Positions 1-64,000 of a stretch of 64,000 bases of DNA are shown here, piece after piece. Within the stretch, counting starts at the first letter, position 1. Each line of letters begins with the position of its first letter. The translations under genes and the position numbers were made by a program. The stretch comes from Antarcticibacterium flavum (GTDB lineage: Bacteria > Bacteroidota > Bacteroidia > Flavobacteriales > Flavobacteriaceae). A model generated the notes under the pieces. That model saw only the letters and a list, made by a program, of their open reading frames with translations. It was not told the DNA's origin and ran no database searches. Location: positions 682,001 through 746,000 of the forward strand of contig NZ_CP040812.1 in assembly GCF_006159205.1 (NCBI RefSeq), read 5' to 3'.

Positions 1-2
1 GT

Positions 3-1691
3 TCAGATAAGACAGGCACGCTTACCAGGAACGAGATGACTGCCAAAACTGTGGTCACACAAGAGAAAGTCTATAATATTGAAGGCACAGGTTATGAGCC
101 GCGGGGAGAAATAAAAATTGAGGGAAAAGAAATCAATATCAAGGAGGACAAGGTCTTTACAAGGTTTATGCAATGTCTTCGCGCTTCCAATAATTCTGAG
201 ATCTCGAAAAATGACGAGGGCAACTGGGAAGCTACCGGTGCCCCCACAGAGGCTGCCTTGTTAAGCTTATCTTTCAAGGCCGGTTTTGAGGAATTCACCC
301 CCGAGCGCCTCGATACAATCCCTTTTGAGTCTTCTTATAAGTTCATGGCGACCCTTAATAAACTGGACGACCAAAAATTCATTTTCATGACCGGCGCGCC
401 GGAACAGGTGATGAAAAAATGTTCCCATAATCTCACCGCTGATGGTAATAAAGAAATAGACCGCAAGCAATGGGAGGAGAAAATGGATGAGATCGCCTCA
501 AGGGGGCAACGCATCCTGGGTGCTGCTTTTCGTCCTGCAGAAGAGCAGCTGAATGAAATAAACCTCCCGCTGGAGGAGAATGATTTTATATTCCTGGGAG
601 TAATTGGGATAATTGACCCACCCAGGGAAGAGGTTGCTAAAGCCATTGAGGAATGTAAGACGGCAGGGGTCAAAGTGAAAATGATCACCGGGGACCATGC
701 ACTCACTGCTACTGCCATAGGAAGGGAAATAGGTATTGAGGAAAGCGAGAATGCCATCACCGGCCAGGAAATTGAGGAAATGAGCGATGAGAAACTAAAA
801 GAGATCGTTCGCAGTCACGGCATCTACGCCCGTACCACCCCCGAACACAAACTGAGACTGGTCAAGGCACTACAGGCCAACGGACTTCTTTGCGCGATGA
901 CAGGGGATGGTGTGAATGATGCCCCGGCACTTAAAAAAGCAAATATTGGCATCGCCATGGGGATCAAGGGGACAGAGGTTTCCAAAGATGCATCTGAAAT
1001 GGTGCTGGCCGATGATAATTTTGCCACCATTGTAAATGCCATCAAGGAAGGAAGGACAGTCTATGACAATATTAAAAAGGCACTATTCTTCATTTTACCC
1101 ACCAATGGTGCCGAATCCCTGGTGCTTATGGCGGCAGTGTTCCTGGGCATCGTGATGCCCATCACCCCTGCCCAGATCCTGTGGGTAAATATGGTAACTG
1201 CCGTCACTTTGGCTCTTGCCATTTCCTTTGAACCCATGGAGAAAAATGTCATGAAAAGGCCACCCCGCCCCAATGACCAGCCCATCCTGGGCAAACATTT
1301 TGTATGGAGGATCATATTGGTTTCCCTGCTCATTGGAGCCCTTACGCTTGGTGTTTTCTATTATATGCAGGAAACGGGGCTCGACCTGGTGGGCTCCAGG
1401 ACTGTAGCGGTAAATACCCTGGTGTGCTGCCAGCTGTTCTACCTCTTCAACTGCCGAAGGATGAAAGGCCCCGCGATAAGTAAGGATTTTTTCAGGAATA
1501 AATATGTGTTCTATGCCGTGGGGGTCCTCACGCTGCTTCAGATATTCTTTGTTTACACTCCCTTTATGAACAACTTCTTCGACACCCGGCAGCTTCCGCT
1601 TATCTACTGGCTCTACCCCGGACTTGCCGGTTTGCTGGTTTTCATCATCATTGAAGCAGAAAAGTTCCTTACGAGGAAGTGGTGGAAGTGA
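3..1691 (+). CDS. Cation-transporting P-type ATPase (5'-truncated by window edge)
   Basis: C-terminal part of a P2-type ATPase that pumps a cation across the inner membrane using ATP. The reading frame is already open at base 3 and begins with SDKTGTLT, the phosphorylation motif (aspartate codon at 6-8), so the N-terminal transmembrane and actuator domains lie upstream of the window; the first ATG at 36 is internal. Downstream are the nucleotide-binding domain, the TGDGVNDAPALKKA hinge motif of the P domain and about six C-terminal membrane helices ending near the stop. The C-terminal six-helix block (cation_ATPase_C type) and the motif PxxPxQILWVNM are typical of Ca2+ or Na+/K+-like bacterial pumps, not heavy-metal P1B pumps. 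The ion cannot be decided from this fragment. The stop codon is followed at once by a heptamer repeat. Confidence 0.93.
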   Translation, partial: SDKTGTLTRNEMTAKTVVTQEKVYNIEGTGYEPRGEIKIEGKEINIKEDKVFTRFMQCLRASNNSEISKNDEGNWEATGAPTEAALLSLSFKAGFEEFTPERLDTIPFESSYKFMATLNKLDDQKFIFMTGAPEQVMKKCSHNLTADGNKEIDRKQWEEKMDEIASRGQRILGAAFRPAEEQLNEINLPLEENDFIFLGVIGIIDPPREEVAKAIEECKTAGVKVKMITGDHALTATAIGREIGIEESENAITGQEIEEMSDEKLKEIVRSHGIYARTTPEHKLRLVKALQANGLLCAMTGDGVNDAPALKKANIGIAMGIKGTEVSKDASEMVLADDNFATIVNAIKEGRTVYDNIKKALFFILPTNGAESLVLMAAVFLGIVMPITPAQILWVNMVTAVTLALAISFEPMEKNVMKRPPRPNDQPILGKHFVWRIILVSLLIGALTLGVFYYMQETGLDLVGSRTVAVNTLVCCQLFYLFNCRRMKGPAISKDFFRNKYVFYAVGVLTLLQIFFVYTPFMNNFFDTRQLPLIYWLYPGLAGLLVFIIIEAEKFLTRKWWK

Positions 1692-1693
1692 GG

Positions 1694-1966
1694 TTGGTTG
1701 TCTGTTGTCGGTTGTCGGTTGTGGGTTGTGGGTTAAAAAAAGTTGTAGGTTGTAGGTTGTAGGTTGTAGGTTTGAAAAAAAGTGGAAAGAGGAGAGTGGA
1801 AAGAGGAAAGTCAACCCTTAAAAATCGCATAGCCAACCTCCTGGAATTCTGTGGTTGTTTATGTCTTTTATAGTGTCCCAGGATTCTAATTTCTCTTCTC
1901 TCTTCTCTCTTCTCTCTTCTCTCTTTTCTGTGGTCTTGTTTCTTGCTTCTTGCTTCTTGCTTCTAA
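1694..1966 (+). repeat. Composite repeat A, copy 1 (heptamer arrays around a unique core)
   Basis: Begins three bases after the ATPase stop. It contains in order: ggttgtc/ggttgtg heptamers (1694-1734), gttgtag heptamers (1741-1774), a 14-bp unit gtggaaagaggaga twice (1786-1813), a unique core of roughly 75 bp (about 1812-1890), ttctctc heptamers (1890-1926) and cttgctt heptamers (1935-1964). The same order of arrays and the same core recur in inverted orientation at 32814-33090. No coding potential is evident. I do not know a named repeat family that matches. Confidence 0.8.
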
Positions 1967-2186
1967 AAAACACCCCAATCCCCACTATTCCTCTCCTAAA
2001 GTGTAGAACACATCTACACTTATTATGCGTGCACCACAATTTTCTCCACATATAGAATCTGATTGTATCTCATTATCAGCTTCCCTCTACAGCGGTACAA
2101 TAATTGGTATCTGCAAACTCATAGAACTAGTTTGTTCTGCTTTATGAAAAGGCAACACCAGAGTTAGTTTTAAAACAAGAAAAAAT

Positions 2187-3638
2187 ATGATAACACAAGA
2201 TCTTAAATTCCCCGCTGCAGCTTCAGCAGATAATAAACTGGGCGGGAATAATACAGCTTTCGAAAACAAACCTACAATGGATACCGGGGAAGAACAGGTT
2301 TCCGGCAATTACAGCAAAGCAACATTTACCAAAAGACACGTCTCCATACTGGTGGGTACATTTATGCTACTTATAGGGGCAGCTTATGCTTTTTATTTGT
2401 TGCAGCCACAGTACCAGGAAATGAACCTGAACAGGATGGATACAATTGGGGGAATGATACTTCTTATCACAGGGATTTTCCTGTTGTTATTCCGTCTTGG
2501 GTTTTTAGCCTTTATTGCCAGACAATTTTTCCGCTATAAGCCGGTGTCTTCTGTTACAGATGAGGAACTACCAACCTGTACCGTGATCGTCCCGGCATAT
2601 AATGAAGGTAAATTGGTTTACTCTACTTTAAAGAGTTTGGTGAACAGCAGTTACCCTGCAGAAAAATTGGAATTGATAGCCATTAATGATGGTAGTAAAG
2701 ATGATACCTGGGCCTGGATGGAAAAAGCCAAGGAAGAACTTGGAGACAGGGTTTCCATTTTTCAGCAACCTAAGAACATGGGGAAGAGACATGCGCTTTA
2801 CCGTGGATTCAAATTGGGTAAAGGTGAGGTTTTCGTGACTGTAGACAGTGATTCCATTGTGGAGGTCGATACATTGCGTAACCTTGTTTCCCCTTTTATT
2901 ACCAATGAAAATTGTGGTGCAGTGGCAGGTAACGTAAGGGTACTCAACAATCAAAAAGCCATTATTCCACGTATGCTTAATGTGAGCTTTGTATTTAGCT
3001 TTGAGTTCATAAGATCTGCTCAAAGCGTTATGGGATCTGTATTATGTACTCCAGGTGCGCTGGCGGCTTATAGAAGAAATGCGGTAATGAACTGTCTTGA
3101 AGAATGGATGAACCAAACTTTTATGGGACAGCCAACAGATATTGGAGAGGACCGTGCGATGACCAATATGATCCTGAAACAGGGCTTCCATGTCCTCTTC
3201 CAGCGAAACGCCTATGTGCTTACCAATATTCCGGAAAAATACAGCAGCTTACATAAGATGTTTACCCGTTGGGAAAGAAGTAATGTTAGGGAGAACCTAA
3301 TGATGACAAAATTTGCCTTTAAACCTTTCAGGAACGGTTCAAGAGCAGGTACCAGGCTTTTATTGGTTAACCAGTGGATGGGAATGATAACAGCGTACCC
3401 TCTTATTCTAATGATGATCATATTACTTATCGCCCACCCGGTATTGTTTATATGTTCAACTCTCTTAAGCATCCTTATCTTTTCCAGTCTTCCGGCATTT
3501 TTCTATGCTAAGAAGTATAATATAACCGAGGCATTTTGGATCTACTCCTATAGTATTTTCTACACATTCGGTTTATTCTGGATCACTCCTTATGCTATGG
3601 CAACTGCCAGCAGGAGAGGGTGGTTAACACGAGGATAA
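2187..3638 (+). CDS. Processive family 2 glycosyltransferase, membrane-bound
   Basis: Inner-membrane GT2 enzyme expected to polymerise a beta-linked polysaccharide from a nucleotide sugar on the cytoplasmic face. Two membrane helices precede the catalytic domain (about residues 50-75 and 88-112). The GT-A domain shows PAYNEG, an INDGSKDDT aspartate motif, DSDS (the metal-binding DxD position) and GEDRAMT, followed by TRWERS, which corresponds to the (Q/R)xxRW motif of processive enzymes such as hyaluronan, chitin and cellulose synthases. Two or three C-terminal helices follow. Length (483 residues) fits the NodC/HAS-like group. It stands alone, followed by a strong terminator, so no operon partner indicates the polymer made. 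Confidence 0.88.
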   Translation: MITQDLKFPAAASADNKLGGNNTAFENKPTMDTGEEQVSGNYSKATFTKRHVSILVGTFMLLIGAAYAFYLLQPQYQEMNLNRMDTIGGMILLITGIFLLLFRLGFLAFIARQFFRYKPVSSVTDEELPTCTVIVPAYNEGKLVYSTLKSLVNSSYPAEKLELIAINDGSKDDTWAWMEKAKEELGDRVSIFQQPKNMGKRHALYRGFKLGKGEVFVTVDSDSIVEVDTLRNLVSPFITNENCGAVAGNVRVLNNQKAIIPRMLNVSFVFSFEFIRSAQSVMGSVLCTPGALAAYRRNAVMNCLEEWMNQTFMGQPTDIGEDRAMTNMILKQGFHVLFQRNAYVLTNIPEKYSSLHKMFTRWERSNVRENLMMTKFAFKPFRNGSRAGTRLLLVNQWMGMITAYPLILMMIILLIAHPVLFICSTLLSILIFSSLPAFFYAKKYNITEAFWIYSYSIFYTFGLFWITPYAMATASRRGWLTRG

Positions 3639-3692
3639 CCAGGTATATGCCGTGATAAGGCTATACAGCCTAATACTGCCTTAAAGAAAAAA

Positions 3693-3730
3693 GCCACCGG
3701 CGCCTATGGGATGCCGGTGGCTTTTGCTTT
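3693..3730 (+). terminator. Intrinsic terminator after the GT2 gene
   Basis: Perfect 9-bp stem GCCACCGGC / GCCGGTGGC (3693-3701 with 3713-3721) with an 11-nt loop, followed by TTTTGCTTTT. It lies 55 bases after the stop codon. Confidence 0.85.
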
Positions 3731-4091
3731 TGCCTGTGCATTATAAAGAGATCATTTTAAGCTGTCCCTTTTATATAGAATCAAAGTCATTTTAACCTCG
3801 ACATATGGGTGGTTTGGGATTTAAAGATAATTGAGAAATTTTCAGCTTAAAAGAATCTGAATAATCATTTTAAATATTCCGGTTTTAGCCCAGGCCCCAG
3901 ATTCAAGGAGCCCAACAGAACGCCCCATAGGCAAAGTGATCGTATTCCTGTACTGCACAATATTCATTTATTTCGTTTAAAAATTTTAACATTCTCTTGT
4001 TTAACAAAACAAAAACTATGTTAAACATGGTGACGTCGCTTTTAAGTTCATATAGTTTTATCTCCTATAAACCTTAAACAAGTTATTTATA
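3731..4091. other. Intergenic region, no gene seen
   Basis: AT-rich stretch of about 360 bases between the GT2 terminator and the CHRD-repeat lipoprotein. I see no ORF with coding character and no clear repeat. It presumably holds the promoter of the downstream lipoprotein, but no good match to the Bacteroidota -33/-7 elements was found. Confidence 0.5.
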
Positions 4092-6038
4092 ATGAAAATT
4101 TTACACCGAATCTTTATTGCAATTTTTGTGAGTGCCCTGCTGCCTTCCTGCAGCACGTCTGATGACGATGGGATTATTGTCCCGCAACCTACCGGGGAGT
4201 CAACAACTTACCAGCTAAGTTCAGTCGCAGAGCCCGGCATTTCAGGAACTGCCACTTTTATTAAAAATTCAGATAATTCTGTTACCATTGATCTTATGAT
4301 CGACGGCACACCTGCAAATGGTAGCCATCCCGCCCATATTCACAATAACACTGCGGCAGAGGGTGGTGATATTGCCCTGAGCCTGGGAACAGTTGATGGA
4401 GCTACAGGAGAAAGTACAGTTACTGTGACTACCCTTGATGATGGTACACCAATAAGCTACGAGGAGTTACTTGATTTTGATGGATATATCAATGTTCATT
4501 TAAGTGAAGATCAACTTGGAGTTATTGTAGCCCAGGGAGACATAGGGGAAAATGAACTTACTGGAGAAAGCAAAACATATGTTCTCAATGAAGCAGCTGT
4601 TGAAGGAATTAATGGTACTGCCACTTTTGAACAAAGAAAGAACGGGGAAGCACTGGCCACCCTTGAATTACAAAACACTCCGGAGGATGGAATGCACCCT
4701 GCCCATATTCACGCCAACGCTGCGGTTGAAGGTGGTGATATCATTTTTAGTTTTAATCCTGTTGATGGAGCAACCGGGATGAGCAAGACCAATGTGGCCA
4801 TGCTGGATGACGGGACCGCTTTTATGTATGAGGATGTATTGGATGTAAATGGATATATCAATGTGCACCTTAGTGCAGATGATCTGGGAACAATCGTTGC
4901 CCAGGGAGATATAGGTGAGAATGAACTTACAGGTGAGACCAAAGTTTATGATCTTAATGAAGTTGCCGTTGAAGGAATAAGCGGTACAGCAACTTTTGCA
5001 GAAAGAAGGAACGGAGATGCCCTGGCAACTTTGCAACTGGAAAACACACCCAATGGTGGAAGTCATCCTGCACACATTCACGCAAATACTGCAGTAGAAG
5101 GTGGAGACATCATTTTCTCCTTTAATCCGGTTAATGGAACCAGCGGTATGAGCATGACCAATGTGACGGCACTTGATGATGGAACTGCATTTGGGTATGA
5201 TGATGTCCTTGCGGTGGACGGATATATAAATGTACACCTTAGCGCCGATGATCTTGGAACTATTGTAGCCCAGGGAGATATAGGACAAAATGAATTAACC
5301 GGGGAATCCAGGGTGTACGATCTTAATGAGGTGGCCGTTCCGGGAATTAGCGGTACAGCTACGTTTGAAGAAAGAATGAACGGGGAAGCCCTTGCTACCC
5401 TGCAGCTTGAAAACACTCCAGAGGGGGGAATGCACCCTGCTCACATTCATGCAAATACTGCGGCAGAAGGTGGGGATATTATCTTCAGCTTTAACCCGGT
5501 AAACGGTACTACCGGGATGAGTATGACCAATGTAGCTGCTCTTGATGATGATACTGCTTTTGGCTATGATGATGTAATGAATGTAAATGGATATATCAAT
5601 GTACATTTAAGTGCAGAGGATCTTGGAACCATCGTTGCCCAGGGCGACATAGGACAAAATGAACTTACGGGAGAGGCTGTCACGTATAACCTGCAGGAAA
5701 CAGATGTTCCCGGTATAAGTGGTACGGCCACTTTTATGGAGAGAAGGAATAGCACCACTCTTATATCTTTGGAATTGACAGGTACACCACAGGGAGGGTC
5801 ACATCCTGCGCATATTCATGAAAATGATGCAGCTACAGGAGGAGATATTGCTATTTCACTTACCCCTGTAGATGGTGATACAGGAATGAGTATGACCCAG
5901 GTAGGAATGGATGATGAAGGTAATGATATCACATATGGAGACCTGTTGGAATATAACGGGTATATCAATGTACACCTAAGCGCAGATGCTCTTGATGTGA
6001 TTGTTGCCCAGGGTGATGTTGGAGCCAATGCACCATAA
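4092..6038 (+). CDS. Lipoprotein with five tandem CHRD-like domains
   Basis: Exported lipoprotein: signal peptide with lipobox LLPSC (lipidated Cys at residue 20) followed by an Asp-rich linker. The rest is five tandem copies of one domain. The motif HPAHIH starts at residues 79, 202, 325, 448 and 571, an exact 123-residue spacing. Each unit also has GGDI, a LDDGT-like turn, GYINVHLS and IVAQGDIG. The pairing of AHIH with YINVH matches the CHRD (chordin-like) domain, as in the single-domain lipoprotein at 34184-34741, though these repeats are diverged. Function is unknown; a surface or periplasmic binding or adhesive role is inference, and the conserved His residues would suit metal binding. 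The start ATG gives an intact lipoprotein signal. Confidence 0.85.
   Translation: MKILHRIFIAIFVSALLPSCSTSDDDGIIVPQPTGESTTYQLSSVAEPGISGTATFIKNSDNSVTIDLMIDGTPANGSHPAHIHNNTAAEGGDIALSLGTVDGATGESTVTVTTLDDGTPISYEELLDFDGYINVHLSEDQLGVIVAQGDIGENELTGESKTYVLNEAAVEGINGTATFEQRKNGEALATLELQNTPEDGMHPAHIHANAAVEGGDIIFSFNPVDGATGMSKTNVAMLDDGTAFMYEDVLDVNGYINVHLSADDLGTIVAQGDIGENELTGETKVYDLNEVAVEGISGTATFAERRNGDALATLQLENTPNGGSHPAHIHANTAVEGGDIIFSFNPVNGTSGMSMTNVTALDDGTAFGYDDVLAVDGYINVHLSADDLGTIVAQGDIGQNELTGESRVYDLNEVAVPGISGTATFEERMNGEALATLQLENTPEGGMHPAHIHANTAAEGGDIIFSFNPVNGTTGMSMTNVAALDDDTAFGYDDVMNVNGYINVHLSAEDLGTIVAQGDIGQNELTGEAVTYNLQETDVPGISGTATFMERRNSTTLISLELTGTPQGGSHPAHIHENDAATGGDIAISLTPVDGDTGMSMTQVGMDDEGNDITYGDLLEYNGYINVHLSADALDVIVAQGDVGANAP
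4191..6035 (+). repeat. Five in-frame 369-bp coding repeats
   Basis: DNA-level view of the domain repetition in the preceding gene: five units of exactly 369 bp each, without indels between the HPAHIH anchors. The middle three are most alike, including long shared runs around the GGxxGACATAGG segment. Such repeats could expand or contract by homologous recombination without breaking the frame. Confidence 0.75.
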
Positions 6039-6063
6039 GAAATATCACCTTTAATAAAACCAG

Positions 6064-6103
6064 AACTCCCGTAGAGAAAGAATTTCTACGGGAGTTTTTT
6101 TTA
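6064..6103. terminator. Bidirectional intrinsic terminator
   Basis: Stem AACTCCCGTAGA / TCTACGGGAGTT followed by a T run on the plus strand. It lies 25 bases after the CHRD-repeat gene and faces the convergent minus-strand gene ending at 6146, so it can serve both. Confidence 0.85.
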
Positions 6104-6145
6104 TTAAAAACCACGAATACCTGGAATTTAAAGTACATCTAAGTA

Positions 6146-6754
6146 CTAATCTGCAGCAGGACGTTTAACGGTACAACCAATGGCCTTTGTAGAAGCAACC
6201 TCAATATTCTTCCCACTTTCAAGAGCGGCGATAGCATTCTCCACATACTTGATCTTATCTGGATTTTTATCCTCGGTATCATTATCTATGGCTCCCGTAT
6301 AAACGATCTTCAAATTATCTTCCTTCTTTTGAAGCAGAAAGATATGAGGGGTTACCCGTGCTCCATAATGATTGGTAATGGTTTGCCCCTCGTCCAGCAG
6401 GTACGGGAAGGAAAAATTAGCTTCTTTTGCTTTTTCCTGCATCTTTTCAAAACTGTCTCCTGCGGAAAGCTTCTGCGGATTTGGATTAATGGCGATCACA
6501 GGATATCCCAGCCTGGAAAACTTCTCATTGAGCTCCACCAGGCGCTTTTCATAAGCGATCGCGTAAGGACAGGTGTTGGCCGTAAAGACCAGGATAAAAC
6601 CTTTGGCATTTGGAAAATCATCTGGTGAGACCTTTTTACCGTCGATATTCTTTAAGCTGAAAGTTGGAGCGGTATCCCCAGGTTCAAGGGTAGTAACCTG
6701 TGCCGTTGCCAGAAGGCTGCAAAACAGAAATGCAAATAGTACTGAAGTTTTCAT
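6146..6754 (-). CDS. Exported thioredoxin-fold, peroxiredoxin-like protein
   Basis: Thioredoxin-superfamily protein with an N-terminal signal peptide (cleavage near ATAQ), so it acts in the periplasm. The AhpC/TSA-like fold begins at GDTAPTFSLKNIDGK. The active-site segment is TANTCPYAIAYEKRL, with one cysteine (C62) where oxidoreductases have CxxC: the second position is Ala. A second cysteine lies near the C terminus in AIGCTVKR and could be the resolving residue. This is the pattern of the 'thioredoxin family / PRX-like' proteins common in Bacteroidota. It is the second gene of a pair, 12 bases downstream of the TlpA-like gene, and the two probably act together in thiol chemistry outside the cytoplasm. 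Confidence 0.82.
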   Translation of the reverse strand: MKTSVLFAFLFCSLLATAQVTTLEPGDTAPTFSLKNIDGKKVSPDDFPNAKGFILVFTANTCPYAIAYEKRLVELNEKFSRLGYPVIAINPNPQKLSAGDSFEKMQEKAKEANFSFPYLLDEGQTITNHYGARVTPHIFLLQKKEDNLKIVYTGAIDNDTEDKNPDKIKYVENAIAALESGKNIEVASTKAIGCTVKRPAAD

Positions 6755-6766
6755 AGTGTTAGCTTG

Positions 6767-7240
6767 TTATTTGAAATTGTTATATTCTGAAAGTAATTGA
6801 TTATAGGTGAATTCCTTTTCAACAAACCTCTTTTTTCCTCCCTTAACGAATAAGGTGGCAGGGATAGCCCCACTCCAATCCTTATTGATCCTGTCTATAT
6901 ACACCTGTTGGTCCCGCTCATCCAGCAAAAAGGTCTCATTCTTAAGATCATGTCTCGCAACAAAAGGAATTACCCTCTTCTCCAGTTGGGATTTAAAATC
7001 CACACTTACAAGCAGAACTCTAAGTTTTTCGCTGGATTTTTCCTGCTGCAATTTTTCAAAGTATGGAAGTTCTTTTATACAAGGCGCACACCAGGTCGCC
7101 CAGAAATTGATGACATACGTAGTATCCCTGCCCTGCTCCAGCCGCTCATTTAGCTTATCAACAGTGAGCAATTGTACCTGCTGGCTAAAAGCCGGGTAGA
7201 ACCAACCAAAGAATATTATTGAGATAAGGAGTGATTTCAA
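6767..7240 (-). CDS. TlpA-like exported thiol-disulfide oxidoreductase
   Basis: Small periplasmic thioredoxin-fold protein: signal peptide ending near PAFSQ, then the fold with active site WCAPC (C51, C54) in VINFWATWCAPCIKEL and the cis-Pro loop at AIPATLF. Members of the TlpA/ResA group keep exported cysteines reduced, for example for cytochrome maturation or peroxiredoxin turnover. It lies 12 bases upstream of the peroxiredoxin-like gene, so the two are likely cotranscribed, with this one the reductant of its neighbour (inference). Confidence 0.85.
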   Translation of the reverse strand: MKSLLISIIFFGWFYPAFSQQVQLLTVDKLNERLEQGRDTTYVINFWATWCAPCIKELPYFEKLQQEKSSEKLRVLLVSVDFKSQLEKRVIPFVARHDLKNETFLLDERDQQVYIDRINKDWSGAIPATLFVKGGKKRFVEKEFTYNQLLSEYNNFK

Positions 7241-7371
7241 GCTTAGAATTTTAACTATGACAATTTAATCAAAATTAGTTTCCAAAAAATAAAAATATTC
7301 TAAGCCAATTTTACTAATGAATTTTGCGGAAATGACTTTTTTCCTGCCCATCAATTTATTCTCTATTTAAA

Positions 7372-7404
7372 AAGAAAAACCGGGCTATGGACCCCAAGCC
7401 CGGT
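7372..7404 (-). terminator. Intrinsic terminator of the His-rich lipoprotein gene
   Basis: Stem ACCGGGCT / AGCCCGGT (7379-7386 with 7397-7404). Read on the minus strand it is followed by a T-rich tract, just after the stop of the 7414-7818 gene. Confidence 0.75.
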
Positions 7405-7413
7405 CTGCACAAT

Positions 7414-7818
7414 TTACGCACAGGAGACTGATACACTATGGGTATGACCTGCCTGATTTGTGGAAGTAACAGAAATTGAATTATTGCCTTTAAGGGTATT
7501 AAATTGGTCGGCAGAAATTGTGATCTCATGTATATGATTATCTGTACTTGCCTGGCTAAGGGTATAGGTTTTCTCTTCAGCCGCCTCTACATCCTCCTTG
7601 GAGACGGTAAGGTTATGGCCGTGGTTTGCACTAATACTGCTTTGTGTTCCGTTCTCCACACAGTTGGCCTGCGGGTTAGGATTAGGGTTCGGGTTTGGGT
7701 TTGGGCCGGGATTGGGTCCACCGCCATCATCTGAAGAGGAACAACCTAACATTGACATCATGGGAATACCCACAATGATCCCTGCCGATGTTTTTCTGAT
7801 AAACGTTTTTCTATCCAT
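7414..7818 (-). CDS. Lipoprotein with Pro-Asn linker and three HxH motifs
   Basis: A 134-residue protein of unknown function. The N terminus MDRKTFIRKTS resembles a Tat-like signal (RK rather than RR) and is followed by a hydrophobic segment and a lipobox-like LGCSSSDDGGG. A (PN)n linker of about 16 residues, encoded by a short GGGTTT/GGATTA-type repeat, leads to a small domain containing HGH, HIH and HTH plus two cysteines, one of them penultimate. Spaced HxH motifs are often metal ligands; copper or zinc binding is inference. It lies with the DUF5777 barrel, YceI and thiol proteins, which suggests an envelope redox or metal task. Confidence 0.65.
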   Translation of the reverse strand: MDRKTFIRKTSAGIIVGIPMMSMLGCSSSDDGGGPNPGPNPNPNPNPNPQANCVENGTQSSISANHGHNLTVSKEDVEAAEEKTYTLSQASTDNHIHEITISADQFNTLKGNNSISVTSTNQAGHTHSVSVSCA

Positions 7819-7864
7819 GACTAATGAATTAAAGGTTAAAATGTTCTATTCAAGTAGAACGTTC

Positions 7865-8782
7865 TCAGTATCCTCCCGTACCGGAAGGACCATTCTTTGG
7901 GCCCAGATAAAAGTTTCGTGAAATGGTAAATCCGAATCTGACCCCGCCGTCTTCCCATGATTTTTGAGTGTAGGGAATAAAATTATTTTCGGTGATATAA
8001 GTGGCATTTTGGAAATTAAGACTGAAGACGTGCCCCCCGGTCTCAATCTCCAGGCCTATCCCTAGCGGATTGTAATAGGTAAATTCAGTATCTTCCGGCC
8101 TGTCAAGACCATTCACCAGGGTATAATCTGCTATAAGGGAAAAGCGTTTGGTGATCTTAAGCCTGCCACCCATTCCTATAACCAGGAAATTGTTTTGATC
8201 AAAGGCATCGGTAACCACCGGCCTTATAAGATATCCCGGGTTAAGCATAAGGGAAAGGGAAGGTGAGAATTTCCTTGCAAGGATCACCTGCAGGAAATGT
8301 GTGATCCTGTCAGTTTCTGCTGGAAATTCATTTTGAAAATTTTCTTTCCTCGTGATCCAGCCACTTTGCCCGAATAAGGTAACCGATAAAGGCATACCTT
8401 CCTCCTTTTGTTTCAAAAGCCTGAATTTTGCCAGAACATGATAGGTTTCATTAAATCTACTCCTGCCTATTCCTACTGTAAAATCGTTGGTAATACCGTA
8501 ATCCAGACCAAGGTGAATATCTGTAGCGGCATCGAGCCCATATAAGGTATGGGAACCGCCAAATTCGCCTCCAATATCCCCAAACCTATGTCCTATCCAA
8601 AAAGTTAATGCGTATTTTTTTTGCGTTTCATTAGTTTGGAGCAACACGAGTTTAGGGCTCTTAAAGGTAGCCATAACAACTTCCTCCTGTGCCGGGTTGA
8701 TCTCCAGCATTAGGGAATCCAGACTTTGTGACTTTAGCGACATGCAAATTAAAAACACGTAAATTAGGATTAATGCTCTCAT
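7865..8782 (-). CDS. DUF5777-family outer-membrane beta-barrel protein
   Basis: A 305-residue exported protein (signal peptide ending near SLKSQ) made largely of amphipathic beta strands. The segments KKYALTFWIGHRFGDIGGEFGG and the LGLDYGITNDFTVGIGRSR region match my recollection of the DUF5777 barrels found in Bacteroidota next to YceI proteins. No enzymatic motif is seen; a role as an outer-membrane channel or sensor is inference. Its ATG overlaps by 4 bp (ATGA) the stop that the upstream yceI gene would have if its frameshift were repaired, indicating translational coupling. Confidence 0.78.
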   Translation of the reverse strand: MRALILIYVFLICMSLKSQSLDSLMLEINPAQEEVVMATFKSPKLVLLQTNETQKKYALTFWIGHRFGDIGGEFGGSHTLYGLDAATDIHLGLDYGITNDFTVGIGRSRFNETYHVLAKFRLLKQKEEGMPLSVTLFGQSGWITRKENFQNEFPAETDRITHFLQVILARKFSPSLSLMLNPGYLIRPVVTDAFDQNNFLVIGMGGRLKITKRFSLIADYTLVNGLDRPEDTEFTYYNPLGIGLEIETGGHVFSLNFQNATYITENNFIPYTQKSWEDGGVRFGFTISRNFYLGPKNGPSGTGGY

Positions 8783-8846
8783 GGGCTGCGTCTTTTATAG
8801 TTGGCGTGCACGGTAACTTTTATAACCTCGGCAATGTTCCTGAACA

Positions 8847-9332
8847 TTAGCCGGGGATCTTAATCTCGTGGTCTTTGTTGGCCACAAAGAATTCGGTTCT
8901 TAGTTGAAGTTGATCATCCTGGATGATGATATTCCCCGGGATCTCCCGGGGCCTGCTCCTGCCATGAATATCAAGTTCCCCTTTAAAAATGACCTGGTAA
9001 TCCCCCGGCGAATCAATACCCGGCACAGGAGAGATAATTCCTCGAAATATCGCTACAGGATACTTATGGGATTCAATATAATTTTCATTAAAATGTTCGC
9101 GCATGAGCTCCTTTGCGAATTCAAAGCTTCTCATGCGCACCTTAAAAATTATTTCTCCCGTACCTGGATCGTAAACTGAAATACCTTCTTTGCTAACAGC
9201 CTTTATGTCTTCGATTGGTGCTGAGGAGAAGAAGGTTATCCTTGCATTATTTGTCTGAAAAATTTCCTGAGCAAGCCCGGCCTTCGTAGAAAGCAAAAGA
9301 AGGAAGATATATAACCCCAATTTTTTCATCAC
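8847..9332 (-). CDS. Periplasmic YceI-family protein, 3' end frameshifted
   Basis: Exported YceI/lipocalin-like protein (signal peptide ending near GLAQ); the family binds isoprenoid or other amphiphilic ligands in a beta-barrel. The open frame ends at KDHEIKIPG, before the family's usual C-terminal strand. The missing strand, MFRNIAEVIKVTVHANYKRRSP, is present immediately downstream in another frame (8779-8847), so one base appears to be missing in about 8847-8858. The repaired gene would run 8779-9332 and overlap the DUF5777 start by ATGA. Whether this is a real mutation or a sequence error cannot be told here. Confidence 0.83.
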   Translation of the reverse strand: MMKKLGLYIFLLLLSTKAGLAQEIFQTNNARITFFSSAPIEDIKAVSKEGISVYDPGTGEIIFKVRMRSFEFAKELMREHFNENYIESHKYPVAIFRGIISPVPGIDSPGDYQVIFKGELDIHGRSRPREIPGNIIIQDDQLQLRTEFFVANKDHEIKIPG

Positions 9333-9886
9333 TTCGGGATTGAATATCGGCGGGGCAACAATATGGTAATTAGCATTAAATTTACATAAAATATGTAATT
9401 TATCTTACCAATTTTTGATAATAATTATTGGTTGATACTAATAATTTGTAATTAGAGCCATAAAATTTCATTTATCTGGGAATGATTGTTTTGGAGCGAA
9501 TGCACAAATTTCTTCCTGCTATTAATTGGAAATAAATTGCTTTCTCAAAACCTGGTATTATACAGGAAACAATAATTTGATTAAGCATTTACCTGCATGT
9601 ATAGCATAGTGAGATCTATGGAAAATAGCAATGAGCAAATGAAGTTTTCCAAATGTACACATCTGCTCTTTTTATTAAAATTTTCTTCTTTCCAGCAATT
9701 TCTATTTCTTAAAACAAGTTAAAGTAACTGTTTAATAGGTTTTCAGGTTGCTTTAATTCCTTTTACGTTATTAGAATTCATTAAATTGCGCAGAACATCT
9801 TCCTTAAGATTATTACTTCATTTTTTCAGATTTTTTGAGATAATCTCTATAGGATAACAGCTTTAAATATTTCGCATTTCAGTTTT
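9333..9886. other. Divergent intergenic region, no gene seen
   Basis: About 550 AT-rich bases between the divergent yceI and hybrid-kinase genes. The only plus-strand ORF of note (41 codons from 9597) lacks a convincing composition or ribosome binding site. The region must hold promoters for both directions. Confidence 0.5.
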
Positions 9887-12800
9887 ATGGAAGAAAACCA
9901 TACTTCATCTAATGATCCAAAGGGGGAAAACCTCAGGGAGCAATTAAATTTTTTGGAAAAAGTCCACAAATTAAATCCCAACCTTCTCTATATAATACAA
10001 TTAAATCCACACAGGATCATCTATATAAATGATGTATCCAGGGAGATCCTGGGGCTTGAGCCTAAGACTGTAATCAATACCGGACCTGAAATTTTTAAAA
10101 ACATCCTACACGAAGAGGATTATGAACAAAGGCTGGATAATCTTGAAAAATGCCTCAAAAACAAGGAAGAGGAATTATGTGAAATAGATGTTCGAATACG
10201 CACGGCCAGTGGAAATTGGGAATGGTTCAAATTAAAGGATAAGATCTTTGACCGCAGCAGTGAAGGCAAGGTTACCCATATAATAGGTACGGCAAACAAT
10301 ATTCACGAGCAAAAAGTTTGGGAAGAAAAACAGCGTGAGGAACACCGCAGGTTTGAGAATGCCCAGGAAATTGGCCATATAGGAAGTTACCAGCGAAAAC
10401 TTCCAGGGGATTATTTTACTTATTCTGCAGAGTTCTATCGCATTCTTGGGTTGGAGCCAAGGGAGGAAGAAATACATATTGATGAGTTTTTATCCCATGT
10501 ACACCCAGACGATCGGGAAGAATACATAAAAGCCATACAACATACCTATGCTACCGGGGAACCTCTTGACATAGTGACAAGAGCAATAAGGCCAGATGGC
10601 AGTATAAGATATATTCAGCGCCGTGCTGCCATACTTAAAGATGAGCTCGGCACCCCGGTACTTGGCTATGGTACCGGGCAGGATATTACAGAAAGAATAA
10701 AGGCCGAGGAAGAAAGGGAAAGACTGGAAACCCTTATGCAATCTACAGAGATAGTTGCAGGCACAGGAAGTTATGAGGCCGATCTAATAAATAATAAGCT
10801 GTTTTTTTCTAAAGGATTATTCCGGCTGTTTGGATATGAACCGGGAGAGTTTGAACCTACTGAAGAGTGGGTGAATGCTCATTCCCATCCAGATGATGCC
10901 CCGGTAGTTCGACAAATCCTGGAGGAAGCAACCAACAATAAAAAGGGCTATTCCTATACCCGGCGCATATATAGAAAAGATGGACAAAAGCGGGTAATTG
11001 AATCCCAGGGTAGCATCATTGTTGATGAGAAGGGAAAACCTGTAAAATTCATTGGCCTGGTGCAGGATGTGACAGCTCGTAAAAAAGCTGAGAAATCCCT
11101 TCAGGAAAGTGAAGAACGTAGCCGTAACCTCCTAAAAGTACTTCAAAATGCACCCGATTCCTACCTGGTATTAACGGCCGATTTGGTTATTGAAATGGCT
11201 AGTGATGCCTACCTGGAAGCTACACAAACAACCCGTAAGGATATTATAGGAAAACTTGTTTTTGATGCCTTTCCAGATAATCCTGAAGCTGTGGATGCCA
11301 TGGGGGTTAAAAACCTTAAGGCTTCACTTCAAAACGTCCTTCAAACCAGGAAACCAGATCGTATGCCCATACAGCATTATGATGTAAGGGATAAGGAGGG
11401 TTCATTTAAAGAAAAATACTGGAGCCCTACCAATACCCCGGTGATCAATGCAAAAGGAGATGTGGATTATATTATTCACAGGGTGCTGGACGTTACCGAG
11501 GTCATGAAGAAGCAGACCGCGATCGCAGGGCTCTCTAATGAAACCGAAATACTTAAAACCTCCCTGGAGGAAATCAAGATCCAGGCGAGCCAGTTAAAAG
11601 AAAGCAGGTCCTTGTTGCAATCTATTTTTGATGCTTCCCCAAATTCCATAGTACTCTATGATATCCTGCGCGACCGGGATGGAAAAGTCTATGACTTACA
11701 ATTTTCTATGGTGAATGCCTTTAACTATAAGGTTCTGGAAGTAAATAAGAATATAATTGGTAAAAGATTAGGAGAGGAATTCCCGCTGGTTAAGGAAAAC
11801 AAAACCCTGGAGAATTTTATCTATACAGCAGAAACAGGAATTGCGACAGATTTTGAGACCTGGCTGGAAGGAGGAGGTTACCAACATTGGTTCCATTACA
11901 GGGTAACCAGGCTAGAAGATCAACTTTTAGTTACCAGTGAAGATATTACCGAAAGGAAAAAGTCTGAAGAGATCATCCAGCAAATGTTGAATGGATCCCT
12001 ATCTGCCATTACAATTCTACAGGCCGTTAGAGGTGAAGATGGTGAGATCACAGATTTCGTATTTAAAGGAGCTAACAAAGCGGCAGAAAAAATAAATTCT
12101 CTACCTGCAGAGAAAATGGTTGGACAAAGGCTGTTGCACCTGTTTCCCGGTGTAAAACATGTTTTTCTTGACACCTATATAAATGTAGTTGAGACCGGGG
12201 AACCATTGAGAGTTCAGCGGCAGTATTCCTATGAACATCTCAACAATTGGTTTGACGTCTCTGCCGTGAAAATAGGAGATGGTATTATCATGACCTTTAA
12301 TGATATCACCGAGCAAAAAGAGGCAGAGCAGGAGCTGGTGCAATTAAAAGAGGAACTTGCCCAGCGGGCAAAGGACAGGTACAGAAAGATCATTAACTCC
12401 ATGGATGAAGCTTACTGTCTTATGGAAGTTATTTTTAATGACAGGGATGAATGTGTAGATTACCGCTACCTTGAAATTAATCCTGTATTTGAGGAGCAGG
12501 CAGGTTTGCAGGATGTTCTTGGAAAGAGAATTACAGATTTGGTACCTCATATGGAGGACTACTGGTTTAAGTATTATGGTACCGTGGCTAAGACAGGGGA
12601 ATCCTTGCGTTTCGAAGATTACTCTGAATCCCTGGAACGCTGGTTTGACATTTACGCTTTTCGACTTGATGAGCAGGAAAAGAACCAGATTGGGGTAATT
12701 TTTAAAGATATAACAGAACGCAAAGCCGCAGAAGACAGGCAGACTTTCCTTTTAAATTTAAATGATGCCCTGCGTCCCCTGGCAGATCCTGCCGAGATCC

Positions 12801-15211
12801 AGATCACAGCTATGAATGTACTGGGATCGCACCTCGAGGTTACCCGTGCTTTTTATTCAGAAGCGCAGGATAATGAAGAAACCCTTTATACTAATCCCGA
12901 GTACATAGATGGAGTGGACGAAGCTCCTGAAGAAATTAATATAACAAGTTATAAGCCAGAATTAATAGAACAATTCCTCAATGGCAAAACCCTGGTCATC
13001 AATGATGTCCTTGTAGAAAATGTTTTAAGGGAGGAGTCAGATATAGATCTAAACAACCAGCAGGTTAGAGCAGGCATAGCTGTTCCCTTAATAAAAAATG
13101 AGAAACTTGTGGCAGCCATTAGGGTTCATCAAAATACCCCAAGACGCTGGACCCCCGCAGAAGTCTCCCTGGTGGAGGAGGTATGCAAACATACCTGGGC
13201 AGCAGTAGAAAGGGCAAGATCTGGGAATGCACTACGAGAGAGTGAACAAAAATTTAGAGACCTGGTAGAAGCATCGGCTCTCGCAGTATGGGAAACCAAT
13301 CCACAGGGAATGGTGGAAACCGATAGCCCTTCCTGGAGAACATTTACCGGGCAATCATTTGATGATTGGAAAGGGTACGGGTGGCTGAATGCCGTACACC
13401 CTGAGGAACGAGAGTTGGTAATAAAAAACTGGAAAGAAGCAGTTGCTGCAAATCGCAAGGTGGATACAGAGTTTCGACTGGTAGGTAAAAATGGTGAAAG
13501 CCGGTGGACGAATGTAAAAGCAATCCCTATAATAAGCCTGGATGGCAAAGTAACCAAATGGGCAGGTATGAACCTGGATATCCATAATATGAAGATGACA
13601 GAGGATGCCCTTATCAAAGCCAAGAATGAGGCTGAAGCTGCCTCCAGGGCTAAGGAAGATTTTGTTTCCACTATGAGCCATGAGATACGCACTCCCCTTA
13701 ATGCAGTTATTGGTCTTACCAACCTTTTATTAGATAATAATCCCAGGGATGATCAAAAGGAAAATCTAAATTCTCTCAGTTTTTCTGCTCAAAACCTCCT
13801 GTCCCTCATCAACGATATCCTGGATTTCAGCAAACTTGAAGCAGGAAAAGGAGACGTGGATGAAAATGTCTTTGACCTTTCAATTCTTGTAATAAGCCTT
13901 CAGCAGCTATATGCTCCCCAGGCAAGGAAGAATGGCAGTTTATTTAATCTAAAACTCGATAACAAGATCCCGCCACGTATAGTGACAGATCAACTTAAAC
14001 TATCCCAAATTCTTCACAACCTGGTAAGCAATGCTGTGAAATTTACTCGTGATGGTAACATTGATTTTTCCATTTCCGTTCAAAGGCGCGAACATGAGAT
14101 GCTATGGCTGGAATTTGTAATTAAAGACACCGGGATTGGAGTTCCAAGAGAAAAACTCGCTCATATTTTTGAAAAATTTTCCCAGGCAGAGAGTTCTACA
14201 GTAAGACAGTATGGCGGGACCGGGCTTGGATTGACCATTACCAAATTGTTACTGGAATTGTTGGGTAGCGAGATCAAGGTTGAAAGCCAGGTGGGACAGG
14301 GTTCTAAATTCCATTTTCTGCTTCCCGTGAAGGAGGCCCCATTAGAAAAGTCTATAAATGACATCCCTGTTTATGGGCATGAAGATATAACTAATATAGA
14401 GGAGTTGGAGATATTGCTGGTGGAAGATGTGGAGATCAACAGAAATATCCTTTTGCAGTTTATGTCTAATTGGTGGCAAATCCAACCCGATGAAGCTTTA
14501 AACGGAAAAGAAGCTGTGGAAAAAGCTACAAAGAAGAAGTATGATATGATACTTATGGACGTGCGTATGCCCATCATGGATGGCCATGAAGCCACAAAAC
14601 AAATAAGAAGATTACCCGGTTATAAGAATGTACCAATCCTGGCGCTTACTGCCGACAAAAATTTGGAGGTACAACAAGAGCAGAATAATTCGCAATTTGA
14701 TGACCTGCTTACCAAACCATTTGATCCCGCACAACTTAAGCGCAGGATCCTACATTACCTCTACCCTGCTGCAAATCCAAAACCAAAACCAGATGCCATA
14801 AATGGTGAAATCAAGCCTATGAAAGGTGCACCTAATGGAAATGGTATATCCAGGAAGGAACAAGATGATCAAGATCCTATTGATGTTTCACGCTATACCA
14901 GCCTGGCCGGAGATAACCGGGTACTACTGGAGAAATTATTGGGCAATTCCCTAAAATCCATTAAGAGCTATAGAAAAGAATTTGATATAGCGGCAACTGG
15001 AAGGGATACTGAGGCTTTGTCCAACCTCATTCATAAAAATACGGTAACCTTACATTATATACAGGCAAACCGGCTTGGAGGAATGATCCAAAACTACCGG
15101 GAGAGCCTGCAGGAGGATGAGACAGCGAAGACCACCGAACAACACGAGGCAATTCTGGAGGAATTTGAGAGGGTGACAGAGTCTTTACAAAAATTATTGG
15201 AGAAGAAATAA
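9887..15211 (+). CDS. Giant soluble multi-PAS hybrid histidine kinase
   Basis: A 1774-residue cytoplasmic sensor without membrane helices. Approximate order: PAS repeats at 19-145, 152-275, 280-400, 402-545, 572-690, 693-815 and 828-945; a GAF domain at 950-1115; an eighth PAS at 1118-1240; HisKA with SHEIRTPLN (H1265); HATPase_c with NLVSNAVKF and DTGIG (about 1370-1485); a receiver domain with MDVRMP (D1558) and TKPF; and a C-terminal Hpt-like domain with IHKNTVTL (H1716). It can therefore carry the His-Asp-His relay within one chain and pass phosphate to a separate regulator. No partner regulator gene is adjacent. The stimulus is unknown; PAS domains of this type bind small ligands or cofactors. 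Confidence 0.93.
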   Translation: MEENHTSSNDPKGENLREQLNFLEKVHKLNPNLLYIIQLNPHRIIYINDVSREILGLEPKTVINTGPEIFKNILHEEDYEQRLDNLEKCLKNKEEELCEIDVRIRTASGNWEWFKLKDKIFDRSSEGKVTHIIGTANNIHEQKVWEEKQREEHRRFENAQEIGHIGSYQRKLPGDYFTYSAEFYRILGLEPREEEIHIDEFLSHVHPDDREEYIKAIQHTYATGEPLDIVTRAIRPDGSIRYIQRRAAILKDELGTPVLGYGTGQDITERIKAEEERERLETLMQSTEIVAGTGSYEADLINNKLFFSKGLFRLFGYEPGEFEPTEEWVNAHSHPDDAPVVRQILEEATNNKKGYSYTRRIYRKDGQKRVIESQGSIIVDEKGKPVKFIGLVQDVTARKKAEKSLQESEERSRNLLKVLQNAPDSYLVLTADLVIEMASDAYLEATQTTRKDIIGKLVFDAFPDNPEAVDAMGVKNLKASLQNVLQTRKPDRMPIQHYDVRDKEGSFKEKYWSPTNTPVINAKGDVDYIIHRVLDVTEVMKKQTAIAGLSNETEILKTSLEEIKIQASQLKESRSLLQSIFDASPNSIVLYDILRDRDGKVYDLQFSMVNAFNYKVLEVNKNIIGKRLGEEFPLVKENKTLENFIYTAETGIATDFETWLEGGGYQHWFHYRVTRLEDQLLVTSEDITERKKSEEIIQQMLNGSLSAITILQAVRGEDGEITDFVFKGANKAAEKINSLPAEKMVGQRLLHLFPGVKHVFLDTYINVVETGEPLRVQRQYSYEHLNNWFDVSAVKIGDGIIMTFNDITEQKEAEQELVQLKEELAQRAKDRYRKIINSMDEAYCLMEVIFNDRDECVDYRYLEINPVFEEQAGLQDVLGKRITDLVPHMEDYWFKYYGTVAKTGESLRFEDYSESLERWFDIYAFRLDEQEKNQIGVIFKDITERKAAEDRQTFLLNLNDALRPLADPAEIQITAMNVLGSHLEVTRAFYSEAQDNEETLYTNPEYIDGVDEAPEEINITSYKPELIEQFLNGKTLVINDVLVENVLREESDIDLNNQQVRAGIAVPLIKNEKLVAAIRVHQNTPRRWTPAEVSLVEEVCKHTWAAVERARSGNALRESEQKFRDLVEASALAVWETNPQGMVETDSPSWRTFTGQSFDDWKGYGWLNAVHPEERELVIKNWKEAVAANRKVDTEFRLVGKNGESRWTNVKAIPIISLDGKVTKWAGMNLDIHNMKMTEDALIKAKNEAEAASRAKEDFVSTMSHEIRTPLNAVIGLTNLLLDNNPRDDQKENLNSLSFSAQNLLSLINDILDFSKLEAGKGDVDENVFDLSILVISLQQLYAPQARKNGSLFNLKLDNKIPPRIVTDQLKLSQILHNLVSNAVKFTRDGNIDFSISVQRREHEMLWLEFVIKDTGIGVPREKLAHIFEKFSQAESSTVRQYGGTGLGLTITKLLLELLGSEIKVESQVGQGSKFHFLLPVKEAPLEKSINDIPVYGHEDITNIEELEILLVEDVEINRNILLQFMSNWWQIQPDEALNGKEAVEKATKKKYDMILMDVRMPIMDGHEATKQIRRLPGYKNVPILALTADKNLEVQQEQNNSQFDDLLTKPFDPAQLKRRILHYLYPAANPKPKPDAINGEIKPMKGAPNGNGISRKEQDDQDPIDVSRYTSLAGDNRVLLEKLLGNSLKSIKSYRKEFDIAATGRDTEALSNLIHKNTVTLHYIQANRLGGMIQNYRESLQEDETAKTTEQHEAILEEFERVTESLQKLLEKK

Positions 15212-15263
15212 TACAAACGATGGTAGTTGAATTTGTTTCCACTGCTTAAAAACATCAATTCTT

Positions 15264-15292
15264 ATAATTCCTAACCACAGGAATTTTTTATT
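15264..15292 (+). terminator. Probable weak terminator after the hybrid kinase
   Basis: Stem AATTCC / GGAATT with an 8-nt loop followed by TTTTTATT, 55 bases after the kinase stop and just before the target duplication of the adjacent MITE. Confidence 0.5.
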
Positions 15293-15298
15293 CTGCTG

Positions 15299-15521
15299 CA
15301 TTGTTGTCCGGTAAAAGAGTCTCGACCGCTTCCGCTGCTAGAATAAAAAACCCAGACTAAAATCTATATCATTGTAAATCATATATTTAACCAATTCTAA
15401 AAAGTCTGGATTTTATTAAACTATTTAAGATTCAAAACCACCCCATGTGGGTTTATAAAACTTCGGACAATATATAGCAAGGCTTATCGCAAATTCACAC
15501 TATTTTAATCGGACACCAATG
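15299..15521. mobile_element. MITE-like element, copy a (overlaps the MFS gene end)
   Basis: A 223-bp non-coding element with left end CATTGTTGTCCGGTAAAAG and right end ...GGACACCAATG, whose reverse complement is CATTGGTGTCC. It is flanked by near-identical 9-mers, attctgctg and atcctgctg. The internal sequence (gaccgcttccgctgctagaat and other blocks) is shared with the other copies. The right terminal repeat encodes the last five residues and stop of the minus-strand MFS transporter. Confidence 0.85.
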
Positions 15522-16785
15522 ATCCTGCTGTAGCCATTTGAGGATCCCGCTGTTCTTTTTGAATTTTCCTCACATCCTTTTTCAGAAATAAAGATATGAT
15601 CAAAGCGATTGCAATGAGTACAATAAAAACATAGAATACGGGAACATAGCTTCCTGTAAAGGCGTAGATCTGTGAAACCAGCGTTGGACCAATGAGCCCG
15701 CCCAGGGACCAGGTTGTAAGAAGATAGCCGTGGATCGCCCCAAGTTCCCGGGTTCCAAAAAGATCGGCTATAAAGGCAGGTAGATTTGAGAATCCGCCGC
15801 CATAACAGCTCACCACAAGAAAGATGAGCACCTGGAAAATAATAGCGCTGGAAATAATAGGCAAGGTGATAAAGGCTACCAGTTGTATCACAAAAAATAT
15901 AATATACACCACCGGCCTTGAAAGATAATCTGATGCTGCTGCCCAGCCAATCCTTCCTGCGCCGTTAAAGATCCCCATAAGCCCAACCATCACCGCTGCA
16001 CTCGCAGCAGTTAGTCCGCCAATGGTTTGTGCCATAGGGGAGGCGACCGAGATCATCATTATACCTGCGCTCGTATTGATCAACATAATTGTCCACAACA
16101 TCCAGAAGTGCTTTGTTACCACTGCCTTTTTAGCTGTGAGCGAGGACAAATCCTGTAGCACTCTCCTGGTGCTTATACGGGCTTTTTCCTTCATCCCGAC
16201 AGGGAGCCACCCTTTAGGTGGAGGTGCAATATACCAGGCCCCAAGGGACATAAGCAGGAAATAACTACCGCCGAGAATATAGAAAGTAGTGCTTATTCCC
16301 ACAGATTCCATAAGCGAAGCGGCAAGTGGAGCCGTGATCAAGGCACCCGCACCAAATCCAAGAACTGCCATCCCCGTAGCAAGCCCGCGACGGTCCGGAA
16401 ACCATTTTACCAAAGTGGAAACCGGTGCGATGTATCCTATCCCTAAACCTATCCCGCTTAAAAGACCATAAGAAAGAATGAACATCACCAAGGAGTCCAA
16501 AGCTACTGCCACTCCAGATCCTGCCTGCCCAAGGCCGAACAGCACCGCAGCTATCATAGCCGATTTTGTAGGGCCGCTTCGTTCTACAAATCTCCCAAAC
16601 ACAGCAGCCGATGCCCCACCAAGGGTCATCATAACTGTAAATGCTATAGTAACTGAGGAGATCGTCCATCCCAAATTTTCTGCAAGGGGAATAGTATATA
16701 CACTATAAGCATATGCTGCCCCAATAGAGAGATGTATGCATATAGCAGATAAAGCGATCAACCACCTGTTCTTTTGAAGTCTCAT
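15505..16785 (-). CDS. OFA-type major facilitator transporter
   Basis: A 426-residue inner-membrane protein with 12 predicted helices. The N terminus (NRWLIALSAICIHLSIGAAYAYSVYTIPL) and the motif between helices 2 and 3 match the oxalate/formate antiporter (OFA) family of the MFS, whose members exchange small carboxylates. The cytoplasmic loop after helix 6 contains PPPKGWLPVG, also usual for the family. The substrate is not predictable here. The last residues, SLVSD and the stop, are encoded by the terminal repeat of MITE copy a, so the native C terminus has been replaced; the change lies in the cytoplasmic tail and is probably harmless. Confidence 0.88.
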   Translation of the reverse strand: MRLQKNRWLIALSAICIHLSIGAAYAYSVYTIPLAENLGWTISSVTIAFTVMMTLGGASAAVFGRFVERSGPTKSAMIAAVLFGLGQAGSGVAVALDSLVMFILSYGLLSGIGLGIGYIAPVSTLVKWFPDRRGLATGMAVLGFGAGALITAPLAASLMESVGISTTFYILGGSYFLLMSLGAWYIAPPPKGWLPVGMKEKARISTRRVLQDLSSLTAKKAVVTKHFWMLWTIMLINTSAGIMMISVASPMAQTIGGLTAASAAVMVGLMGIFNGAGRIGWAAASDYLSRPVVYIIFFVIQLVAFITLPIISSAIIFQVLIFLVVSCYGGGFSNLPAFIADLFGTRELGAIHGYLLTTWSLGGLIGPTLVSQIYAFTGSYVPVFYVFIVLIAIALIISLFLKKDVRKIQKEQRDPQMATAGSLVSD

Positions 16786-17007
16786 AAACTCTGGAAATTA
16801 AAGTTCGATATAAAGGCTGCTATGGAATAGTCAATAACCAATTATTTTCTTAAAAATCCTAAAATTATTATTTACATAAGATAATTAAATCGCGGCTGCT
16901 TGAGTTCTCCTGTCTTTACAATTTCTTCAACTATAAAGATCAGGGTGCTGGTCTTTGAGCAGTGGCAGCCACCGCTTGCTTCTTCGGGATTATGAAAATT
17001 TGCATAC

Positions 17008-17041
17008 AAAAAAGTCCCGATACAGGAAGTATCAGGACTTT
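17008..17041 (-). terminator. Intrinsic terminator of the MBL-rhodanese gene
   Basis: Stem AAAGTCCCGATAC / GTATCAGGACTTT with one mismatch. Read on the minus strand it ends in a T run and lies about 20 bases beyond the stop of the 17064-18479 gene. Confidence 0.8.
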
Positions 17042-17063
17042 ACAATTAATACAGTTATAAAAT

Positions 17064-18479
17064 TTAGGAAAGGGCTATTTTGAAATCCTTTTCCGTTTCA
17101 GGAGAATTTAACCTATTCCATTCTTCCATCCCGCCGGGATATACTTTTACATTCTTAAACCCATTGCGGGCGAGGATCGATTCAGCTATAGCAGCCCGGG
17201 CACCACTCTGGCAATGGATCACTATTTCTTTTTCTGCGTCAATCTTATCGAGATTATCGGGCAAGGTCCCAACGAAAATATTTTCCACCCCCTGGATATG
17301 ACCTTCTGTGTATTCAGATACGCCCCGTACATCTATAACCTGTACATTATCTTTTCCCAGGTAAGACTTAAATTCTTCGATTGAGAGGTTCTCTGTTTTT
17401 TCAAGTGCAATGTTTAAAACTTCGACTTTCTCGATATATCCCATAATATTATCCAGGCCTATTCTCATCAATTTCCTGGTAAGGTCCTCCATTTGCTCCT
17501 CCCCGGCCACAAGTATAAATTGCTCTTCATAGTTAAGGAACCACCCTGCCCATGTAGAGAAGGAATTATTTCCCTGTATATGAATACTATTTGGAATATG
17601 ACCATTCGCAAATTCTTGCTTATCCCGGGCATCTATGATCTTAATACCTTTATCGTAAGCTTCCTTAAATTCTTTTTCTGAAAGTTTCTTATGTTTAGGT
17701 ACTTCGGTAAGCAGTGGACGCTCCTCCTTGTTCAGCTTTTTCATCATTGCGAAGTATTTGGGAGGTTCAGGCTGGCCTTCCAGCAGGTAATCTATAAAGC
17801 CCTTTTTATTATCTTCATACTGGAATGCCCAGTTTCGAATTTTTTCGTAGCCAACAGTTGTGCTTGGTACGGCTCCAAGAGCTTTCCCGCAGGCAGATCC
17901 TGCCCCGTGACCCGGCCATACCTGCAGGTGCGCAGGAAGTTCACTAAATTTTTTGAGAGATCTATACATATCCTCTGCCCCCTTATCCTGTGTACCTTTT
18001 AATCCGGCAGCTTTTTCCAGCAGGTCGGGTCTGCCAATATCCCCAACAAAAACAAAATCCCCGGTAAATAGCATTACCGGTTCCCGGCTTGCAGGATTAT
18101 CTGTTAATAGGAAGGAGATACTCTCTGGTGTATGACCGGGAGTATGCATCACATCCAGGGTAAGATTCCCTACCTGGATGCTGTCACCATCCTTCAATCC
18201 AATGTGGTCAAACTGGTAGCTCCAATCTGGCCCGCCTTCGTCTGAAAGATACATTTTTGCTCCCGTCACCGCATTTAATTCCCTGGTTCCTGCCAGAAAA
18301 TCGGCATGAATATGTGTCTCAGTTACGTGAGTGATTCGCAGGTTATTCTGTTGTGCGATCTCCAGATATGTATCTATATCGCGTTTAGCATCGATGACGA
18401 TGGCCTCCCCTGTCTTTTGACAGCCAATTACATAACTTGCCTGGGCAAGCGATTTGTCATAAACGTGTTGAAAAAACAT
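17064..18479 (-). CDS. Metallo-beta-lactamase fold / double rhodanese protein (persulfide dioxygenase-like)
   Basis: A cytoplasmic fusion of an ETHE1-like MBL domain (residues 1-250) and two rhodanese domains. The metal site is visible as THIHAD (H56, H58, D60), HTPGHT and the GDFVF aspartate. The family oxidises glutathione-type persulfides and moves sulfane sulfur. The first rhodanese (about 265-350) has no cysteine at its active loop (ILVAGEEQ), so it is likely structural; the second (about 370-465) has HCQSGARA with C423 and should be active. A likely role is detoxification or oxidation of sulfide-derived persulfides. A palindromic motif 74 bases upstream is shared with the YeeE genes at 62.5-63.5 kb, which supports a sulfur role. 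Confidence 0.87.
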   Translation of the reverse strand: MFFQHVYDKSLAQASYVIGCQKTGEAIVIDAKRDIDTYLEIAQQNNLRITHVTETHIHADFLAGTRELNAVTGAKMYLSDEGGPDWSYQFDHIGLKDGDSIQVGNLTLDVMHTPGHTPESISFLLTDNPASREPVMLFTGDFVFVGDIGRPDLLEKAAGLKGTQDKGAEDMYRSLKKFSELPAHLQVWPGHGAGSACGKALGAVPSTTVGYEKIRNWAFQYEDNKKGFIDYLLEGQPEPPKYFAMMKKLNKEERPLLTEVPKHKKLSEKEFKEAYDKGIKIIDARDKQEFANGHIPNSIHIQGNNSFSTWAGWFLNYEEQFILVAGEEQMEDLTRKLMRIGLDNIMGYIEKVEVLNIALEKTENLSIEEFKSYLGKDNVQVIDVRGVSEYTEGHIQGVENIFVGTLPDNLDKIDAEKEIVIHCQSGARAAIAESILARNGFKNVKVYPGGMEEWNRLNSPETEKDFKIALS

Positions 18480-18551
18480 AATTTTTATATATTAAATGAA
18501 TATTCTATTTAAAATTCTGAAGCAAAAATACTCTTTGTATTACTGCTTCAC

Positions 18552-18568
18552 AGTAACATTAGTTACAG
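18552..18568. promoter_or_regulatory. Candidate operator GTAAC-N4-GTTAC (sulfur regulon)
   Basis: Inverted repeat inside cAGTAACATTAGTTACAg, about 74 bases upstream of the MBL-rhodanese start. An almost identical copy (one base different over 17) lies upstream of the YeeE gene at 63501-63517. The symmetry and spacing suit a Crp/Fnr-type dimer, but the binding protein is inference. Confidence 0.6.
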
Positions 18569-18824
18569 TGGAAACAACCACCTTCCATCTGCTCATTATT
18601 TAATTTATAAAGGAAATCACAGCAGGGGTTAGAATATCTATTTCCCATTCTACCTATCCAGGATTACACAATGTTACCTATCGTGCTAAACTCTCAAAGA
18701 TATTCCAGGTACGTAGTATTGCGATTTTGTTTGTATATTAAATACAGAAAGAGATTTATTCAGGAAAAATAATCTGCAGCTACAAAGCTTGATGATTTTG
18801 GTTTTCTCTTAATGTTTTTAGCAA

Positions 18825-18837
18825 ATGTTATTAACAT
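18825..18837. promoter_or_regulatory. Palindrome ATGTTA-T-TAACAT upstream of the dioxygenase gene
   Basis: Perfect 6-1-6 inverted repeat about 117 bases upstream of the MhqO-like start, in an otherwise featureless 474-bp intergenic region. It could be an operator; no regulator gene is adjacent to support this. Confidence 0.3.
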
Positions 18838-18953
18838 AGGTCAACATTTTTCCGGCTTTTGATGCCGATCTTTGAGGTACAAAGACAGGTAAATAAATGA
18901 AAAGTCCAGTCTGTGGCTATTAGTTAAAAAAGAAGCATTCAAAATTTTAGATT

Positions 18954-19889
18954 ATGGAAAAGAAAATAAAAGGTTTACATCACATTACTGCAATTGCAGG
19001 AGATCCCCAGCGCAATTATGATTTTTATACCAAAACTCTAGGTTTAAGGATGGTAAAAAAAACGGTGAACTTCGACGATCCTAAGACATATCACTTTTAT
19101 TTCGGGGATGAAGTGGGAACCCCGGGAAGTATTCTTACATTTTTCCCCTGGCCCGGAGCCAGGCAGGGACAGGATGGTGCCGGGATGGCTACCGAGATTG
19201 GCTACTCTGTACCCAAAGGAAGCCTTGAGTTCTGGAAAGACAGGTTTGAAGAAAAGAACGTACGGCATTTCCAGATCAAGGAGCAATTTGGGGAGAGAAA
19301 ACTGCTTTTCCTGGATCCCGATGGTCTAAAATTAAGCCTCATTGAAACCACCAATGACGACAGGCAGGGATTTAAAAGCAACGAGGTGAAAGCAGATGCC
19401 GCTATCAAAGGGTTTCATTCTGTTACCCTTACACTTAATTTTGCTGAAGAAACCGCAGCGGTATTAACCGATATTTTCGGCTATGAAAAGCTCTCCGAAG
19501 AAGGAAGCTTTCACCGTTATAAAACTGATGCAACGGAGAATGCCGCAATAGTAGATCTTTTTATTCTGCCAGATGCATACAGGGGCATCAATGCAGCCGG
19601 CACCAATCATCATGTAGCTTTTAGGGTGAAGGATGAAGAAGATTTGATGCAAATGCGGGAAAAAGTGCTGGCAAAAGGTTTACATATTACAGAAAAAATA
19701 GACAGGGATTATTTCTATTCCCTGTATTTCCGGGAACCGGGCGGCGTCCTCTTTGAGATCGCGACAGATAATCCCGGCTTTGCCACAGATGAAACAGTAG
19801 ATGAACTTGGCTCCTCCCTCCAATTACCCGCAAGGTACAGAGGAGCAAGAGAGCAAATTGAAAAGGCACTGCCGGAGTTGAGGGAATAG
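18954..19889 (+). CDS. Ring-cleaving dioxygenase, MhqO-like, two VOC domains
   Basis: A 311-residue protein of two vicinal-oxygen-chelate modules (about 5-140 and 150-290). Likely metal ligands are the His of GLHHITAI, the His of GFHSVTLT and the Glu of GVLFEIAT. It matches the MhqO/LinE-like glyoxalase group that opens hydroquinone-type rings. In Bacillus the partner MhqD carboxylesterase is co-regulated with MhqO, and here an MhqD-like hydrolase is the next gene, 400 bases downstream. A role in detoxifying quinones or other electrophiles is therefore plausible. The downstream intergenic DNA carries heptamer repeats. Confidence 0.85.
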   Translation: MEKKIKGLHHITAIAGDPQRNYDFYTKTLGLRMVKKTVNFDDPKTYHFYFGDEVGTPGSILTFFPWPGARQGQDGAGMATEIGYSVPKGSLEFWKDRFEEKNVRHFQIKEQFGERKLLFLDPDGLKLSLIETTNDDRQGFKSNEVKADAAIKGFHSVTLTLNFAEETAAVLTDIFGYEKLSEEGSFHRYKTDATENAAIVDLFILPDAYRGINAAGTNHHVAFRVKDEEDLMQMREKVLAKGLHITEKIDRDYFYSLYFREPGGVLFEIATDNPGFATDETVDELGSSLQLPARYRGAREQIEKALPELRE

Positions 19890-19892
19890 CTC

Positions 19893-20283
19893 TGTTGTTT
19901 GGTGTTTGGTGTTTGGGGTTAATTAGTTAGGGTGGATTCGTTAGTTCGTGAGGCGTTGATTCGTTAGTTCGGAATTCTTTAAATGGAAAAACTGGGTAAT
20001 TGGTAATTGAAAATTGCATATACATTCTTTTAGCTAGTTAGCGGGGGATTTGCGATTTGAGCTACGATAAACGTGCTCCGTCAATCTGTTCCCGCTACGG
20101 ACTAACGACTAACGACCAACGACTACTTTTTGAAACTTCTTTTTAAACTCCTTTAAAAACTCCGTGGTTAAATAAAAATTAGTCTCTAAAAAAGCACCAA
20201 TAATCAGGCAAGCTCAAACTCATAACCATACCCCATAACTCTTAACTCTTAACTCTTAACCCTAATCCATAACTCATAACTCA
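19893..20283 (+). repeat. Intergenic region with several short heptamer arrays
   Basis: Between the dioxygenase and esterase genes. It contains tttggtg repeats (19896-19918), a 'gattcgttagttcg' unit twice (about 19935-19975), cgactaa/cgaccaa heptamers (20099-20126), ttaactc heptamers (20234-20262) and ataactc heptamers (20267-20282). The last array abuts the esterase start. No ORF of coding character is seen. Confidence 0.7.
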
Positions 20284-20290
20284 AAAAAAA

Positions 20291-20905
20291 ATGCATACCA
20301 AAAACATACTTACAGCAGGAAAAGACCTAAAAGATGCAAAAAAAGCAATGATCTTCCTTCACGGCCGTGGAGGAACGGCACAGGATATACTGAGCCTTGC
20401 AGATCATTTACCGGTGGAGGACTTTGCGCTTTTTGCTCCCCAGGCTACCGGCAATACCTGGTATCCCTATTCATTTCTCGCACCTCCCGCTCAAAATGAA
20501 CCCGGCCTCTCTTCTGCCCTGGAAATCCTGAAGGATCTACTGGATGAGATACAACTACAGGGAATAGCTGCAGAGAACATATACTTTGCAGGGTTCTCCC
20601 AGGGAGCCTGCCTCACTGCCGAATTTGTTACCCGAAATGCTTCCCGATATGGAGGAGTTATAATCTTCACCGGCGGCCTTATTGGCGACAGGATATATGA
20701 AAATTATAAGGGAGATTTTGCAGGCACGCCGGTTTTCATTGGCAGCGGAAACCCGGATGCCCATGTTCCCGTAGAGCGGGTGAAAGAAACCCAGCAAATT
20801 ATGCAGGAGATGAATGCCCGGGTGGAGGTAAAGATCTATGACAACAGGCCGCATACTATTTCCCGTGATGAAATAGAATTGGCGGTAAAATTTATTTTTG
20901 AATGA
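20291..20905 (+). CDS. Alpha/beta hydrolase, carboxylesterase/phospholipase family (MhqD/YpfH-like)
   Basis: A 204-residue cytoplasmic serine hydrolase. It shows the oxyanion-hole segment FLHGRGG, the nucleophile elbow GFSQG (S103), the acid D156 in SGNPDAHVP and the base H188 in NRPHT, at the normal spacing for the phospholipase/carboxylesterase family. Its position after an MhqO-like dioxygenase recalls the MhqO/MhqD pair of Firmicutes that counters quinone stress. The natural ester substrate is unknown. Confidence 0.87.
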   Translation: MHTKNILTAGKDLKDAKKAMIFLHGRGGTAQDILSLADHLPVEDFALFAPQATGNTWYPYSFLAPPAQNEPGLSSALEILKDLLDEIQLQGIAAENIYFAGFSQGACLTAEFVTRNASRYGGVIIFTGGLIGDRIYENYKGDFAGTPVFIGSGNPDAHVPVERVKETQQIMQEMNARVEVKIYDNRPHTISRDEIELAVKFIFE

Positions 20906-20935
20906 TGGAGAATTTTTAATCACCTTATCGCGCTC

Positions 20936-20958
20936 AAGATACTGTTTTTGAGTATCTT
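20936..20958. promoter_or_regulatory. Perfect inverted repeat AAGATACT-N7-AGTATCTT
   Basis: Eight-base arms with a 7-nt spacer, between the esterase stop (20905) and the DUF5996 start (20980). No T run follows, so it is a poor terminator; it could be an operator or an RNA hairpin near the start of the next gene. Confidence 0.35.
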
Positions 20959-20979
20959 ATTAGTTCAAAAATTGAAAAT

Positions 20980-21879
20980 ATGGAAAACAAGTGGCCTGTT
21001 CTATCGTATGAAAATGGAAAAAAAACGTATGAAACACTTCATATGTTTACCCAGATCCTGGGGAAGATAAAGCTGGAAACCCTGCCCTGGCAAAATCACT
21101 CCTGGCATGTGACCTTAAAATTCACCCCTACGGGCCTTACAACCAATACCCTGCCCTACAAAGACATATTTTTTCAAATTGATCTTGATTTGGTGAAGCA
21201 TATTTTAAAGATCACGACCAGCCGGGGGGAAAAAAGGACATTTGAATTGAGAGGCCTATCTGTTTCCTCCTTTAATGAAAGACTCTTCAATGAATTAAGG
21301 GAATTGAAGATAGCTATAGAAATTTACGGCAAACCTGTAGAAATAGAGCACCCAATTCCTTTTGCAGAAGACAACATGCATAATACATATGATCCTGTCC
21401 AGGCAGGTGATCTACACCATGCCCTGCTGGCCATGCAACAGGTTTTCTTCGAGTTTAAGTGCGGTTTTAAAGGAAAAAGTAGCGACGTGCATTTTTTTTG
21501 GGGAAGTTTTGATCTGGCAGTGTCCTTTTTCTCCGGCCGGAAAGCACCGGAACATCCCGGTGGATTTCCAAACCTGGCAAATTGGGTCGCGGTGGAAGCA
21601 TACTCCCACGAAGTTATGAGTTTTGGGTTTTGGCCGGGCAGTGAAGCCCTGCCGGAAGCTGCATTTTACTCCTACCTCTACCCGGAACCGGAAGGTTATA
21701 AAGAAGCGGCCATAAAACCCGGGGAAGCCTACTACCACCCAAACCTAAGAGAATTTGTCCTACCATACAAAGCAGTGGCAAACGCAAAGGATCCGAATAA
21801 AAAATTGAAGGAATTTCTGGAAAGCGCCTACTCGGCAGGAACCAATCTCGCTAATTGGAACATGGACCTCCTGGAATGA
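20980..21879 (+). CDS. DUF5996 family protein
   Basis: A 299-residue soluble protein that I recognise as DUF5996 from its opening (WPxLSYENGKxTYETLHMFTQILGKIKL...LPWxNHSWHVTL) and the later segment HFFWGSFDLAVSFFSGR. No catalytic motif is known for the family. It has no signal peptide or membrane helix. It lies between an MhqD-like esterase and a pirin, all on the same strand, in a stress-type neighbourhood; no function should be inferred beyond that. Confidence 0.8.
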   Translation: MENKWPVLSYENGKKTYETLHMFTQILGKIKLETLPWQNHSWHVTLKFTPTGLTTNTLPYKDIFFQIDLDLVKHILKITTSRGEKRTFELRGLSVSSFNERLFNELRELKIAIEIYGKPVEIEHPIPFAEDNMHNTYDPVQAGDLHHALLAMQQVFFEFKCGFKGKSSDVHFFWGSFDLAVSFFSGRKAPEHPGGFPNLANWVAVEAYSHEVMSFGFWPGSEALPEAAFYSYLYPEPEGYKEAAIKPGEAYYHPNLREFVLPYKAVANAKDPNKKLKEFLESAYSAGTNLANWNMDLLE

Positions 21880-22032
21880 CTCATATGAGAATGTTTAAAA
21901 TAGCAAGATTTATACAAATAAAAAGCAAATGTAAGATATTCCAGGAAAAGGACACTAAACCAGGAAAATCCGGGCAAAAGAGAAAAACCATTTTCATAAG
22001 AATGGAATAATACATAAAATAAAAGGAATCTT

Positions 22033-22947
22033 ATGGTTAAAATTGTAATTGATGCCCGCCAGGCTTCCCTTGGAGAAGGAATGAAGGTAAAACGTATCCT
22101 GCCATTTAGAAAACAACGAATGGTGGGGCCTTTTATATTTATGGACCATGGAGGGCCGGTAGACCTGCGCCCTGACCTTAAAAAATCCATGGACGTGCTG
22201 CCGCATCCTCATATTGGACTTTCAACGGTTAGCTACCTCTTCAGTGGGGAACTGGTCCACCGGGACAGCCTGGGGGTACAGCAGGTGATACGTCCAGGCG
22301 AGGTAAACTGGATGACTGCAGGAAGCGGGATCTCTCATTCTGAAAGATTTGAAGATCCGGGAATTCTTTCTGAAAATTCCCTGGAATTGATACAAACCTG
22401 GGTCGCGCTTCCCGAAAAATATGAGGAAGCACAACCATCTTTCGAAAATTATAAACCCGAAGAATTGCCGGTCTATACAGGCAAAGGTGTCTGGATGCGC
22501 CTTATTGCCGGGGACGCCTATGGTTTAAAGAATGATGTGAGTACCCACTCCCCTCTTTTTTATTTGCACGTGAAGCTGGATAAAGAGGCCCGATTTGGAT
22601 TGCCTGAAAAACATAGCGAAAGAGGGATCTATATTGCAAAGGGAAAACTTAAAATAGGCAGCACTGTATATTCTGCAGGGCAAATGCTTGTTTTTGAACC
22701 GGGTGTAGATCCTGTGATCATAGCAACAGAACCTGCAGACCTTATGGTCCTGGGAGGGGAGCCCCTTGGAGAGCGTTATATTTGGTGGAATTTCGTTTCT
22801 TCCCGTAAGGAACGCATTGAACAGGCAAAAGAAGACTGGAAACAGGGCAGGATCCTGCTACCTCCTACAGATGATGAGGAGTTCATCCCGTTGCCAGAAA
22901 ATCCTTTTAAACCCAGGGATAATCCTTCCCCGGAACCTTTATCCTGA
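22033..22947 (+). CDS. Pirin family protein
   Basis: A bicupin protein of 304 residues. Metal ligands expected for pirin are present in the N-terminal cupin: H58 and H60 in LPHPHIG, H102 and E104 in SGISHSERF. Bacterial pirins include quercetin 2,3-dioxygenases and proteins that respond to redox or electrophile stress. The C-terminal cupin (about 165-265) lacks the His cluster, as usual. Same strand as the esterase and DUF5996 genes, with a 153-bp gap. Confidence 0.9.
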   Translation: MVKIVIDARQASLGEGMKVKRILPFRKQRMVGPFIFMDHGGPVDLRPDLKKSMDVLPHPHIGLSTVSYLFSGELVHRDSLGVQQVIRPGEVNWMTAGSGISHSERFEDPGILSENSLELIQTWVALPEKYEEAQPSFENYKPEELPVYTGKGVWMRLIAGDAYGLKNDVSTHSPLFYLHVKLDKEARFGLPEKHSERGIYIAKGKLKIGSTVYSAGQMLVFEPGVDPVIIATEPADLMVLGGEPLGERYIWWNFVSSRKERIEQAKEDWKQGRILLPPTDDEEFIPLPENPFKPRDNPSPEPLS

Positions 22948-22999
22948 AAAGCAGGGAATCACAAATCGCTAAAATCTTAACCGGCAATTCAGTTAAATC

Positions 23000-23020
23000 T
23001 TTATCCTTCTTAAGGATAAA
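23000..23020. terminator. Hairpin between convergent pirin and MscS genes
   Basis: Perfect 9-bp stem TTTATCCTT / AAGGATAAA with a 3-nt loop, placed between two converging genes. The following T tract is short, so termination is likely but not strong. Confidence 0.5.
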
Positions 23021-23037
23021 AGTATATTCTAACGCAC

Positions 23038-24117
23038 TCAGGCCTTAGGTTGTAATTTGATATTTGGCAGTCCAATTTTATCAGGATGCTTCAGCAACTC
23101 TTCTATAATCTTTTGAAAAAGTTTTGTTTTCACGAACTCAGAATTCTTGGGTCGGGAAAGATATCTTAGGGTCACTTCTATCCAGCCGTTGGTATGCGCC
23201 TTCAGAATAATTGTAGGTCTTTCCTTTACTTCCAGTTCATCAATAAGGGTGCCTGCCAGTATATCCTTAAAGCGTTTTACCCTTCGCATCATCGCCTCCC
23301 CAATTTCATCCTCTGCCATCCTGCGTATAATATCCCCCGCAAACTGAAGATCGGTATCATAGGAGACAAAGAAAGACAGTTCCTTCCAGATAAATGGGAA
23401 CAGCGGCCAGGAATAGTTATAGATATATTCGTTAAAGATCCTTGAATTTGAAAATTTAATGATACGTCCGCTGGGATGGTCGCCGGTGAGATAATCTCCC
23501 CTAAATTCCCAAAGCGTGGTATCGAGATAGCCAACATTTATGACATCCCCGTAAACAGCCCCAATCCTAATGCGGTCACCTACTTCATAGGGTTTCCTTA
23601 TCAACAAATAGATCCAGCCAAAAAAACTGCTTAAGGGATTTTGTAATGCCAAACCAACTATAAGGGATACCACCCCAAAAGAGACCATGGTGGCATACCA
23701 GTTTGTAAAGAAAAGGGATAGGGTGATGATGAATATTAGAATACCCGAGAACAGGTTGATGATATTGCGCAGGTTGTAAGCAACAGAACCATCGGCTATC
23801 CTTCGGCTTACAATCCTTTTAAAAAGTCTGTTTAGTACCAGCACAAATGAAGCAAACATAAAACCCAGTACTATTTTTTGCAGCGCAGGAATATAGGAGG
23901 CCTGTATTGGGAAATATTTCCACTCCAGCAGGAAATAAAGAAAAATACAAACAGCCGAAATTATTATAGTAACAGCAAGGGCAGACATGCCCTGTTTTTC
24001 CTCCTCTTTTGTTTCCTCGGTCTTCTCCTCAGATGAAAGTTTTATGGCGTCCTGTACCTTTTCATCTTTCAGGATATCCTCGATTTCCTGTGCTTCAGTT
24101 TTGTCCTGTGATTCCAT
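23038..24117 (-). CDS. MscS-family mechanosensitive channel
   Basis: A 359-residue inner-membrane protein. A charged N terminus of about 45 residues precedes three to four membrane helices. The pore-helix/beta-domain segment is recognisable: VGLALQNPLSSFFGWIYLLIRKPYEVGDRIRIGAVYGDVINVG is the MscS signature. It opens when membrane tension rises and releases solutes on hypo-osmotic shock. It stands alone in its orientation. Confidence 0.9.
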   Translation of the reverse strand: MESQDKTEAQEIEDILKDEKVQDAIKLSSEEKTEETKEEEKQGMSALAVTIIISAVCIFLYFLLEWKYFPIQASYIPALQKIVLGFMFASFVLVLNRLFKRIVSRRIADGSVAYNLRNIINLFSGILIFIITLSLFFTNWYATMVSFGVVSLIVGLALQNPLSSFFGWIYLLIRKPYEVGDRIRIGAVYGDVINVGYLDTTLWEFRGDYLTGDHPSGRIIKFSNSRIFNEYIYNYSWPLFPFIWKELSFFVSYDTDLQFAGDIIRRMAEDEIGEAMMRRVKRFKDILAGTLIDELEVKERPTIILKAHTNGWIEVTLRYLSRPKNSEFVKTKLFQKIIEELLKHPDKIGLPNIKLQPKA

Positions 24118-24233
24118 AAGAAATTTTGGTTAGCACCCTAAAATACTAAAAAGTCTATCTCTTACAGCTCTTTGAAGCCTAAGCAATAGAAGGTTTAACA
24201 AGGTTTTACGATTTCTTCAGCAATTAAGCCCGA

Positions 24234-24270
24234 GCAAAAAAAATCCGGATCAATTAAATGATCCGGATTT
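24234..24270 (-). terminator. Intrinsic terminator of the YceI-DoxX operon
   Basis: Stem AAATCCGGATCA / TGATCCGGATTT (24241-24252 with 24259-24270). On the minus strand it is followed by a run of T, 20 bases after the doxX stop. Confidence 0.85.
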
Positions 24271-24290
24271 ATTCCAAAAAGTTGGGGTAA

Positions 24291-24743
24291 TTATGCGTTT
24301 TGCAAGCTCATTTTATTTTGCTGTACCAGGACTGCATCCAGAGAATATTTACCGCTTCCAAGAATTAATAGCACTATATATGACATCAAGTAGTGTAATC
24401 CCAGTTCCTGGCTCGAGAAAGGATCTGTTGCATGAATATAGAATACTGCCACCATCATAGTAATTATCAAAGGTATAGCTGCGAATCTCGTAGCCAGTCC
24501 TATAAGGATCAAAACAGAACATACAACCTCAGCAAAGACTGCAAGTGCCAGGGAGATCATTGGGCTTAATCCCATCACTCCGGGAAATTGTGAGGCATCC
24601 CCGCTAAACAACATTTGCATTTTGGGAAAACCATGCACCAGCATCATCGAGGCAACACCTATTCTTACAATCAGCAAGGCTATACTTACCTGCTCATTTC
24701 CTATGTTTATTCCAAGCAATTTTTTCATTTTCTTTTTCTTCAT
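24291..24743 (-). CDS. DoxX family membrane protein
   Basis: A 150-residue inner-membrane protein with four helices, of the DoxX type: RIGVASMMLVHGFPKM in helix 1 and the later FAEVVCSVLILIGLATRFAAIPL are family hallmarks. DoxX proteins occur with thiol and quinone stress genes and, in mycobacteria, with superoxide dismutase and a sulfurtransferase. A second Met six residues in (24728) could be the start instead. It is the last gene of the five-gene group 27247-24291. Confidence 0.88.
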   Translation of the reverse strand: MKKKKMKKLLGINIGNEQVSIALLIVRIGVASMMLVHGFPKMQMLFSGDASQFPGVMGLSPMISLALAVFAEVVCSVLILIGLATRFAAIPLIITMMVAVFYIHATDPFSSQELGLHYLMSYIVLLILGSGKYSLDAVLVQQNKMSLQNA

Positions 24744-24835
24744 TTAGTAAATAAAACCATAAGGCCCGGGGGTGAGTAGGGTCACATTTCCTAAGCTTTC
24801 GCGAGATAAACCCGGGACCCTTTGGTTTCTAAATA

Positions 24836-25399
24836 TTATTTTTTGAACTCTGCATCTACTTTAATCCTTACATCATCACTTAAAGCTGCTTCAGGAAAAT
24901 CTGGACCAATATTGAATTCTTGCCTGCTCACCTCTCCTGTGATCTGGAAACCGGCTACCTGGGTGCCATCATCTTTTGTGATAGTTCCTCTATGCCATAC
25001 ATCCAGCGTAACGGGCTTAGTGATTCCGTGAAGGCTTAGATCCCCTGTTACTTTATACCTGTTCTCTCCATCTTTTTTAACTGACTTACTTTTAAAGGTC
25101 AACTCAGGATGTTTTTCAACTGCGAAAAAATCATCACTTCTAAGGTGATTATCCCTTCTCTCTACCCCTGTGTCTACAGAATTTACATCTATAGTAACAT
25201 TGTAAGTGGCGTTATCCAGGCCATTGGTAGTATTGATGCTCGCATCAAAGCTGCGAAACAATCCTGTAACCTCCGCAATTCCCATATGGGTGATCCCAAA
25301 AGATACCTGTGAATGGGCTTTGTCTACGGTCCAGGTAGTTTGGGCGAAAAGCCCTGTGCTTAATAAAGCAACGAATGCAAATAAAATTCCTTTTTTCAT
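24836..25399 (-). CDS. Exported YceI-family protein
   Basis: A 187-residue YceI protein with a cleavable signal (near LFAQ). The family pattern is complete: TTWTVDKAHSQVSFGITHMGI, RRDNHLRSDDFF, LSLHGITKPVTL and an intact C-terminal strand. YceI proteins bind polyprenyl-type quinones or fatty amphiphiles in a lipocalin-like barrel. It lies between the FrnE-like and DoxX genes and is the exported counterpart of the cytoplasmic YceI at the head of the same gene group. Confidence 0.9.
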   Translation of the reverse strand: MKKGILFAFVALLSTGLFAQTTWTVDKAHSQVSFGITHMGIAEVTGLFRSFDASINTTNGLDNATYNVTIDVNSVDTGVERRDNHLRSDDFFAVEKHPELTFKSKSVKKDGENRYKVTGDLSLHGITKPVTLDVWHRGTITKDDGTQVAGFQITGEVSRQEFNIGPDFPEAALSDDVRIKVDAEFKK

Positions 25400-25459
25400 G
25401 ATTGTTTAATTTGAATGTTTAGTTAATTACTGTTTTATGTTCCTGTATTTATGGATTGC

Positions 25460-26161
25460 TCAATCACAATTACCATCGGGCTTACAGGAATCCCCTTCTA
25501 TGATCTCTATATCATTATTCTTTTGAGTGTATTCCTCCCATGATTTCTCCAGGGTTTGTAAAAATGCTTCTGTAGATTGCGCTCCAGATACGCCATAGCG
25601 ATTATCGAACACGAAGAAGGGAACTCCCCTTACCCCAATGTTGCGGGCATCCATCTCATCCTGCTTTACCTCATATTCAAAGGAATTTGAAGCCAGGACC
25701 TCTTTCACCTCTTCAGCATTTAAACCTATCGATTCCCCGGTTTCTATGAGAACATCAAAATCATCGATATTCCTTGCTTCTTCAAAATGTACCTTAAAAA
25801 GGGCTTCTTCGATCTCGTTACCCAAACTTTTGGTTTTAGCCATTTGGATAAGCCGGTGGGCATTGAAGGAATTTGCAAGAACCGAGTCCTCCAGGTTAAA
25901 ATTAAGACCTACTTCCTTTGCCATTTGAGTGGCGCCGCCCAGCATTTGCTTTGCCTGCTCCCGGCTTACTCCTTTAGCTTTTACGAAATAATCTACAGTA
26001 CTTATATCTGTTCTTGTTTCCAGGGTGGGATCAAGCTGAAAGCTTTTCCAGTTTACCTTTATCTTATCCCGCTGCGGAAACTTTTCCAGTGCTGCTTCAA
26101 ATTTTCTCTTTCCTATATAGCAGAAAGGACATCTAACATCTGAAAATATATCTATAACCAT
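25460..26161 (-). CDS. FrnE-like DsbA-family oxidoreductase
   Basis: A cytoplasmic 233-residue DsbA-fold protein without a signal peptide. The active site is RCPFC (C11, C14) and the cis-Pro loop is RGVPFFVF. These and the overall length match FrnE/2-hydroxychromene isomerase-like proteins; Deinococcus FrnE is a cytoplasmic disulfide oxidoreductase active in oxidative stress. An additional C-terminal cysteine pair (DSCKPDGNCD) may act as a redox or metal site. It starts two bases after the end of the Rossmann-fold gene, so the two are cotranscribed. Confidence 0.87.
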   Translation of the reverse strand: MVIDIFSDVRCPFCYIGKRKFEAALEKFPQRDKIKVNWKSFQLDPTLETRTDISTVDYFVKAKGVSREQAKQMLGGATQMAKEVGLNFNLEDSVLANSFNAHRLIQMAKTKSLGNEIEEALFKVHFEEARNIDDFDVLIETGESIGLNAEEVKEVLASNSFEYEVKQDEMDARNIGVRGVPFFVFDNRYGVSGAQSTEAFLQTLEKSWEEYTQKNNDIEIIEGDSCKPDGNCD

Positions 26162-26163
26162 TT

Positions 26164-26655
26164 TTATTTTTTTAATGTATAACCGGCTTCCTCAAAAAAG
26201 CCCCTCACCGTTAACAGTGATCCCTCATCATTTCCCAGTAGTCCTACCTGCATCTTTTCAATATTCAGGACTACCTTCACTACCATTGAATGTGGGAGCA
26301 GTTCCTCAAAATTTACTTTATCTTTCAAAATAGGGCAATCCTCTTCATGTGATAATATAAGAACGATCTTTTGAGTAGCAACTTCCTTTATTTTTTCAAT
26401 AAGACCTTGTTCTATAGTTTCAGGATGGGTAAAGGCAATCACATCGGCTTCCCAGCATCCTTCTTTCTCACAGGTGGTAAAATCAACCTCTGCAGGAGGG
26501 TTTGCAGAATCCAGGCGGTTCTTTAGCGCTAGTTCCTTTTCTTCATCATTTGAAACAAACAGCAGGCGAACATTTTTTCCTGCCAGCTGCTTAGCAAGGG
26601 CAGGACAAAAATTGCCGGTATCACCTATGATTGCTATCGTTCTTTCTGCCTTCAT
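26164..26655 (-). CDS. Small Rossmann-fold NAD(P)-binding protein
   Basis: A 163-residue protein. The N terminus TIAIIGDTGNFCPALAKQLAGKNVRLLFVSND is a dinucleotide-binding Rossmann start, although the glycine motif is IGDTGN and not GxGxxG. It is much shorter than F420- or NADP-dependent reductases and has only the nucleotide-binding half, like proteins annotated as 'NADPH-dependent F420 reductase-like'. Two cysteines stand close together (TTCEKEGCW). It immediately precedes the FrnE-like gene. Activity is unknown; a redox role is inferred from context. Confidence 0.65.
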   Translation of the reverse strand: MKAERTIAIIGDTGNFCPALAKQLAGKNVRLLFVSNDEEKELALKNRLDSANPPAEVDFTTCEKEGCWEADVIAFTHPETIEQGLIEKIKEVATQKIVLILSHEEDCPILKDKVNFEELLPHSMVVKVVLNIEKMQVGLLGNDEGSLLTVRGFFEEAGYTLKK

Positions 26656-26719
26656 TCTATCATCATTTAAATAATTCCCGGGAACAGGGTTTACAGTTCC
26701 CGGAAAATATGGTTTCCTT

Positions 26720-27247
26720 TTAAGCTTGTTTTACAAACTGTACTTCGGTATTTATTCTCACCTGGTCGCTTACAACTACACTTCCGGCCTCGGTGACTGC
26801 ATCCCAGGTCAAACCAAATTCTTTACGGCTTATTTTTCCTGAAACTGTCAATCCGGCTTTTGTTTGCCCGTAAGGGTCTACTACCACTCCTCCAAAATCA
26901 ACATCCAGGGTTACAGGTTTCGTAGTATTCCTTATAGTAAGTTCTCCTTCCAGCTTTTCAGTTTCCACATCAAACTTGCTGGCGCGAAAGATCATTTCAG
27001 CATTTTCATCGGCAGCAAAGAAATCGGCAGACCTAAGGTGCTCGTCACGTTGTTCGTTATTTGTATTTATAGACTTAACATCTGCTTTAAACTCGATATT
27101 GCTTATAGATTTGAATTCATCGCTCTCACTTTCAGCATACCCCTCAAAAACCTTGAAGTTCCCGGTTACTGTTGAAATCATTAAGTGTTTTACTTTGAAT
27201 GTTACTTCACTGTGGGTTGGATCGATTGTCCATTTTGTATTTGCCAT
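26720..27247 (-). CDS. Cytoplasmic YceI-family protein
   Basis: A 175-residue YceI protein without a signal peptide, starting MANTKWTIDPTHSEVTFKVKHLMIS and carrying EQRDEHLRSADFF, LTIRNTTKPVTLDV and the C-terminal RINTEVQFVK. It is first of the gene order YceI, Rossmann, FrnE, YceI, DoxX, all on the minus strand with gaps of 2-92 bases. A CRP-type palindrome lies about 90 bases upstream. Confidence 0.9.
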   Translation of the reverse strand: MANTKWTIDPTHSEVTFKVKHLMISTVTGNFKVFEGYAESESDEFKSISNIEFKADVKSINTNNEQRDEHLRSADFFAADENAEMIFRASKFDVETEKLEGELTIRNTTKPVTLDVDFGGVVVDPYGQTKAGLTVSGKISRKEFGLTWDAVTEAGSVVVSDQVRINTEVQFVKQA

Positions 27248-27335
27248 AATTTTCTAATTTTTAGTTACTAATTAATTACAGGACAAATTTACCTCGACAT
27301 TACGGGGTACCCAATGACATAGATTAATAAATGTA

Positions 27336-27351
27336 TGTGATCTATATCACA
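27336..27351. promoter_or_regulatory. Perfect CRP-type site TGTGA-N6-TCACA
   Basis: TGTGATCTATATCACA, identical to the classical CRP half-site consensus with 6-bp arms (TGTGAT/ATCACA). It lies in the 174-bp gap between the Crp/Fnr gene's stop and the start of the YceI operon, about 90 bases upstream of the latter. The adjacent Crp/Fnr protein is the natural candidate to bind it (inference). Confidence 0.65.
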
Positions 27352-27421
27352 GTTTTTTCTTAGGATTAAGTTAAAGCCCTGTGAACAGAGGGTTTTGGAA
27401 AGAATTTGGAATTCCGGTTCC

Positions 27422-28003
27422 TTAAGAGCCGGTAGCGATCTGGTTTCTTATTCGGCTAAGAGTTTCCCTGGTTATACCTATATAGGAGGCTATCATATGC
27501 TGTGGCACCCGTTGGGAGATATCGGGAAAATCTTCAAGAAGTTTTTGGTACCGCTCTTCAGCTGTAGTGCTAAAGGTACCCATTAACCTTCTTTGGGTGG
27601 CAATGAGGTTATTTTGTATAAGAATGCGGAAGTAGCGTTCAAAAGCCGGCACATTCTCCAGCAAAATATCCCACGATGGTTTTGTAATAAGCAGTAGCTC
27701 ACTGTCCTCCAGGGCTTCTATGTTATATTCTGAAGGTTCCCCGGTGAGAAAGCTGTAAAGGTCTGCACTCCACCATCCCTGCATTGCGAACTGCAGAATA
27801 TGGTCACTCCCCTTTTCGTCAATGGTGTAACTACGCAGAAGGCCTTTTTCCACGAAAATTGTATACTTACAGGGATCCCCATCCTGCAAAACAAAACGTT
27901 TCTTTCTAAGCTTTTTAGGAATAAAAAGGGTTTTGGCAAATTCGAAGTCCTCCTCACTTATAGTGATGGTCTCATTGACCTTCTTATATAAAAACTCGAA
28001 CAT
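27422..28003 (-). CDS. Crp/Fnr-family transcriptional regulator
   Basis: A 193-residue regulator: cyclic-nucleotide-binding-like beta-roll (about 20-120), dimerisation helix (about 125-150), and a short HTH near the C terminus (VPQHMIASYIGITRETLSRIRNQ). It has no FNR-type N-terminal cysteine cluster, and the cAMP-binding residues of CRP are not evident, so the effector is unknown. This form is common in Bacteroidota. It lies directly upstream of the YceI operon on the same strand with a CRP-type palindrome between them. Confidence 0.88.
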   Translation of the reverse strand: MFEFLYKKVNETITISEEDFEFAKTLFIPKKLRKKRFVLQDGDPCKYTIFVEKGLLRSYTIDEKGSDHILQFAMQGWWSADLYSFLTGEPSEYNIEALEDSELLLITKPSWDILLENVPAFERYFRILIQNNLIATQRRLMGTFSTTAEERYQKLLEDFPDISQRVPQHMIASYIGITRETLSRIRNQIATGS

Positions 28004-28112
28004 ACACAGCCGGAAATTTTACCTGTTGGTGATACCTTAAAGGTAAGGAATTAAAAAAAGATTGGGAAAGGCCGGGCAGGCGGTAAAATGAATTGTACTC
28101 CTGCCAGAGAAG

Positions 28113-28337
28113 CTACACCTTTTTTGGAGGAAGTGCAAATGCCACGGCATCATGCTCAAAGTGATTCCTGTGAGAGCCGTCACAAAAAGGTTTGTTGTTA
28201 GAGAGTCCGCAGCGGCAAAGAGTTACCTTATCCCTTCCTCCCAAGTCATAGGAATTTCCGCTTTTATCTACTATCTCGAAATCCCCGTCAATTATAAGGG
28301 ATCCATTATTGTTAACTGTGATCTTTGTCGTTGCCAT
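28113..28337 (-). CDS. CDGSH iron-sulfur domain protein
   Basis: A 74-residue protein made of one CDGSH zinc-finger-like [2Fe-2S] domain. All four ligands are visible: CRC (C41, C43), then FCDGSH (C52, H56). Such proteins are labile Fe-S carriers or redox sensors. It lies just upstream of the Crp/Fnr gene on the same strand and may be coregulated. Confidence 0.9.
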   Translation of the reverse strand: MATTKITVNNNGSLIIDGDFEIVDKSGNSYDLGGRDKVTLCRCGLSNNKPFCDGSHRNHFEHDAVAFALPPKKV

Positions 28338-28452
28338 ATAGCTTTGTATAAAAAAGCTAATTTAAACCTTTTATTTATTTTTCCTGTAGTACCTGTACAT
28401 CGTAAGGGAATATATATTAAATCAGGTATTCACCGGTTTCACAGGCGGCATA

Positions 28453-28950
28453 CTATTTTACCCTCACCAGCGTCATCTCTCCCACACAATTTTCCAGGGG
28501 TCCGCAGGGGTCGAATTCAAATTTAAGGATACTGTTATCCTCAAGAATTGAAAAATTAAACTCCCACTCAACACCTTCAGCAGCAAGGACAAGATCCTCC
28601 TTATCAATATGGGGAAAGTCACTTAAAGCTTCGCCTCCTGTATTATAAAGGTCATAGATCAAAAAAAGCCGATTCCCCTGTTGGGTAAAAGTGCCCATCT
28701 TACGGCTCCAATAGCCCGGGATCTCCATGGAATCCTCATTCATAAGAAATGTAAAACTCTCAAAGGAATAGTCATTTTTGAAAATATAGCGTGTAACGCT
28801 AAGAAGATTGCCGGTTCCCTCCTCCCCAACTGCAGCAGGGTTGAAGGCAAATGACCTTCCCCAGGTGCCGAATATTTTTGAGTTCCCTGGAGAAGAATCT
28901 CTCGAACAGCCTGTCAAAATGATAAGTATTATTAGCAGAATTCTTTTCAT
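28453..28950 (-). CDS. Hypothetical lipoprotein
   Basis: A 165-residue protein with a clear SPII signal (LIILTGC, Cys at residue 15). After a Ser-rich linker the sequence reads KIFGTWGRSFAF... with alternating strands (GTFTQQGNRLFLIYDL) typical of small lipocalin-like lipoproteins of Bacteroidota. Two cysteines near the end (DPCGPLENC) may form a disulfide. I recognise no named family. It is divergent from the S41 protease. Confidence 0.6.
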   Translation of the reverse strand: MKRILLIILIILTGCSRDSSPGNSKIFGTWGRSFAFNPAAVGEEGTGNLLSVTRYIFKNDYSFESFTFLMNEDSMEIPGYWSRKMGTFTQQGNRLFLIYDLYNTGGEALSDFPHIDKEDLVLAAEGVEWEFNFSILEDNSILKFEFDPCGPLENCVGEMTLVRVK

Positions 28951-29102
28951 AAGGCACTCTTTTTTAGAATGGCCGGGATTATTATCCCTGTCCTACCTTC
29001 CATTATATATATGACCTCAAAACTTCAAAAGGTTGCGTAAAAAATTTCACCTAAGCAGTAACAAAATTATTGGTTGATAGTCTCTTATGGAAAATTCGAA
29101 CT

Positions 29103-30476
29103 ATGAAACAATTCATTCATATTATAAGTTTCCTTTTTGCAACCCAGGTTTTTGCACAAATGCCGGCAGATCTCACTGCTACAGATAAAGTATATGGACT
29201 CTCTAAATTTTGGCAGGAGGTAAATTACAATTTTGTGTATCTCAATAAAATAGATCGTGAGGCCTGGGACGAGGAGTATAAAAAGCTAATAATACAGGTG
29301 CAGGAAACCACTAATGATTATGAATATTTTCGATTGCTGGAAAAATTTTGCGCAATGCTCAACGACGGGCATACCAATATCTATATGCCACAAAATGTAA
29401 GGGACCAGCTTAACAATCAATTTGAGGGATATTCCCTCCGGCTTACCGGGATAGAAGGACAGGTAATTATAGCAGGTATAAATGAGAGCAAACAGGAAGA
29501 ATTACCCATTGGCACTAGAATACTTGAGGTCAATGCACTTCCAGTGCAGGAATACCTGGATCTTCAAATAAAACCATTTATATCCTCCTCTACTTCCTAC
29601 GTTTTAGAGGAGATGGCAATACATCGAATGTTCCAGGCTCCCATTGGCAAAACTTTTCAAATTAAATTCCATTTACCTAATGGAAGAAGGGAAGAAATGG
29701 AATTACGTATTGCTGCCCGCAATACTGAAGAGCCCTTCTTTCCCCCGCTCAACAAAAAAGAACTGTTGGAATTTAAATGGATGGCCGGGAATACTGCGTA
29801 CCTGGCACTCAATTCATTTGATGATCCTGCCATAACCAAGAGGTTCAGGGAAATTCTTCCGGAATTATACAAGGCAAAAAATCTTATTATAGATCTACGA
29901 GATAATGGTGGCGGCAATACCAGTATTGGCCGGGAGATCCTTCAATATTTAATTGAGGATGAGATCTTGTATAGCTCAAGATCCCGAAGCAGGATGCATA
30001 TTCCCACTCTTAAAGCCTGGGGTCGCTGGACTGCCGAGAAAGATACCATTCAAAATGAGGGGGCAAAAAGGACCTTTCTTGCTTTCCGGGACGAGCTTTA
30101 TCATTCTCTCCCTTACAAGCCAGATACCCTAAAAATAAAGGAAAAAAGGATCATCGTGCCTACCGCCCTGCTCATTTCCAGCAAGACAGCATCTGCCGCA
30201 GAGGATTTTCTTATCTATGCCCACGGTAAGCCACATATGATCAAGATTGGAGAACCTACCTTTGGAAGCACGGGCCAGCCCCTGGCGTTTGAATTACCGG
30301 GCAATGCCTTTGCAAGGATATGCACCAAACAGGATACTTATCCAGATGGGCGGGAGTTTGTGGGTGTGGGAATACTACCGGACATTGAGGTAAAAAAAAC
30401 CCTGGCACAGTATATCGAAAATAGCGATCCTGTGCTGGAGAAAGCGATGGAATATTTAGAAACAAAACAATTTTAA
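29103..30476 (+). CDS. S41-family (C-terminal processing) peptidase, exported
   Basis: An exported serine protease. I place the start at ATG 29103 because it gives a clean signal peptide (MKQFIHIISFLFATQVFAQ); the open frame extends back to a TTG at 29070. An N-terminal helical region contains NDGHTNIYMP, followed by a PDZ-like middle and the S41 core with LIIDLRDNGGGNT and ISSKTASAAEDF, which holds the catalytic Ser. Related proteins cleave the C termini of envelope proteins. No neighbour indicates the substrate. Confidence 0.87.
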   Translation: MKQFIHIISFLFATQVFAQMPADLTATDKVYGLSKFWQEVNYNFVYLNKIDREAWDEEYKKLIIQVQETTNDYEYFRLLEKFCAMLNDGHTNIYMPQNVRDQLNNQFEGYSLRLTGIEGQVIIAGINESKQEELPIGTRILEVNALPVQEYLDLQIKPFISSSTSYVLEEMAIHRMFQAPIGKTFQIKFHLPNGRREEMELRIAARNTEEPFFPPLNKKELLEFKWMAGNTAYLALNSFDDPAITKRFREILPELYKAKNLIIDLRDNGGGNTSIGREILQYLIEDEILYSSRSRSRMHIPTLKAWGRWTAEKDTIQNEGAKRTFLAFRDELYHSLPYKPDTLKIKEKRIIVPTALLISSKTASAAEDFLIYAHGKPHMIKIGEPTFGSTGQPLAFELPGNAFARICTKQDTYPDGREFVGVGILPDIEVKKTLAQYIENSDPVLEKAMEYLETKQF

Positions 30477-30766
30477 AAGTAAAAGCAGGCGCTGGTTTTT
30501 CTAATTATCGGTGTTGAATATTCTAAGAAGAATCTTTTAAGGTTATTCTCAAGACCAGCCCTTTCAATTTATCCTCTCCTTAATCCAAATGCAAAACTTT
30601 TCCCAAAGGGCGTCTGGATAAGAGCTAAATTTCATAGTTTCAGGGAAGTAAAGAATCAGGTTTATTTTTTTGCTTCCCAATAATGCTTCGAAATATGGCA
30701 GGGCTATAGCGATTTGAGCAGAAATTGCTTTTGCAATTAAATCTGATAAGATCAAGAAACGATTAT

Positions 30767-32083
30767 ATGCCAACAGCCCAGGAAGAAGTTTTAGCACCAG
30801 CACAGGAAAAAAAGTCTGTACAACCTGAAACCCCTAAAAGGGTTTTGGGAGCCGTTGATGCTATAGCTCTTATTGTGGGAATTGTTATAGGTGCGGGTAT
30901 TTTTCGAACACCCTCCCTGGTGGCGGGCAATGTAGAATCTGGCGGACTAATGCTTGGGGTGTGGCTTATTGGAGGAGCAGTTTCTTTAATTGGTGCCCTT
31001 TGTTATGCCGAGCTTACCACCACCTTCCCCAATACCGGAGGTGATTATCACTTTTTAATGAGAGCTTTTGGAAAAAGAACAGCATTCCTTTTTGCCTGGG
31101 CTAGAATGAGCGTCATCCAAACCGGCTCTATAGCTTTATTAGCTTTCATCTTTGGAGATTATGCCACTCAAATTTACAGTTTGGGAGAATATTCCTCTGT
31201 TCTTTATGCCGGGCTTATCGTCCTGCTCCTCACTACAATAAATATAATTGGAGTTAAAATGGGCGCCGGGACGCAAAAATTACTCACCAGCCTTGAAGTA
31301 CTGGGGATCCTTGCTGTCATTATTGCAGGGCTTTTCTTTGTACCTGCTGCTACAGATGTTTCCTTTTCGTTTGTTCCGGCAACAGAAGCGGGTAATTCCC
31401 TTGGCCTGGCAATGGTATTTGTACTACTTACTTTTGGTGGCTGGAATGAAGCTGCATATATTTCTGCTGAAATACGCTCAGGAAAGAAAAAGATGGCTAT
31501 GGCACTGGTGCTTAGCATTATAATAATTACCCTCGTGTATTTTCTTGTAAACATTGCCTTTCTAAAAGGCCTGGGACTTGATGGGATGGCAGGTTCCAGT
31601 GCTGTGGCAGGTGACCTCATGGGAGCCGCCTTTGGCCAAACCGGCCTCATTCTTATATCCCTGGTAGTTGCAATTGCCGCAATGACTTCGGCTAATGCAA
31701 CTATTTTTACAGGGGCCCGTTCCAACTATGCCCTTGGCAGGGACTTCAAAGCATTTTCCTTTATGGGCAAATGGAAGACCCGAAAAGCAGGGCCCGTAAA
31801 CGCTTTCCTGATACAGGGTGCCATCGCACTGGTACTGGTTAGCTTTGGCTTTTTTTCTCGAAGCGGCTTTGAGACAATGATCGATTACACTGCACCGGTT
31901 TTTTGGTTTTTCCTGCTACTTGTGGGAATTGCCTTATTTGTTTTAAGAAAAAAAGAACCAGATACTGAAAGGCCTTTCCGTGTACCACTGTACCCCATAC
32001 TACCCCTGGTATTTTGTCTTACCAGCGCCTATTTACTGTATTCCAGTATAGCCTATACCGGCTGGGGGCATTGGTGGGAATAG
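30767..32083 (+). CDS. APC-family amino acid permease, 3' end frameshifted
   Basis: An inner-membrane permease of the APC superfamily: GIVIGAGIFRTPS in helix 1 is the family signature and about 11 helices follow. The ATG at 30767 is preferred over an upstream TTG at 30725. The frame ends YTGWGHWWE, but the expected last helix, GALVGIAVLAIGIIFLLLK, and a charged tail follow in another frame up to 32196. The switch falls in a run of five G (32064-32068); one more G would restore a product ending at 32196. This may be a homopolymer sequencing error, a slippage allele or a mutation. The substrate is probably an amino acid, unspecified. Confidence 0.85.
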   Translation: MPTAQEEVLAPAQEKKSVQPETPKRVLGAVDAIALIVGIVIGAGIFRTPSLVAGNVESGGLMLGVWLIGGAVSLIGALCYAELTTTFPNTGGDYHFLMRAFGKRTAFLFAWARMSVIQTGSIALLAFIFGDYATQIYSLGEYSSVLYAGLIVLLLTTINIIGVKMGAGTQKLLTSLEVLGILAVIIAGLFFVPAATDVSFSFVPATEAGNSLGLAMVFVLLTFGGWNEAAYISAEIRSGKKKMAMALVLSIIIITLVYFLVNIAFLKGLGLDGMAGSSAVAGDLMGAAFGQTGLILISLVVAIAAMTSANATIFTGARSNYALGRDFKAFSFMGKWKTRKAGPVNAFLIQGAIALVLVSFGFFSRSGFETMIDYTAPVFWFFLLLVGIALFVLRKKEPDTERPFRVPLYPILPLVFCLTSAYLLYSSIAYTGWGHWWE

Positions 32084-32231
32084 CAGTCCTGGCCATTGGT
32101 ATAATCTTTTTGCTGCTGAAACCATCTGTGACCGGAGAAAATCATGGTCTGAAGTTTAAACAGAATGGCCACAACAAAAATGAACATCTAAATTAATCAT
32201 ACAATTTATTAACCATTAAAATTCAGAAATT

Positions 32232-32786
32232 ATGAACAGTTTAAAAACCTTTGCCGCTATAATGTTTATAGTCTTTTGGGCAATTGAGCCTGCCATTGCT
32301 CAAAAGAAACCAGATGTGGTGTATGTTCCAACCAGGGAGCCCGTTGTAGATGCAATGCTTAGAATGGCCGATGTAAAATCAAGTGATGTGGTTTATGACC
32401 TTGGATGCGGCGATGGCCGTATCGTAATTCATGCCGCTAAAAATTACGGTGCAAAGGGAGTTGGAATAGATATAGACCCTGAAAGAATTGAGGAAGCCAA
32501 TGAAAATGCAAGAAATGCCGGAGTAACAGATGATGTGGAATTCATCGAGGCCGATCTTTTTGAAAGCGATTTCAGCGAAGCAACGGTGGTAACATTATAT
32601 CTTTTAAGCAGCCTGAATGAAAAACTCAGACCCACCCTGCTCCAACAATTAAAACCCGGAACGAGAATAGTTTCACATGCTTTTAGCATGGGTGACTGGG
32701 AACCGGAAAAAACTGCAGTGGTAGATGGAGCCACCATTTACATGTGGACGGTACCAAAAAGGGGAGCCAGTGGAGCCGGGAATTAG
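32232..32786 (+). CDS. SAM-dependent methyltransferase with signal peptide
   Basis: A 184-residue class I methyltransferase fold: motif I DLGCGDGR (residues 56-63), the acidic residue ending strand 2 in GIDIDPE, and VEFIEADLFE. The N terminus is a convincing signal sequence (cleavage near AIAQ, residue 24), which is odd because SAM is cytoplasmic. The conserved YVPTREPVVDAML segment directly after it is shared with a family of small methyltransferases in many bacteria, which may be membrane-anchored and not secreted. The substrate is unknown. Composite repeat A copy 2 follows. Confidence 0.8.
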   Translation: MNSLKTFAAIMFIVFWAIEPAIAQKKPDVVYVPTREPVVDAMLRMADVKSSDVVYDLGCGDGRIVIHAAKNYGAKGVGIDIDPERIEEANENARNAGVTDDVEFIEADLFESDFSEATVVTLYLLSSLNEKLRPTLLQQLKPGTRIVSHAFSMGDWEPEKTAVVDGATIYMWTVPKRGASGAGN

Positions 32787-32813
32787 GTAGCTCGAGCTCG
32801 AAATGAGTGTTTG

Positions 32814-33090
32814 GAGACAAGAGACAAGAGACAAGAGACAAGAACCAAGAACCAAGTACAAAGAGAGAAGAGAGAAGAGAGAAGAGAGAAGAGAGAAGAG
32901 AGAAGAGAGAAGAGAAATTTAGAATCCCTGGAAATTATAACAGACATAACCAACCACAACATTCCATGAGTTTGGTTATACGTTTGTTTAAAATGGGTTG
33001 ACTATCCTCTTCCCACTTTTCTCTTTCCTCTTTTTTTAACATACAACCTACAACCTATAACTTTTTTCCACCGACAACCTACAACTTTTT
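32814..33090 (-). repeat. Composite repeat A, copy 2 (inverted relative to copy 1)
   Basis: Reads on the minus strand like 1694-1966. On the plus strand the order is gagacaa/gaaccaa heptamers (32814-32856), gagagaa heptamers (32861-32915), the unique core (about 32916-33010), then acaacct heptamers (33041-33060 and 33073-33088). The core aligns to that of copy 1 with scattered differences, while array lengths and some unit sequences differ. No coding potential is seen. Confidence 0.8.
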
Positions 33091-33183
33091 CAACCGCCAA
33101 CATCCCTCCCTTTTTAAGAAATCCCCAACATCCTCCTGCTCAAATTTTAACTACTTTGTGGTTTTAATATAAATACTTTAATA

Positions 33184-34020
33184 ATGAAATGGCAAGGGAG
33201 AAGAAAAAGCTCAAATGTAGATGACAGGAGAGGAAAATCTGGCAAAGGGTTGGCCGCAGGTGGCGGAATTCTGGGAATGATAGCCCTTGCAATTTATTTA
33301 TTTACAGGTGATGCCGAGGTCCTTAATCAGCTTCAGGATCAGGGTCCTGCGACCACACAGGAAAGGGAGCTTACCGCAGAGGAGGTAGAACTTGGTGATT
33401 ACTCTGCCACAGTCCTGGCCGATACAGAAGATGTATGGAACAACATCTTTTCGCAGCATAATTCAAATTATAGAGAACCCGGAATGGTGCTTTTTACAGA
33501 TGCAGTACGCAGTGCCTGCGGCGGTGCATCGGCTGCAGTAGGACCATTTTACTGCCCGGCAGATGAAAAGATCTATATGGATCTAAGGTTCTTTGACGAA
33601 CTTCATGCCCGCTTTGGAGCCAAGGAAGGAGACTTCGCCATTGCCTATGTCATTGCACACGAGGTAGGCCATCATATTCAAAATCTTACGGGTACAGCAG
33701 GAGAAGTAAGACAAAGGCAACAGAACCTTAGCCAGGCAGATGCCAATAAACTATCTGTAGCCCTGGAATTACAGGCCGACTTCTATGCCGGGGTATGGGC
33801 ACATCATAACAGGAAATACCTTGAAGAAGGTGATATCGAAGAAGCCCTTAGCGCAGCAAGTGCCGTAGGGGATGATGCCATTCAAAAACGAACTTCAGGA
33901 ACCGTAGTTCCCGACGCTTTCACCCACGGTACCTCTCAACAAAGAATGGAATGGTTTAAACGGGGTTACAGCAGTGGCGACATCGCGCAGGGGGATACCT
34001 TTAGAGCGTTGCTTAACTAA
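33184..34020 (+). CDS. Neutral zinc metallopeptidase (YpfJ family)
   Basis: A 278-residue protein of the YpfJ/KPN_02809 putative neutral zinc metallopeptidase family. The short basic N terminus and a single membrane helix (about 25-42) anchor it with the catalytic domain outside. The zinc site is AHEVGHH, followed by the downstream acidic ligand in LELQADFYAG. The opening MKWQGRRKSSNVDDRRG is characteristic of the family. Substrate unknown. Confidence 0.9.
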   Translation: MKWQGRRKSSNVDDRRGKSGKGLAAGGGILGMIALAIYLFTGDAEVLNQLQDQGPATTQERELTAEEVELGDYSATVLADTEDVWNNIFSQHNSNYREPGMVLFTDAVRSACGGASAAVGPFYCPADEKIYMDLRFFDELHARFGAKEGDFAIAYVIAHEVGHHIQNLTGTAGEVRQRQQNLSQADANKLSVALELQADFYAGVWAHHNRKYLEEGDIEEALSAASAVGDDAIQKRTSGTVVPDAFTHGTSQQRMEWFKRGYSSGDIAQGDTFRALLN

Positions 34021-34140
34021 TTATTGTGAAGACGGGGAATGGTTAGTTCGTTAATTCGTGATAAGTTAATTCGGGATTCGTCATTCCGTTAATCCTTGAG
34101 AATTGATTCCTGGCTCTTCGTTCTAGCTTCCTGGTTTTTT
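34021..34140. repeat. Imperfect short repeats after the metallopeptidase gene
   Basis: Degenerate ttagttcg/ttaattcg units (about 34039-34100), similar in sequence to units at 19935-19975. Units are 7-8 bp and too irregular to assign one period. Confidence 0.45.
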
Positions 34141-34183
34141 TAAAAGCACTTAATCCCCGGGGGAATTAAGCAATACTTTAATA

Positions 34184-34741
34184 TTATTTTTTATTATTGG
34201 CAGATATTTGCCCGCGAATCTCTCCTCCGGGAAATTGATCAGTATGCACATTAACATAGGTTTGGCCTGCTGTCATTAGGTCAACAAGATCCTGCAGACT
34301 ACCACCTTCAAGATCACCCACGAGGTCACCTGCTGTAATAGTCCCCTGTGTGAGGATACCGTCGGTTCTACCCGGGATAGTTTGTGGAGGTGGACCATCT
34401 GGATATAACCAGGCAACCACCCCTCCATTAACCCCTACAGGAGCTACATGTATATGAGCCATTCTCACATTCTCGATATTGGCTACAATCAATTTATATT
34501 CCAGCTCCATCCCATCCTTACTTAGTTTAAAGTTTGTTTGTCCGGTAGCATTTGTCTCTGCAGGAGGAACTTCCTGGTCCCCGGAAAGATGGGCTTTAAA
34601 AGTTAGCACTTGCTTCGCTTTTACATTATCGACTTCCAGGTGGAGTGGCACCTCCTGAATTTCAGCTTCCATTGCTTCCTTTTCACAGGAAAACAACAGC
34701 ATTGCCACAGCTGCTACATAATAAATCATTTTTGTTCTCAT
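34184..34741 (-). CDS. CHRD domain lipoprotein
   Basis: A 185-residue protein with an SPII signal (LLFSC, Cys at 19) and one CHRD domain: FKAHLSGDQEVPP at its start, AHIH in the middle and TYVNVHTDQFPGGEIRGQI at its end. This is the standard bacterial CHRD arrangement and links it to the five-repeat lipoprotein at 4092-6038. Function is unknown. Confidence 0.85.
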   Translation of the reverse strand: MRTKMIYYVAAVAMLLFSCEKEAMEAEIQEVPLHLEVDNVKAKQVLTFKAHLSGDQEVPPAETNATGQTNFKLSKDGMELEYKLIVANIENVRMAHIHVAPVGVNGGVVAWLYPDGPPPQTIPGRTDGILTQGTITAGDLVGDLEGGSLQDLVDLMTAGQTYVNVHTDQFPGGEIRGQISANNKK

Positions 34742-34944
34742 AATAACAGATTTAAATTATTTAATCATTGACAATCAACCTATTAAGGTAATACTTAATA
34801 AAATTAATTTCTAACTTTCAGCAGGTTAAAATTATAGGGTAAATCACTGCTTTTTGTTCATGTAATTGTAAATGGGTGAACTACAGGAAACAGGAGAAGA
34901 GAAAGGATAAGGACAAAAAAAATTGACCACTAAAAGATATTCTT

Positions 34945-35140
34945 GAATTCATGGCTAATTAAAGAGAATCAATAGCCAGGAGACAAGAAACAAGAAACAA
35001 GAAAAGAGAGAAGAGAATAGAGAAAATAGAGTCTGGAGTCTAGAGCCTAGACAAATGTAATAAGGCAAAATCACAGATTTAGCAGAAGGAAATAGAAAAA
35101 CATTCGTGCATTCGTGGCTAATTAAAGAGAATCAAGAAGG
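34945..35140 (-). repeat. Composite repeat B, uninterrupted copy
   Basis: Contains caagaaa heptamers and gagagaa-type units (34978-35025), a 'tctggagtctagagcctagac' block and the segment aaatcacagatttagcag / gaaatagaaaaacattcgtgcat. The unit tggctaattaaagagaatcaa occurs at both ends (about 34952 and 35112). Read on the minus strand it aligns to the DNA on both sides of the IS at 43327-44742, without the IS. Confidence 0.7.
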
Positions 35141-35154
35141 GCCAAATGACCTTG

Positions 35155-35889
35155 TTACACCAGAAGAAGCACCACACTGTAAAACAAAACCCCGGCGAGG
35201 AAGGAAAGGAGATTGCTTTCACGCTCCCTTGGGAGTTCTTCTTTCATTACATTCATAATTACGCCCCCTGCAATAAATGCAAAAATGATCCCAACATACA
35301 CATGTGGGATACTGGTGAAAATTGAAGTAGCCCACCCTGCAAGGAGAGCAGTTACAAGCAACCACCTGCCCTTTTTACGATAACTGCTTGCGAAATGTGA
35401 TTCCAGGGAATGGTCTGTTACAATGAGATGAAAGGACATTGCCACAGCATATAAAAGCATTTGTAAAAAAGAGACCTCTTCCCTGTTGAGAAGCAGGTAA
35501 GCAATGATAAAATTATAAACTGCGAAGGAACTAATATGTATCCAGAAGATCCCAATATTTTCTGTATGTTCCCCTTCGTTAGGTTTCCTCCTGGATTCTA
35601 CAGATTTTCGAGTTTTATTTTCAAGTCCGTAAAAAAAAGTGAGGCCCAGTAGTCCCACGAGGTATATTTCCAGTTCGTGGATCCTCCCTATAGAAAAAAC
35701 CTCTTCCCTGTTCATTTCTTCCTGGAAATGGTGGAGTTCCGGAAACGCCTGCAGGAAAATATAGGAAACAGAGATGCCCCCCGCAATAGACAACCACTTG
35801 CTCCTGGGCATGCCTGTTAACCTAAGTTTATTAACAAAAATATGGATCAAACACAGCAGCAAGATAGCCGGTACAGAATTCAGGATCAT
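35155..35889 (-). CDS. Multi-pass membrane protein, possibly ZIP-like
   Basis: A 244-residue protein with seven to eight hydrophobic helices and no signal peptide. The segment SIAGGISVSYIFLQAFPELHHF and a later helix with FHLIVTDHS have His/Asp/Glu residues arranged in the manner of ZIP metal permeases, and the C-terminal helix FLAGVLFYSVVLLL also resembles that family. The similarity is loose and may be misleading. A metal transport role is only a suggestion. It lies next to composite repeat B. Confidence 0.55.
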   Translation of the reverse strand: MILNSVPAILLLCLIHIFVNKLRLTGMPRSKWLSIAGGISVSYIFLQAFPELHHFQEEMNREEVFSIGRIHELEIYLVGLLGLTFFYGLENKTRKSVESRRKPNEGEHTENIGIFWIHISSFAVYNFIIAYLLLNREEVSFLQMLLYAVAMSFHLIVTDHSLESHFASSYRKKGRWLLVTALLAGWATSIFTSIPHVYVGIIFAFIAGGVIMNVMKEELPRERESNLLSFLAGVLFYSVVLLLV

Positions 35890-36088
35890 AGATCAAAAAC
35901 TTTGTTTCTACTCAAGTTACGGAAAAAATAGATTACGCGGATTTTACCGGATTACGTAGAGGTTCGATACTCAATCGTACTATTTTATCTGAAAATTTCA
36001 ATTTTGCTCCCATGACCTCCTCATTAGGCTTTTTAACCAGAGAAGATCACCTCATCTGAAATTGAAGTTTAATCTTTGATAGGTAATT

Positions 36089-36312
36089 CATTATTGTCCG
36101 GCTAAAGAGTCTGGACCGCTTCCGCTGCTAGAATATAGAACCTGGACAAAAATTTACTTCGTGGAAAACAGCGCTTTGCTCACTTCAAAAAAAGTGGATT
36201 TTCCTAAACTATTTTAGATTCAAAACCACCCCCCTGTTGAGGTTGAAATGACCTCAGACTATACATAGCAAGGCTAAACGGAAATTCAGATTATATTAAT
36301 CGGACACCAATG
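36089..36312. mobile_element. MITE-like element, copy b (exact 10-bp target duplication)
   Basis: A 224-bp element from CATTATTGTCCGG to GGACACCAATG. The flanking decamer ataggtaatt is repeated exactly at 36079-36088 and 36313-36322, proving insertion by transposition. The interior matches the other copies (ctggaccgcttccgctgctagaata). Confidence 0.9.
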
Positions 36313-36347
36313 ATAGGTAATTCACAAAATCAATTCGTAACTCCTAA

Positions 36348-36405
36348 CACCTATCTCCATAACTCACAATTCCATAACTCATAACTCATAACTCTATAAC
36401 TCCTA
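36348..36405. repeat. cataact heptamer array
   Basis: Imperfect tandem heptamers cataact/cacaatt/ctataact ending at the stop codon region of the minus-strand lipoprotein gene (36403). Confidence 0.65.
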
Positions 36406-37422
36406 CCCCCTCCTCACTCCTACCAGTGAAATCATACTGCTAAGGTCATTAGTATTTGGCAGCTTGGTAATGATGATTTCCTGAGTTACTGAATTATATC
36501 TAAACAGGGCATTATAGGTAGGAGAAGTTATGATATCCACATGCTCATTGGTGTCAACATTGAAGAAGGAACGCCCAAACTGGTGTTTTGTTCCCGTGGT
36601 CTCCCCGGGCAGCAAATAAGTGACCGCACCAGATTCCAAATTCATTGTAACAGGATTTGATTCTCCCATAAAAGTGGAACCTAAGACGGGAAGAAAACCA
36701 AAAACAGTATTACTTCCGGGATCCTGAGAAAGATGGATTGGAGGAATCGTCATTCCATCTACCTCAAGGTTGGTTACTGAGCCATTACTAAGATCGATCC
36801 TGAAAAACTCTGTCATCCCACTTCCCGTGGAAGTGCGAAAAGATGATGCGTAAATACTATTACCTATAAGAAGTGTACCCATTATATGGCCTTTTTCCAC
36901 CTCAATTTCCAGGGGAGTTACCTTAAAAGTTACAGGATCAATATGAGCTACCCTGCTTGCAACCGGATAGTTCTCTCCAAAGTTTTCCTTTACCAGCCCT
37001 ATGAGGACTTTCTTTTCCTCATCCCATTCCATGGACACGAGGCCTGCGAAGGTCCCAAAATCATCTTCAGCAAATGTGAGCTTATGTGCGGTGCTTGTTT
37101 TATTTGAAAAATTATAAACGTGGATATAGGCCTGAAAAGGATCAAACTCATGTTCATAAATAAAAAGTTTTGTTGACGAAGCTGTAACACCATTAATCAC
37201 CGTATTGAAATCTATTCCAGGTATCTTATTGACGGTTTTTATTTCTCCTGTAGTGTCTCCAATTTCAAACAGCTGTCCATCATTGCGTAAAGCAAGATAA
37301 AAAGCAGTGTCTTCATCTACAGCTACTTCCGGCACTTTGCGTTCTTCAGGAGCATCAGATGTGGTACAGGAAAAAAGTATCAGAAACACAAGGAATAACA
37401 GAGGGGAAAGATTTTTTTTCAT
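36403..37422 (-). CDS. Hypothetical lipoprotein, beta-propeller-like
   Basis: I set the start at 37422 (MKKNLSPLLFLVFLILFSC, lipobox Cys at 19) and not at the upstream in-frame ATG (37470), because only the shorter form gives a proper SPII signal. The 340-residue protein has repeated segments such as FYLALRNDGQLFEIG and AHIDPVTFKVTPLEI, which suggest a WD/NHL-like propeller, but I recognise no family. A surface or periplasmic location is expected. The 3' end abuts a heptamer array. Confidence 0.65.
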   Translation of the reverse strand: MKKNLSPLLFLVFLILFSCTTSDAPEERKVPEVAVDEDTAFYLALRNDGQLFEIGDTTGEIKTVNKIPGIDFNTVINGVTASSTKLFIYEHEFDPFQAYIHVYNFSNKTSTAHKLTFAEDDFGTFAGLVSMEWDEEKKVLIGLVKENFGENYPVASRVAHIDPVTFKVTPLEIEVEKGHIMGTLLIGNSIYASSFRTSTGSGMTEFFRIDLSNGSVTNLEVDGMTIPPIHLSQDPGSNTVFGFLPVLGSTFMGESNPVTMNLESGAVTYLLPGETTGTKHQFGRSFFNVDTNEHVDIITSPTYNALFRYNSVTQEIIITKLPNTNDLSSMISLVGVRRG

Positions 37423-37502
37423 AAGGAAGCCTGGGATAAAACTTAAACAGGAACTTTGATTTTTCAGCAATAAATGTATAGATTTATTTCAATATTTTAA
37501 AA

Positions 37503-37615
37503 CATTCTTGTCCGGTGGAAGAGTCCGGACCGCTTCAGCTGCCAGAATCTAGAACCCGGACTTTTGATTGGCCAGAAAAACAGACCATCAACCTTATTTT
37601 AAGCGGACACCCATG
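37503..37615. mobile_element. Short MITE-like element, copy c
   Basis: A 113-bp version with both ends (CATTCTTGTCCGG ... GGACACCCATG) and the left internal block, but lacking most of the right interior. Flanks attttaaaa and attttaaat form a near-perfect 9-bp duplication, so the short form transposed as such or lost its centre later. Confidence 0.8.
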
Positions 37616-37728
37616 ATTTTAAATTCCAAATCTCAAAAAACATATAGCAATTATTAAAAAATTTATCGGTTTCAATTCCGAAGATCCCGGCAACTTTCCA
37701 TAATTTTTTTTCCGTTTTGACTATTCAC

Positions 37729-37786
37729 TTTCCACTCTCCACTCTCCACTCTTCACTCTCCACTTTTTCCTTTCCTCTACTCACTA
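37729..37786. repeat. tccactc heptamer array
   Basis: Tandem ttccactctccactctccactcttcactc units, 7-bp period, immediately before the target duplication of MITE copy d. Confidence 0.7.
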
Positions 37787-37795
37787 ATCACTATT

Positions 37796-38019
37796 CATTG
37801 CTGTCCGGTTAAAGAGACTAGACCGCTTTCGCTGATAGAATAGAATCTAGACTAAAATCTACTTCAATGGAAAACAGCACTTTACCCATACCTAAATAGC
37901 GTGGATTTCATAAATCTATTTTAGATTCCAAACCGGCCCCATTTCGAGGTTGACATGACCTTAGACTATACATAAAAGGACTAAACGTATATTCACATTA
38001 TATTAATTGGACATCAATG
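37796..38019. mobile_element. MITE-like element, copy d
   Basis: A 224-bp element from CATTGCTGTCCGG to GGACATCAATG, with flanking decamers aatcactatt and atttactatt (8 of 10 identical). It ends 16 bases downstream of the VIT-family gene's stop codon. Confidence 0.85.
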
Positions 38020-38035
38020 ATTTACTATTCACAAA

Positions 38036-38794
38036 TCACATAAACATCTTCTCCAGCACATCTCCCACATAATAAGCAAGTAGTGCTGCTATCCCACCTA
38101 AGAGAAGGGTTTCGAGGATCCCAATAATAACATTTTTTTCTGTGACAAGACTTTTGAGGGCTCCCACGATCGAAAGGGCTACAGCGGTGAGCAGGCAGGA
38201 ATAAAGGAAAAGATCTGGGCCAGATATAAGGTCATTTCCAATAAATACATAGGACAGCAGAGGTACAGCACCCACAAGTATAAAGCTAAAGAAGGTAACC
38301 CCTGCAGTTTTAAAAGGAGTCTTATCCCCTACTACCATCTCCAGCTCCTCTTTCATCATAGTGTCTACCCAAACATCTTTATTGGAGGTGATCACTTCCA
38401 CAACCTGTTCCAGTAGGCTGCCTTTAAAACCTTTTGCGGCATAGATCTCGCGTATTTCCTGCACTTCCTTTTCCCTGAGATTCTCTACTTCCCAATATTC
38501 AATTTGACGGTGTTTTTCAAAATTATCCCTTTCAGCTTTGGTTGAAAAGAAATTACCTACAGACATGGAGAAACCATCTGCAATTAAATTGGCTATTCCC
38601 AAAATCACAACAACAGTCACTCCCAGGCTCGCCCCCTCTGCCCCCGCCACCACGGCAAATGTAGTGATAGCCCCGTCAATTCCCCCGTAGACAAACTCCC
38701 CAATATATTCTTTATTGATTACCCCCTTGTTTCGTGAATGGAGATCACTTTCCTTTGGGCGTTTTCCTCCCGGGATATTTCTGGAAATACTCAT
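38036..38794 (-). CDS. VIT1/CCC1 family transporter
   Basis: A 252-residue membrane protein of the VIT/CCC1 iron-manganese transporter family: EFVYGGIDGAITTFAVVAGAEGA in helix 1, ANLIADGFSMSVGNFFSTKAE, then a cytoplasmic Glu-rich helical metal-binding domain (about 95-150) and three C-terminal helices. It is expected to export or sequester Fe2+/Mn2+. The neighbour upstream on the same strand is a PLP decarboxylase; no functional link is evident. Confidence 0.9.
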   Translation of the reverse strand: MSISRNIPGGKRPKESDLHSRNKGVINKEYIGEFVYGGIDGAITTFAVVAGAEGASLGVTVVVILGIANLIADGFSMSVGNFFSTKAERDNFEKHRQIEYWEVENLREKEVQEIREIYAAKGFKGSLLEQVVEVITSNKDVWVDTMMKEELEMVVGDKTPFKTAGVTFFSFILVGAVPLLSYVFIGNDLISGPDLFLYSCLLTAVALSIVGALKSLVTEKNVIIGILETLLLGGIAALLAYYVGDVLEKMFM

Positions 38795-38875
38795 AATGTC
38801 CTTTTAGCAGCCTTTAAGGTAACAGGAAACCGGAAAACATCCTATGATTATAATCAGTTAAACCTAAAAGCTACG

Positions 38876-40333
38876 CTAAATTCCCAAATCCTTATCCTCT
38901 GCCAGGACCTTCTCTTTTGCGGTGAGGATCATTTCCATTGCCCGGTCTACGGTTTCAATTTTTGATCGAAAGGACAGGATTGCCAGTCTTATAACGAATT
39001 TACCCTTGATTGTAGTTGACGTAAGGAATACCCGCCCATCTCTATGGATCTCTTTGATGAGTCTTTTATTAAAAGAATTTTCATCTCCCACGGCAAGAGG
39101 CCACCAGAAGTAACTTACGGTAAGATCTGGTTCCGGGCCAAGTTTAAAACCGGCTTCCTTCAATTTAATTCTGAAGTATTTGGTAAGCAGGAGCTTTTCT
39201 TGCAGGCAGGCAATGAAAGGCGCTGTTCCATGCAGTTGTAATGGCAACCAGAGGCGCAAGGCCCTAAAATGCTTTGTAAGTTCAGGTGAAACATCGGCAG
39301 GATCTATAACTTCGGCGTTTTCCTTAGCATCCTGCATGTAGTTGGCATTGTGATGATGAGAGTGGAATACTGCTTCCCTGTCCTTTATTAAAACCGCGCC
39401 CAGGCCAAACGGAAGAAACAAACCTTTATGGGGATCTATGGCAAGAGAATTGGCCAGCCCTATCCCTCTAAACATTGATTTACATTTTTCAGTAAGAATA
39501 AAGAATCCGCCATAGGCAGCATCAATGTGAAACCAAAGATCTTCTGCCAAACAAATTTCCCCAATATCTTTAAGGGGATCCACTGCCCCGGTATCTGTAG
39601 TACCGGCAGAAGCTATAACAAGGAAAGGTTTTAGCCCGGCAAGCTTATCTTCATTTACCTTTTTTTCAAGATCTCCTGGATCAATTCGCGAACGTTCATC
39701 CAACTGCAGGTGGCGAATGACCACATCTTCCAGGCCAATTATTCTAAGGGCTTTAAGATTACAATGGTGCAGGTGTTCACTTAGATACACCACACTTTTT
39801 TCGATTTGTGCCCCTTTTATCACGTATTTGTCCCGCGCTGCGGTAAGAGCGATCATATTGGCAATGGACCCGCCCGAAGTAAGATTGCCTACTGCTGTTT
39901 CGGGAAAATTAAATAAGGACTTCATCCAATTAAGCAGCGCGTGTTCCATCGCGACAGCACCGGGGGAGGCAAAAGAAATACCCGCATATTCATTGGTAAC
40001 ATCGGCCAGGTAATCGCCAAGTGCTGCGGTAAAGATGCCGCCACCGGGAATATAACCCATATGGCCTCCACTGGCAGGCTTCACACCCTTTGCTGCCACT
40101 TCCCTGCTATAAATTTCCAGCACTTCCTTAAGAGTACGTGTTCCCTCACCTATTTGGAAAGTGGAAACATCTGCTTTCTCTCCTATATAAGCTTTTTGTT
40201 CCCCAAGAGAGTTTATGAAATTATTGGAATAGTATTGTAATTCCTCAAGCAGCCGGTCACGCTCCCCCTCTCCCGGCTCAAGTGCAGCACTTTGCAGCTG
40301 CAGCGCCAGGATACGGTCCTTAAGATCATTCAT
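38876..40333 (-). CDS. Pyridoxal-dependent decarboxylase (group II/DDC family)
   Basis: A 485-residue PLP enzyme. The Lys that binds PLP is in AIDPHKGLFLPFG; GGSIANMIALTAAR and the cofactor-binding Asp in WFHIDAAYGG are also present. Family members decarboxylate aromatic or acidic amino acids; the substrate cannot be assigned. The open frame extends to an ATG at 40396, but those first 21 residues lie in or beside a decayed MITE, and the family start MNDLKDRILALQ at 40333 is preferred. Confidence 0.87.
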   Translation of the reverse strand: MNDLKDRILALQLQSAALEPGEGERDRLLEELQYYSNNFINSLGEQKAYIGEKADVSTFQIGEGTRTLKEVLEIYSREVAAKGVKPASGGHMGYIPGGGIFTAALGDYLADVTNEYAGISFASPGAVAMEHALLNWMKSLFNFPETAVGNLTSGGSIANMIALTAARDKYVIKGAQIEKSVVYLSEHLHHCNLKALRIIGLEDVVIRHLQLDERSRIDPGDLEKKVNEDKLAGLKPFLVIASAGTTDTGAVDPLKDIGEICLAEDLWFHIDAAYGGFFILTEKCKSMFRGIGLANSLAIDPHKGLFLPFGLGAVLIKDREAVFHSHHHNANYMQDAKENAEVIDPADVSPELTKHFRALRLWLPLQLHGTAPFIACLQEKLLLTKYFRIKLKEAGFKLGPEPDLTVSYFWWPLAVGDENSFNKRLIKEIHRDGRVFLTSTTIKGKFVIRLAILSFRSKIETVDRAMEMILTAKEKVLAEDKDLGI

Positions 40334-40365
40334 AAAAACAGGTTTGAGCCTTAAAAGTAAACAAT

Positions 40366-40570
40366 TAATGTTGTAAGGTAAAAGTGTCTTGATCACTTTC
40401 GCTGCTGGAATCCAGTGCTTGGATTAAAATTTCAACGCATGGGAAATATCATTTTTGATCTTCAGGATTTCTGGAAATTTCTTAATCTATCTTTTACTCC
40501 ATTGGCGAGATTGATAGGCCCTCTAACCATATAAAGAAAGACCTTAGGCAATTTAAATATTTCAAAAGGA
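40366..40570. mobile_element. Decayed MITE-like copy i upstream of the decarboxylase
   Basis: Aligns along its length to the other copies with many differences: left end attaatgttgtaaggtaaaag, then cactttcgctgctggaatcc and a right part with gcgagattgataggccc. No target duplication remains. It lies about 30 bases upstream of the decarboxylase start, so it forms part of that gene's leader or promoter. Confidence 0.55.
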
Positions 40571-40758
40571 TAATAAAAAGGAGGCGTTTATATTTTATCC
40601 AATTGCATAGTGCGGAAGGCAGGATTTTAAACAAGTTCTGAAGAAATCTATAAGATTCTGTCTTTTGGAGTTAAAATATTCCCAAGAGTGAAACAATATT
40701 AAACTCTTTACGTCTTATTAATAAAGAGCGATGTTGTTTGGAACAAAAACCTGAAATC

Positions 40759-40911
40759 ATGAAAGAGAAAAAAGATAGCACGAAAGAGCGGGAAGATATA
40801 AAACTTTACCTTGAACAAATAAACTGGGATTGGCTTATGCTGAAAGGCCAGCTTATCCTGGGAGGTGTTCTGGTGGTCGTTCTTCTTTTTTACTTTTGGT
40901 TTGCAGCCTAA
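40759..40911 (+). CDS. Small single-helix membrane protein (50 aa)
   Basis: A 50-codon ORF starting MKEKKDSTKERED, with a charged N-terminal half (including LEQINWDWLMLKGQ) and one C-terminal hydrophobic helix (LILGGVLVVVLLFYFWFA). The amphipathic-then-hydrophobic layout and clean termination support a real protein. Function unknown. Confidence 0.55.
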   Translation: MKEKKDSTKEREDIKLYLEQINWDWLMLKGQLILGGVLVVVLLFYFWFAA

Positions 40912-40986
40912 AAATGATTCTGATTGCGTCCCTTATAATACTCCATTTCTTCTCCAGATCTTACGATGTAATTTTTTATGAATTCT

Positions 40987-41823
40987 TTAAATTCCCCTTC
41001 TACCCATATAGGTGCTTAGATACGAAAACTTTCCATTCATAAAATCCCCGGGACTTCTACCTATTAATTTCTGAAAATCACGTATAAAATGGGATTGGTC
41101 ATAATAGCCACAATCCAGGGCCAAATGGTGAAGTTTTTGTTTTTCTGAATTCTTAAGCAATTCGAAAACAGTGGCAAGTTGTATGATCTTGCAATAATAC
41201 TTAGGTGAAACCCCAATAACTTTTTTAAAGATTCGCCTGTAATGTCTCGCAGAAACAGCAGATTTTATAATAAGTTCCCTTTGGGAAATCCTTCCATTAC
41301 TTTTCAGAATTAATTCAAGAGATTCATCAAGCCAGTGTATTTTAGGAATTCGATGCTTCTCCAATTCAATAAGGAAATTGAACATGATTTGAATTCGACC
41401 ATCTCTGGAATGTGCGGTTTGTAGGTTATTGCTAAAATCACGGGTATTAAAGGGAGTGTTTTCCTCCAGGCTACTCCAGGTATTTAAAAAAGCAACTCCA
41501 GATTTGTGAAAAAGATAATAAGGAGCCGTAGGATGGAGAACAATACCAAGCTGGCCAAATATCCCGTTTATCTGAAAAAAAATAATCTTATCGCAAATTT
41601 GACCTGCAATAATAAGACGGGATTTAATTTCCTGTTTTTTCCCATCTATTATTAAAGATGGTTTGTCTTCAAAAATATTGATTAATACGGCATAACCAGA
41701 TGCGTACATAGGGATTACCTCATCGACCGCTTTTCCAGAATGACCTATGATAACACCTACTACCAGATCCTTTAACGCATCAGGGATTTTGCAATTTACT
41801 TTTTTCGCAAAATCCCTTATCAT
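40987..41823 (-). CDS. AraC-family transcriptional regulator
   Basis: A 278-residue regulator. The N-terminal sensor part resembles the DUF6597-type domain seen in Bacteroidota AraC proteins. The C-terminal double HTH (about 170-265) shows the AraC signature: SARHYRRIFKKVIGVSPKYY and LALDCGYYDQSHFIRDFQKLIGRSPGDF. The ligand and targets are unknown. The broken phzF gene lies downstream in the other direction and may have been a target (inference). Confidence 0.88.
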   Translation of the reverse strand: MIRDFAKKVNCKIPDALKDLVVGVIIGHSGKAVDEVIPMYASGYAVLINIFEDKPSLIIDGKKQEIKSRLIIAGQICDKIIFFQINGIFGQLGIVLHPTAPYYLFHKSGVAFLNTWSSLEENTPFNTRDFSNNLQTAHSRDGRIQIMFNFLIELEKHRIPKIHWLDESLELILKSNGRISQRELIIKSAVSARHYRRIFKKVIGVSPKYYCKIIQLATVFELLKNSEKQKLHHLALDCGYYDQSHFIRDFQKLIGRSPGDFMNGKFSYLSTYMGRRGI

Positions 41824-42013
41824 TTTGAATGGTTAGCGCATACCGGTAGAAAAGCCGGAATTTTAATGCATATTAATATAAGTAGTTAATTATCAAATAT
41901 TTGAATATAATGAAAATTAATGAATTATGAACTGTTTAAGTAAGTTCAGTTGTGCTATCATCTACATATAGGTTAATTTTTATGGTAATAAGCAAAGAAC
42001 TGAATACTTCAAC

Positions 42014-42175
42014 CATAGCTGTCCGGTTAAAGAGTCTGGACGGCTTCCGCTGCTAGAATATAGAACCCGGACTAAAATTTACATCAATGGAAAACAGCGC
42101 TTTACCCAATTATAAAAAGCCTGTATTTTCCGAACCTATTTTAGATTCAAAACCTCCCCATGTTGACGTTGACAC
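42014..42175. mobile_element. MITE-like element, copy e, right end missing
   Basis: Matches the other copies from CATAGCTGTCCGG through ccccatgttgacgttgaca, then homology stops; about 50 bp including the right terminal repeat is absent. It lies 70 bases upstream of the disrupted phzF gene. Confidence 0.75.
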
Positions 42176-42244
42176 CCTGTTCTTAAAAATGATCATTATA
42201 TATAAAAACAAAGATTGGTAAAGCAGTATCTTTAAAAAAAAATC

Positions 42245-43036
42245 ATGCAGCTACACCTATACCAGATCGATGCTTTTACTGAAACTATATTTGAGGGCAA
42301 CCCAGCCTGTGTTGTGCCGCTAAGCGAGTGGTTACCAGATGATCTCTTGCTCAGGATTGCTCGTGAGAATGCTGTGGCTGAAACCGCCTTCTTTGTGAAC
42401 CAGGGATTTAACTACCACCTGCGTTAATTCACGCCTGAAATGGAAATGGACCTTTGCGGACATGCTACTCTTGCGGCAGCACACGCTATAAAGGAGATTC
42501 GAAAACATCAAGGCAACAAGATACTTTTTGAAACCAATAGCGGAGACCTGGAGGTACTCGTAGAAAATGGAGTCTATACTCTCAATTTTCCTATCAGAAC
42601 ACCGGAACCAGCTGAAATGCCTGAACTGCTAAAAAATTCCCTGAACATCCAACCACTGGAAGTTTTAAAAGCCCGTGATTTTGTTTTGGTATATGACAAA
42701 GAAGAGGATGTAAAAAATATAGATATTAACCGGCTTCATTTTGACAAGCTGGAGTTGGGAACAGGCGGGGTCATAGTTACTGCACCTGGAAAGGAGGTAG
42801 ATTTTGTTTCCCGCTTCTTTACACCAGGGGCCTCTGTATTTGAAGATCCTGTCACAGGTTCTGCCCACTGTTCACTAATTCCCTACTGGAGCAGCAAATT
42901 AAATAAGACTCATCTCAATGCCCGCCAAATCTCCCCCAGAGGCGGCAGCCTGGGGTGCAAATTACTAGGTGACCGTGTAGCAATTAGCGGCCATGCCCGT
43001 ACTTATTCTATTGGGAAGCTTTTTACTGAAGATTAG
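42245..43036 (+). pseudogene. PhzF-family isomerase/epimerase, interrupted by an in-frame TAA
   Basis: PhzF-like protein (diaminopimelate epimerase-like fold) of about 263 codons. MQLHLYQIDAFTE..FEGNPACVVPL opens it, and DLCGHATLAAAHA and FEDPVTGSAHCSL are conserved family blocks. After NYHLR the codon that should encode the Trp of the usual (L)RWFTP motif is TAA (42425-42427); the frame then continues intact to 43036. Changing TGG to TAA needs two substitutions. The product is likely non-functional unless the stop is read through or translation restarts at ATG 42440, which would lose the N-terminal catalytic part. It is flanked by a truncated MITE and a long heptamer array. Confidence 0.8.
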
Positions 43037-43045
43037 TCGTCAGAC

Positions 43046-43227
43046 GTTAGACGTTAGACGTTAGACGTTAGTCGTTAGTCGTTAGTCGTTAGACGTTAGA
43101 CGTTAGACGTTAGTCGTTAGTCGTTAGACGTTAGACGTTAGACGTTAGTCGTTAGTCGTTAGACGTTAGACGTTAGACGTTAGTCGTTAGTCGTTAGTCG
43201 TTAGACGTTAGACGTTAGACGTTAGAC
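43046..43227 (+). repeat. 26-copy heptamer array gttagac/gttagtc
   Basis: Exactly 26 uninterrupted heptamers of two types, A (gttagac) and T (gttagtc), in the order AAATTTAAATTAAATTAAATTTAAAA. A higher-order repeat of about 35-42 bp (A3T2 or A3T3) is visible. It starts ten bases after the phzF stop codon; the intervening bases are themselves degenerate units. Confidence 0.9.
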
Positions 43228-43374
43228 GAAAATAAAATATCCCTATATGCACGAATGTTTTTCTATTTCCTTCAGCTAAATTCTGTGATCCTGCTTTATA
43301 TTGGTCTAGTCTCTAGACTCCAGATTCACTGGCGTCCGGTAAACCAAATTAAATCCTACCTTAATACCATGGAA

Positions 43375-43410
43375 AAAGGGAGTCCTCGTTTTCGACCACA
43401 GACTCCCTTT
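43375..43410 (+). other. Perfect hairpin in the IS leader
   Basis: AAAGGGAGTC / GACTCCCTTT (43375-43384 with 43401-43410), 25 bases before the transposase start. Such leader hairpins in IS elements commonly block transcription or translation entering from outside; that role here is inference. Confidence 0.6.
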
Positions 43411-43435
43411 AAAGGTTCCACTTAAAGCGGACATT

Positions 43436-44659
43436 ATGGACAAAATTACAAGAAATTCTGGAATGCCGGTTCTCGGACAGCTGTTATCTTTTATTCCCCG
43501 AAGCAATTTTAACCGTTTAGTTGGCCAATTAGGTACAGATCGCTATACCAAACGATTTACATCCTGGGATCACCTGGTCTGTATGTTGTTTGCGGTTATT
43601 GAGAATGTTGGCGGATTACGTGAGTTATGCTCTGGTTTAGCAGCACATAATCAAAGTTTAAAACATTTAGGAATGAGTTCTATGCCATGCAGAAGCACCG
43701 TGAGTGATGCTAATATGCGCCGGTGTTCTGAGTTGTTTGAAAAAACCTTTATAAGCATATATAAGCAGCACTATCGTTTTTTCTCGGACAGCAGTATACC
43801 TAAAAATGAAAAATGGCTCTCCAGGCTGTTTTTGGTTGACTCTACCACTGTTACGTTATTCAAGAATATAATGAAGGCCTGTGGTAATGCTATGGCTAAC
43901 GGGAGGCGTAAGGGAGGAGTTAAAATACATACTGGAATGTGGCTAAAAGAACAAGTTCCTTCTTTAATAATGATTACTAAAGCAGCGGAAAATGATAAAA
44001 ATTTTATGCCCCGATTTAAAAAACTTCCTGCACAGACCATTGTAGTTTTTGATAAGGCATACTTAAATTTTGGTTTATTTATTCATTGGAGTAAAAACGA
44101 TGTCAGTTTTGTAAGCCGACTGCACAAAAGATGCAAAGTAACTTGGGGGAATTATAACCTCTTAACTAAGGAGGATGAGCAATATGGCATATTGGAAGAC
44201 TGTAGAGCAGAATTAGGGCATAGCCAGCAAAAACAAAAAGTAAAATGCCGCATTATAAAGTTTTATGATCACAAAGATCAACGGGAAATTGAATTTATTA
44301 CCAATGATATGCAGCTGCCTGCTTGCACAATTGCAGAAATATACAAGCAGCGATGGCAAATTGAGCTTTTATTTAAAAGGCTCAAGCAAAACCTTAAGAT
44401 CACCAGCTTTATTGGCGATAATGAGAATGCAATACGAATTCAAATCTGGTGTGCACTTATAGCGGATTTACTGGTCCAAATAGCTCGAAAAGGGTCTCGA
44501 CGTTGCAGATTATCTTATTCGGTGATTTGCGGGCTATTTAGACTTCATTTAATGAATTATGTGAGAGTTACAGACTTACTTTTAAAATCAGCAGATCCTA
44601 ACATTTATCCTAAAAATATACAGCTTGCACCTAACCTTTTTGACATAGGACCCCCATAG
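43436..44659 (+). CDS. IS4-family transposase with DUF4372-type N terminus
   Basis: A 407-residue DDE transposase. The N-terminal part (GQLLSFIPRSNFNRLV...RFTSWDHLVCMLF) is the DUF4372-type domain seen in Bacteroidota IS4 elements. Catalytic residues are D135 (LVDST), D206 (VFDKAY) and E310 within the IS4 signature YxxRxxxExxxxxxK (YKQRWQIELLFKRLK). Full-length, uninterrupted and flanked by intact ends, so it is probably active and could in principle act on the related MITE ends. Confidence 0.95.
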   Translation: MDKITRNSGMPVLGQLLSFIPRSNFNRLVGQLGTDRYTKRFTSWDHLVCMLFAVIENVGGLRELCSGLAAHNQSLKHLGMSSMPCRSTVSDANMRRCSELFEKTFISIYKQHYRFFSDSSIPKNEKWLSRLFLVDSTTVTLFKNIMKACGNAMANGRRKGGVKIHTGMWLKEQVPSLIMITKAAENDKNFMPRFKKLPAQTIVVFDKAYLNFGLFIHWSKNDVSFVSRLHKRCKVTWGNYNLLTKEDEQYGILEDCRAELGHSQQKQKVKCRIIKFYDHKDQREIEFITNDMQLPACTIAEIYKQRWQIELLFKRLKQNLKITSFIGDNENAIRIQIWCALIADLLVQIARKGSRRCRLSYSVICGLFRLHLMNYVRVTDLLLKSADPNIYPKNIQLAPNLFDIGPP

Positions 44660-44899
44660 ATTGAAAATAAAAATCGAAGTGAGGTAGAATCAAGGTTTAT
44701 TAAGATTAAAACAAGAAATACTATTTTTACCGGACGCCAGTGACTCCAGATTCTAGACTCTTTTTTTCTCTTCTCTCTTTTCTCTTTTCTTGTTTCTTGG
44801 TTCTTGTTTCTTGATTCTCTTTAACTAGCACTTCTCTTTTTTAAACCTCTGCTCATTCTTTTTCAGTAAATTAGTAGATACTATTTAAATCTAAACTAT

Positions 44900-46285
44900 A
44901 TGAATAGCTTCAGAAAAATATTAGGGATACTGGCATTTATTTTACTATTTATAAATCAGCTTCAGGCACAGGAAAAGGATGATATTACAGCTGAAGTATT
45001 TGTTTTTAAAAATGTGAATGTACTTCCCATGGACCGGGAGGAAGTACTGGAGGATCATCATGTGATCGTAGAGAACAACAGGATCACAAGGCTAGGCCCT
45101 TCAGCAGAAATTACCATTCCGCAAGGAGCAGTTGAAATTGAAGGCAGGGGCCGCTATCTTATGCCCGGACTTGCAGAGATGCACGGACATATTCCAGGAG
45201 AGGACCAGGTCCAATATGCAGAAGATGTCCTTTTCCTTTATATCGCTAACGGGGTCACCACCGTTCGCAATATGCTGGGTACAAAGTTCCAGTTGCAACT
45301 TCGGGAACGAGTAAGGAAAGGAGAATTACCTGGCCCTACCATTTTTGCAGCCAGCCCATGGCTAAGCCAGGAAGCTATTCCCACCCCTCAAGCTGCAGAT
45401 AATGCAGTAAGGGAATATAAATCCACAGGCTTTGACCTCCTGAAAATTGGAAGTCTTGAGCCTGAAACCTATAAACAAATGGCTGCGACGGCTCATGAAA
45501 TAGGAATGCCTTTTGGTGGCCATATTCCGGAAGCAGTGGGGCTGGCAGGAGCGCTTGAAGCACGGCAAACCTCCATTGATCATTATGACAGGTATGTGGA
45601 GTTCCTGGTACCCGAAGAGGCGAAACAAGGCCGCAGCAACGGTTTCTTTGGCAGCGGGATCATAGGCCTTATTGACCGGGAAAGGATCCCTCTGGCTATA
45701 GAAAAAACACTGGAGGCAGGCACCTGGAATGTACCAACCCTAAGCCTCATTGAACATCTTGCCAATGAAGAAGAAGCTGAGGAAATGATCAAACGCCCTG
45801 AAATGAAATACATGCCCAAACAGGTACTGGATGGCTGGGTTAAATTCAAGAATGACTATGTGCAACGCGATGATTTCCAACCAGATGATACAGCAAAACT
45901 GGTAGAATTTAGACGGGAACTAACAAAAAAACTTCACGATGCCGGTGCAAATATTGTTTTGGGATCTGATGCGCCACAATTCTTCAACGTGCCCGGGTTT
46001 TCAATTCACCACGAACTGGAAATGATGGTTAATTCCGGTCTTTCCCCCTATGAAGTCCTGGTGACGGGAACTAAGAATGCAGCCGAATATTTCGCAACCC
46101 CTGAAGAATTTGGAACCATACAACCCGGCCGCCGTGCCGATCTCATTTTGCTGAATTCCAATCCAATAGAAGATATTTCTAATGTAAAAGATCGTGCCGG
46201 GGTCATGGTACGGGGAGAATGGTATCCGGAGGAAAAGATCAGCGAAAAATTGCAGGAGATCGAGAAGAGGAACAGGGGGAATTAG
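44900..46285 (+). CDS. Exported amidohydrolase-family metal enzyme
   Basis: A 461-residue protein with a signal peptide (near LQAQ), then an amidohydrolase TIM barrel flanked by the small beta domain. Metal motifs are visible: PGLAEMHGHIPG, a His in FGGHIPEA, SIDHYD, and the catalytic Asp of LGSDAPQFF. The composite domain ends GRRADLILLNSNP, typical of imidazolonepropionase-like or prolidase-like exported amidohydrolases in Bacteroidota. The substrate is unknown. Its TAG stop is the first part of a tagtcgt heptamer array. Confidence 0.88.
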   Translation: MNSFRKILGILAFILLFINQLQAQEKDDITAEVFVFKNVNVLPMDREEVLEDHHVIVENNRITRLGPSAEITIPQGAVEIEGRGRYLMPGLAEMHGHIPGEDQVQYAEDVLFLYIANGVTTVRNMLGTKFQLQLRERVRKGELPGPTIFAASPWLSQEAIPTPQAADNAVREYKSTGFDLLKIGSLEPETYKQMAATAHEIGMPFGGHIPEAVGLAGALEARQTSIDHYDRYVEFLVPEEAKQGRSNGFFGSGIIGLIDRERIPLAIEKTLEAGTWNVPTLSLIEHLANEEEAEEMIKRPEMKYMPKQVLDGWVKFKNDYVQRDDFQPDDTAKLVEFRRELTKKLHDAGANIVLGSDAPQFFNVPGFSIHHELEMMVNSGLSPYEVLVTGTKNAAEYFATPEEFGTIQPGRRADLILLNSNPIEDISNVKDRAGVMVRGEWYPEEKISEKLQEIEKRNRGN

Positions 46286-46527
46286 TCGTTAGTCGTTAGT
46301 CGTTAGTAAAATTTGGTGTTTGGAGTTTGGGGGTTGGTGTTTGGTGTTTGGTGTTTGGTGTTTGATGTTTGATGTTTTGTGTTTTGGTGTTTGGTGTTTG
46401 GTGTTTGTAGCTGAAGGTTTCAATTTAAAAATTTTTGACTACTCTTAATTCGAAATCTATATTCTAACATCTCATGTCTAATATCTCATGTCTAATATCT
46501 CATGTCTAATATCTCATGTCTAATATC
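46283..46527 (+). repeat. Cluster of three different heptamer-type arrays
   Basis: tagtcgt units start on the amidohydrolase stop codon (46283-46306). Then come ggtgttt units with variants (46314-46410), then a 14-bp unit tctcatgtctaata four times (about 46470-46525), which is two alternating heptamers. The next gene starts 19 bases later. Confidence 0.85.
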
Positions 46528-46545
46528 TAAAATCTAAAACGAATT

Positions 46546-47244
46546 ATGAAAAATAAAACCTTTTCAATATTGATACTGGCCGTCTTTTTGGCCTGTGATA
46601 GTGATGATGAGCAGCCGCGAAATGACAGGCTTACATTGAAATATGAATTCGAGGCAGATGCTGAAGGATGGACAGGTGATTTTGCCGACTATCCCGCGGG
46701 GGAAGAAGAAGCTTATGGCCTGGAATTTAAGCACTCTCCCCATCCCGAACCGCTCGATAATTCGCAGGGATCTCTTATGCTTACAGGCAGAAATCACAGC
46801 GACGACCTTTTTATGTTCGTGAAAAGACAGGTTACCGGACTTTCTCCTAACACAGAATACCGACTAAATTTCGAAGTGGAATTTGCCTCCAACGTGGCGA
46901 CCGGGCAATTTGGAATTGGGGGTAGTCCCGGCGAGAGCGTATATCTCAAAGCCGGCGCAACACCTGCTGAACCACAGAAGGAGGAGGATGAGCTGGGCTG
47001 GTACAGGCTGGATATCGATAAGGGAAACCAGGCAACCGGCGGGCGGCATATGGTCGTTATAGGTAATTTTGCCAATGGGACAGATAATAATATATATACT
47101 CTTAAAACCCTCTCTACCTCTGTTCCACTTACTGTTACCACCAACAGTGAAGGTTCCTTATGGCTGCTGTTTGGTACCGACTCTGGTTTTGAGGGGGAAA
47201 CTACTATTTATATGAACAGCATAGAGGCAGAACTTTATAAATAG
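46546..47244 (+). CDS. Hypothetical lipoprotein, jelly-roll-like
   Basis: A 232-residue protein with an SPII-like signal (LAVFLACDSDDEQ). The body, EFEADAEGWTGDFADYPAG..., with later NTEYRLNFEVEFASN and TTIYMNSIEAELY, resembles carbohydrate-binding or DUF-type beta-sandwich lipoproteins of Bacteroidota. No catalytic residues are recognisable. It probably sits at the outer membrane. Confidence 0.6.
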   Translation: MKNKTFSILILAVFLACDSDDEQPRNDRLTLKYEFEADAEGWTGDFADYPAGEEEAYGLEFKHSPHPEPLDNSQGSLMLTGRNHSDDLFMFVKRQVTGLSPNTEYRLNFEVEFASNVATGQFGIGGSPGESVYLKAGATPAEPQKEEDELGWYRLDIDKGNQATGGRHMVVIGNFANGTDNNIYTLKTLSTSVPLTVTTNSEGSLWLLFGTDSGFEGETTIYMNSIEAELYK

Positions 47245-47311
47245 AGATCAGCCTTTGTTCTGCACTCAAGACCTCCCATCAATTATTTCGAAAACCTAAT
47301 TTCATTAAACT

Positions 47312-47348
47312 AAAAAACCCTGTTACTACCAGGCAACAGGGTTTTTTT
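47312..47348. terminator. Bidirectional intrinsic terminator
   Basis: AAAAAACCCTGTT / AACAGGGTTTTTTT hairpin between the convergent lipoprotein (+) and oligopeptidase (-) genes; T runs occur on both strands. Confidence 0.9.
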
Positions 47349-47364
47349 GGAGTACTATTTCTTT

Positions 47365-49557
47365 TTATTGTGTTATATCTGCCAGCTTCAGGAAAAAGGC
47401 GTATTGTAAAGCGGTTTCCCTGTATGGCTGAAAGCGTCCCGATGCTCCGCCGTGCCCGGCATCCATATTGGTTTGGAGCAAAAGGAGGTTATCATCTGTT
47501 TTCATTTGACGCAATTTGGCAACCCATTTAGCAGGTTCAAAGTACTGTACCTGGGAATCATGCAGACCTGTGGTAACCAGCATATTTGGATATTCCTTTG
47601 CTTCAACATTATCATATGGGGAATAGGACAGCATATAATCATAAGCTTCTTTATCTGCAGGGTTCCCCCATTCGTCAAATTCTCCGGTAGTTAAAGGAAT
47701 ACTGGTGTCCAGCATAGTAGTTATAACATCTACAAATGGTACAGCGGCGTGTACTCCTTTATAAAGGTCTGGCCGCATATTCACAACAGCTCCCATAAGC
47801 AACCCACCCGCACTGCCTCCCTGGGCAAAAAGCTTATTGGGATTGGTATATTTTTGCTCGATTAAATATTCAGATACAGCAATAAAATCTGTAAACGTAT
47901 TTTTTTTGTTCATCATTTTTCCATCCTCATACCACTGCCGGCCCATTTCCTGGCCTCCCCTAATATGTGCGATCGCATATACAAAGCCTCGGTCCAGTAA
48001 ACTAAGCCTGGCAGAATTAAAACCGGGATTGGTAGAGTACCCATAAGAACCATAAGCATATTGAAGGGTAGGATTGTTACCGTCAAGATTAAGACCTTTT
48101 CTGTAAACCAGGGAAACAGGAATCCTGGTACCATCCTTAGCAGTCGCGTAAATACGTTTGGATACATAATTATCTTTGCTGAAATCACCCACTACCTCCT
48201 GCTCTTTCATAAGGGTTTTCTCCCTGGTTTCCATATTATAGTCGTATGTCGAGAAAGGTGTAGTAAGGGAACTATAACCGTATCTAAGAACTTTGCTGTC
48301 AAAATCTGGATTAACACTAATACCGGCTGTATAGGCTTCTTCTCCAAAATCTACATAATAGTCGGTTTGAGGATCATCCCATTTTTTTATTCTTAAATGG
48401 GTAAGGGCATCTTTGCGTTCCTGCAGGACCAGGTAATCCTTAAATATTTCGGTTCCCTCGAGATAAGTATCTTCCCGGTGAGGAATGACATCCTTCCAGT
48501 TCTCTTTGGATGTTTTTGTTACCGGGGTTTTCATCAATTTAAAATTGGTAGCTGCATCTTTATTGGTTCGAATGTAGAAGCTATCTCCATAATGGTCAAT
48601 ACTATATTCAAGGCCCCGCTCCCTTGGCTGGATAACCTTAAAGGTGGCTGCAGGATCATTGGCGTCCACAAACCGGTATTCCTGTGACATAGTACTGCTG
48701 GAACCAATGATTATGTATTTATCAGATTTCGTTTTATAGACAAAGGTGTTGAAGGTTTCGTCATCTTCATGATAAACCTCCCTGTCCTGTGAGGCCGGGG
48801 TACCAAGAATATGACTAAAGATCTTAAAGGATCGCAGTGCGGGGTCCTTCATTGTATAAAATATTGTTTTATTGTCCCCTGCCCATACAGCAGAACCAGT
48901 AGTATTGGGTATCCTGTCTTCAAGAAGTTCCCCTGTTTCCAAATTTTTAAACCGCAGGGTATATTGCCGGCGGCTTACGGTATCTTCCCCAAAGGCCATT
49001 AACTTGTTGTTTGGGCTCACATTCATTCCTGCAGCAGCATAATAACTTTTTCCTTCTGCGCGTTCATTTGCATTAAGCATCACTTCTTCAGCCGCATCAA
49101 TGCTCTCTTTTTTCCTGGCGTATATAGGATACTCCTGTCCTTCCTCGTAGCGGGTATAATAGAAATATCCGTTCTTTTTGTAGGGTACAGATTCGTCTGT
49201 TTGCTTAATTCTACTTACGATCTCATCAAAGAGTTGTTCCTGTAAGTCTTCAGTATCACTCATTACCTGCCGGGTATAGGCATTTTCAGCATTGAGGTAA
49301 GAGATCACTTCTGGATTATCCCTTTCATTAAGCCAGTAATAGTTATCTATCCGGGTATCATTGTGGATGGTTAATTCCTTTGGATGTACGGGAGCCACAG
49401 GGGGTTGGGGCGTCCGGACCTCGGGGGCAGATTGTTCAACTACTGCAACAGTTTCCCCGGCATCTCTATCTTTGCTGCTACTACAACCTGTGCCCAACAG
49501 CAGGAGCAAAGAAAACATAGCAGCCGTGGCTGGTATACCAAAATTCCTTTTTTTCAT
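47365..49557 (-). CDS. ptrB: Oligopeptidase B-like S9 peptidase, lipoprotein
   Basis: A 730-residue prolyl-oligopeptidase family enzyme. An SPII signal (LLGTGCSSSKD) is followed by a seven-bladed propeller and an alpha/beta hydrolase domain. The catalytic triad is S582 (GGSAGG), D667 (LHDSQV) and H702 (AGHGG). The N-terminal ERDNPEVISYLNAENAYT is characteristic of oligopeptidase B, which cleaves short peptides after basic residues. Export with a lipid anchor is common for Bacteroidota homologues. Confidence 0.9.
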   Translation of the reverse strand: MKKRNFGIPATAAMFSLLLLLGTGCSSSKDRDAGETVAVVEQSAPEVRTPQPPVAPVHPKELTIHNDTRIDNYYWLNERDNPEVISYLNAENAYTRQVMSDTEDLQEQLFDEIVSRIKQTDESVPYKKNGYFYYTRYEEGQEYPIYARKKESIDAAEEVMLNANERAEGKSYYAAAGMNVSPNNKLMAFGEDTVSRRQYTLRFKNLETGELLEDRIPNTTGSAVWAGDNKTIFYTMKDPALRSFKIFSHILGTPASQDREVYHEDDETFNTFVYKTKSDKYIIIGSSSTMSQEYRFVDANDPAATFKVIQPRERGLEYSIDHYGDSFYIRTNKDAATNFKLMKTPVTKTSKENWKDVIPHREDTYLEGTEIFKDYLVLQERKDALTHLRIKKWDDPQTDYYVDFGEEAYTAGISVNPDFDSKVLRYGYSSLTTPFSTYDYNMETREKTLMKEQEVVGDFSKDNYVSKRIYATAKDGTRIPVSLVYRKGLNLDGNNPTLQYAYGSYGYSTNPGFNSARLSLLDRGFVYAIAHIRGGQEMGRQWYEDGKMMNKKNTFTDFIAVSEYLIEQKYTNPNKLFAQGGSAGGLLMGAVVNMRPDLYKGVHAAVPFVDVITTMLDTSIPLTTGEFDEWGNPADKEAYDYMLSYSPYDNVEAKEYPNMLVTTGLHDSQVQYFEPAKWVAKLRQMKTDDNLLLLQTNMDAGHGGASGRFQPYRETALQYAFFLKLADITQ

Positions 49558-49644
49558 ATTATTTGAACTTGATTAATTGTGAAAAGACATCGTCTATATT
49601 TTTACGATGAATTAAAAGTAAGGAAAAAGTCTTAATACAGGAAT

Positions 49645-49870
49645 CATTATTGTCCGGTAAAAGAGTCTGGACCGCTTCCGCTGCTAGAATATAGAACCTG
49701 GACTAAAATCAATTTCGTTGTAAATCGGATATTTTACCCAATTCTAAAAAACCTGGATTTTCTAAAACTATTTTAAATTCAAAACCACCCCAAATGGAGG
49801 TTGATAAGGCCATGGACTATATGTAGCAAGGCTTAACGTAAATTCACATCATTTTAATCGGACACCAATG
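49645..49870. mobile_element. MITE-like element, copy f (exact 10-bp target duplication)
   Basis: A 226-bp element CATTATTGTCCGG ... GGACACCAATG flanked by the exact decamer atacaggaat (49635-49644 and 49871-49880). It is one of the best-preserved copies and useful as a reference sequence. Confidence 0.9.
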
Positions 49871-49979
49871 ATACAGGAATAAAGATATAGGGATCAATCA
49901 CCAGGCGTTTTTAAAACAAATCAATTTTCACCGGGTCTTGCATTAAATATGTAAATTAAAGAATTCAAATCCTTTAAAT

Positions 49980-50126
49980 ATGATTACTACAAAATTTGAA
50001 TATGGTTATGGGGCCGGGTTTGCTATTACTATGGCTGTAGTTTTACTGGCAGCGATCATATTTACTATTGTTAAGCTAAGAAAACAGGTAAGGGAACGGG
50101 AAGAGGAGGAAAAGTCAAAAAAATAA
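49980..50126 (+). CDS. Small single-helix membrane protein (48 aa)
   Basis: A 48-residue ORF (MITTKFEYGYGAG...) with one central hydrophobic helix (FAITMAVVLLAAIIFTIVKL) and a highly charged C-terminal tail of Arg, Glu and Lys. The layout is that of a small inner-membrane protein. No family recognised. Confidence 0.55.
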   Translation: MITTKFEYGYGAGFAITMAVVLLAAIIFTIVKLRKQVREREEEEKSKK

Positions 50127-50295
50127 ATTAATTTCTATTTTCGGGAATTCCTCAGATAGTTAACCGGGCCAAAGTGAGATATTCTTTCAGAAGTCACTGT
50201 CCTGTTATCGGTTTCCTTGCAATTTTCAAATTTTTCAGAAAATGGTATTTTGCTACGCTTTTTACTGAAACATCAACTTCCCGAGCACATCCAAA

Positions 50296-51792
50296 TTACC
50301 TGTTCCTCCAGAAAAATTGAGTAAAAAGTATAAGAACTGTAAAAAGTTCCAGCCTGCCAATAAGCATAAGGAAACTACACCACCATTTGGCCATTGCCGG
50401 GATAGCATCAAAATTGTTGACCGGTCCAAGATTTCCCAGGGCGGGCCCAACGTTACCAATGGAAGAGGCTGCGGCTCCTATTGCAGTGGTAAAATCCAGC
50501 CCCATGAAAGAAAGGACAAGTGCACCAACTATAAAAGATAGCATATATAGAATAAAAAAACCAAGGATATTGAATACTATATTGTTCTCTACAGCCTTAC
50601 CGTTGAACCTTACAGGTAAAATGGCATTGGGGTGAAGGATTCTCTTAAACTCCATAAGGCCATTCTTGATCATTATCATATGCCGCATTACTTTAACCCC
50701 TCCTGAAGTTGAACCTGCAGACCCTCCTGTAAAAAATAGTCCAAAAAATAGGATAGTGAGAAATGGCGACCATAAGGTATAGTCTGCAGATACAAATCCT
50801 GTGGTAGTAATGATGGCGAGGACCTGGAACAGAGCGTGGCGAAAGGAACTCTCTGCCACTCCCCAAACCTGTGGATGGGAAATTGAGGATAAGCTAAGGT
50901 CTGCCTGAAAATATATTAAAAGTGCCGTAATAATTGAAAAGGTAACAACAAATCCTACATACCAACGAAATTCATCATCTTGAAATACTCTTTGAAACCT
51001 TCCTTTAAAAGCAAAATAACTAACTACAAAATTAGTACCTGCCAAAAACATAAATAAGATTAAGATATATTGTATTATAGGCTGGTTATTCCAATAAGCT
51101 GCACTGGCATTCTTAGTAGAGAATCCTCCCGAAGCCATGGTGCTTAAAGCATGGTTAACAGCGTCAAACAAACTCATCCCTGCAACTTTGAGCAAGATAG
51201 TTTCAGCAATAGTAAAGCCTACATAGATCAACCACAATCTTTTAGCTGTATCGGCAATACGCGGTTTAAGCTTATCTGCACTGGGACCGGGCGATTCTGC
51301 AGAGAAAAGTTGCATTCCTCCTACCCCCAGTAACGGTAAAATTGCTATGGCAAGTACAATAATTCCCATCCCTCCAATCCAGTGGGTAAGGCTGCGCCAG
51401 AGCAAAATGCCTTTTGGTACCACTTCGATATCATTAAGTATGGTGGCGCCGGTTGTAGTGTAACCAGACATGGTCTCAAAGAAAGCATTGGTTACTTGTG
51501 GTATAGCGCCGCTCAACAAATATGGCAATGTGCCGCTTAGGGCCATAAAGATCCATCCTAAGCTTACAATGAGATAACCTTCTCGTGGTTTCATCTCCTT
51601 GTGATGCCCCCGGGTGAAGTACATAAGTAGCATCCCGGTAAATAGGGTTATTAAGGAGGCCAGGGAGATTTCAAGGGTTACCCCATCCTCATAATAAAAA
51701 CTCGCCAATGCAGCCAACAGCATAAAACTACCATTGAAAAGCAGGAGCAGGCCCATAATATGGGAAATGATCTTGAAATTTAAACGGGACAT
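50296..51792 (-). CDS. TrkH-family potassium uptake channel
   Basis: A 498-residue membrane protein with the four pore-loop repeats of Trk/Ktr proteins: GYTTTGATI, TMASGGFST, GGSAGSTSGG and SSIGNVGPALG supply the filter glycines. It is the K+-conducting subunit, which normally needs a cytoplasmic TrkA/KtrA regulator; none is in the window. The length fits TrkH rather than the shorter KtrB. Confidence 0.9.
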   Translation of the reverse strand: MSRLNFKIISHIMGLLLLFNGSFMLLAALASFYYEDGVTLEISLASLITLFTGMLLMYFTRGHHKEMKPREGYLIVSLGWIFMALSGTLPYLLSGAIPQVTNAFFETMSGYTTTGATILNDIEVVPKGILLWRSLTHWIGGMGIIVLAIAILPLLGVGGMQLFSAESPGPSADKLKPRIADTAKRLWLIYVGFTIAETILLKVAGMSLFDAVNHALSTMASGGFSTKNASAAYWNNQPIIQYILILFMFLAGTNFVVSYFAFKGRFQRVFQDDEFRWYVGFVVTFSIITALLIYFQADLSLSSISHPQVWGVAESSFRHALFQVLAIITTTGFVSADYTLWSPFLTILFFGLFFTGGSAGSTSGGVKVMRHMIMIKNGLMEFKRILHPNAILPVRFNGKAVENNIVFNILGFFILYMLSFIVGALVLSFMGLDFTTAIGAAASSIGNVGPALGNLGPVNNFDAIPAMAKWWCSFLMLIGRLELFTVLILFTQFFWRNR

Positions 51793-52408
51793 GCCAGGGT
51801 AGGGATCATTTCAAAATTTACCGAATTATTAAACATAAAGCTTTAACTGCAACTTAGTAAGAATTTTATTATGTATCTACAGAAAACATAATTAAGCCTG
51901 AATGTTTTTGGCAGCCCAGGGTTAGTGTTGGATTCTTAAAAATAACTTTTACTGAAAGACTAACCTCCAAAGAAGCCGAATACTTAAAAAACCTAAATGT
52001 CTTCTCAGGTAGGTTCTGTAATACCTTTTCTTATTCTGAAAAACAGGACAAAGGTAAATTGATGCTGCCTGTAAACCAAAAAGAATATCAGGAATGTGGG
52101 TTGCTGGATCCAGGAAGCTAATATGCATCACTCATGTTTTAAAATTATTACTATGGGGTATGTTTGAAAGAACTTTATTGGAAGTTAGGAACATGAGTAA
52201 TCGACAATAGTTCTGCAAAAAGCTGATTATTAAACAAATATGTTTAACGACCAAAAAGAATATATACCAAAAATGGAGGTTGATAGTCCTAAGTTGAAAA
52301 AGGGAGATAAACAACTGTTATTTTTTGTTTACTTTTTATATAAAAAAATTAAACAATCTTATTTTCCTGTTACCTTTAAGTTGGTATTAATCTAAAAATC
52401 ATATCATT
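51793..52408. other. Intergenic region, no gene seen
   Basis: About 615 AT-rich bases between trkH and the fasciclin lipoprotein. Two 60-codon minus-strand ORFs have no coding character. No repeat, MITE or hairpin with a T run was found. Confidence 0.45.
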
Positions 52409-53062
52409 ATGAAAAATTTCAATTACAAATTTCAGGGTATCTCAAGAATGAGTACTCTTCTTATGATGCTTTTATTTGCTTTTGTTTTCACATCATGTGA
52501 AAAGGATGAGGCAGTATCACCTGCAGTCAATGATGCGGAAATGGCAATTCTGGATCTTTTAAAAGTGCCTGCAGATGAGAATAACGTGGATACCCGTAGA
52601 AAGGGTGCTCCTGCCAAGGGTGATGACGCCATTGCTGCAATCGCCATTGCAGGTGGCTTTAATGAACTGGTAGATGCCTTATTCTTTGTAGATGAAGAAC
52701 TCGATGCAGGCCTCGTGAACCTTTTTCTTAATGGAACAGACCAGTACACCGTTTTTGCCCCTACAGATGCTGCCTTTTCAGAATTATATGGTGTCCTGGG
52801 AATTGAAAGTGTGAGAGAGCTTGACGCAGAAACTGTACTTGAAGTATTACTATATCACGTTACTGAGGGTCGCAGAGCTTCAAACAGTGTGGTGCCGCCG
52901 GTACGCAGCAGGACTATAGAAACCTTACTGGGCGAAACCTTTAGCGTAAATACAGCTGCTGAAATTAATGCGATTGGTAGTACCGCCAATATTGGCCCGG
53001 CAGATATCTCTGCCTCAAATGGGATCATACATGTTATTGATAGTGTCCTGTTGCCATTTTAG
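52409..53062 (+). CDS. Fasciclin (FAS1) domain lipoprotein
   Basis: A 217-residue protein. The lipobox FVFTSC lies after a somewhat long N terminus; M14 (RMSTLLMMLL) may be the true start of the signal. After a linker, one FAS1 domain spans about 80-217: FNELVDALFF, YTVFAPTDAAF (H1 motif), LLYHV and the C-terminal NGIIHVIDSVLLP (H2 motif). Such proteins mediate adhesion or surface binding; the ligand is unknown. Confidence 0.88.
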   Translation: MKNFNYKFQGISRMSTLLMMLLFAFVFTSCEKDEAVSPAVNDAEMAILDLLKVPADENNVDTRRKGAPAKGDDAIAAIAIAGGFNELVDALFFVDEELDAGLVNLFLNGTDQYTVFAPTDAAFSELYGVLGIESVRELDAETVLEVLLYHVTEGRRASNSVVPPVRSRTIETLLGETFSVNTAAEINAIGSTANIGPADISASNGIIHVIDSVLLPF

Positions 53063-53085
53063 GAAGCCAATAAAATCCAGGGTAC

Positions 53086-53117
53086 AAAAGGTGGTCAATA
53101 ATTGGCCGCCTTTTTTT
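53086..53117. terminator. Terminator after the fasciclin gene
   Basis: AAAAGGTGGTCAAT / ATTGGCCGCCTTTT stem with G-T pairs followed by seven T. It faces the convergent small gene ending at 53175. Confidence 0.7.
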
Positions 53118-53174
53118 GTAACTCTTTCTAAACTCATGCTTAAAGGCAGGAGGACTGCCCGGTACAAGAAAAAT

Positions 53175-53324
53175 TTAAAAAGCATTCTTGATCACCCCAA
53201 CCAAAGCAAAGATCACAGCGACAAAAATAAACGAGATAACGATCGCAATAATAATTTTTCCTAAAATACTTAGACCTTCTGTAGCCTTGCGGTAATTGCT
53301 AATAAATACGTTTAGAGAATCCAT
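53175..53324 (-). CDS. Small single-helix membrane protein (49 aa)
   Basis: ORF MDSLNVFISNYRKATEGLS followed by one long hydrophobic helix (about residues 20-45) and a short GVIKNAF tail. The polar N terminus plus helix and the convergent terminator support expression. No family recognised. Confidence 0.5.
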   Translation of the reverse strand: MDSLNVFISNYRKATEGLSILGKIIIAIVISFIFVAVIFALVGVIKNAF

Positions 53325-53753
53325 AGTAATAGATTTAAAGGTTAATGACTACTTACCTTATTGAAGGAATAGGTACTATTACCATCTGTGGAGATCAAAT
53401 TATCCAGGTTCTTAAATAATACTAAATAAGCCGGCAAAAGGCTGCCGCCTGCCCTTCTAATTAGACCGAAAATGTGCAGTGGTGTAATTTTATATCATTC
53501 CATCAACAATTTTGTTGTTCTGAATCGTCTTTAAATTACTATATACAATCCTTACCTAAAACTGGGGAAATCCTGTATTTTTCGGAGATGCCACTAAATT
53601 TTCACTTAAAGAACATTTTCTTAAAATTTTTATGAGTGCAGTTGTTCAGTTACTTAAAATGGGGGTTTTCCCTTATGCAAAAAGGGAAGATTTGGTGCTA
53701 TCTTTAATTATAACTTAAAATGTTTAACAACCTTTAAGGTTAATTTAAGAGGT
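53325..53753. other. Intergenic region, no gene seen
   Basis: About 430 AT-rich bases between two divergent small membrane-protein ORFs. No ORF, repeat or hairpin stands out; it presumably carries two promoters. Confidence 0.4.
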
Positions 53754-53933
53754 ATGGTGAATAATTACAACTTTTTACGGCCGGTTTTTTTTCTCCTTTT
53801 CGGGACCTTCTATTCCCTTACCCTGCTTTCACTTACCCTTTTTGATAGTCTCTCACCCTTCTATATTTTATTTCTAGTTGCGGGTTTTATATTCCTTCTG
53901 CTTTTCCTGCTCACTTTTAGTTCACAATATTAA
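53754..53933 (+). CDS. Small two-helix membrane protein (59 aa)
   Basis: ORF MVNNYNFLRPVFFLLFG..., almost entirely hydrophobic with two predicted helices separated by LFDSLSPF. The TAA stop lies inside the target duplication of MITE copy g, which begins three bases later. No family recognised. Confidence 0.5.
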   Translation: MVNNYNFLRPVFFLLFGTFYSLTLLSLTLFDSLSPFYILFLVAGFIFLLLFLLTFSSQY

Positions 53934-53936
53934 ATT

Positions 53937-54163
53937 CATTGTTGCCTGGTAAAAGAGTCAGGACCGCTTTCACTGCTAGAATCTGGAACCTGGACTTTAC
54001 CTTATAGTGGTCTGAAAAAAAGACCACTAACCTTTTTTGGAAAAATTGAAAAATTCAAAAACAATTTAAACCCAAAACCACGTCCTGGGCCAGTTGGATA
54101 CATGCACTGCCTGCATATAGGAAGGCGTAAAGAAAGTTTTATCAGGTTTATTCGGACTACAAA
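53937..54163. mobile_element. MITE-like element, copy g
   Basis: A 227-bp diverged copy with left end CATTGTTGCCTGGTAAAAG and right end ...TTCGGACTACAAA. The flanks atattaaatt and gtaataaatt match in 8 of 10. The left flank includes the stop codon of the preceding small gene. Confidence 0.75.
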
Positions 54164-54219
54164 GTAATAAATTTCAGGATTTAAGATTTTTACCGGAATT
54201 TTTAATTTGCTGTCTTTAA

Positions 54220-55604
54220 TTAATCCAGCAATTTTTTAATCCACCGGAAATTTTTAAAAGGAGCATATTTGAATGGCAGGTCAATCCAGGTAGGTGTGGT
54301 GGCCACCGCCCTTTGATTACTGAAGATTCGAAAGCTTTCCCTACCGTGGTACTTTCCAAAACCGCTATTACCTACCCCGCCAAAAGGAAGGTTATGATTT
54401 CCAATATGTATAAGAGTATCATTAATACTTGTACCGCCAGAACTGGTTTTGTGCAGGACCTCATTTGCCTTCTCCTTACTCCCAAAGTAATAAAGAGCAA
54501 GGGGCTTGGGCCTGGAATTTATAATTGCGATTGCTTCACCTAAATTAGAGAATTCAAGAACAGGTAGTAAAGGGCCAAAGATTTCCTCCTGCATAAGAAC
54601 ATCCTCCCTGGAGATATTCTCAATGATTGTAGGAGTAATAAAACGCTGGTTTTTTTCTGTCTCTCCCCCGTAAAAAATATTCCCCTTAGTTTCCTGCAGC
54701 AATTGCTCAAGCTTATTGAAGGTCTTGTCATTCACTATACGACCATAGTACTCACTTTGCTTAATATCACTTCCAAACATGCTTTCAAGATGACCTTTAA
54801 GCAGCTCCAAAAATTCTCTCTTCACATTTCTGTTCAACAGCAAATAATCTGGCGCTATACAGGTTTGACCTGCATTTATTGTCTTCCCCCAGGCAATACG
54901 TTTAGCAGAAATCTCAAGGTTTGCATTTTCATCTACTATACACGGGCTTTTTCCTCCAAGTTCAAGGACCACCGGGGTGAGATGCTCTGCAGCAGCTTTC
55001 ATCACCAGTTTGCCTACCCTTGTGCTGCCTGTAAAGAATATCATATCAAATTCTAAGCTTAACAATTCTTCTCCTGTTTGCTGCCCCCGGGTAACACTTT
55101 TACATAATTTTCTTCAAACGTATTGTTGATCATTTCTTCCATGACCCCGGAAATATTTGGGGTAAATTCAGAAGGTTTAAGAATAGCACAACAACCTGCG
55201 GCTATTGCTCCCACTAGTGGATTTATTAAAAGTTGAAATGGGTAATTCCAGGGCGCAATGATCAAGCCTACTCCCAGGGGTTCATAGATTAATTTACCTT
55301 TCGAAGGCTTGAGGTGTAATGGAGTGGATACTTTTTGAGGTTTTGCCCATTTTTTCAAATTACTTATATGCAGGTCCAACTCCCCGGTAACAATACTTAT
55401 CTCGGTTAAATAAGCCTCCTCTGCACTTTTATGAAGGTCCAGCCACAATGCCTCTTCAATTCTTTTTTCATACTCCTTAATAACCTTTTTCAGTTTTTGC
55501 AGTTGCTTTAACCTAAAATCAAGATCTTTTGTTTGATGGCTATTAAAAAATCCTTTTTGATCCCTGTGAACCTGCAGGACCTTCTCCCGGTTGGTTTCTT
55601 TCAT
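54220..55604 (-). pseudogene. Aldehyde dehydrogenase, frameshifted into two ORFs
   Basis: One class-3-like aldehyde dehydrogenase read as two frames. The upstream part (55604-55059) ends VKVLPGGSKQEKNC and the downstream part (54220-55065) picks up at LLSLEFDMIFFTGSTRVGKLVMKAAAEHLTPV. Restoring one base near 55066-55070 gives a continuous 460-residue protein with the N-terminal helical region, APWNYP, GSTRVG, LELGGKSP and the catalytic Cys in NAGQTCIAPDY. Its start overlaps the end of the SDR gene, so the two form an operon, possibly for alcohol/aldehyde oxidation. The lesion may be a sequencing error. Confidence 0.8.
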
Positions 55605-56427
55605 ATTCGTAATTTTTTACCTTTTGGTCTTTTCTTCCTTCAAAGTGATCCATTGTATGATAGACTCCCAAAACTTTACCCACAAACCAGTCAAAGAACC
55701 AAATGGGAAACAACCCCTGGAAAAACCTAACAAACCTCATACTCCAGGGCATACTTATAATTATCCTGTCTTTTTCAATACCCTTTATAATCTTATTGGC
55801 AACTTTTTCCTGGTCCAGAACAGGAATTATAGATCTTACCCCGGCAAACATACCTGTGTTTATATAAAATGGAGTAACTGTAGATACATTTACATTTTTG
55901 CCCAGCTGTTTCATTTCCAATCTTAAGCTGTCTGACCATCCCAGGAGCGCCCATTTGCTTGCTGCATATACAGACATTCGCGGATTGGAAAGAAAACCTG
56001 CTGAAGAAGCTATATTACAAATGTGGGCAGCTTCCCTTTTCATCATATCCTCCAAAAATATAGAAGTAATATGCATAGGGGCAGTAGCATTAATATCCAT
56101 TGTGCTGTCTATCTCTGCGGTTGAATGTTCATTAAAAAACTTTCCTACAATGATCCCTGCGTTATTGATGAGCACATCAATTCCTCCATAAGTTTCCTTT
56201 ACCAACCCGGCATTTTTTCTCACTTCGTCGATCTTTGAAACATCGACGGGATAGGATATAACTTCTCCAAGGGTTTCCAGCTCCATACGAGTATTTTCCA
56301 AATTCTCCCTGTCTATATCCCAAATAATTAGCCTGGCCCCTTTTTCCAGTACAAGTTTACCCATAGATTTACCTATCCCCGAACCACCGCCGGTGATCAA
56401 TACTGTTTTTCCCTTAAATTTAGTCAT
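55543..56427 (-). CDS. Short-chain dehydrogenase/reductase
   Basis: A 294-residue classical SDR: TGGGSGIG cofactor motif, NNAG, catalytic Ser in ASSAGF, and YAASK (YxxxK). A helix-rich C terminus with MRFVRFFQGLFPIWFFDWF suggests membrane association, as in retinol- or fatty-alcohol-type SDRs. The open frame overlaps the aldehyde dehydrogenase by 62 bases; adding one A in the GGAAGAAAAG run would instead end it at 55601 with an ATGA overlap. It lies upstream of the dehydrogenase and probably supplies its aldehyde substrate (inference). Confidence 0.87.
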   Translation of the reverse strand: MTKFKGKTVLITGGGSGIGKSMGKLVLEKGARLIIWDIDRENLENTRMELETLGEVISYPVDVSKIDEVRKNAGLVKETYGGIDVLINNAGIIVGKFFNEHSTAEIDSTMDINATAPMHITSIFLEDMMKREAAHICNIASSAGFLSNPRMSVYAASKWALLGWSDSLRLEMKQLGKNVNVSTVTPFYINTGMFAGVRSIIPVLDQEKVANKIIKGIEKDRIIISMPWSMRFVRFFQGLFPIWFFDWFVGKVLGVYHTMDHFEGRKDQKVKNYEYERNQPGEGPAGSQGSKRIF

Positions 56428-56696
56428 TAGAGCATTTATGATTGGCCTCCCTAAAAGTATGAAAGTATGTGCTGCCGGTCAAGAAATATAAGGTATTATA
56501 CCTTTTACAACAAAACTGGCCCAGGAATGATCCCAATAGATACATTGAGAAAAGAGGAGATATCTTAAACTCTCACCGTCAACAGAAAAAGTTTTCATAC
56601 TTCTTCACGCTTGTTTACAAAAAAGAATAAAATCACAAAAGTCTATATGCGTTAACAATTAGTTAAAAACTAGTAATCCTTTAACTCTTCATTAAA

Positions 56697-56704
56697 TATC
56701 TTTG
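56697..56704 (+). promoter_or_regulatory. Possible Bacteroidota -7 element TATCTTTG
   Basis: Exact match to TAnnTTTG, ending 7 bases before the ATG at 56712. No clear -33 TTTG is present. If real, transcription would start at or near the ATG, favouring a leaderless message or the second ATG at 56733. Confidence 0.35.
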
Positions 56705-56711
56705 CAAGGCT

Positions 56712-56900
56712 ATGAATTGGAGAAATGAACCTATGGAAAGAATTGAGAATTTATTTACCTGGAATAAACTGTACAAAAATGCAATCACTATTTTTTTAGC
56801 GATTGTATTCAGTTTTTTTATTGCGTTTCTGGTCTGGCTTGAAACCGAGATGTCTCTTATCTCCTCAATCTACAGTTCTTTGCTGAAAAACAGGGGATGA
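56712..56900 (+). CDS. Small membrane protein (62 aa)
   Basis: MNWRNEPMERIENLFTWNKLYKNA followed by one hydrophobic helix (about residues 25-43) and a short polar tail. An alternative start is M8 (56733). It is followed by a perfect terminator, which supports a real transcript. No family recognised. Confidence 0.55.
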   Translation: MNWRNEPMERIENLFTWNKLYKNAITIFLAIVFSFFIAFLVWLETEMSLISSIYSSLLKNRG

Positions 56901-56939
56901 TTTGACCCATTATTATAAATGTTGGACTAATCTTATTTC

Positions 56940-56963
56940 AACCGGTACAACCGGTTTTTTTTG
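56940..56963 (+). terminator. Intrinsic terminator after the 62-aa gene
   Basis: Perfect 7-bp stem AACCGGT / ACCGGTT with a 3-nt loop and eight T. Confidence 0.8.
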
Positions 56964-57347
56964 ATTGGGTGCCTCCTCAAAGTACCCTCCATTTTGGAGG
57001 CACTCTTTTAAATGTTGCGCAGTATCTTTTTTTATCGGTAAAAAAATTCTGATACTTTTCTGGACTCTTTTATACCTTAAGCCACAGGACAATGTAAATT
57101 CTCTTATGGGATGGATGAAAATTTCCACGAAAAGAAAAAAAAAGAAAGTATCCTGTAACAATCTGCCGCCTCGCTATACATATAGTAGTCGTCATTTCTC
57201 ATAGGACGACAGCCTGCATTGTGAGAAGATGTTTTAACATCGGCAATCAGGAATAAAAGCCCTTTTGGGCATTACAACAGGTCCTTAAACTGTTGGGGTT
57301 AATAAGGATCTAAATCGAATGGACGGGTGGGGCCGTCCATTTGCTTT
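56964..57347. other. Intergenic region, no gene seen
   Basis: About 380 bases without convincing coding sequence. A short inverted repeat gtcgtc / gacgac lies near 57188-57207. Nothing else stands out. Confidence 0.35.
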
Positions 57348-57692
57348 TCATGCAATCGCCTCAGCATCTGGCCCGGGAAAGTAATCACTTAGCATATCGG
57401 TTTGCCAGCGAATGGTCCTGGCATCAAGATCTGGCTCTACATTAAAAGTTGCCGGGCGCTGTTTTTTAAGTGCTTTTATACTACTAAAGAATGCTTTATT
57501 AAAATCGTTGGCCATCACCGGGGAACACCATTTTTGCCTTGTAAGATGAAGGGGCCATTTCCATACTTTTCCTTCTGTTGTATCTTCAGTTTCCCAAAGT
57601 TGCTCTTTACTAATTTTAATCTCAGGCAAATTCAAAGGTCTGCCTGTGAGGCCCTGATCTTCATTGAATTCCCATATTCCGTACTTCTTCAT
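57348..57692 (-). CDS. Hypothetical protein (114 aa)
   Basis: A 114-residue soluble protein beginning MKKYGIWEFNEDQGLTGRPLNLPEIKISKEQLWETED, rich in Trp (six) and charged residues. It has no signal, helix or known motif, and I do not recognise a family. Its composition looks coding and it starts about 150 bases downstream of the K+-channel gene on the same strand. Confidence 0.55.
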   Translation of the reverse strand: MKKYGIWEFNEDQGLTGRPLNLPEIKISKEQLWETEDTTEGKVWKWPLHLTRQKWCSPVMANDFNKAFFSSIKALKKQRPATFNVEPDLDARTIRWQTDMLSDYFPGPDAEAIA

Positions 57693-57847
57693 TACTTTAG
57701 GGTTTTGAGGGTTAAAGAATTAAATTTAAGAATAAGCTTCTCCCATACCCTTAAATCTTTCCTATTTTTTTCTATACAATATGTGAAAATATAAAGTATA
57801 ATAATCTAAAAATGAATATCTTAACCACCCAAACATTTTTTCTGCCT

Positions 57848-58837
57848 CTATGTCCTGGTCTCAAAGGGATCCCGGCCTTCCATAACGTCTCTCCATTCGA
57901 AACCCTCATTTTGTAATAAGCCTCCAAGGATCTCCCTTCTTTTTGCCAGTTCATTTTCATTTATAGCGGTGACTTCATACGATAAAGCTTTTTTGGCGTC
58001 TCCGGCCTGTCCCTTAGGTAGGGACCGGGAATAATTTTGATTGACATGATAAATAAAATGAGTGACCGCAGCGCGTAAAGGCTGTAATTCTATTGTAAGG
58101 TTATCTTTTGGTGTCGAGAAAAGAATATTGAGTGCTTCATCCAGTCTTACTAAATTTAATCCCAGGCATACATCCTGCCTTTTATGGCTAAAAAAATGCA
58201 CCACTGGATAAGCCTGGTGATTAACTGCATGCCGGTCTACCATTTCCTGAAAGGATTGTAGTTGTTGTATGCTATAAGAGCTATCCAGGGAATTCAATTT
58301 ATCTGCAATTTCCTGCGGATCTTTTCCAAGATTTTGAATGCTTCTGGACAGTGTTCTTTTATTGATCACTGCAGAAGAAACTGAAATGAGATAAGTCATT
58401 GAGCTAGTGAAAAAGATGAATCCGAAGAATGAGAAAATGCTGGTTATGATCTCAAAAAAGGCTGTTGTTGTTTTAAAATTTCCCACACCAAGTGTAGATA
58501 AAGTATACCCGGTATAATAAAGGCGCTCTATCCAGTTGGCAACTCTTCCCGTATCATTGGTCATGCCGTCCGGATCGAAGGAAAATACAAGAAAAAGGCC
58601 TAACCACACCAAGAAAATCCATACTGCCAATACACTAAGGTTCACAAGAAGACCACTAATATTAAATATGCCTCTGCCGGTGGGGCCTTTTAATTTCCTA
58701 ATAACAGCATGGGTGGAAAATGCAACAGCCCTGGTAATGAAACCGGCACCACTAGCTGAAAGGGTGGTTAGAAAGAAATCATATATTCCCAGGAGCAGTA
58801 ATAGAGAGCCGATTATTAGATAAATAGTTTCTGTCAT
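57848..58837 (-). CDS. Potassium-channel-like membrane protein
   Basis: A 329-residue protein with an N-terminal helix, a second pair of helices, and a pore loop reading YTGYTLSTLGVGNF, where the two-helix channel family has TxGYGD; the final helix IFSFFGFIFFTSSMTYLISV follows. About 140 residues of cytoplasmic C-terminal helices follow, without an RCK domain. It belongs to the ion-channel (Ion_trans_2) superfamily, but the VGN filter may change its ion selectivity. Confidence 0.8.
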   Translation of the reverse strand: MTETIYLIIGSLLLLLGIYDFFLTTLSASGAGFITRAVAFSTHAVIRKLKGPTGRGIFNISGLLVNLSVLAVWIFLVWLGLFLVFSFDPDGMTNDTGRVANWIERLYYTGYTLSTLGVGNFKTTTAFFEIITSIFSFFGFIFFTSSMTYLISVSSAVINKRTLSRSIQNLGKDPQEIADKLNSLDSSYSIQQLQSFQEMVDRHAVNHQAYPVVHFFSHKRQDVCLGLNLVRLDEALNILFSTPKDNLTIELQPLRAAVTHFIYHVNQNYSRSLPKGQAGDAKKALSYEVTAINENELAKRREILGGLLQNEGFEWRDVMEGRDPFETRT

Positions 58838-59588
58838 TTAGTTTCTTATATCAATGATTTCGAGGATTATCTAATTTAATTCATCTAAGACAGCATTTAT
58901 TTAAAATTGTGCTAAACTTCCTTTCTTCAATTGTTTCCATTGCACTTTATTCCATTTGTGGGATGCTTTTAACAATATTAAAATTGTCTCCTAATTTTAT
59001 AAGTAATCATATTAGATGGAACCTTGAGATTTAAATTTTCTCCTGGCAGTAGAAATCTTTTATAACCCTATCCCCTTTTATTCTCAAGATTTTACTCTAT
59101 TATAAAAATTTATTAAAGCTGATAAATGTCAACAAAACTTTAATGTCAAATCCTTATTTTCGTCAACCCAAAGCAGGTATAAAAGATTGATTGCCGGTAG
59201 TGTGGAATTTTTAATTTTTTCAGAATATAATTCCTTAATAGAAGCTTCGGCGGTATAATTATTGAAGAGTATTATATGATCCTTCAATAGATTCAGTTTT
59301 TTAAATTGGCCTTTTTCCGGCAGGTACCCCTAACCTGCAGGATATAAATTGAATAGATTTTTAGTTTTTACTTTTTTCTCTACCCCCACAATTAGAGCAC
59401 GTTACCCCACATTATTGATAGCCTGATTTATGTCCTTGTGCTTCCTGCTGAAGAAAAAGATCAGCAACTAAGAAGTATACGTGCAAATAAAGGAACAGGG
59501 TTTACCCCCAGGTGCTTAATGTGCCTTATCATATTTATGAATGAAGAATGATCTAAATGAATGATAATCTAAATTAAGATAGAACAGA
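58838..59588. other. Divergent intergenic region, no gene seen
   Basis: 750 AT-rich bases between the divergent K+-channel and glycogen synthase genes. No ORF of coding character, no heptamer array and no MITE. Promoters for both genes must lie here. Confidence 0.5.
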
Positions 59589-61130
59589 ATGAACAACTTT
59601 CTTTTTGTAGCTTCAGAAAATGATGCGATCCATAACTGTAAGGTGGGTGGTGTAGGTGATGTGATTAGGGACGTACCCAGGGAAATTTCCCGAAAGGGAG
59701 ACAGGGTTCACGTTGTTGTTCCCTCCTATTCCCGGTTGCACCAGGGTGGTAAATTGATCACAAACCTCAACTTCAGGCTTCGGGATGTAACTTATGTGGC
59801 TTATTTATATGAGGTAGAGCCCAAAGAGAAAGATGAAAATATTTTTCACTACGTGATACATCATCCCGAAATTGAGTCGGGAGACATTGGAAATGTCTAT
59901 CACAATGACCTTACTGAACCATTTTTTACAGATACCATCAAGTATTTTATCTTTTGTACGGCGGTGGCTCAGGCAATTAAACAAAATGTGTTCGGGAAGA
60001 TCAACATCATGCATTTGCACGACTGGCATACCAGCCTCTTGCTATTCCTAAGAAAATTTCATCCTAAATATGAGATGATGCAGGGGATAAGAACTGTGTA
60101 TTGTATTCATAACCTTGCAATCCAGGGAATAAGGCCTTTTGAAAATAGCCATTCCTCTTTACAAACCTGGTTCCCAAACCTGGAGATACCCCGGGAAGAA
60201 TTAGTGGATCCACGTTATGCCGACTGTTTTAACCTTATGGCAATAGGAATACGCTTTGCAGATGTGGTACATACCGTCTCCCCTTCTTATAAGGAGGATG
60301 TACTTTTACCTAGTGAACCGCCAGAATTTATTGGGGGCGAGGGGCTGGAGCAGGATCTTATAGAGGCAGACAGGCAAGGACGATTCTATGGCATACTTAA
60401 TGGCAGTGAATATCCTGCAGCCAAGAAAACGGGGAACAGAACCTTATTTAAGAATATTTACAATACTATTTTTGACCAGGTACAAAAGGAGACTGTAAAA
60501 CATAAAATCGATTTTCTTGCACATACAGGACAAAAGATCTTACCGTATCTTAAAAAACGGCCGGGATTCATTTGTGCCAGCGTAGCCCGTCTTACCGAGC
60601 AAAAATTCTATTTCTTTAAACGATCGCCAGAGGCTCTTTTAAAGATCCTGGATAAACTTGCAACTGTAAATGGCGTGTACGTGCTTCTGGGAACCGGCGC
60701 TCCGGAATATGAACACCTATTAAGAAAAATAAGTCATCAACGCGCTAACTTTATCTTTATTAATGCTCAAAGTGAGGATGTGATAGAATCGATCTACCGG
60801 GAATCTGACCTTTATTTTATGCCAAGCTTATTTGAGCCCTGCGGCATAAGCCAAATGCTTGCCATGCGTAATGGACAGCCCTGCCTTGTGCATCACACCG
60901 GTGGGCTTAAGGACACAGTGAGGCACGTTCACACAGGCTTTAGTTTTGATGGCAGGACCTATGAGGAAAAAGTCCAGAATATGGTTGCCAGCTTTGAAGA
61001 GGCGCTGGATATTTACCAAAATGAAAAGGAAACCTGGAAAAAGATAAGGAAGAACGCCCGTAAAATGAGATTTACCTGGAAAAAATCTGTAGACGAATAT
61101 TATAAGCTACTTTATAAGTGGACCTCATAA
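59589..61130 (+). CDS. glgA: Glycogen/starch synthase (GT5 family)
   Basis: A 513-residue GT-B glucosyltransferase that adds glucose from a nucleotide sugar to alpha-1,4-glucan. The substrate-binding motif is KVGGVGDV (KTGGLxDV in relatives), HDWHT and the C-terminal SLFEPCGISQMLAMRNGQPCLVHHTGGL are GT5 hallmarks. GlgB and GlgC genes are not adjacent. The native stop TAA lies inside the 10-bp target duplication of MITE copy h, and the gene's likely terminator is now 255 bases away beyond it. Confidence 0.9.
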   Translation: MNNFLFVASENDAIHNCKVGGVGDVIRDVPREISRKGDRVHVVVPSYSRLHQGGKLITNLNFRLRDVTYVAYLYEVEPKEKDENIFHYVIHHPEIESGDIGNVYHNDLTEPFFTDTIKYFIFCTAVAQAIKQNVFGKINIMHLHDWHTSLLLFLRKFHPKYEMMQGIRTVYCIHNLAIQGIRPFENSHSSLQTWFPNLEIPREELVDPRYADCFNLMAIGIRFADVVHTVSPSYKEDVLLPSEPPEFIGGEGLEQDLIEADRQGRFYGILNGSEYPAAKKTGNRTLFKNIYNTIFDQVQKETVKHKIDFLAHTGQKILPYLKKRPGFICASVARLTEQKFYFFKRSPEALLKILDKLATVNGVYVLLGTGAPEYEHLLRKISHQRANFIFINAQSEDVIESIYRESDLYFMPSLFEPCGISQMLAMRNGQPCLVHHTGGLKDTVRHVHTGFSFDGRTYEEKVQNMVASFEEALDIYQNEKETWKKIRKNARKMRFTWKKSVDEYYKLLYKWTS

Positions 61131-61131
61131 T

Positions 61132-61354
61132 CACTACTGTCCGATAAAAGAGTCTGGACCGCTTCGTGCTGGAATCTGGAATCCAGACTAAAATGTAAGT
61201 TTTTGGAAAAGAACCGTTTACCAACTTTTAAAAAGCTTATATTTTCCTGAACTATTTCGAGTCCAAAACCGCCCTGGTTGAGATGGGTATGTCTTCTGAC
61301 CGGGTATAATAAAGCTTAAGGAAAAATATTGAATATTTTATGCGGTCACCAATG
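61132..61354. mobile_element. MITE-like element, copy h, inserted at the glgA stop
   Basis: A 223-bp element from CACTACTGTCCG to GGTCACCAATG, with flanking decamers acctcataat and acctcatact (9 of 10). The left flank contains the last codons and the TAA of the glycogen synthase gene. An internal 8-bp perfect stem AGTCTGGA / TCCAGACT is intact here. Confidence 0.88.
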
Positions 61355-61385
61355 ACCTCATACTTGCAACTTATTTTTCAGCTAT

Positions 61386-61424
61386 AAAAATGATCCTGCC
61401 AAAAGCAGGATCATTTTTTTGTGC
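61386..61424 (+). terminator. Intrinsic terminator, probably the original glgA terminator
   Basis: Stem AAAAATGATCCTGC / GCAGGATCATTTTT with a loop of four A and a T run. Removing MITE copy h places it about 30 bases after the glgA stop, the usual distance. Confidence 0.85.
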
Positions 61425-61562
61425 GGCCGAAGAAAACATTACTACTATTCTAAAAAACTGATTATTATCATTGAATATTTGGAATAAAAACAGGAAATTT
61501 AAGAGGAGTAAAAAAATTTACTTCCCTCCCCTTCTGAATATTCACCTTTAAAATATAAAAAG

Positions 61563-62408
61563 ATGAAATCAATCAACAGAATCCTGCTACTAACAGATTT
61601 CTCTGAAATTTCTGATAATGCTATGGAATATGCAGTCATTGTAGCTAAGAAAACGCGGGCAGAGATACAGGTAATGCACATTGTGAATACTCCTGTGGAC
61701 TGGGTGAATCTTGGGGTTGAAAAAGAAAAACAATATCCTGAAACCCGTGAACGTATAGCAGATGCCCGGGTGGCACTAAATGATGTGGTTAGCAGGTTTA
61801 GGGATAAAGGTATTATCGCCCGTTCTGTTCTTATTTATAACCTTGATGTGGAGAGTATTCCCGAATATGTAAAGGATGAAGATCTGGATTTGATCATTAT
61901 GGGTTCTCACGGGGTAAGAGGAATCAAAGAATTTACAATTGGTTCCAATGCTCAAAAAGTCCTTCGTGCCTCCATAAAACCGGTGCTCATTGTAAAGAAT
62001 AAACCAAAATATGATAGTATTAAGGAAGTTTTATTTGCATCTACATTCGACAAAAAATATAGCAGGCATTTTGAAAGTGTTCTCACTTTTGTAAACGCTT
62101 TTGAGGCCAGGGTACATTTACTTTATATTAATACACCCTATGATTTTAAGGAAACTCACGAAATGGATGTCCTGTTTGATTCCTATTATTCCAGTTGTGC
62201 CGAGGGAAGTTGTACAAAACATATTTATAATGCCCATAATGAGGAAAGCGGGGTGAAATATTTCCTCAAGCAGCAGGAACCCGATGTTTTTGCAATTGTT
62301 ACGGAAGGCCGGTCGGCGTTCAGCCAGATATTCTCTCCCAGCCTTACTGAAAAGATCGTGAACCATTTGGATGTACCTGTGCTAAGCATAAACGTGCACG
62401 AGAAATAA
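61563..62408 (+). CDS. Universal stress protein, two UspA domains
   Basis: A 281-residue cytoplasmic protein of two fused Usp folds. The first domain (1-142) has the intact ATP-loop motif MGSHGVRGIKEFTIGSNAQKVLR followed by PVLIVK; the second (about 150-281) is degenerate, with VTEGRSAFSQIFSPSLTEKIVNHLDVPVLSI. Double-domain Usps respond to growth arrest and stress; the exact role is unknown. Confidence 0.9.
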   Translation: MKSINRILLLTDFSEISDNAMEYAVIVAKKTRAEIQVMHIVNTPVDWVNLGVEKEKQYPETRERIADARVALNDVVSRFRDKGIIARSVLIYNLDVESIPEYVKDEDLDLIIMGSHGVRGIKEFTIGSNAQKVLRASIKPVLIVKNKPKYDSIKEVLFASTFDKKYSRHFESVLTFVNAFEARVHLLYINTPYDFKETHEMDVLFDSYYSSCAEGSCTKHIYNAHNEESGVKYFLKQQEPDVFAIVTEGRSAFSQIFSPSLTEKIVNHLDVPVLSINVHEK

Positions 62409-62411
62409 ACT

Positions 62412-62458
62412 AAAGGCCTTCCGCAGAAAACTAACTATGTTCTCTTCGGAAGGCTTTC
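62412..62458. terminator. Terminator between converging usp and yeeE-type genes
   Basis: AAAGGCCTTCCG / CGGAAGGCTTT stem with one bulged G and a long loop, between convergent genes. Confidence 0.6.
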
Positions 62459-62476
62459 AGTTATAATTCATTTTTT

Positions 62477-62890
62477 TTAGTGAGGAAGCTTTTTCCGCAG
62501 TAAACCATACAGAAATGTTCCTCCAAGGGCACCCACTAAAACAACAATTATAGAGATATATCCAGCACCAATAAGCGTATATATTGGTCCCGGGCAGGAA
62601 CCGGCCAGTGCCCAGCCAAGGCCAAAGATGATCCCGCCATACATATACCGGCTAAAGCTTTTATCCTTTGGAATAAATTTAATGGGCTCCCCGTCAATAG
62701 CCTTAAGCCTGTATTTTTTAATAAGGTAAACTCCAAGCACTCCCAATGCGAGAGCAGAGCCTATGATCCCATACATGTGAAACGACTGGAACTGGAACAT
62801 TTCATAAATACGAAACCATGAAGCGGCCTCACTCTTAAACATCACAATTCCAAAAACAATACCTATCAATAAATATTTTATATACTTCAT
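62477..62890 (-). CDS. YeeE/YedE C-terminal-half membrane protein (DUF6691)
   Basis: A 137-residue membrane protein with about four helices. GLGWALAGSCPGPIYTLIGAGY contains the conserved Cys of the second half of YeeE-type thiosulfate/sulfur transporters. It follows its partner by 3 bases and the two together replace the single-chain YeeE; the gene pair is the split form common in Bacteroidota and Proteobacteria. Confidence 0.87.
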   Translation of the reverse strand: MKYIKYLLIGIVFGIVMFKSEAASWFRIYEMFQFQSFHMYGIIGSALALGVLGVYLIKKYRLKAIDGEPIKFIPKDKSFSRYMYGGIIFGLGWALAGSCPGPIYTLIGAGYISIIVVLVGALGGTFLYGLLRKKLPH

Positions 62891-62893
62891 CTT

Positions 62894-63451
62894 CTAAAAA
62901 ATTAAAGGGAATAAAAGGTGGATCATAACCAATCCTCCTATAAAAAATCCAACTACAGCAATAAGTGATGGCAGCTGCAGGTTACTAAGCCCGGATATCG
63001 CGTGCCCGGAAGTACAACCTCCCGCGTATCTCGCCCCAAAGCCTATAAGTACTCCTCCAGTCAATAATATTACAAGGGCTTTTGGATCTGTAAGGGCATT
63101 GGTAGCAAAAAGTTCATTTGGCAAATAGGCCTCTCCCGCACTGTCAAATCCCAGTACTTCCAGGGTTGAAACAGTATCGGGGTTTATATCCACAGCAATA
63201 TCTGTACTTAATAGATTGGCTGCTATGAATCCTCCTAGAACCGCTCCTACCACAACCATAAGGTTCCAGCGCTGACTTTTCCAGTTAAAATCAAAAAAAT
63301 CTGCTTTTTTCCCTGCCCCACCAATAGTACACATAGTTCGCAGGTTGGAAGACATTCCAAAATTCTTACCTGTGAAAAGCAGCAAGAACATTATTCCTGC
63401 AATTAATGGGCCTGCTACATACCACGGCCATGGTTCTAAAATATAATTCAT
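62894..63451 (-). CDS. YeeE/YedE N-terminal-half membrane protein
   Basis: A 185-residue membrane protein with four to five helices; FGARYAGGCTSGHAISGLSNLQ contains the conserved Cys and GH motif of the YeeE/YedE family, which imports thiosulfate or another reduced sulfur species. Its promoter region carries the GTAAC-N4-GTTAC motif also found upstream of the MBL-rhodanese gene, which tightens the sulfur assignment. Confidence 0.88.
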   Translation of the reverse strand: MNYILEPWPWYVAGPLIAGIMFLLLFTGKNFGMSSNLRTMCTIGGAGKKADFFDFNWKSQRWNLMVVVGAVLGGFIAANLLSTDIAVDINPDTVSTLEVLGFDSAGEAYLPNELFATNALTDPKALVILLTGGVLIGFGARYAGGCTSGHAISGLSNLQLPSLIAVVGFFIGGLVMIHLLFPLIF

Positions 63452-63500
63452 AGTTCTCTTTTTTTAACGCTGCAAAGAAAAGCTGATAGTTATCATTTTT

Positions 63501-63517
63501 CAGTAACATTTGTTACA
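63501..63517. promoter_or_regulatory. Candidate operator GTAAC-N4-GTTAC (sulfur regulon), second copy
   Basis: cAGTAACATTTGTTACA, about 52 bases upstream of the YeeE start. It differs by one base from 18552-18568. Confidence 0.6.
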
Positions 63518-63702
63518 CTATGCAATATCGCACAAATTCCAAACGCATAAAATAAATCCGTATGGGAGATAGTCCCGCCCGGAAAAGTTTTTTTTCTTTT
63601 CTTAACCGAACCGGGGTATGGAAGATCATTGTTCCAAGGGAAAACTGGTCTATATATAACTAATGTTATACCTTTAATAAGCACCATAAATTAAATGAAG
63701 TT

Positions 63703-64000
63703 ATGAGAAAAATTGGCCTTATAGGCGGTACTTCATGGCATTCTACCATAGTTTATTACCGTCTCATCAATGAAATGACAGGAGAGAAAATAGGAAATCA
63801 GGCAAACCCTGAATTACTTATCTACAGCCTGAATGTGGAGCTTATGCGGGAACATAATATAGAAAAGATCAACAATAAGTATCTGGAAATTGCACAAACC
63901 CTGCAGGAGGCAGGTGCTAAAGCTATATTGATCTGCGCCAATACGCCGCATTTGGTCTATGACTTTGTGCAACCTAAAATTGACATCCCAATACTACACA
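63703..64000 (+). CDS. Aspartate/glutamate racemase family protein (3'-truncated by window edge)
   Basis: First 99 codons of an Asp/Glu racemase: MRKIGLIGGTSWHSTIVYYRLIN is the family start, and ICANTPHLVYD contains the first catalytic Cys of the CANT/CxNT motif. The frame is open to the window end. These racemases make D-amino acids, often D-aspartate, without PLP. It is divergent from the yeeE pair. Confidence 0.88.
   Translation, partial: MRKIGLIGGTSWHSTIVYYRLINEMTGEKIGNQANPELLIYSLNVELMREHNIEKINNKYLEIAQTLQEAGAKAILICANTPHLVYDFVQPKIDIPILH

Follow-up and report, generated by a model that had tools for sequence, protein, structure and literature searches.

The dispersed repeats in the window (the whole 64,000-nucleotide stretch analysed here) are a MITE family, consisting of non-autonomous elements with no coding capacity that have really transposed, in several waves. 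This is observed in their inverted ends (TIRs), in target duplications (TSDs), in a nested insertion, at paralogous empty sites and in TSD-flanked copies from several genera. The members in the window, and the conserved left block of one of them, are as follows.

15299..15521, plus strand: MITE copy a, 223 bp, two-ended; 9-bp TSD, 8/9
36089..36312, plus strand: MITE copy b, 224 bp, two-ended; exact 10-bp TSD ATAGGTAATT
37503..37615, plus strand: MITE copy c, 113 bp, both ends present, middle lost by internal deletion; 9-bp TSD, 8/9 by eye
37796..38019, plus strand: MITE copy d, 224 bp, two-ended; flanks 8/10
40367..40574, plus strand: decayed MITE copy, 70% identical to the consensus
42015..42208, plus strand: MITE copy e, right end lost
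49645..49870, plus strand: MITE copy f, 226 bp, two-ended; exact 10-bp TSD ATACAGGAAT
49658..49706, plus strand: left block of copy f, conserved, made of seven-base NNRGANN units broken by GCTTCCGCTG
53937..54164, plus strand: MITE copy g, two-ended, diverged (71%); 9-bp TSD, 8/9
61132..61354, plus strand: MITE copy h, 223 bp, two-ended; 10-bp TSD, 9/10
3748..3914, minus strand: possible decayed MITE fragment, a tenth and weak match (model 33-201, 46.9 bits, 64% identity)

The first-pass annotation had described eight copies and one decayed copy, and the described sequence is present at all nine places; the 10-bp TSDs that it gave as exact for copies b and f were re-read as exact. Of the other copies with both ends, to which it ascribed near-exact TSDs of 9-10 bp, h reads 9/10, a, c and g 8/9, and d 8/10. 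Copy h begins directly 3' of the stop codon of the ORF at 59589-61130.

The genome to which the window belongs (G000, Gillisia, a single contig of 4.35 Mb) gave at least 115 matches to the family in a sequence-only profile search, copy f having served as the query of the first genome searches. Flanks were analysed for 78 of the best 79 of these matches, the nested piece at 4173631 being read separately; the other 36 lay outside the one-by-one inspection, except 4173975, which was read with the nested copy. Among the 78 inspected matches are 65 two-ended, non-redundant copies, the set having been reduced from 66 by excluding 4343724(-), a terminal overlap of the contig with 24634(-). These figures supply the genome-wide count that had been called for. 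The 65 copies have a median length of 225 bp, with inverted ends CATTGTTGTCCGG (left) and CGGACACCAATG (right), and the TIR pattern matches the genome 93 times, IS ends included, versus 4 times for the reversed pattern. The longest complete internal ORF per copy has a median of 26 aa and a maximum of 46 aa; the MITE encodes no transposase and so has no YREK motif of its own.

A TSD of 9 or 10 bp with at most one mismatch flanks 27 of the 65 two-ended copies, against 0.99% of 4160 mismatched flank pairs scored by near-identical criteria. The duplication claimed earlier is real, and its length can be refined: 17 of the 27 clear TSDs are 9 bp long and 10 are 10 bp long. At G000:4173631-4174084 an older MITE is split by a younger one with duplication of a 9-base word, the flanking words being ACTTAAAAT and ACGTGAAAT, and ACTTGAAAT, with the word once only, is what L025 and L027 read, both of them unbroken and from a similar subfamily. 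Together with the TSDs, this older copy split by a younger one supports the earlier reading of several waves of movement. With one mismatch allowed, the genome contains the target word AATTCCRRGCACCAAAT at 54 places (reversed control, 0). With two allowed, 21 stretches were seen in the fetched DNA; 6 of these lead directly into the left end of a MITE, and 11, among them 978935 and 1356018, lie more than 40 bp from every one of the 78 inspected copies. At paralogous sites and at the nested insertion the duplicated word is present singly where no element has inserted, as the earlier proposal of transposition implied. For orthologous sites, 16 Gillisia genomes were compared with a 20-kb query; outside the query's own genome the long matches were 65-76% identical, and among the matches listed no single one spanned an insertion.

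None of the 65 copies lies within an ORF of at least 100 aa (3 of the 65 have a neighbour missing). Copies lie within 60 bp of 37 of 80 gene 3' ends and of 11 of 47 5' ends, a bias that follows from avoidance of insertions into promoters, and between co-directional genes the element is oriented opposite to them in 18 cases and alike in 10 (hand count). Arrays with a period of seven bases were considered as preferred targets and rejected as more than a weak, possibly genome-specific tendency. The mean period-7 signal is raised at targets (Mann-Whitney p = 2.5e-4 for the 65 MITE sites and 0.0015 for 9 IS sites), and at a threshold of 0.5 it is found at 5 of 9 IS sites versus 10.1% of 8872 overlapping control windows; at the same threshold, however, MITE sites give 12/65 versus 20/178 spaced control windows (Fisher p = 0.11), and in G. 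hiemivivida the targets look simply AT-rich by eye.

The family is old and extends throughout the Flavobacteriaceae, with one fixed block over many genera. A search of related genomes, also proposed earlier, found diverged copies with similar ends and 9-base TSDs in Gelidibacter, Galbibacter, Salegentibacter, Aquimarina and other Flavobacteriaceae. TSDs in related genera are mostly 9 bp long, and 18 of 20 sampled copies from 8 genomes have one with at most one mismatch (null, 37/380). Copy length is near 223 bp in most of those genera, and 33 of the 52 two-ended matches listed outside G000 fall within 220-228 bp; the exceptions are G190 (180-214 bp, 0/5 in range) and G219 (173-223 bp, 1/5 in range). 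Representatives of the groups are 0.48-0.65 identical to one another, one closer pair excepted. No match was found in viral contigs with a single exact pattern, in plasmids with copy f as query, or in phages with a Salegentibacter copy as query.

These observations are very probably explained by a non-autonomous MITE of about 225 bp with inverted ends that is moved in trans by IS4-family DDE transposases, its insertion creating 9- or 10-bp TSDs in intergenic, mostly gene-downstream DNA. The ends and the TSD length fit subgroup IS4Sa, for which Table 1 of PMC2266710 gives ends CA------T and direct repeats of 8-10 bp. The window itself holds a candidate IS, as follows.

43327..44742, plus strand: resident IS, IS4 family, 1416 bp, ends CACTGGCGTCCGG, exact 10-bp TSD ACTCCAGATT
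43436..44659, plus strand: transposase of the resident IS, 407 aa; DUF4372 and DDE_Tnp_1; NF033592, IS4 family

The 10-bp duplication earlier ascribed to this IS is borne out by the exact ACTCCAGATT repeat. It is inserted in a period-7 stretch, its transposase carries a YREK motif (IYKQRWQIELLFKRLK, spotted by eye), and its TSDs are 10 bp long in 9 of 9 copies. No IS with the exact MITE ends was found in this genome, the 9 copies of the resident IS being all that a search for DUF4372 brought up. A full-length IS with CATT ends, as had been called for, exists in relatives. It belongs to an IS clade ending in CATTAGTGTCCGAT that is intact in two MITE-bearing genomes, those of G. limnaea (G001) and G122 (78% identity), and is present as damaged pieces in three more (G043, G219 and, as one short piece, G092). 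Judged from sequence, this clade of IS4-family, DUF4372 transposases is most likely the chief partner of the MITE; the resident IS may also be a mover, perhaps of the copies with 10-bp TSDs. The right end of the MITE matches that of the G. limnaea IS at 19 of 21 positions and that of the resident IS at 17 of 21; the left end matches the G. limnaea left end at 15/18, the resident left end at 14/18 and, crosswise, the resident right end at 15/18, so that the ends alone do not decide the partner. Moreover, MITE and IS resemble each other over about 20 bp only, so that the MITE need not descend from a G. limnaea-type IS. Both types of transposase match NF033592 (IS4) and have the YREK motif, the ends CATTGTTGT, CACTGGCGT and CATTAGTGT fit the IS4Sa pattern, and three G. 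limnaea-type copies (L213, L214 and L331) have 9-bp TSDs by eye. The IS4-family partner first suggested is supported; mobilisation itself, by the resident IS or a relative, we infer. No relative of the preferred transposase was found in G006, G190 and G061; matches were very weak in G047 and G041, and distant at best (27-37% identity) in G158, G040, G042 and G149, where the IS have different ends as far as these were read (ACTAGTGATGCG in G040, CAGTAGCATCCG in G158); six of these nine genomes are drafts or come without quality figures. A parent IS was also sought in Galbibacter and Aquimarina, but on the nine stretches with TIRs that were fetched no ORF was flanked by such ends.

A tentative refinement, possible though we would not favour it, is that two IS4 transposases act in this genome, the resident type producing 10-bp TSDs and the G. 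limnaea type 9-bp TSDs, as the three G. limnaea-type copies would suggest. The ten 10-bp MITE target words (A1 9/10, Y3 8/10, A8 8/10, T10 9/10) resemble the 10-bp words of nine resident IS copies (A1 8/9, Y3 9/9, A8 9/9, T10 6/9 with C in 2/9), and the 17 9-bp MITE words differ (R1 16/17, Y4 17/17). Furthermore, TSD length is associated with base 5 of the MITE end (10 bp, A in 8 and G in 1; 9 bp, G in 13 and A in 3; one C and one T copy excluded), with a Fisher p of 0.002 that is optimistic because copies of one subfamily are kin. However, numbers are small, and base 5 is reversed in the supposed partners, being G in the resident IS and A in the G. limnaea IS.

The left block is conserved across genera as period-7 units NNRGANN around GCTKCGCTG, with the remainder of the element almost randomised, and it is also present without TIRs in many genera of Bacteroidota (80 of the 120 loci of the block search were used in a model). 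We infer that it has a part in transposition or in service to the host. The latter, on which view the MITE spreads a block that, once inserted, would act for the host or the chromosome (at the 3' ends of genes, for instance), seems rather doubtful to us. It is favoured by the TIR-free occurrences, by the location of copies near gene 3' ends, and by rates on the terminal branches of a copy tree (58 of the 65 copies, 7 poorly scoring ones excluded), where the block evolves more slowly than the remainder (ratio 0.66, 95% CI 0.51-0.85) and the TIRs evolve at the rate of the remainder (0.088 each). The block is slower for all four ancestral bases, and the ratio is 0.60 (0.44-0.78) in 24 copies with broken ends and 0.75 (0.54-0.99) in the other 34. 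Conversely, misalignment of the variable part inflates the rate of the remainder, gene conversion is another possible cause, the block weighs most in the models that found the copies, and promoter avoidance accounts for the 3' bias. Nor do alignments of 32 or 20 copies show a conserved RNA fold (4 pairs predicted at -1.14 kcal/mol and 2 at -0.78 kcal/mol), and the window has no Rfam match at gathering scores; a structured RNA repeat was rejected on the same two grounds. It is conceivable, if unlikely, that a single very old non-autonomous lineage has been kept across Flavobacteriaceae by selection on its ends, its asymmetric period-7 left block and, in active subfamilies, its length of about 223 bp, the other two thirds drifting almost freely, and that the left block is the intergenic TIR-free module of many Bacteroidota, with the element as a carrier that spreads a module functioning after insertion.

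That the family is instead a host repeat of ancient origin, amplified through tandem or segmental duplication and with no transposon involved, might be suggested by some copies lying close together and by three arranged head to tail in Galbibacter, but it is practically inconceivable given the TSDs, the nested insertion and the largely unrelated flanks, since the 300-bp flanks of 66 copies gave 28 pairs at E<=1e-4, of which 24 are only 20-89 bp long, 2 come from the contig overlap (one pair of copies) and 2 from neighbours 233 bp apart (one pair), rather than the shared flanks that the first-pass annotation had named as contrary evidence.

The usual picture of prokaryotic MITEs is of deletion products that arise from a single IS in a single lineage and do not last long. 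Unlike that picture, the present MITE is spread over many genera, with one fixed block and usable candidate partners in living relatives, and a sequence module within it is widespread on its own. Three questions are therefore now testable: how long a MITE lineage can persist after its partners are gone, whether the distance between the two ends limits IS4 transposition, and what role the period-7 modules of Bacteroidota have.

Among the matches listed in the open PMC literature, nothing concerned a Flavobacteriaceae MITE with IS4-type ends or period-7 modules; PMC4679880 describes different heptamer repeats (TAACTGA), some of them in Bacteroidetes. The closest known systems are the following four. 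Subgroup IS4Sa of the IS4 family has the same ends (CA------T), the 8-10-bp TSDs and the YREK motif of the candidate partner transposases, but the MITE encodes no transposase and has no more than about 20 bases at its ends in common with an IS, and the candidate IS are placed in the subgroup by end pattern and TSD length, not by a transposase tree (PMC2266710). MITEAba12 of Moraxellaceae is likewise non-coding, with 9-bp TSDs, identity to an IS only at its ends and a distribution over several species of one family; it differs in its length of 113 bp, its ISAba12-like ends and its homogeneity, 10% of 90 copies diverging from one consensus (PMC6382973), in contrast to the low identity between group representatives of the present MITE. 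MITECca01 of Cardinium is similar in length (about 240 bp) and in its high copy number (169) in one Bacteroidota genome, but is derived from IS982 and reported as unique to one strain (PMC9769881). BrickBuilt of Porphyromonas gingivalis is likewise a Bacteroidota MITE with internal tandem repeats; conversely, its ends are IS5-like, its 23-nt repeats vary in number, it is present in 19 copies, and in 3 of the 4 copies that could be tested the TSDs differ in length (PMC4596501).

Transposition of the ~225-bp MITE family is real on the sequence data. The first-pass annotation described nine places in the window, and related non-coding DNA with the described ends was confirmed at all of them. The window corresponds to 682001-746000 of the genome's single 4,353,683-base contig. 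Across this contig, BLAST with copy f gave at least 41 matches (40 of 105 candidates scored), and a sequence-only profile built from 32 copies gave at least 115 at E ≤ 1e-3, with scoring limited to 150 of 2549 candidates. Both ends were present in 66 of the 78 copies whose flanks were inspected (from the best 79 profile matches), and 65 remained after one in the contig's terminal overlap was dropped; their median length is 225 bp, with 58 at 220-228 bp. The contig ends (about 1-34,640 and 4,319,058-4,353,683) show an apparent ~34.6 kb overlap with small differences, compared at two edges and one inner place, which is probably an untrimmed circular assembly.

With ends fixed at CATT and AATG and at most one mismatch accepted, a target duplication was found in 27/65 two-ended copies (9 bp in 17, 10 bp in 10), compared to 0.99% of 4160 mismatched flank pairs under near-identical criteria. 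Perfect duplications flank 13/65 copies and 0.24% of mismatched pairs. At 4173631-4174084 a full MITE copy lies within an older one; its flanking words ACTTAAAAT and ACGTGAAAT are each one base off ACTTGAAAT, which two unbroken copies carry once. The target word AATTCCRRGCACCAAAT (≤1 mismatch) occurs 54 times in the genome and its reversed control not at all. Among 21 related target-word stretches examined in fetched DNA, the MITE left end directly adjoins six (882437, 979901, 1228610, 1355882, 1592465, 3319910), and 11 have none of the inspected copies within 40 bp; these 11 are paralogous empty sites. The alternative named in the first-pass annotation, segmental duplicates with shared flanks, did not hold: flanks common to copies span 20-89 bp at most, except in the contig overlap and in two neighbors 233 bp apart. 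A tree of 58 copies contains several subfamilies with terminal branches of 0.010 to 0.276, which fits the repeated waves of movement proposed earlier. By its ends, duplications, nested insertion and paralogous empty sites, this is a MITE family of the kind first described.

With ORFs called by length only, none of the 65 copies falls wholly within one of ≥100 aa and six overlap an ORF edge; neighboring ORFs are convergent for 25, divergent for 9, co-directional for 28 and not determined for 3. Avoidance of genes and promoters accounts for this insertion-site distribution with no need for a special targeting device.

Across 11 representatives, pairwise identity is 0.48-0.65 overall, apart from the closest pair (0.78); with that pair aside, the left 75 columns reach 0.61-0.88, compared to 0.34-0.53 for the remainder. 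Read from the alignment, the conserved left block is a series of NNRGANN heptamers around a GCTKCGCTG word of nine or ten bases, with two units preceding it and three following; TAACTAATTGA and AGCAAGG are further, shorter conserved words. Period-7 tandem arrays with differing units (e.g., 28 units of TTAGACG) are also abundant in the window's intergenic DNA, and period 7 or 14 accounts for 22/33 TRF rows. Examples from TRF, among others, are:

43033-43228, period-7 array
32814-32915, period-7 array
46312-46407, period-7 array
1696-1772, period-7 array
20213-20283, period-7 array

Short matches to these stretches also occur in Gillisia genomes. Separately, window 4480-5674 is a tandem repeat (369-bp unit, 3.2 copies) inside a 648-aa ORF (4092-6038).

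A left-block pattern search found at least 120 stretches in named genomes; their 124 pattern matches have the left end in 56, the right end in 55 and both in 46. When 80 of the 120 loci were searched, the A. flavum profile matched full-length elements in Salegentibacter echinorum, Aquimarina sp. U1-2, Gelidibacter salicanalis, Galbibacter orientalis, Subsaximicrobium and MAGs. A second profile, built from 20 elements of these related groups, hit at least 34 of 199 family genomes (198 genera) at E ≤ 1e-5 in a search whose tighter filtering misses weak matches; many of the matches are to the left block alone. Twenty copies fetched from eight of the matched genomes measure 203-239 bp, and 18 have a duplication (≤1 mismatch, small offsets allowed; null 37 of 380). 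Duplications are mostly 9 bp in G. hiemivivida, Salegentibacter, Aquimarina, Gelidibacter, Galbibacter and G. limnaea. At one Galbibacter orientalis locus (L117:2443-3040), three head-to-tail elements recur every 232 bp, and a target-like word stands between them.

Length is maintained in many groups, not all. Medians are 222-225 in counted copies of Salegentibacter, Aquimarina, Galbibacter and searched genomes G047, G158 and G092. The distance between paired ends, measured independently of any profile, peaks at 223 in Galbibacter (9/23 pairs; 15/23 at 220-226) and at 225 in Aquimarina (5/7). Speaking against a fixed length, copies are shorter and more ragged in G190 (180-214) and G219 (173-223), and 33/52 two-ended second-profile matches listed outside A. 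flavum measure 220-228 bp.

The left block also occurs without transposon ends. Many genera have TIR-less block-like matches whose start falls at profile position 14-18, and for several of these genera no full element is among the matches listed. The module CGCTN{2,3}GCTGCNAGANNNNAGANNNNRGACT lacks such ends in many Bacteroidota (e.g., loci L151, L154, L086, L079) and forms repeated arrays in Aequorivita; the block motif in a Candidatus Cloacimonadota MAG (L099) could reflect mis-binning or chance. On A. flavum terminal branches the block evolves more slowly (block/rest ratio 0.66, 0.51-0.85; 0.60, 0.44-0.78, in 24 broken-end copies; 0.75, 0.54-0.99, in the remaining 34); the rates of TIRs and the rest are equal (0.088 each). 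These ratios hint at constraint on the block after insertion, although ascertainment and alignment could contribute to them. What is new is the family's depth across genera, a conserved, asymmetric left block common to TIR-less modules, and the near-223-bp length in many subfamilies.

The two duplication lengths could reflect two transposases acting on one MITE. A-N-Y-N4-A-N-T is the target form of both the ten 10-bp copies (≥8/10 at each position) and the resident IS (≥6/9), whereas in the 9-bp copies position 1 is R (16/17) and position 4 is Y (17/17); duplication length is associated with MITE end base 5 (p = 0.002). We consider this reading somewhat doubtful, because the IS ends depart from the MITE rule at base 5.

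No DUF4372 element other than the resident IS (nine copies of 1415-1416 bp, 98-100% protein identity) was detected in A. flavum, and the 10-bp duplication ascribed to this IS is exact in 9/9 copies. The full-length IS with MITE-like ends whose search had been proposed was located in G. limnaea, as two copies (CATTAGTGTCCGATAAAA...TAGTCGGACACTAATG) with 9-bp duplications. The MITE right end agrees with that IS at 19/21 positions and with the resident at 17/21; the left end agrees at 15/18 and 14/18, and crosswise with the resident right end also at 15/18. The G. limnaea transposase served as query in 13 MITE-bearing genomes, of which G006, G190 and G061 had no match, G047 and G041 very weak matches only, and G158, G040, G042 and G149 only distant relatives (27-37% identity). 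G122 carries an intact relative (78% identity, nearly identical ends), and damaged relatives with G. limnaea-type ends occur in G043, G219 and G092 (a short piece), all four genomes being MITE-bearing. Two G219 remnants of this candidate partner IS, ~650 and 730 bp long (L337, L345), keep both ends and would be intermediate deletion derivatives. One of the two G. limnaea IS copies has an intact transposase, which shares 38% identity with the resident enzyme; NF033592 (IS4 family) is matched by both, and each has the YREK motif. Within that family, the table in PMC2266710 gives an end pattern and duplication length for the IS4Sa subgroup, and a placement there would fit, as ends and duplication length match that table.
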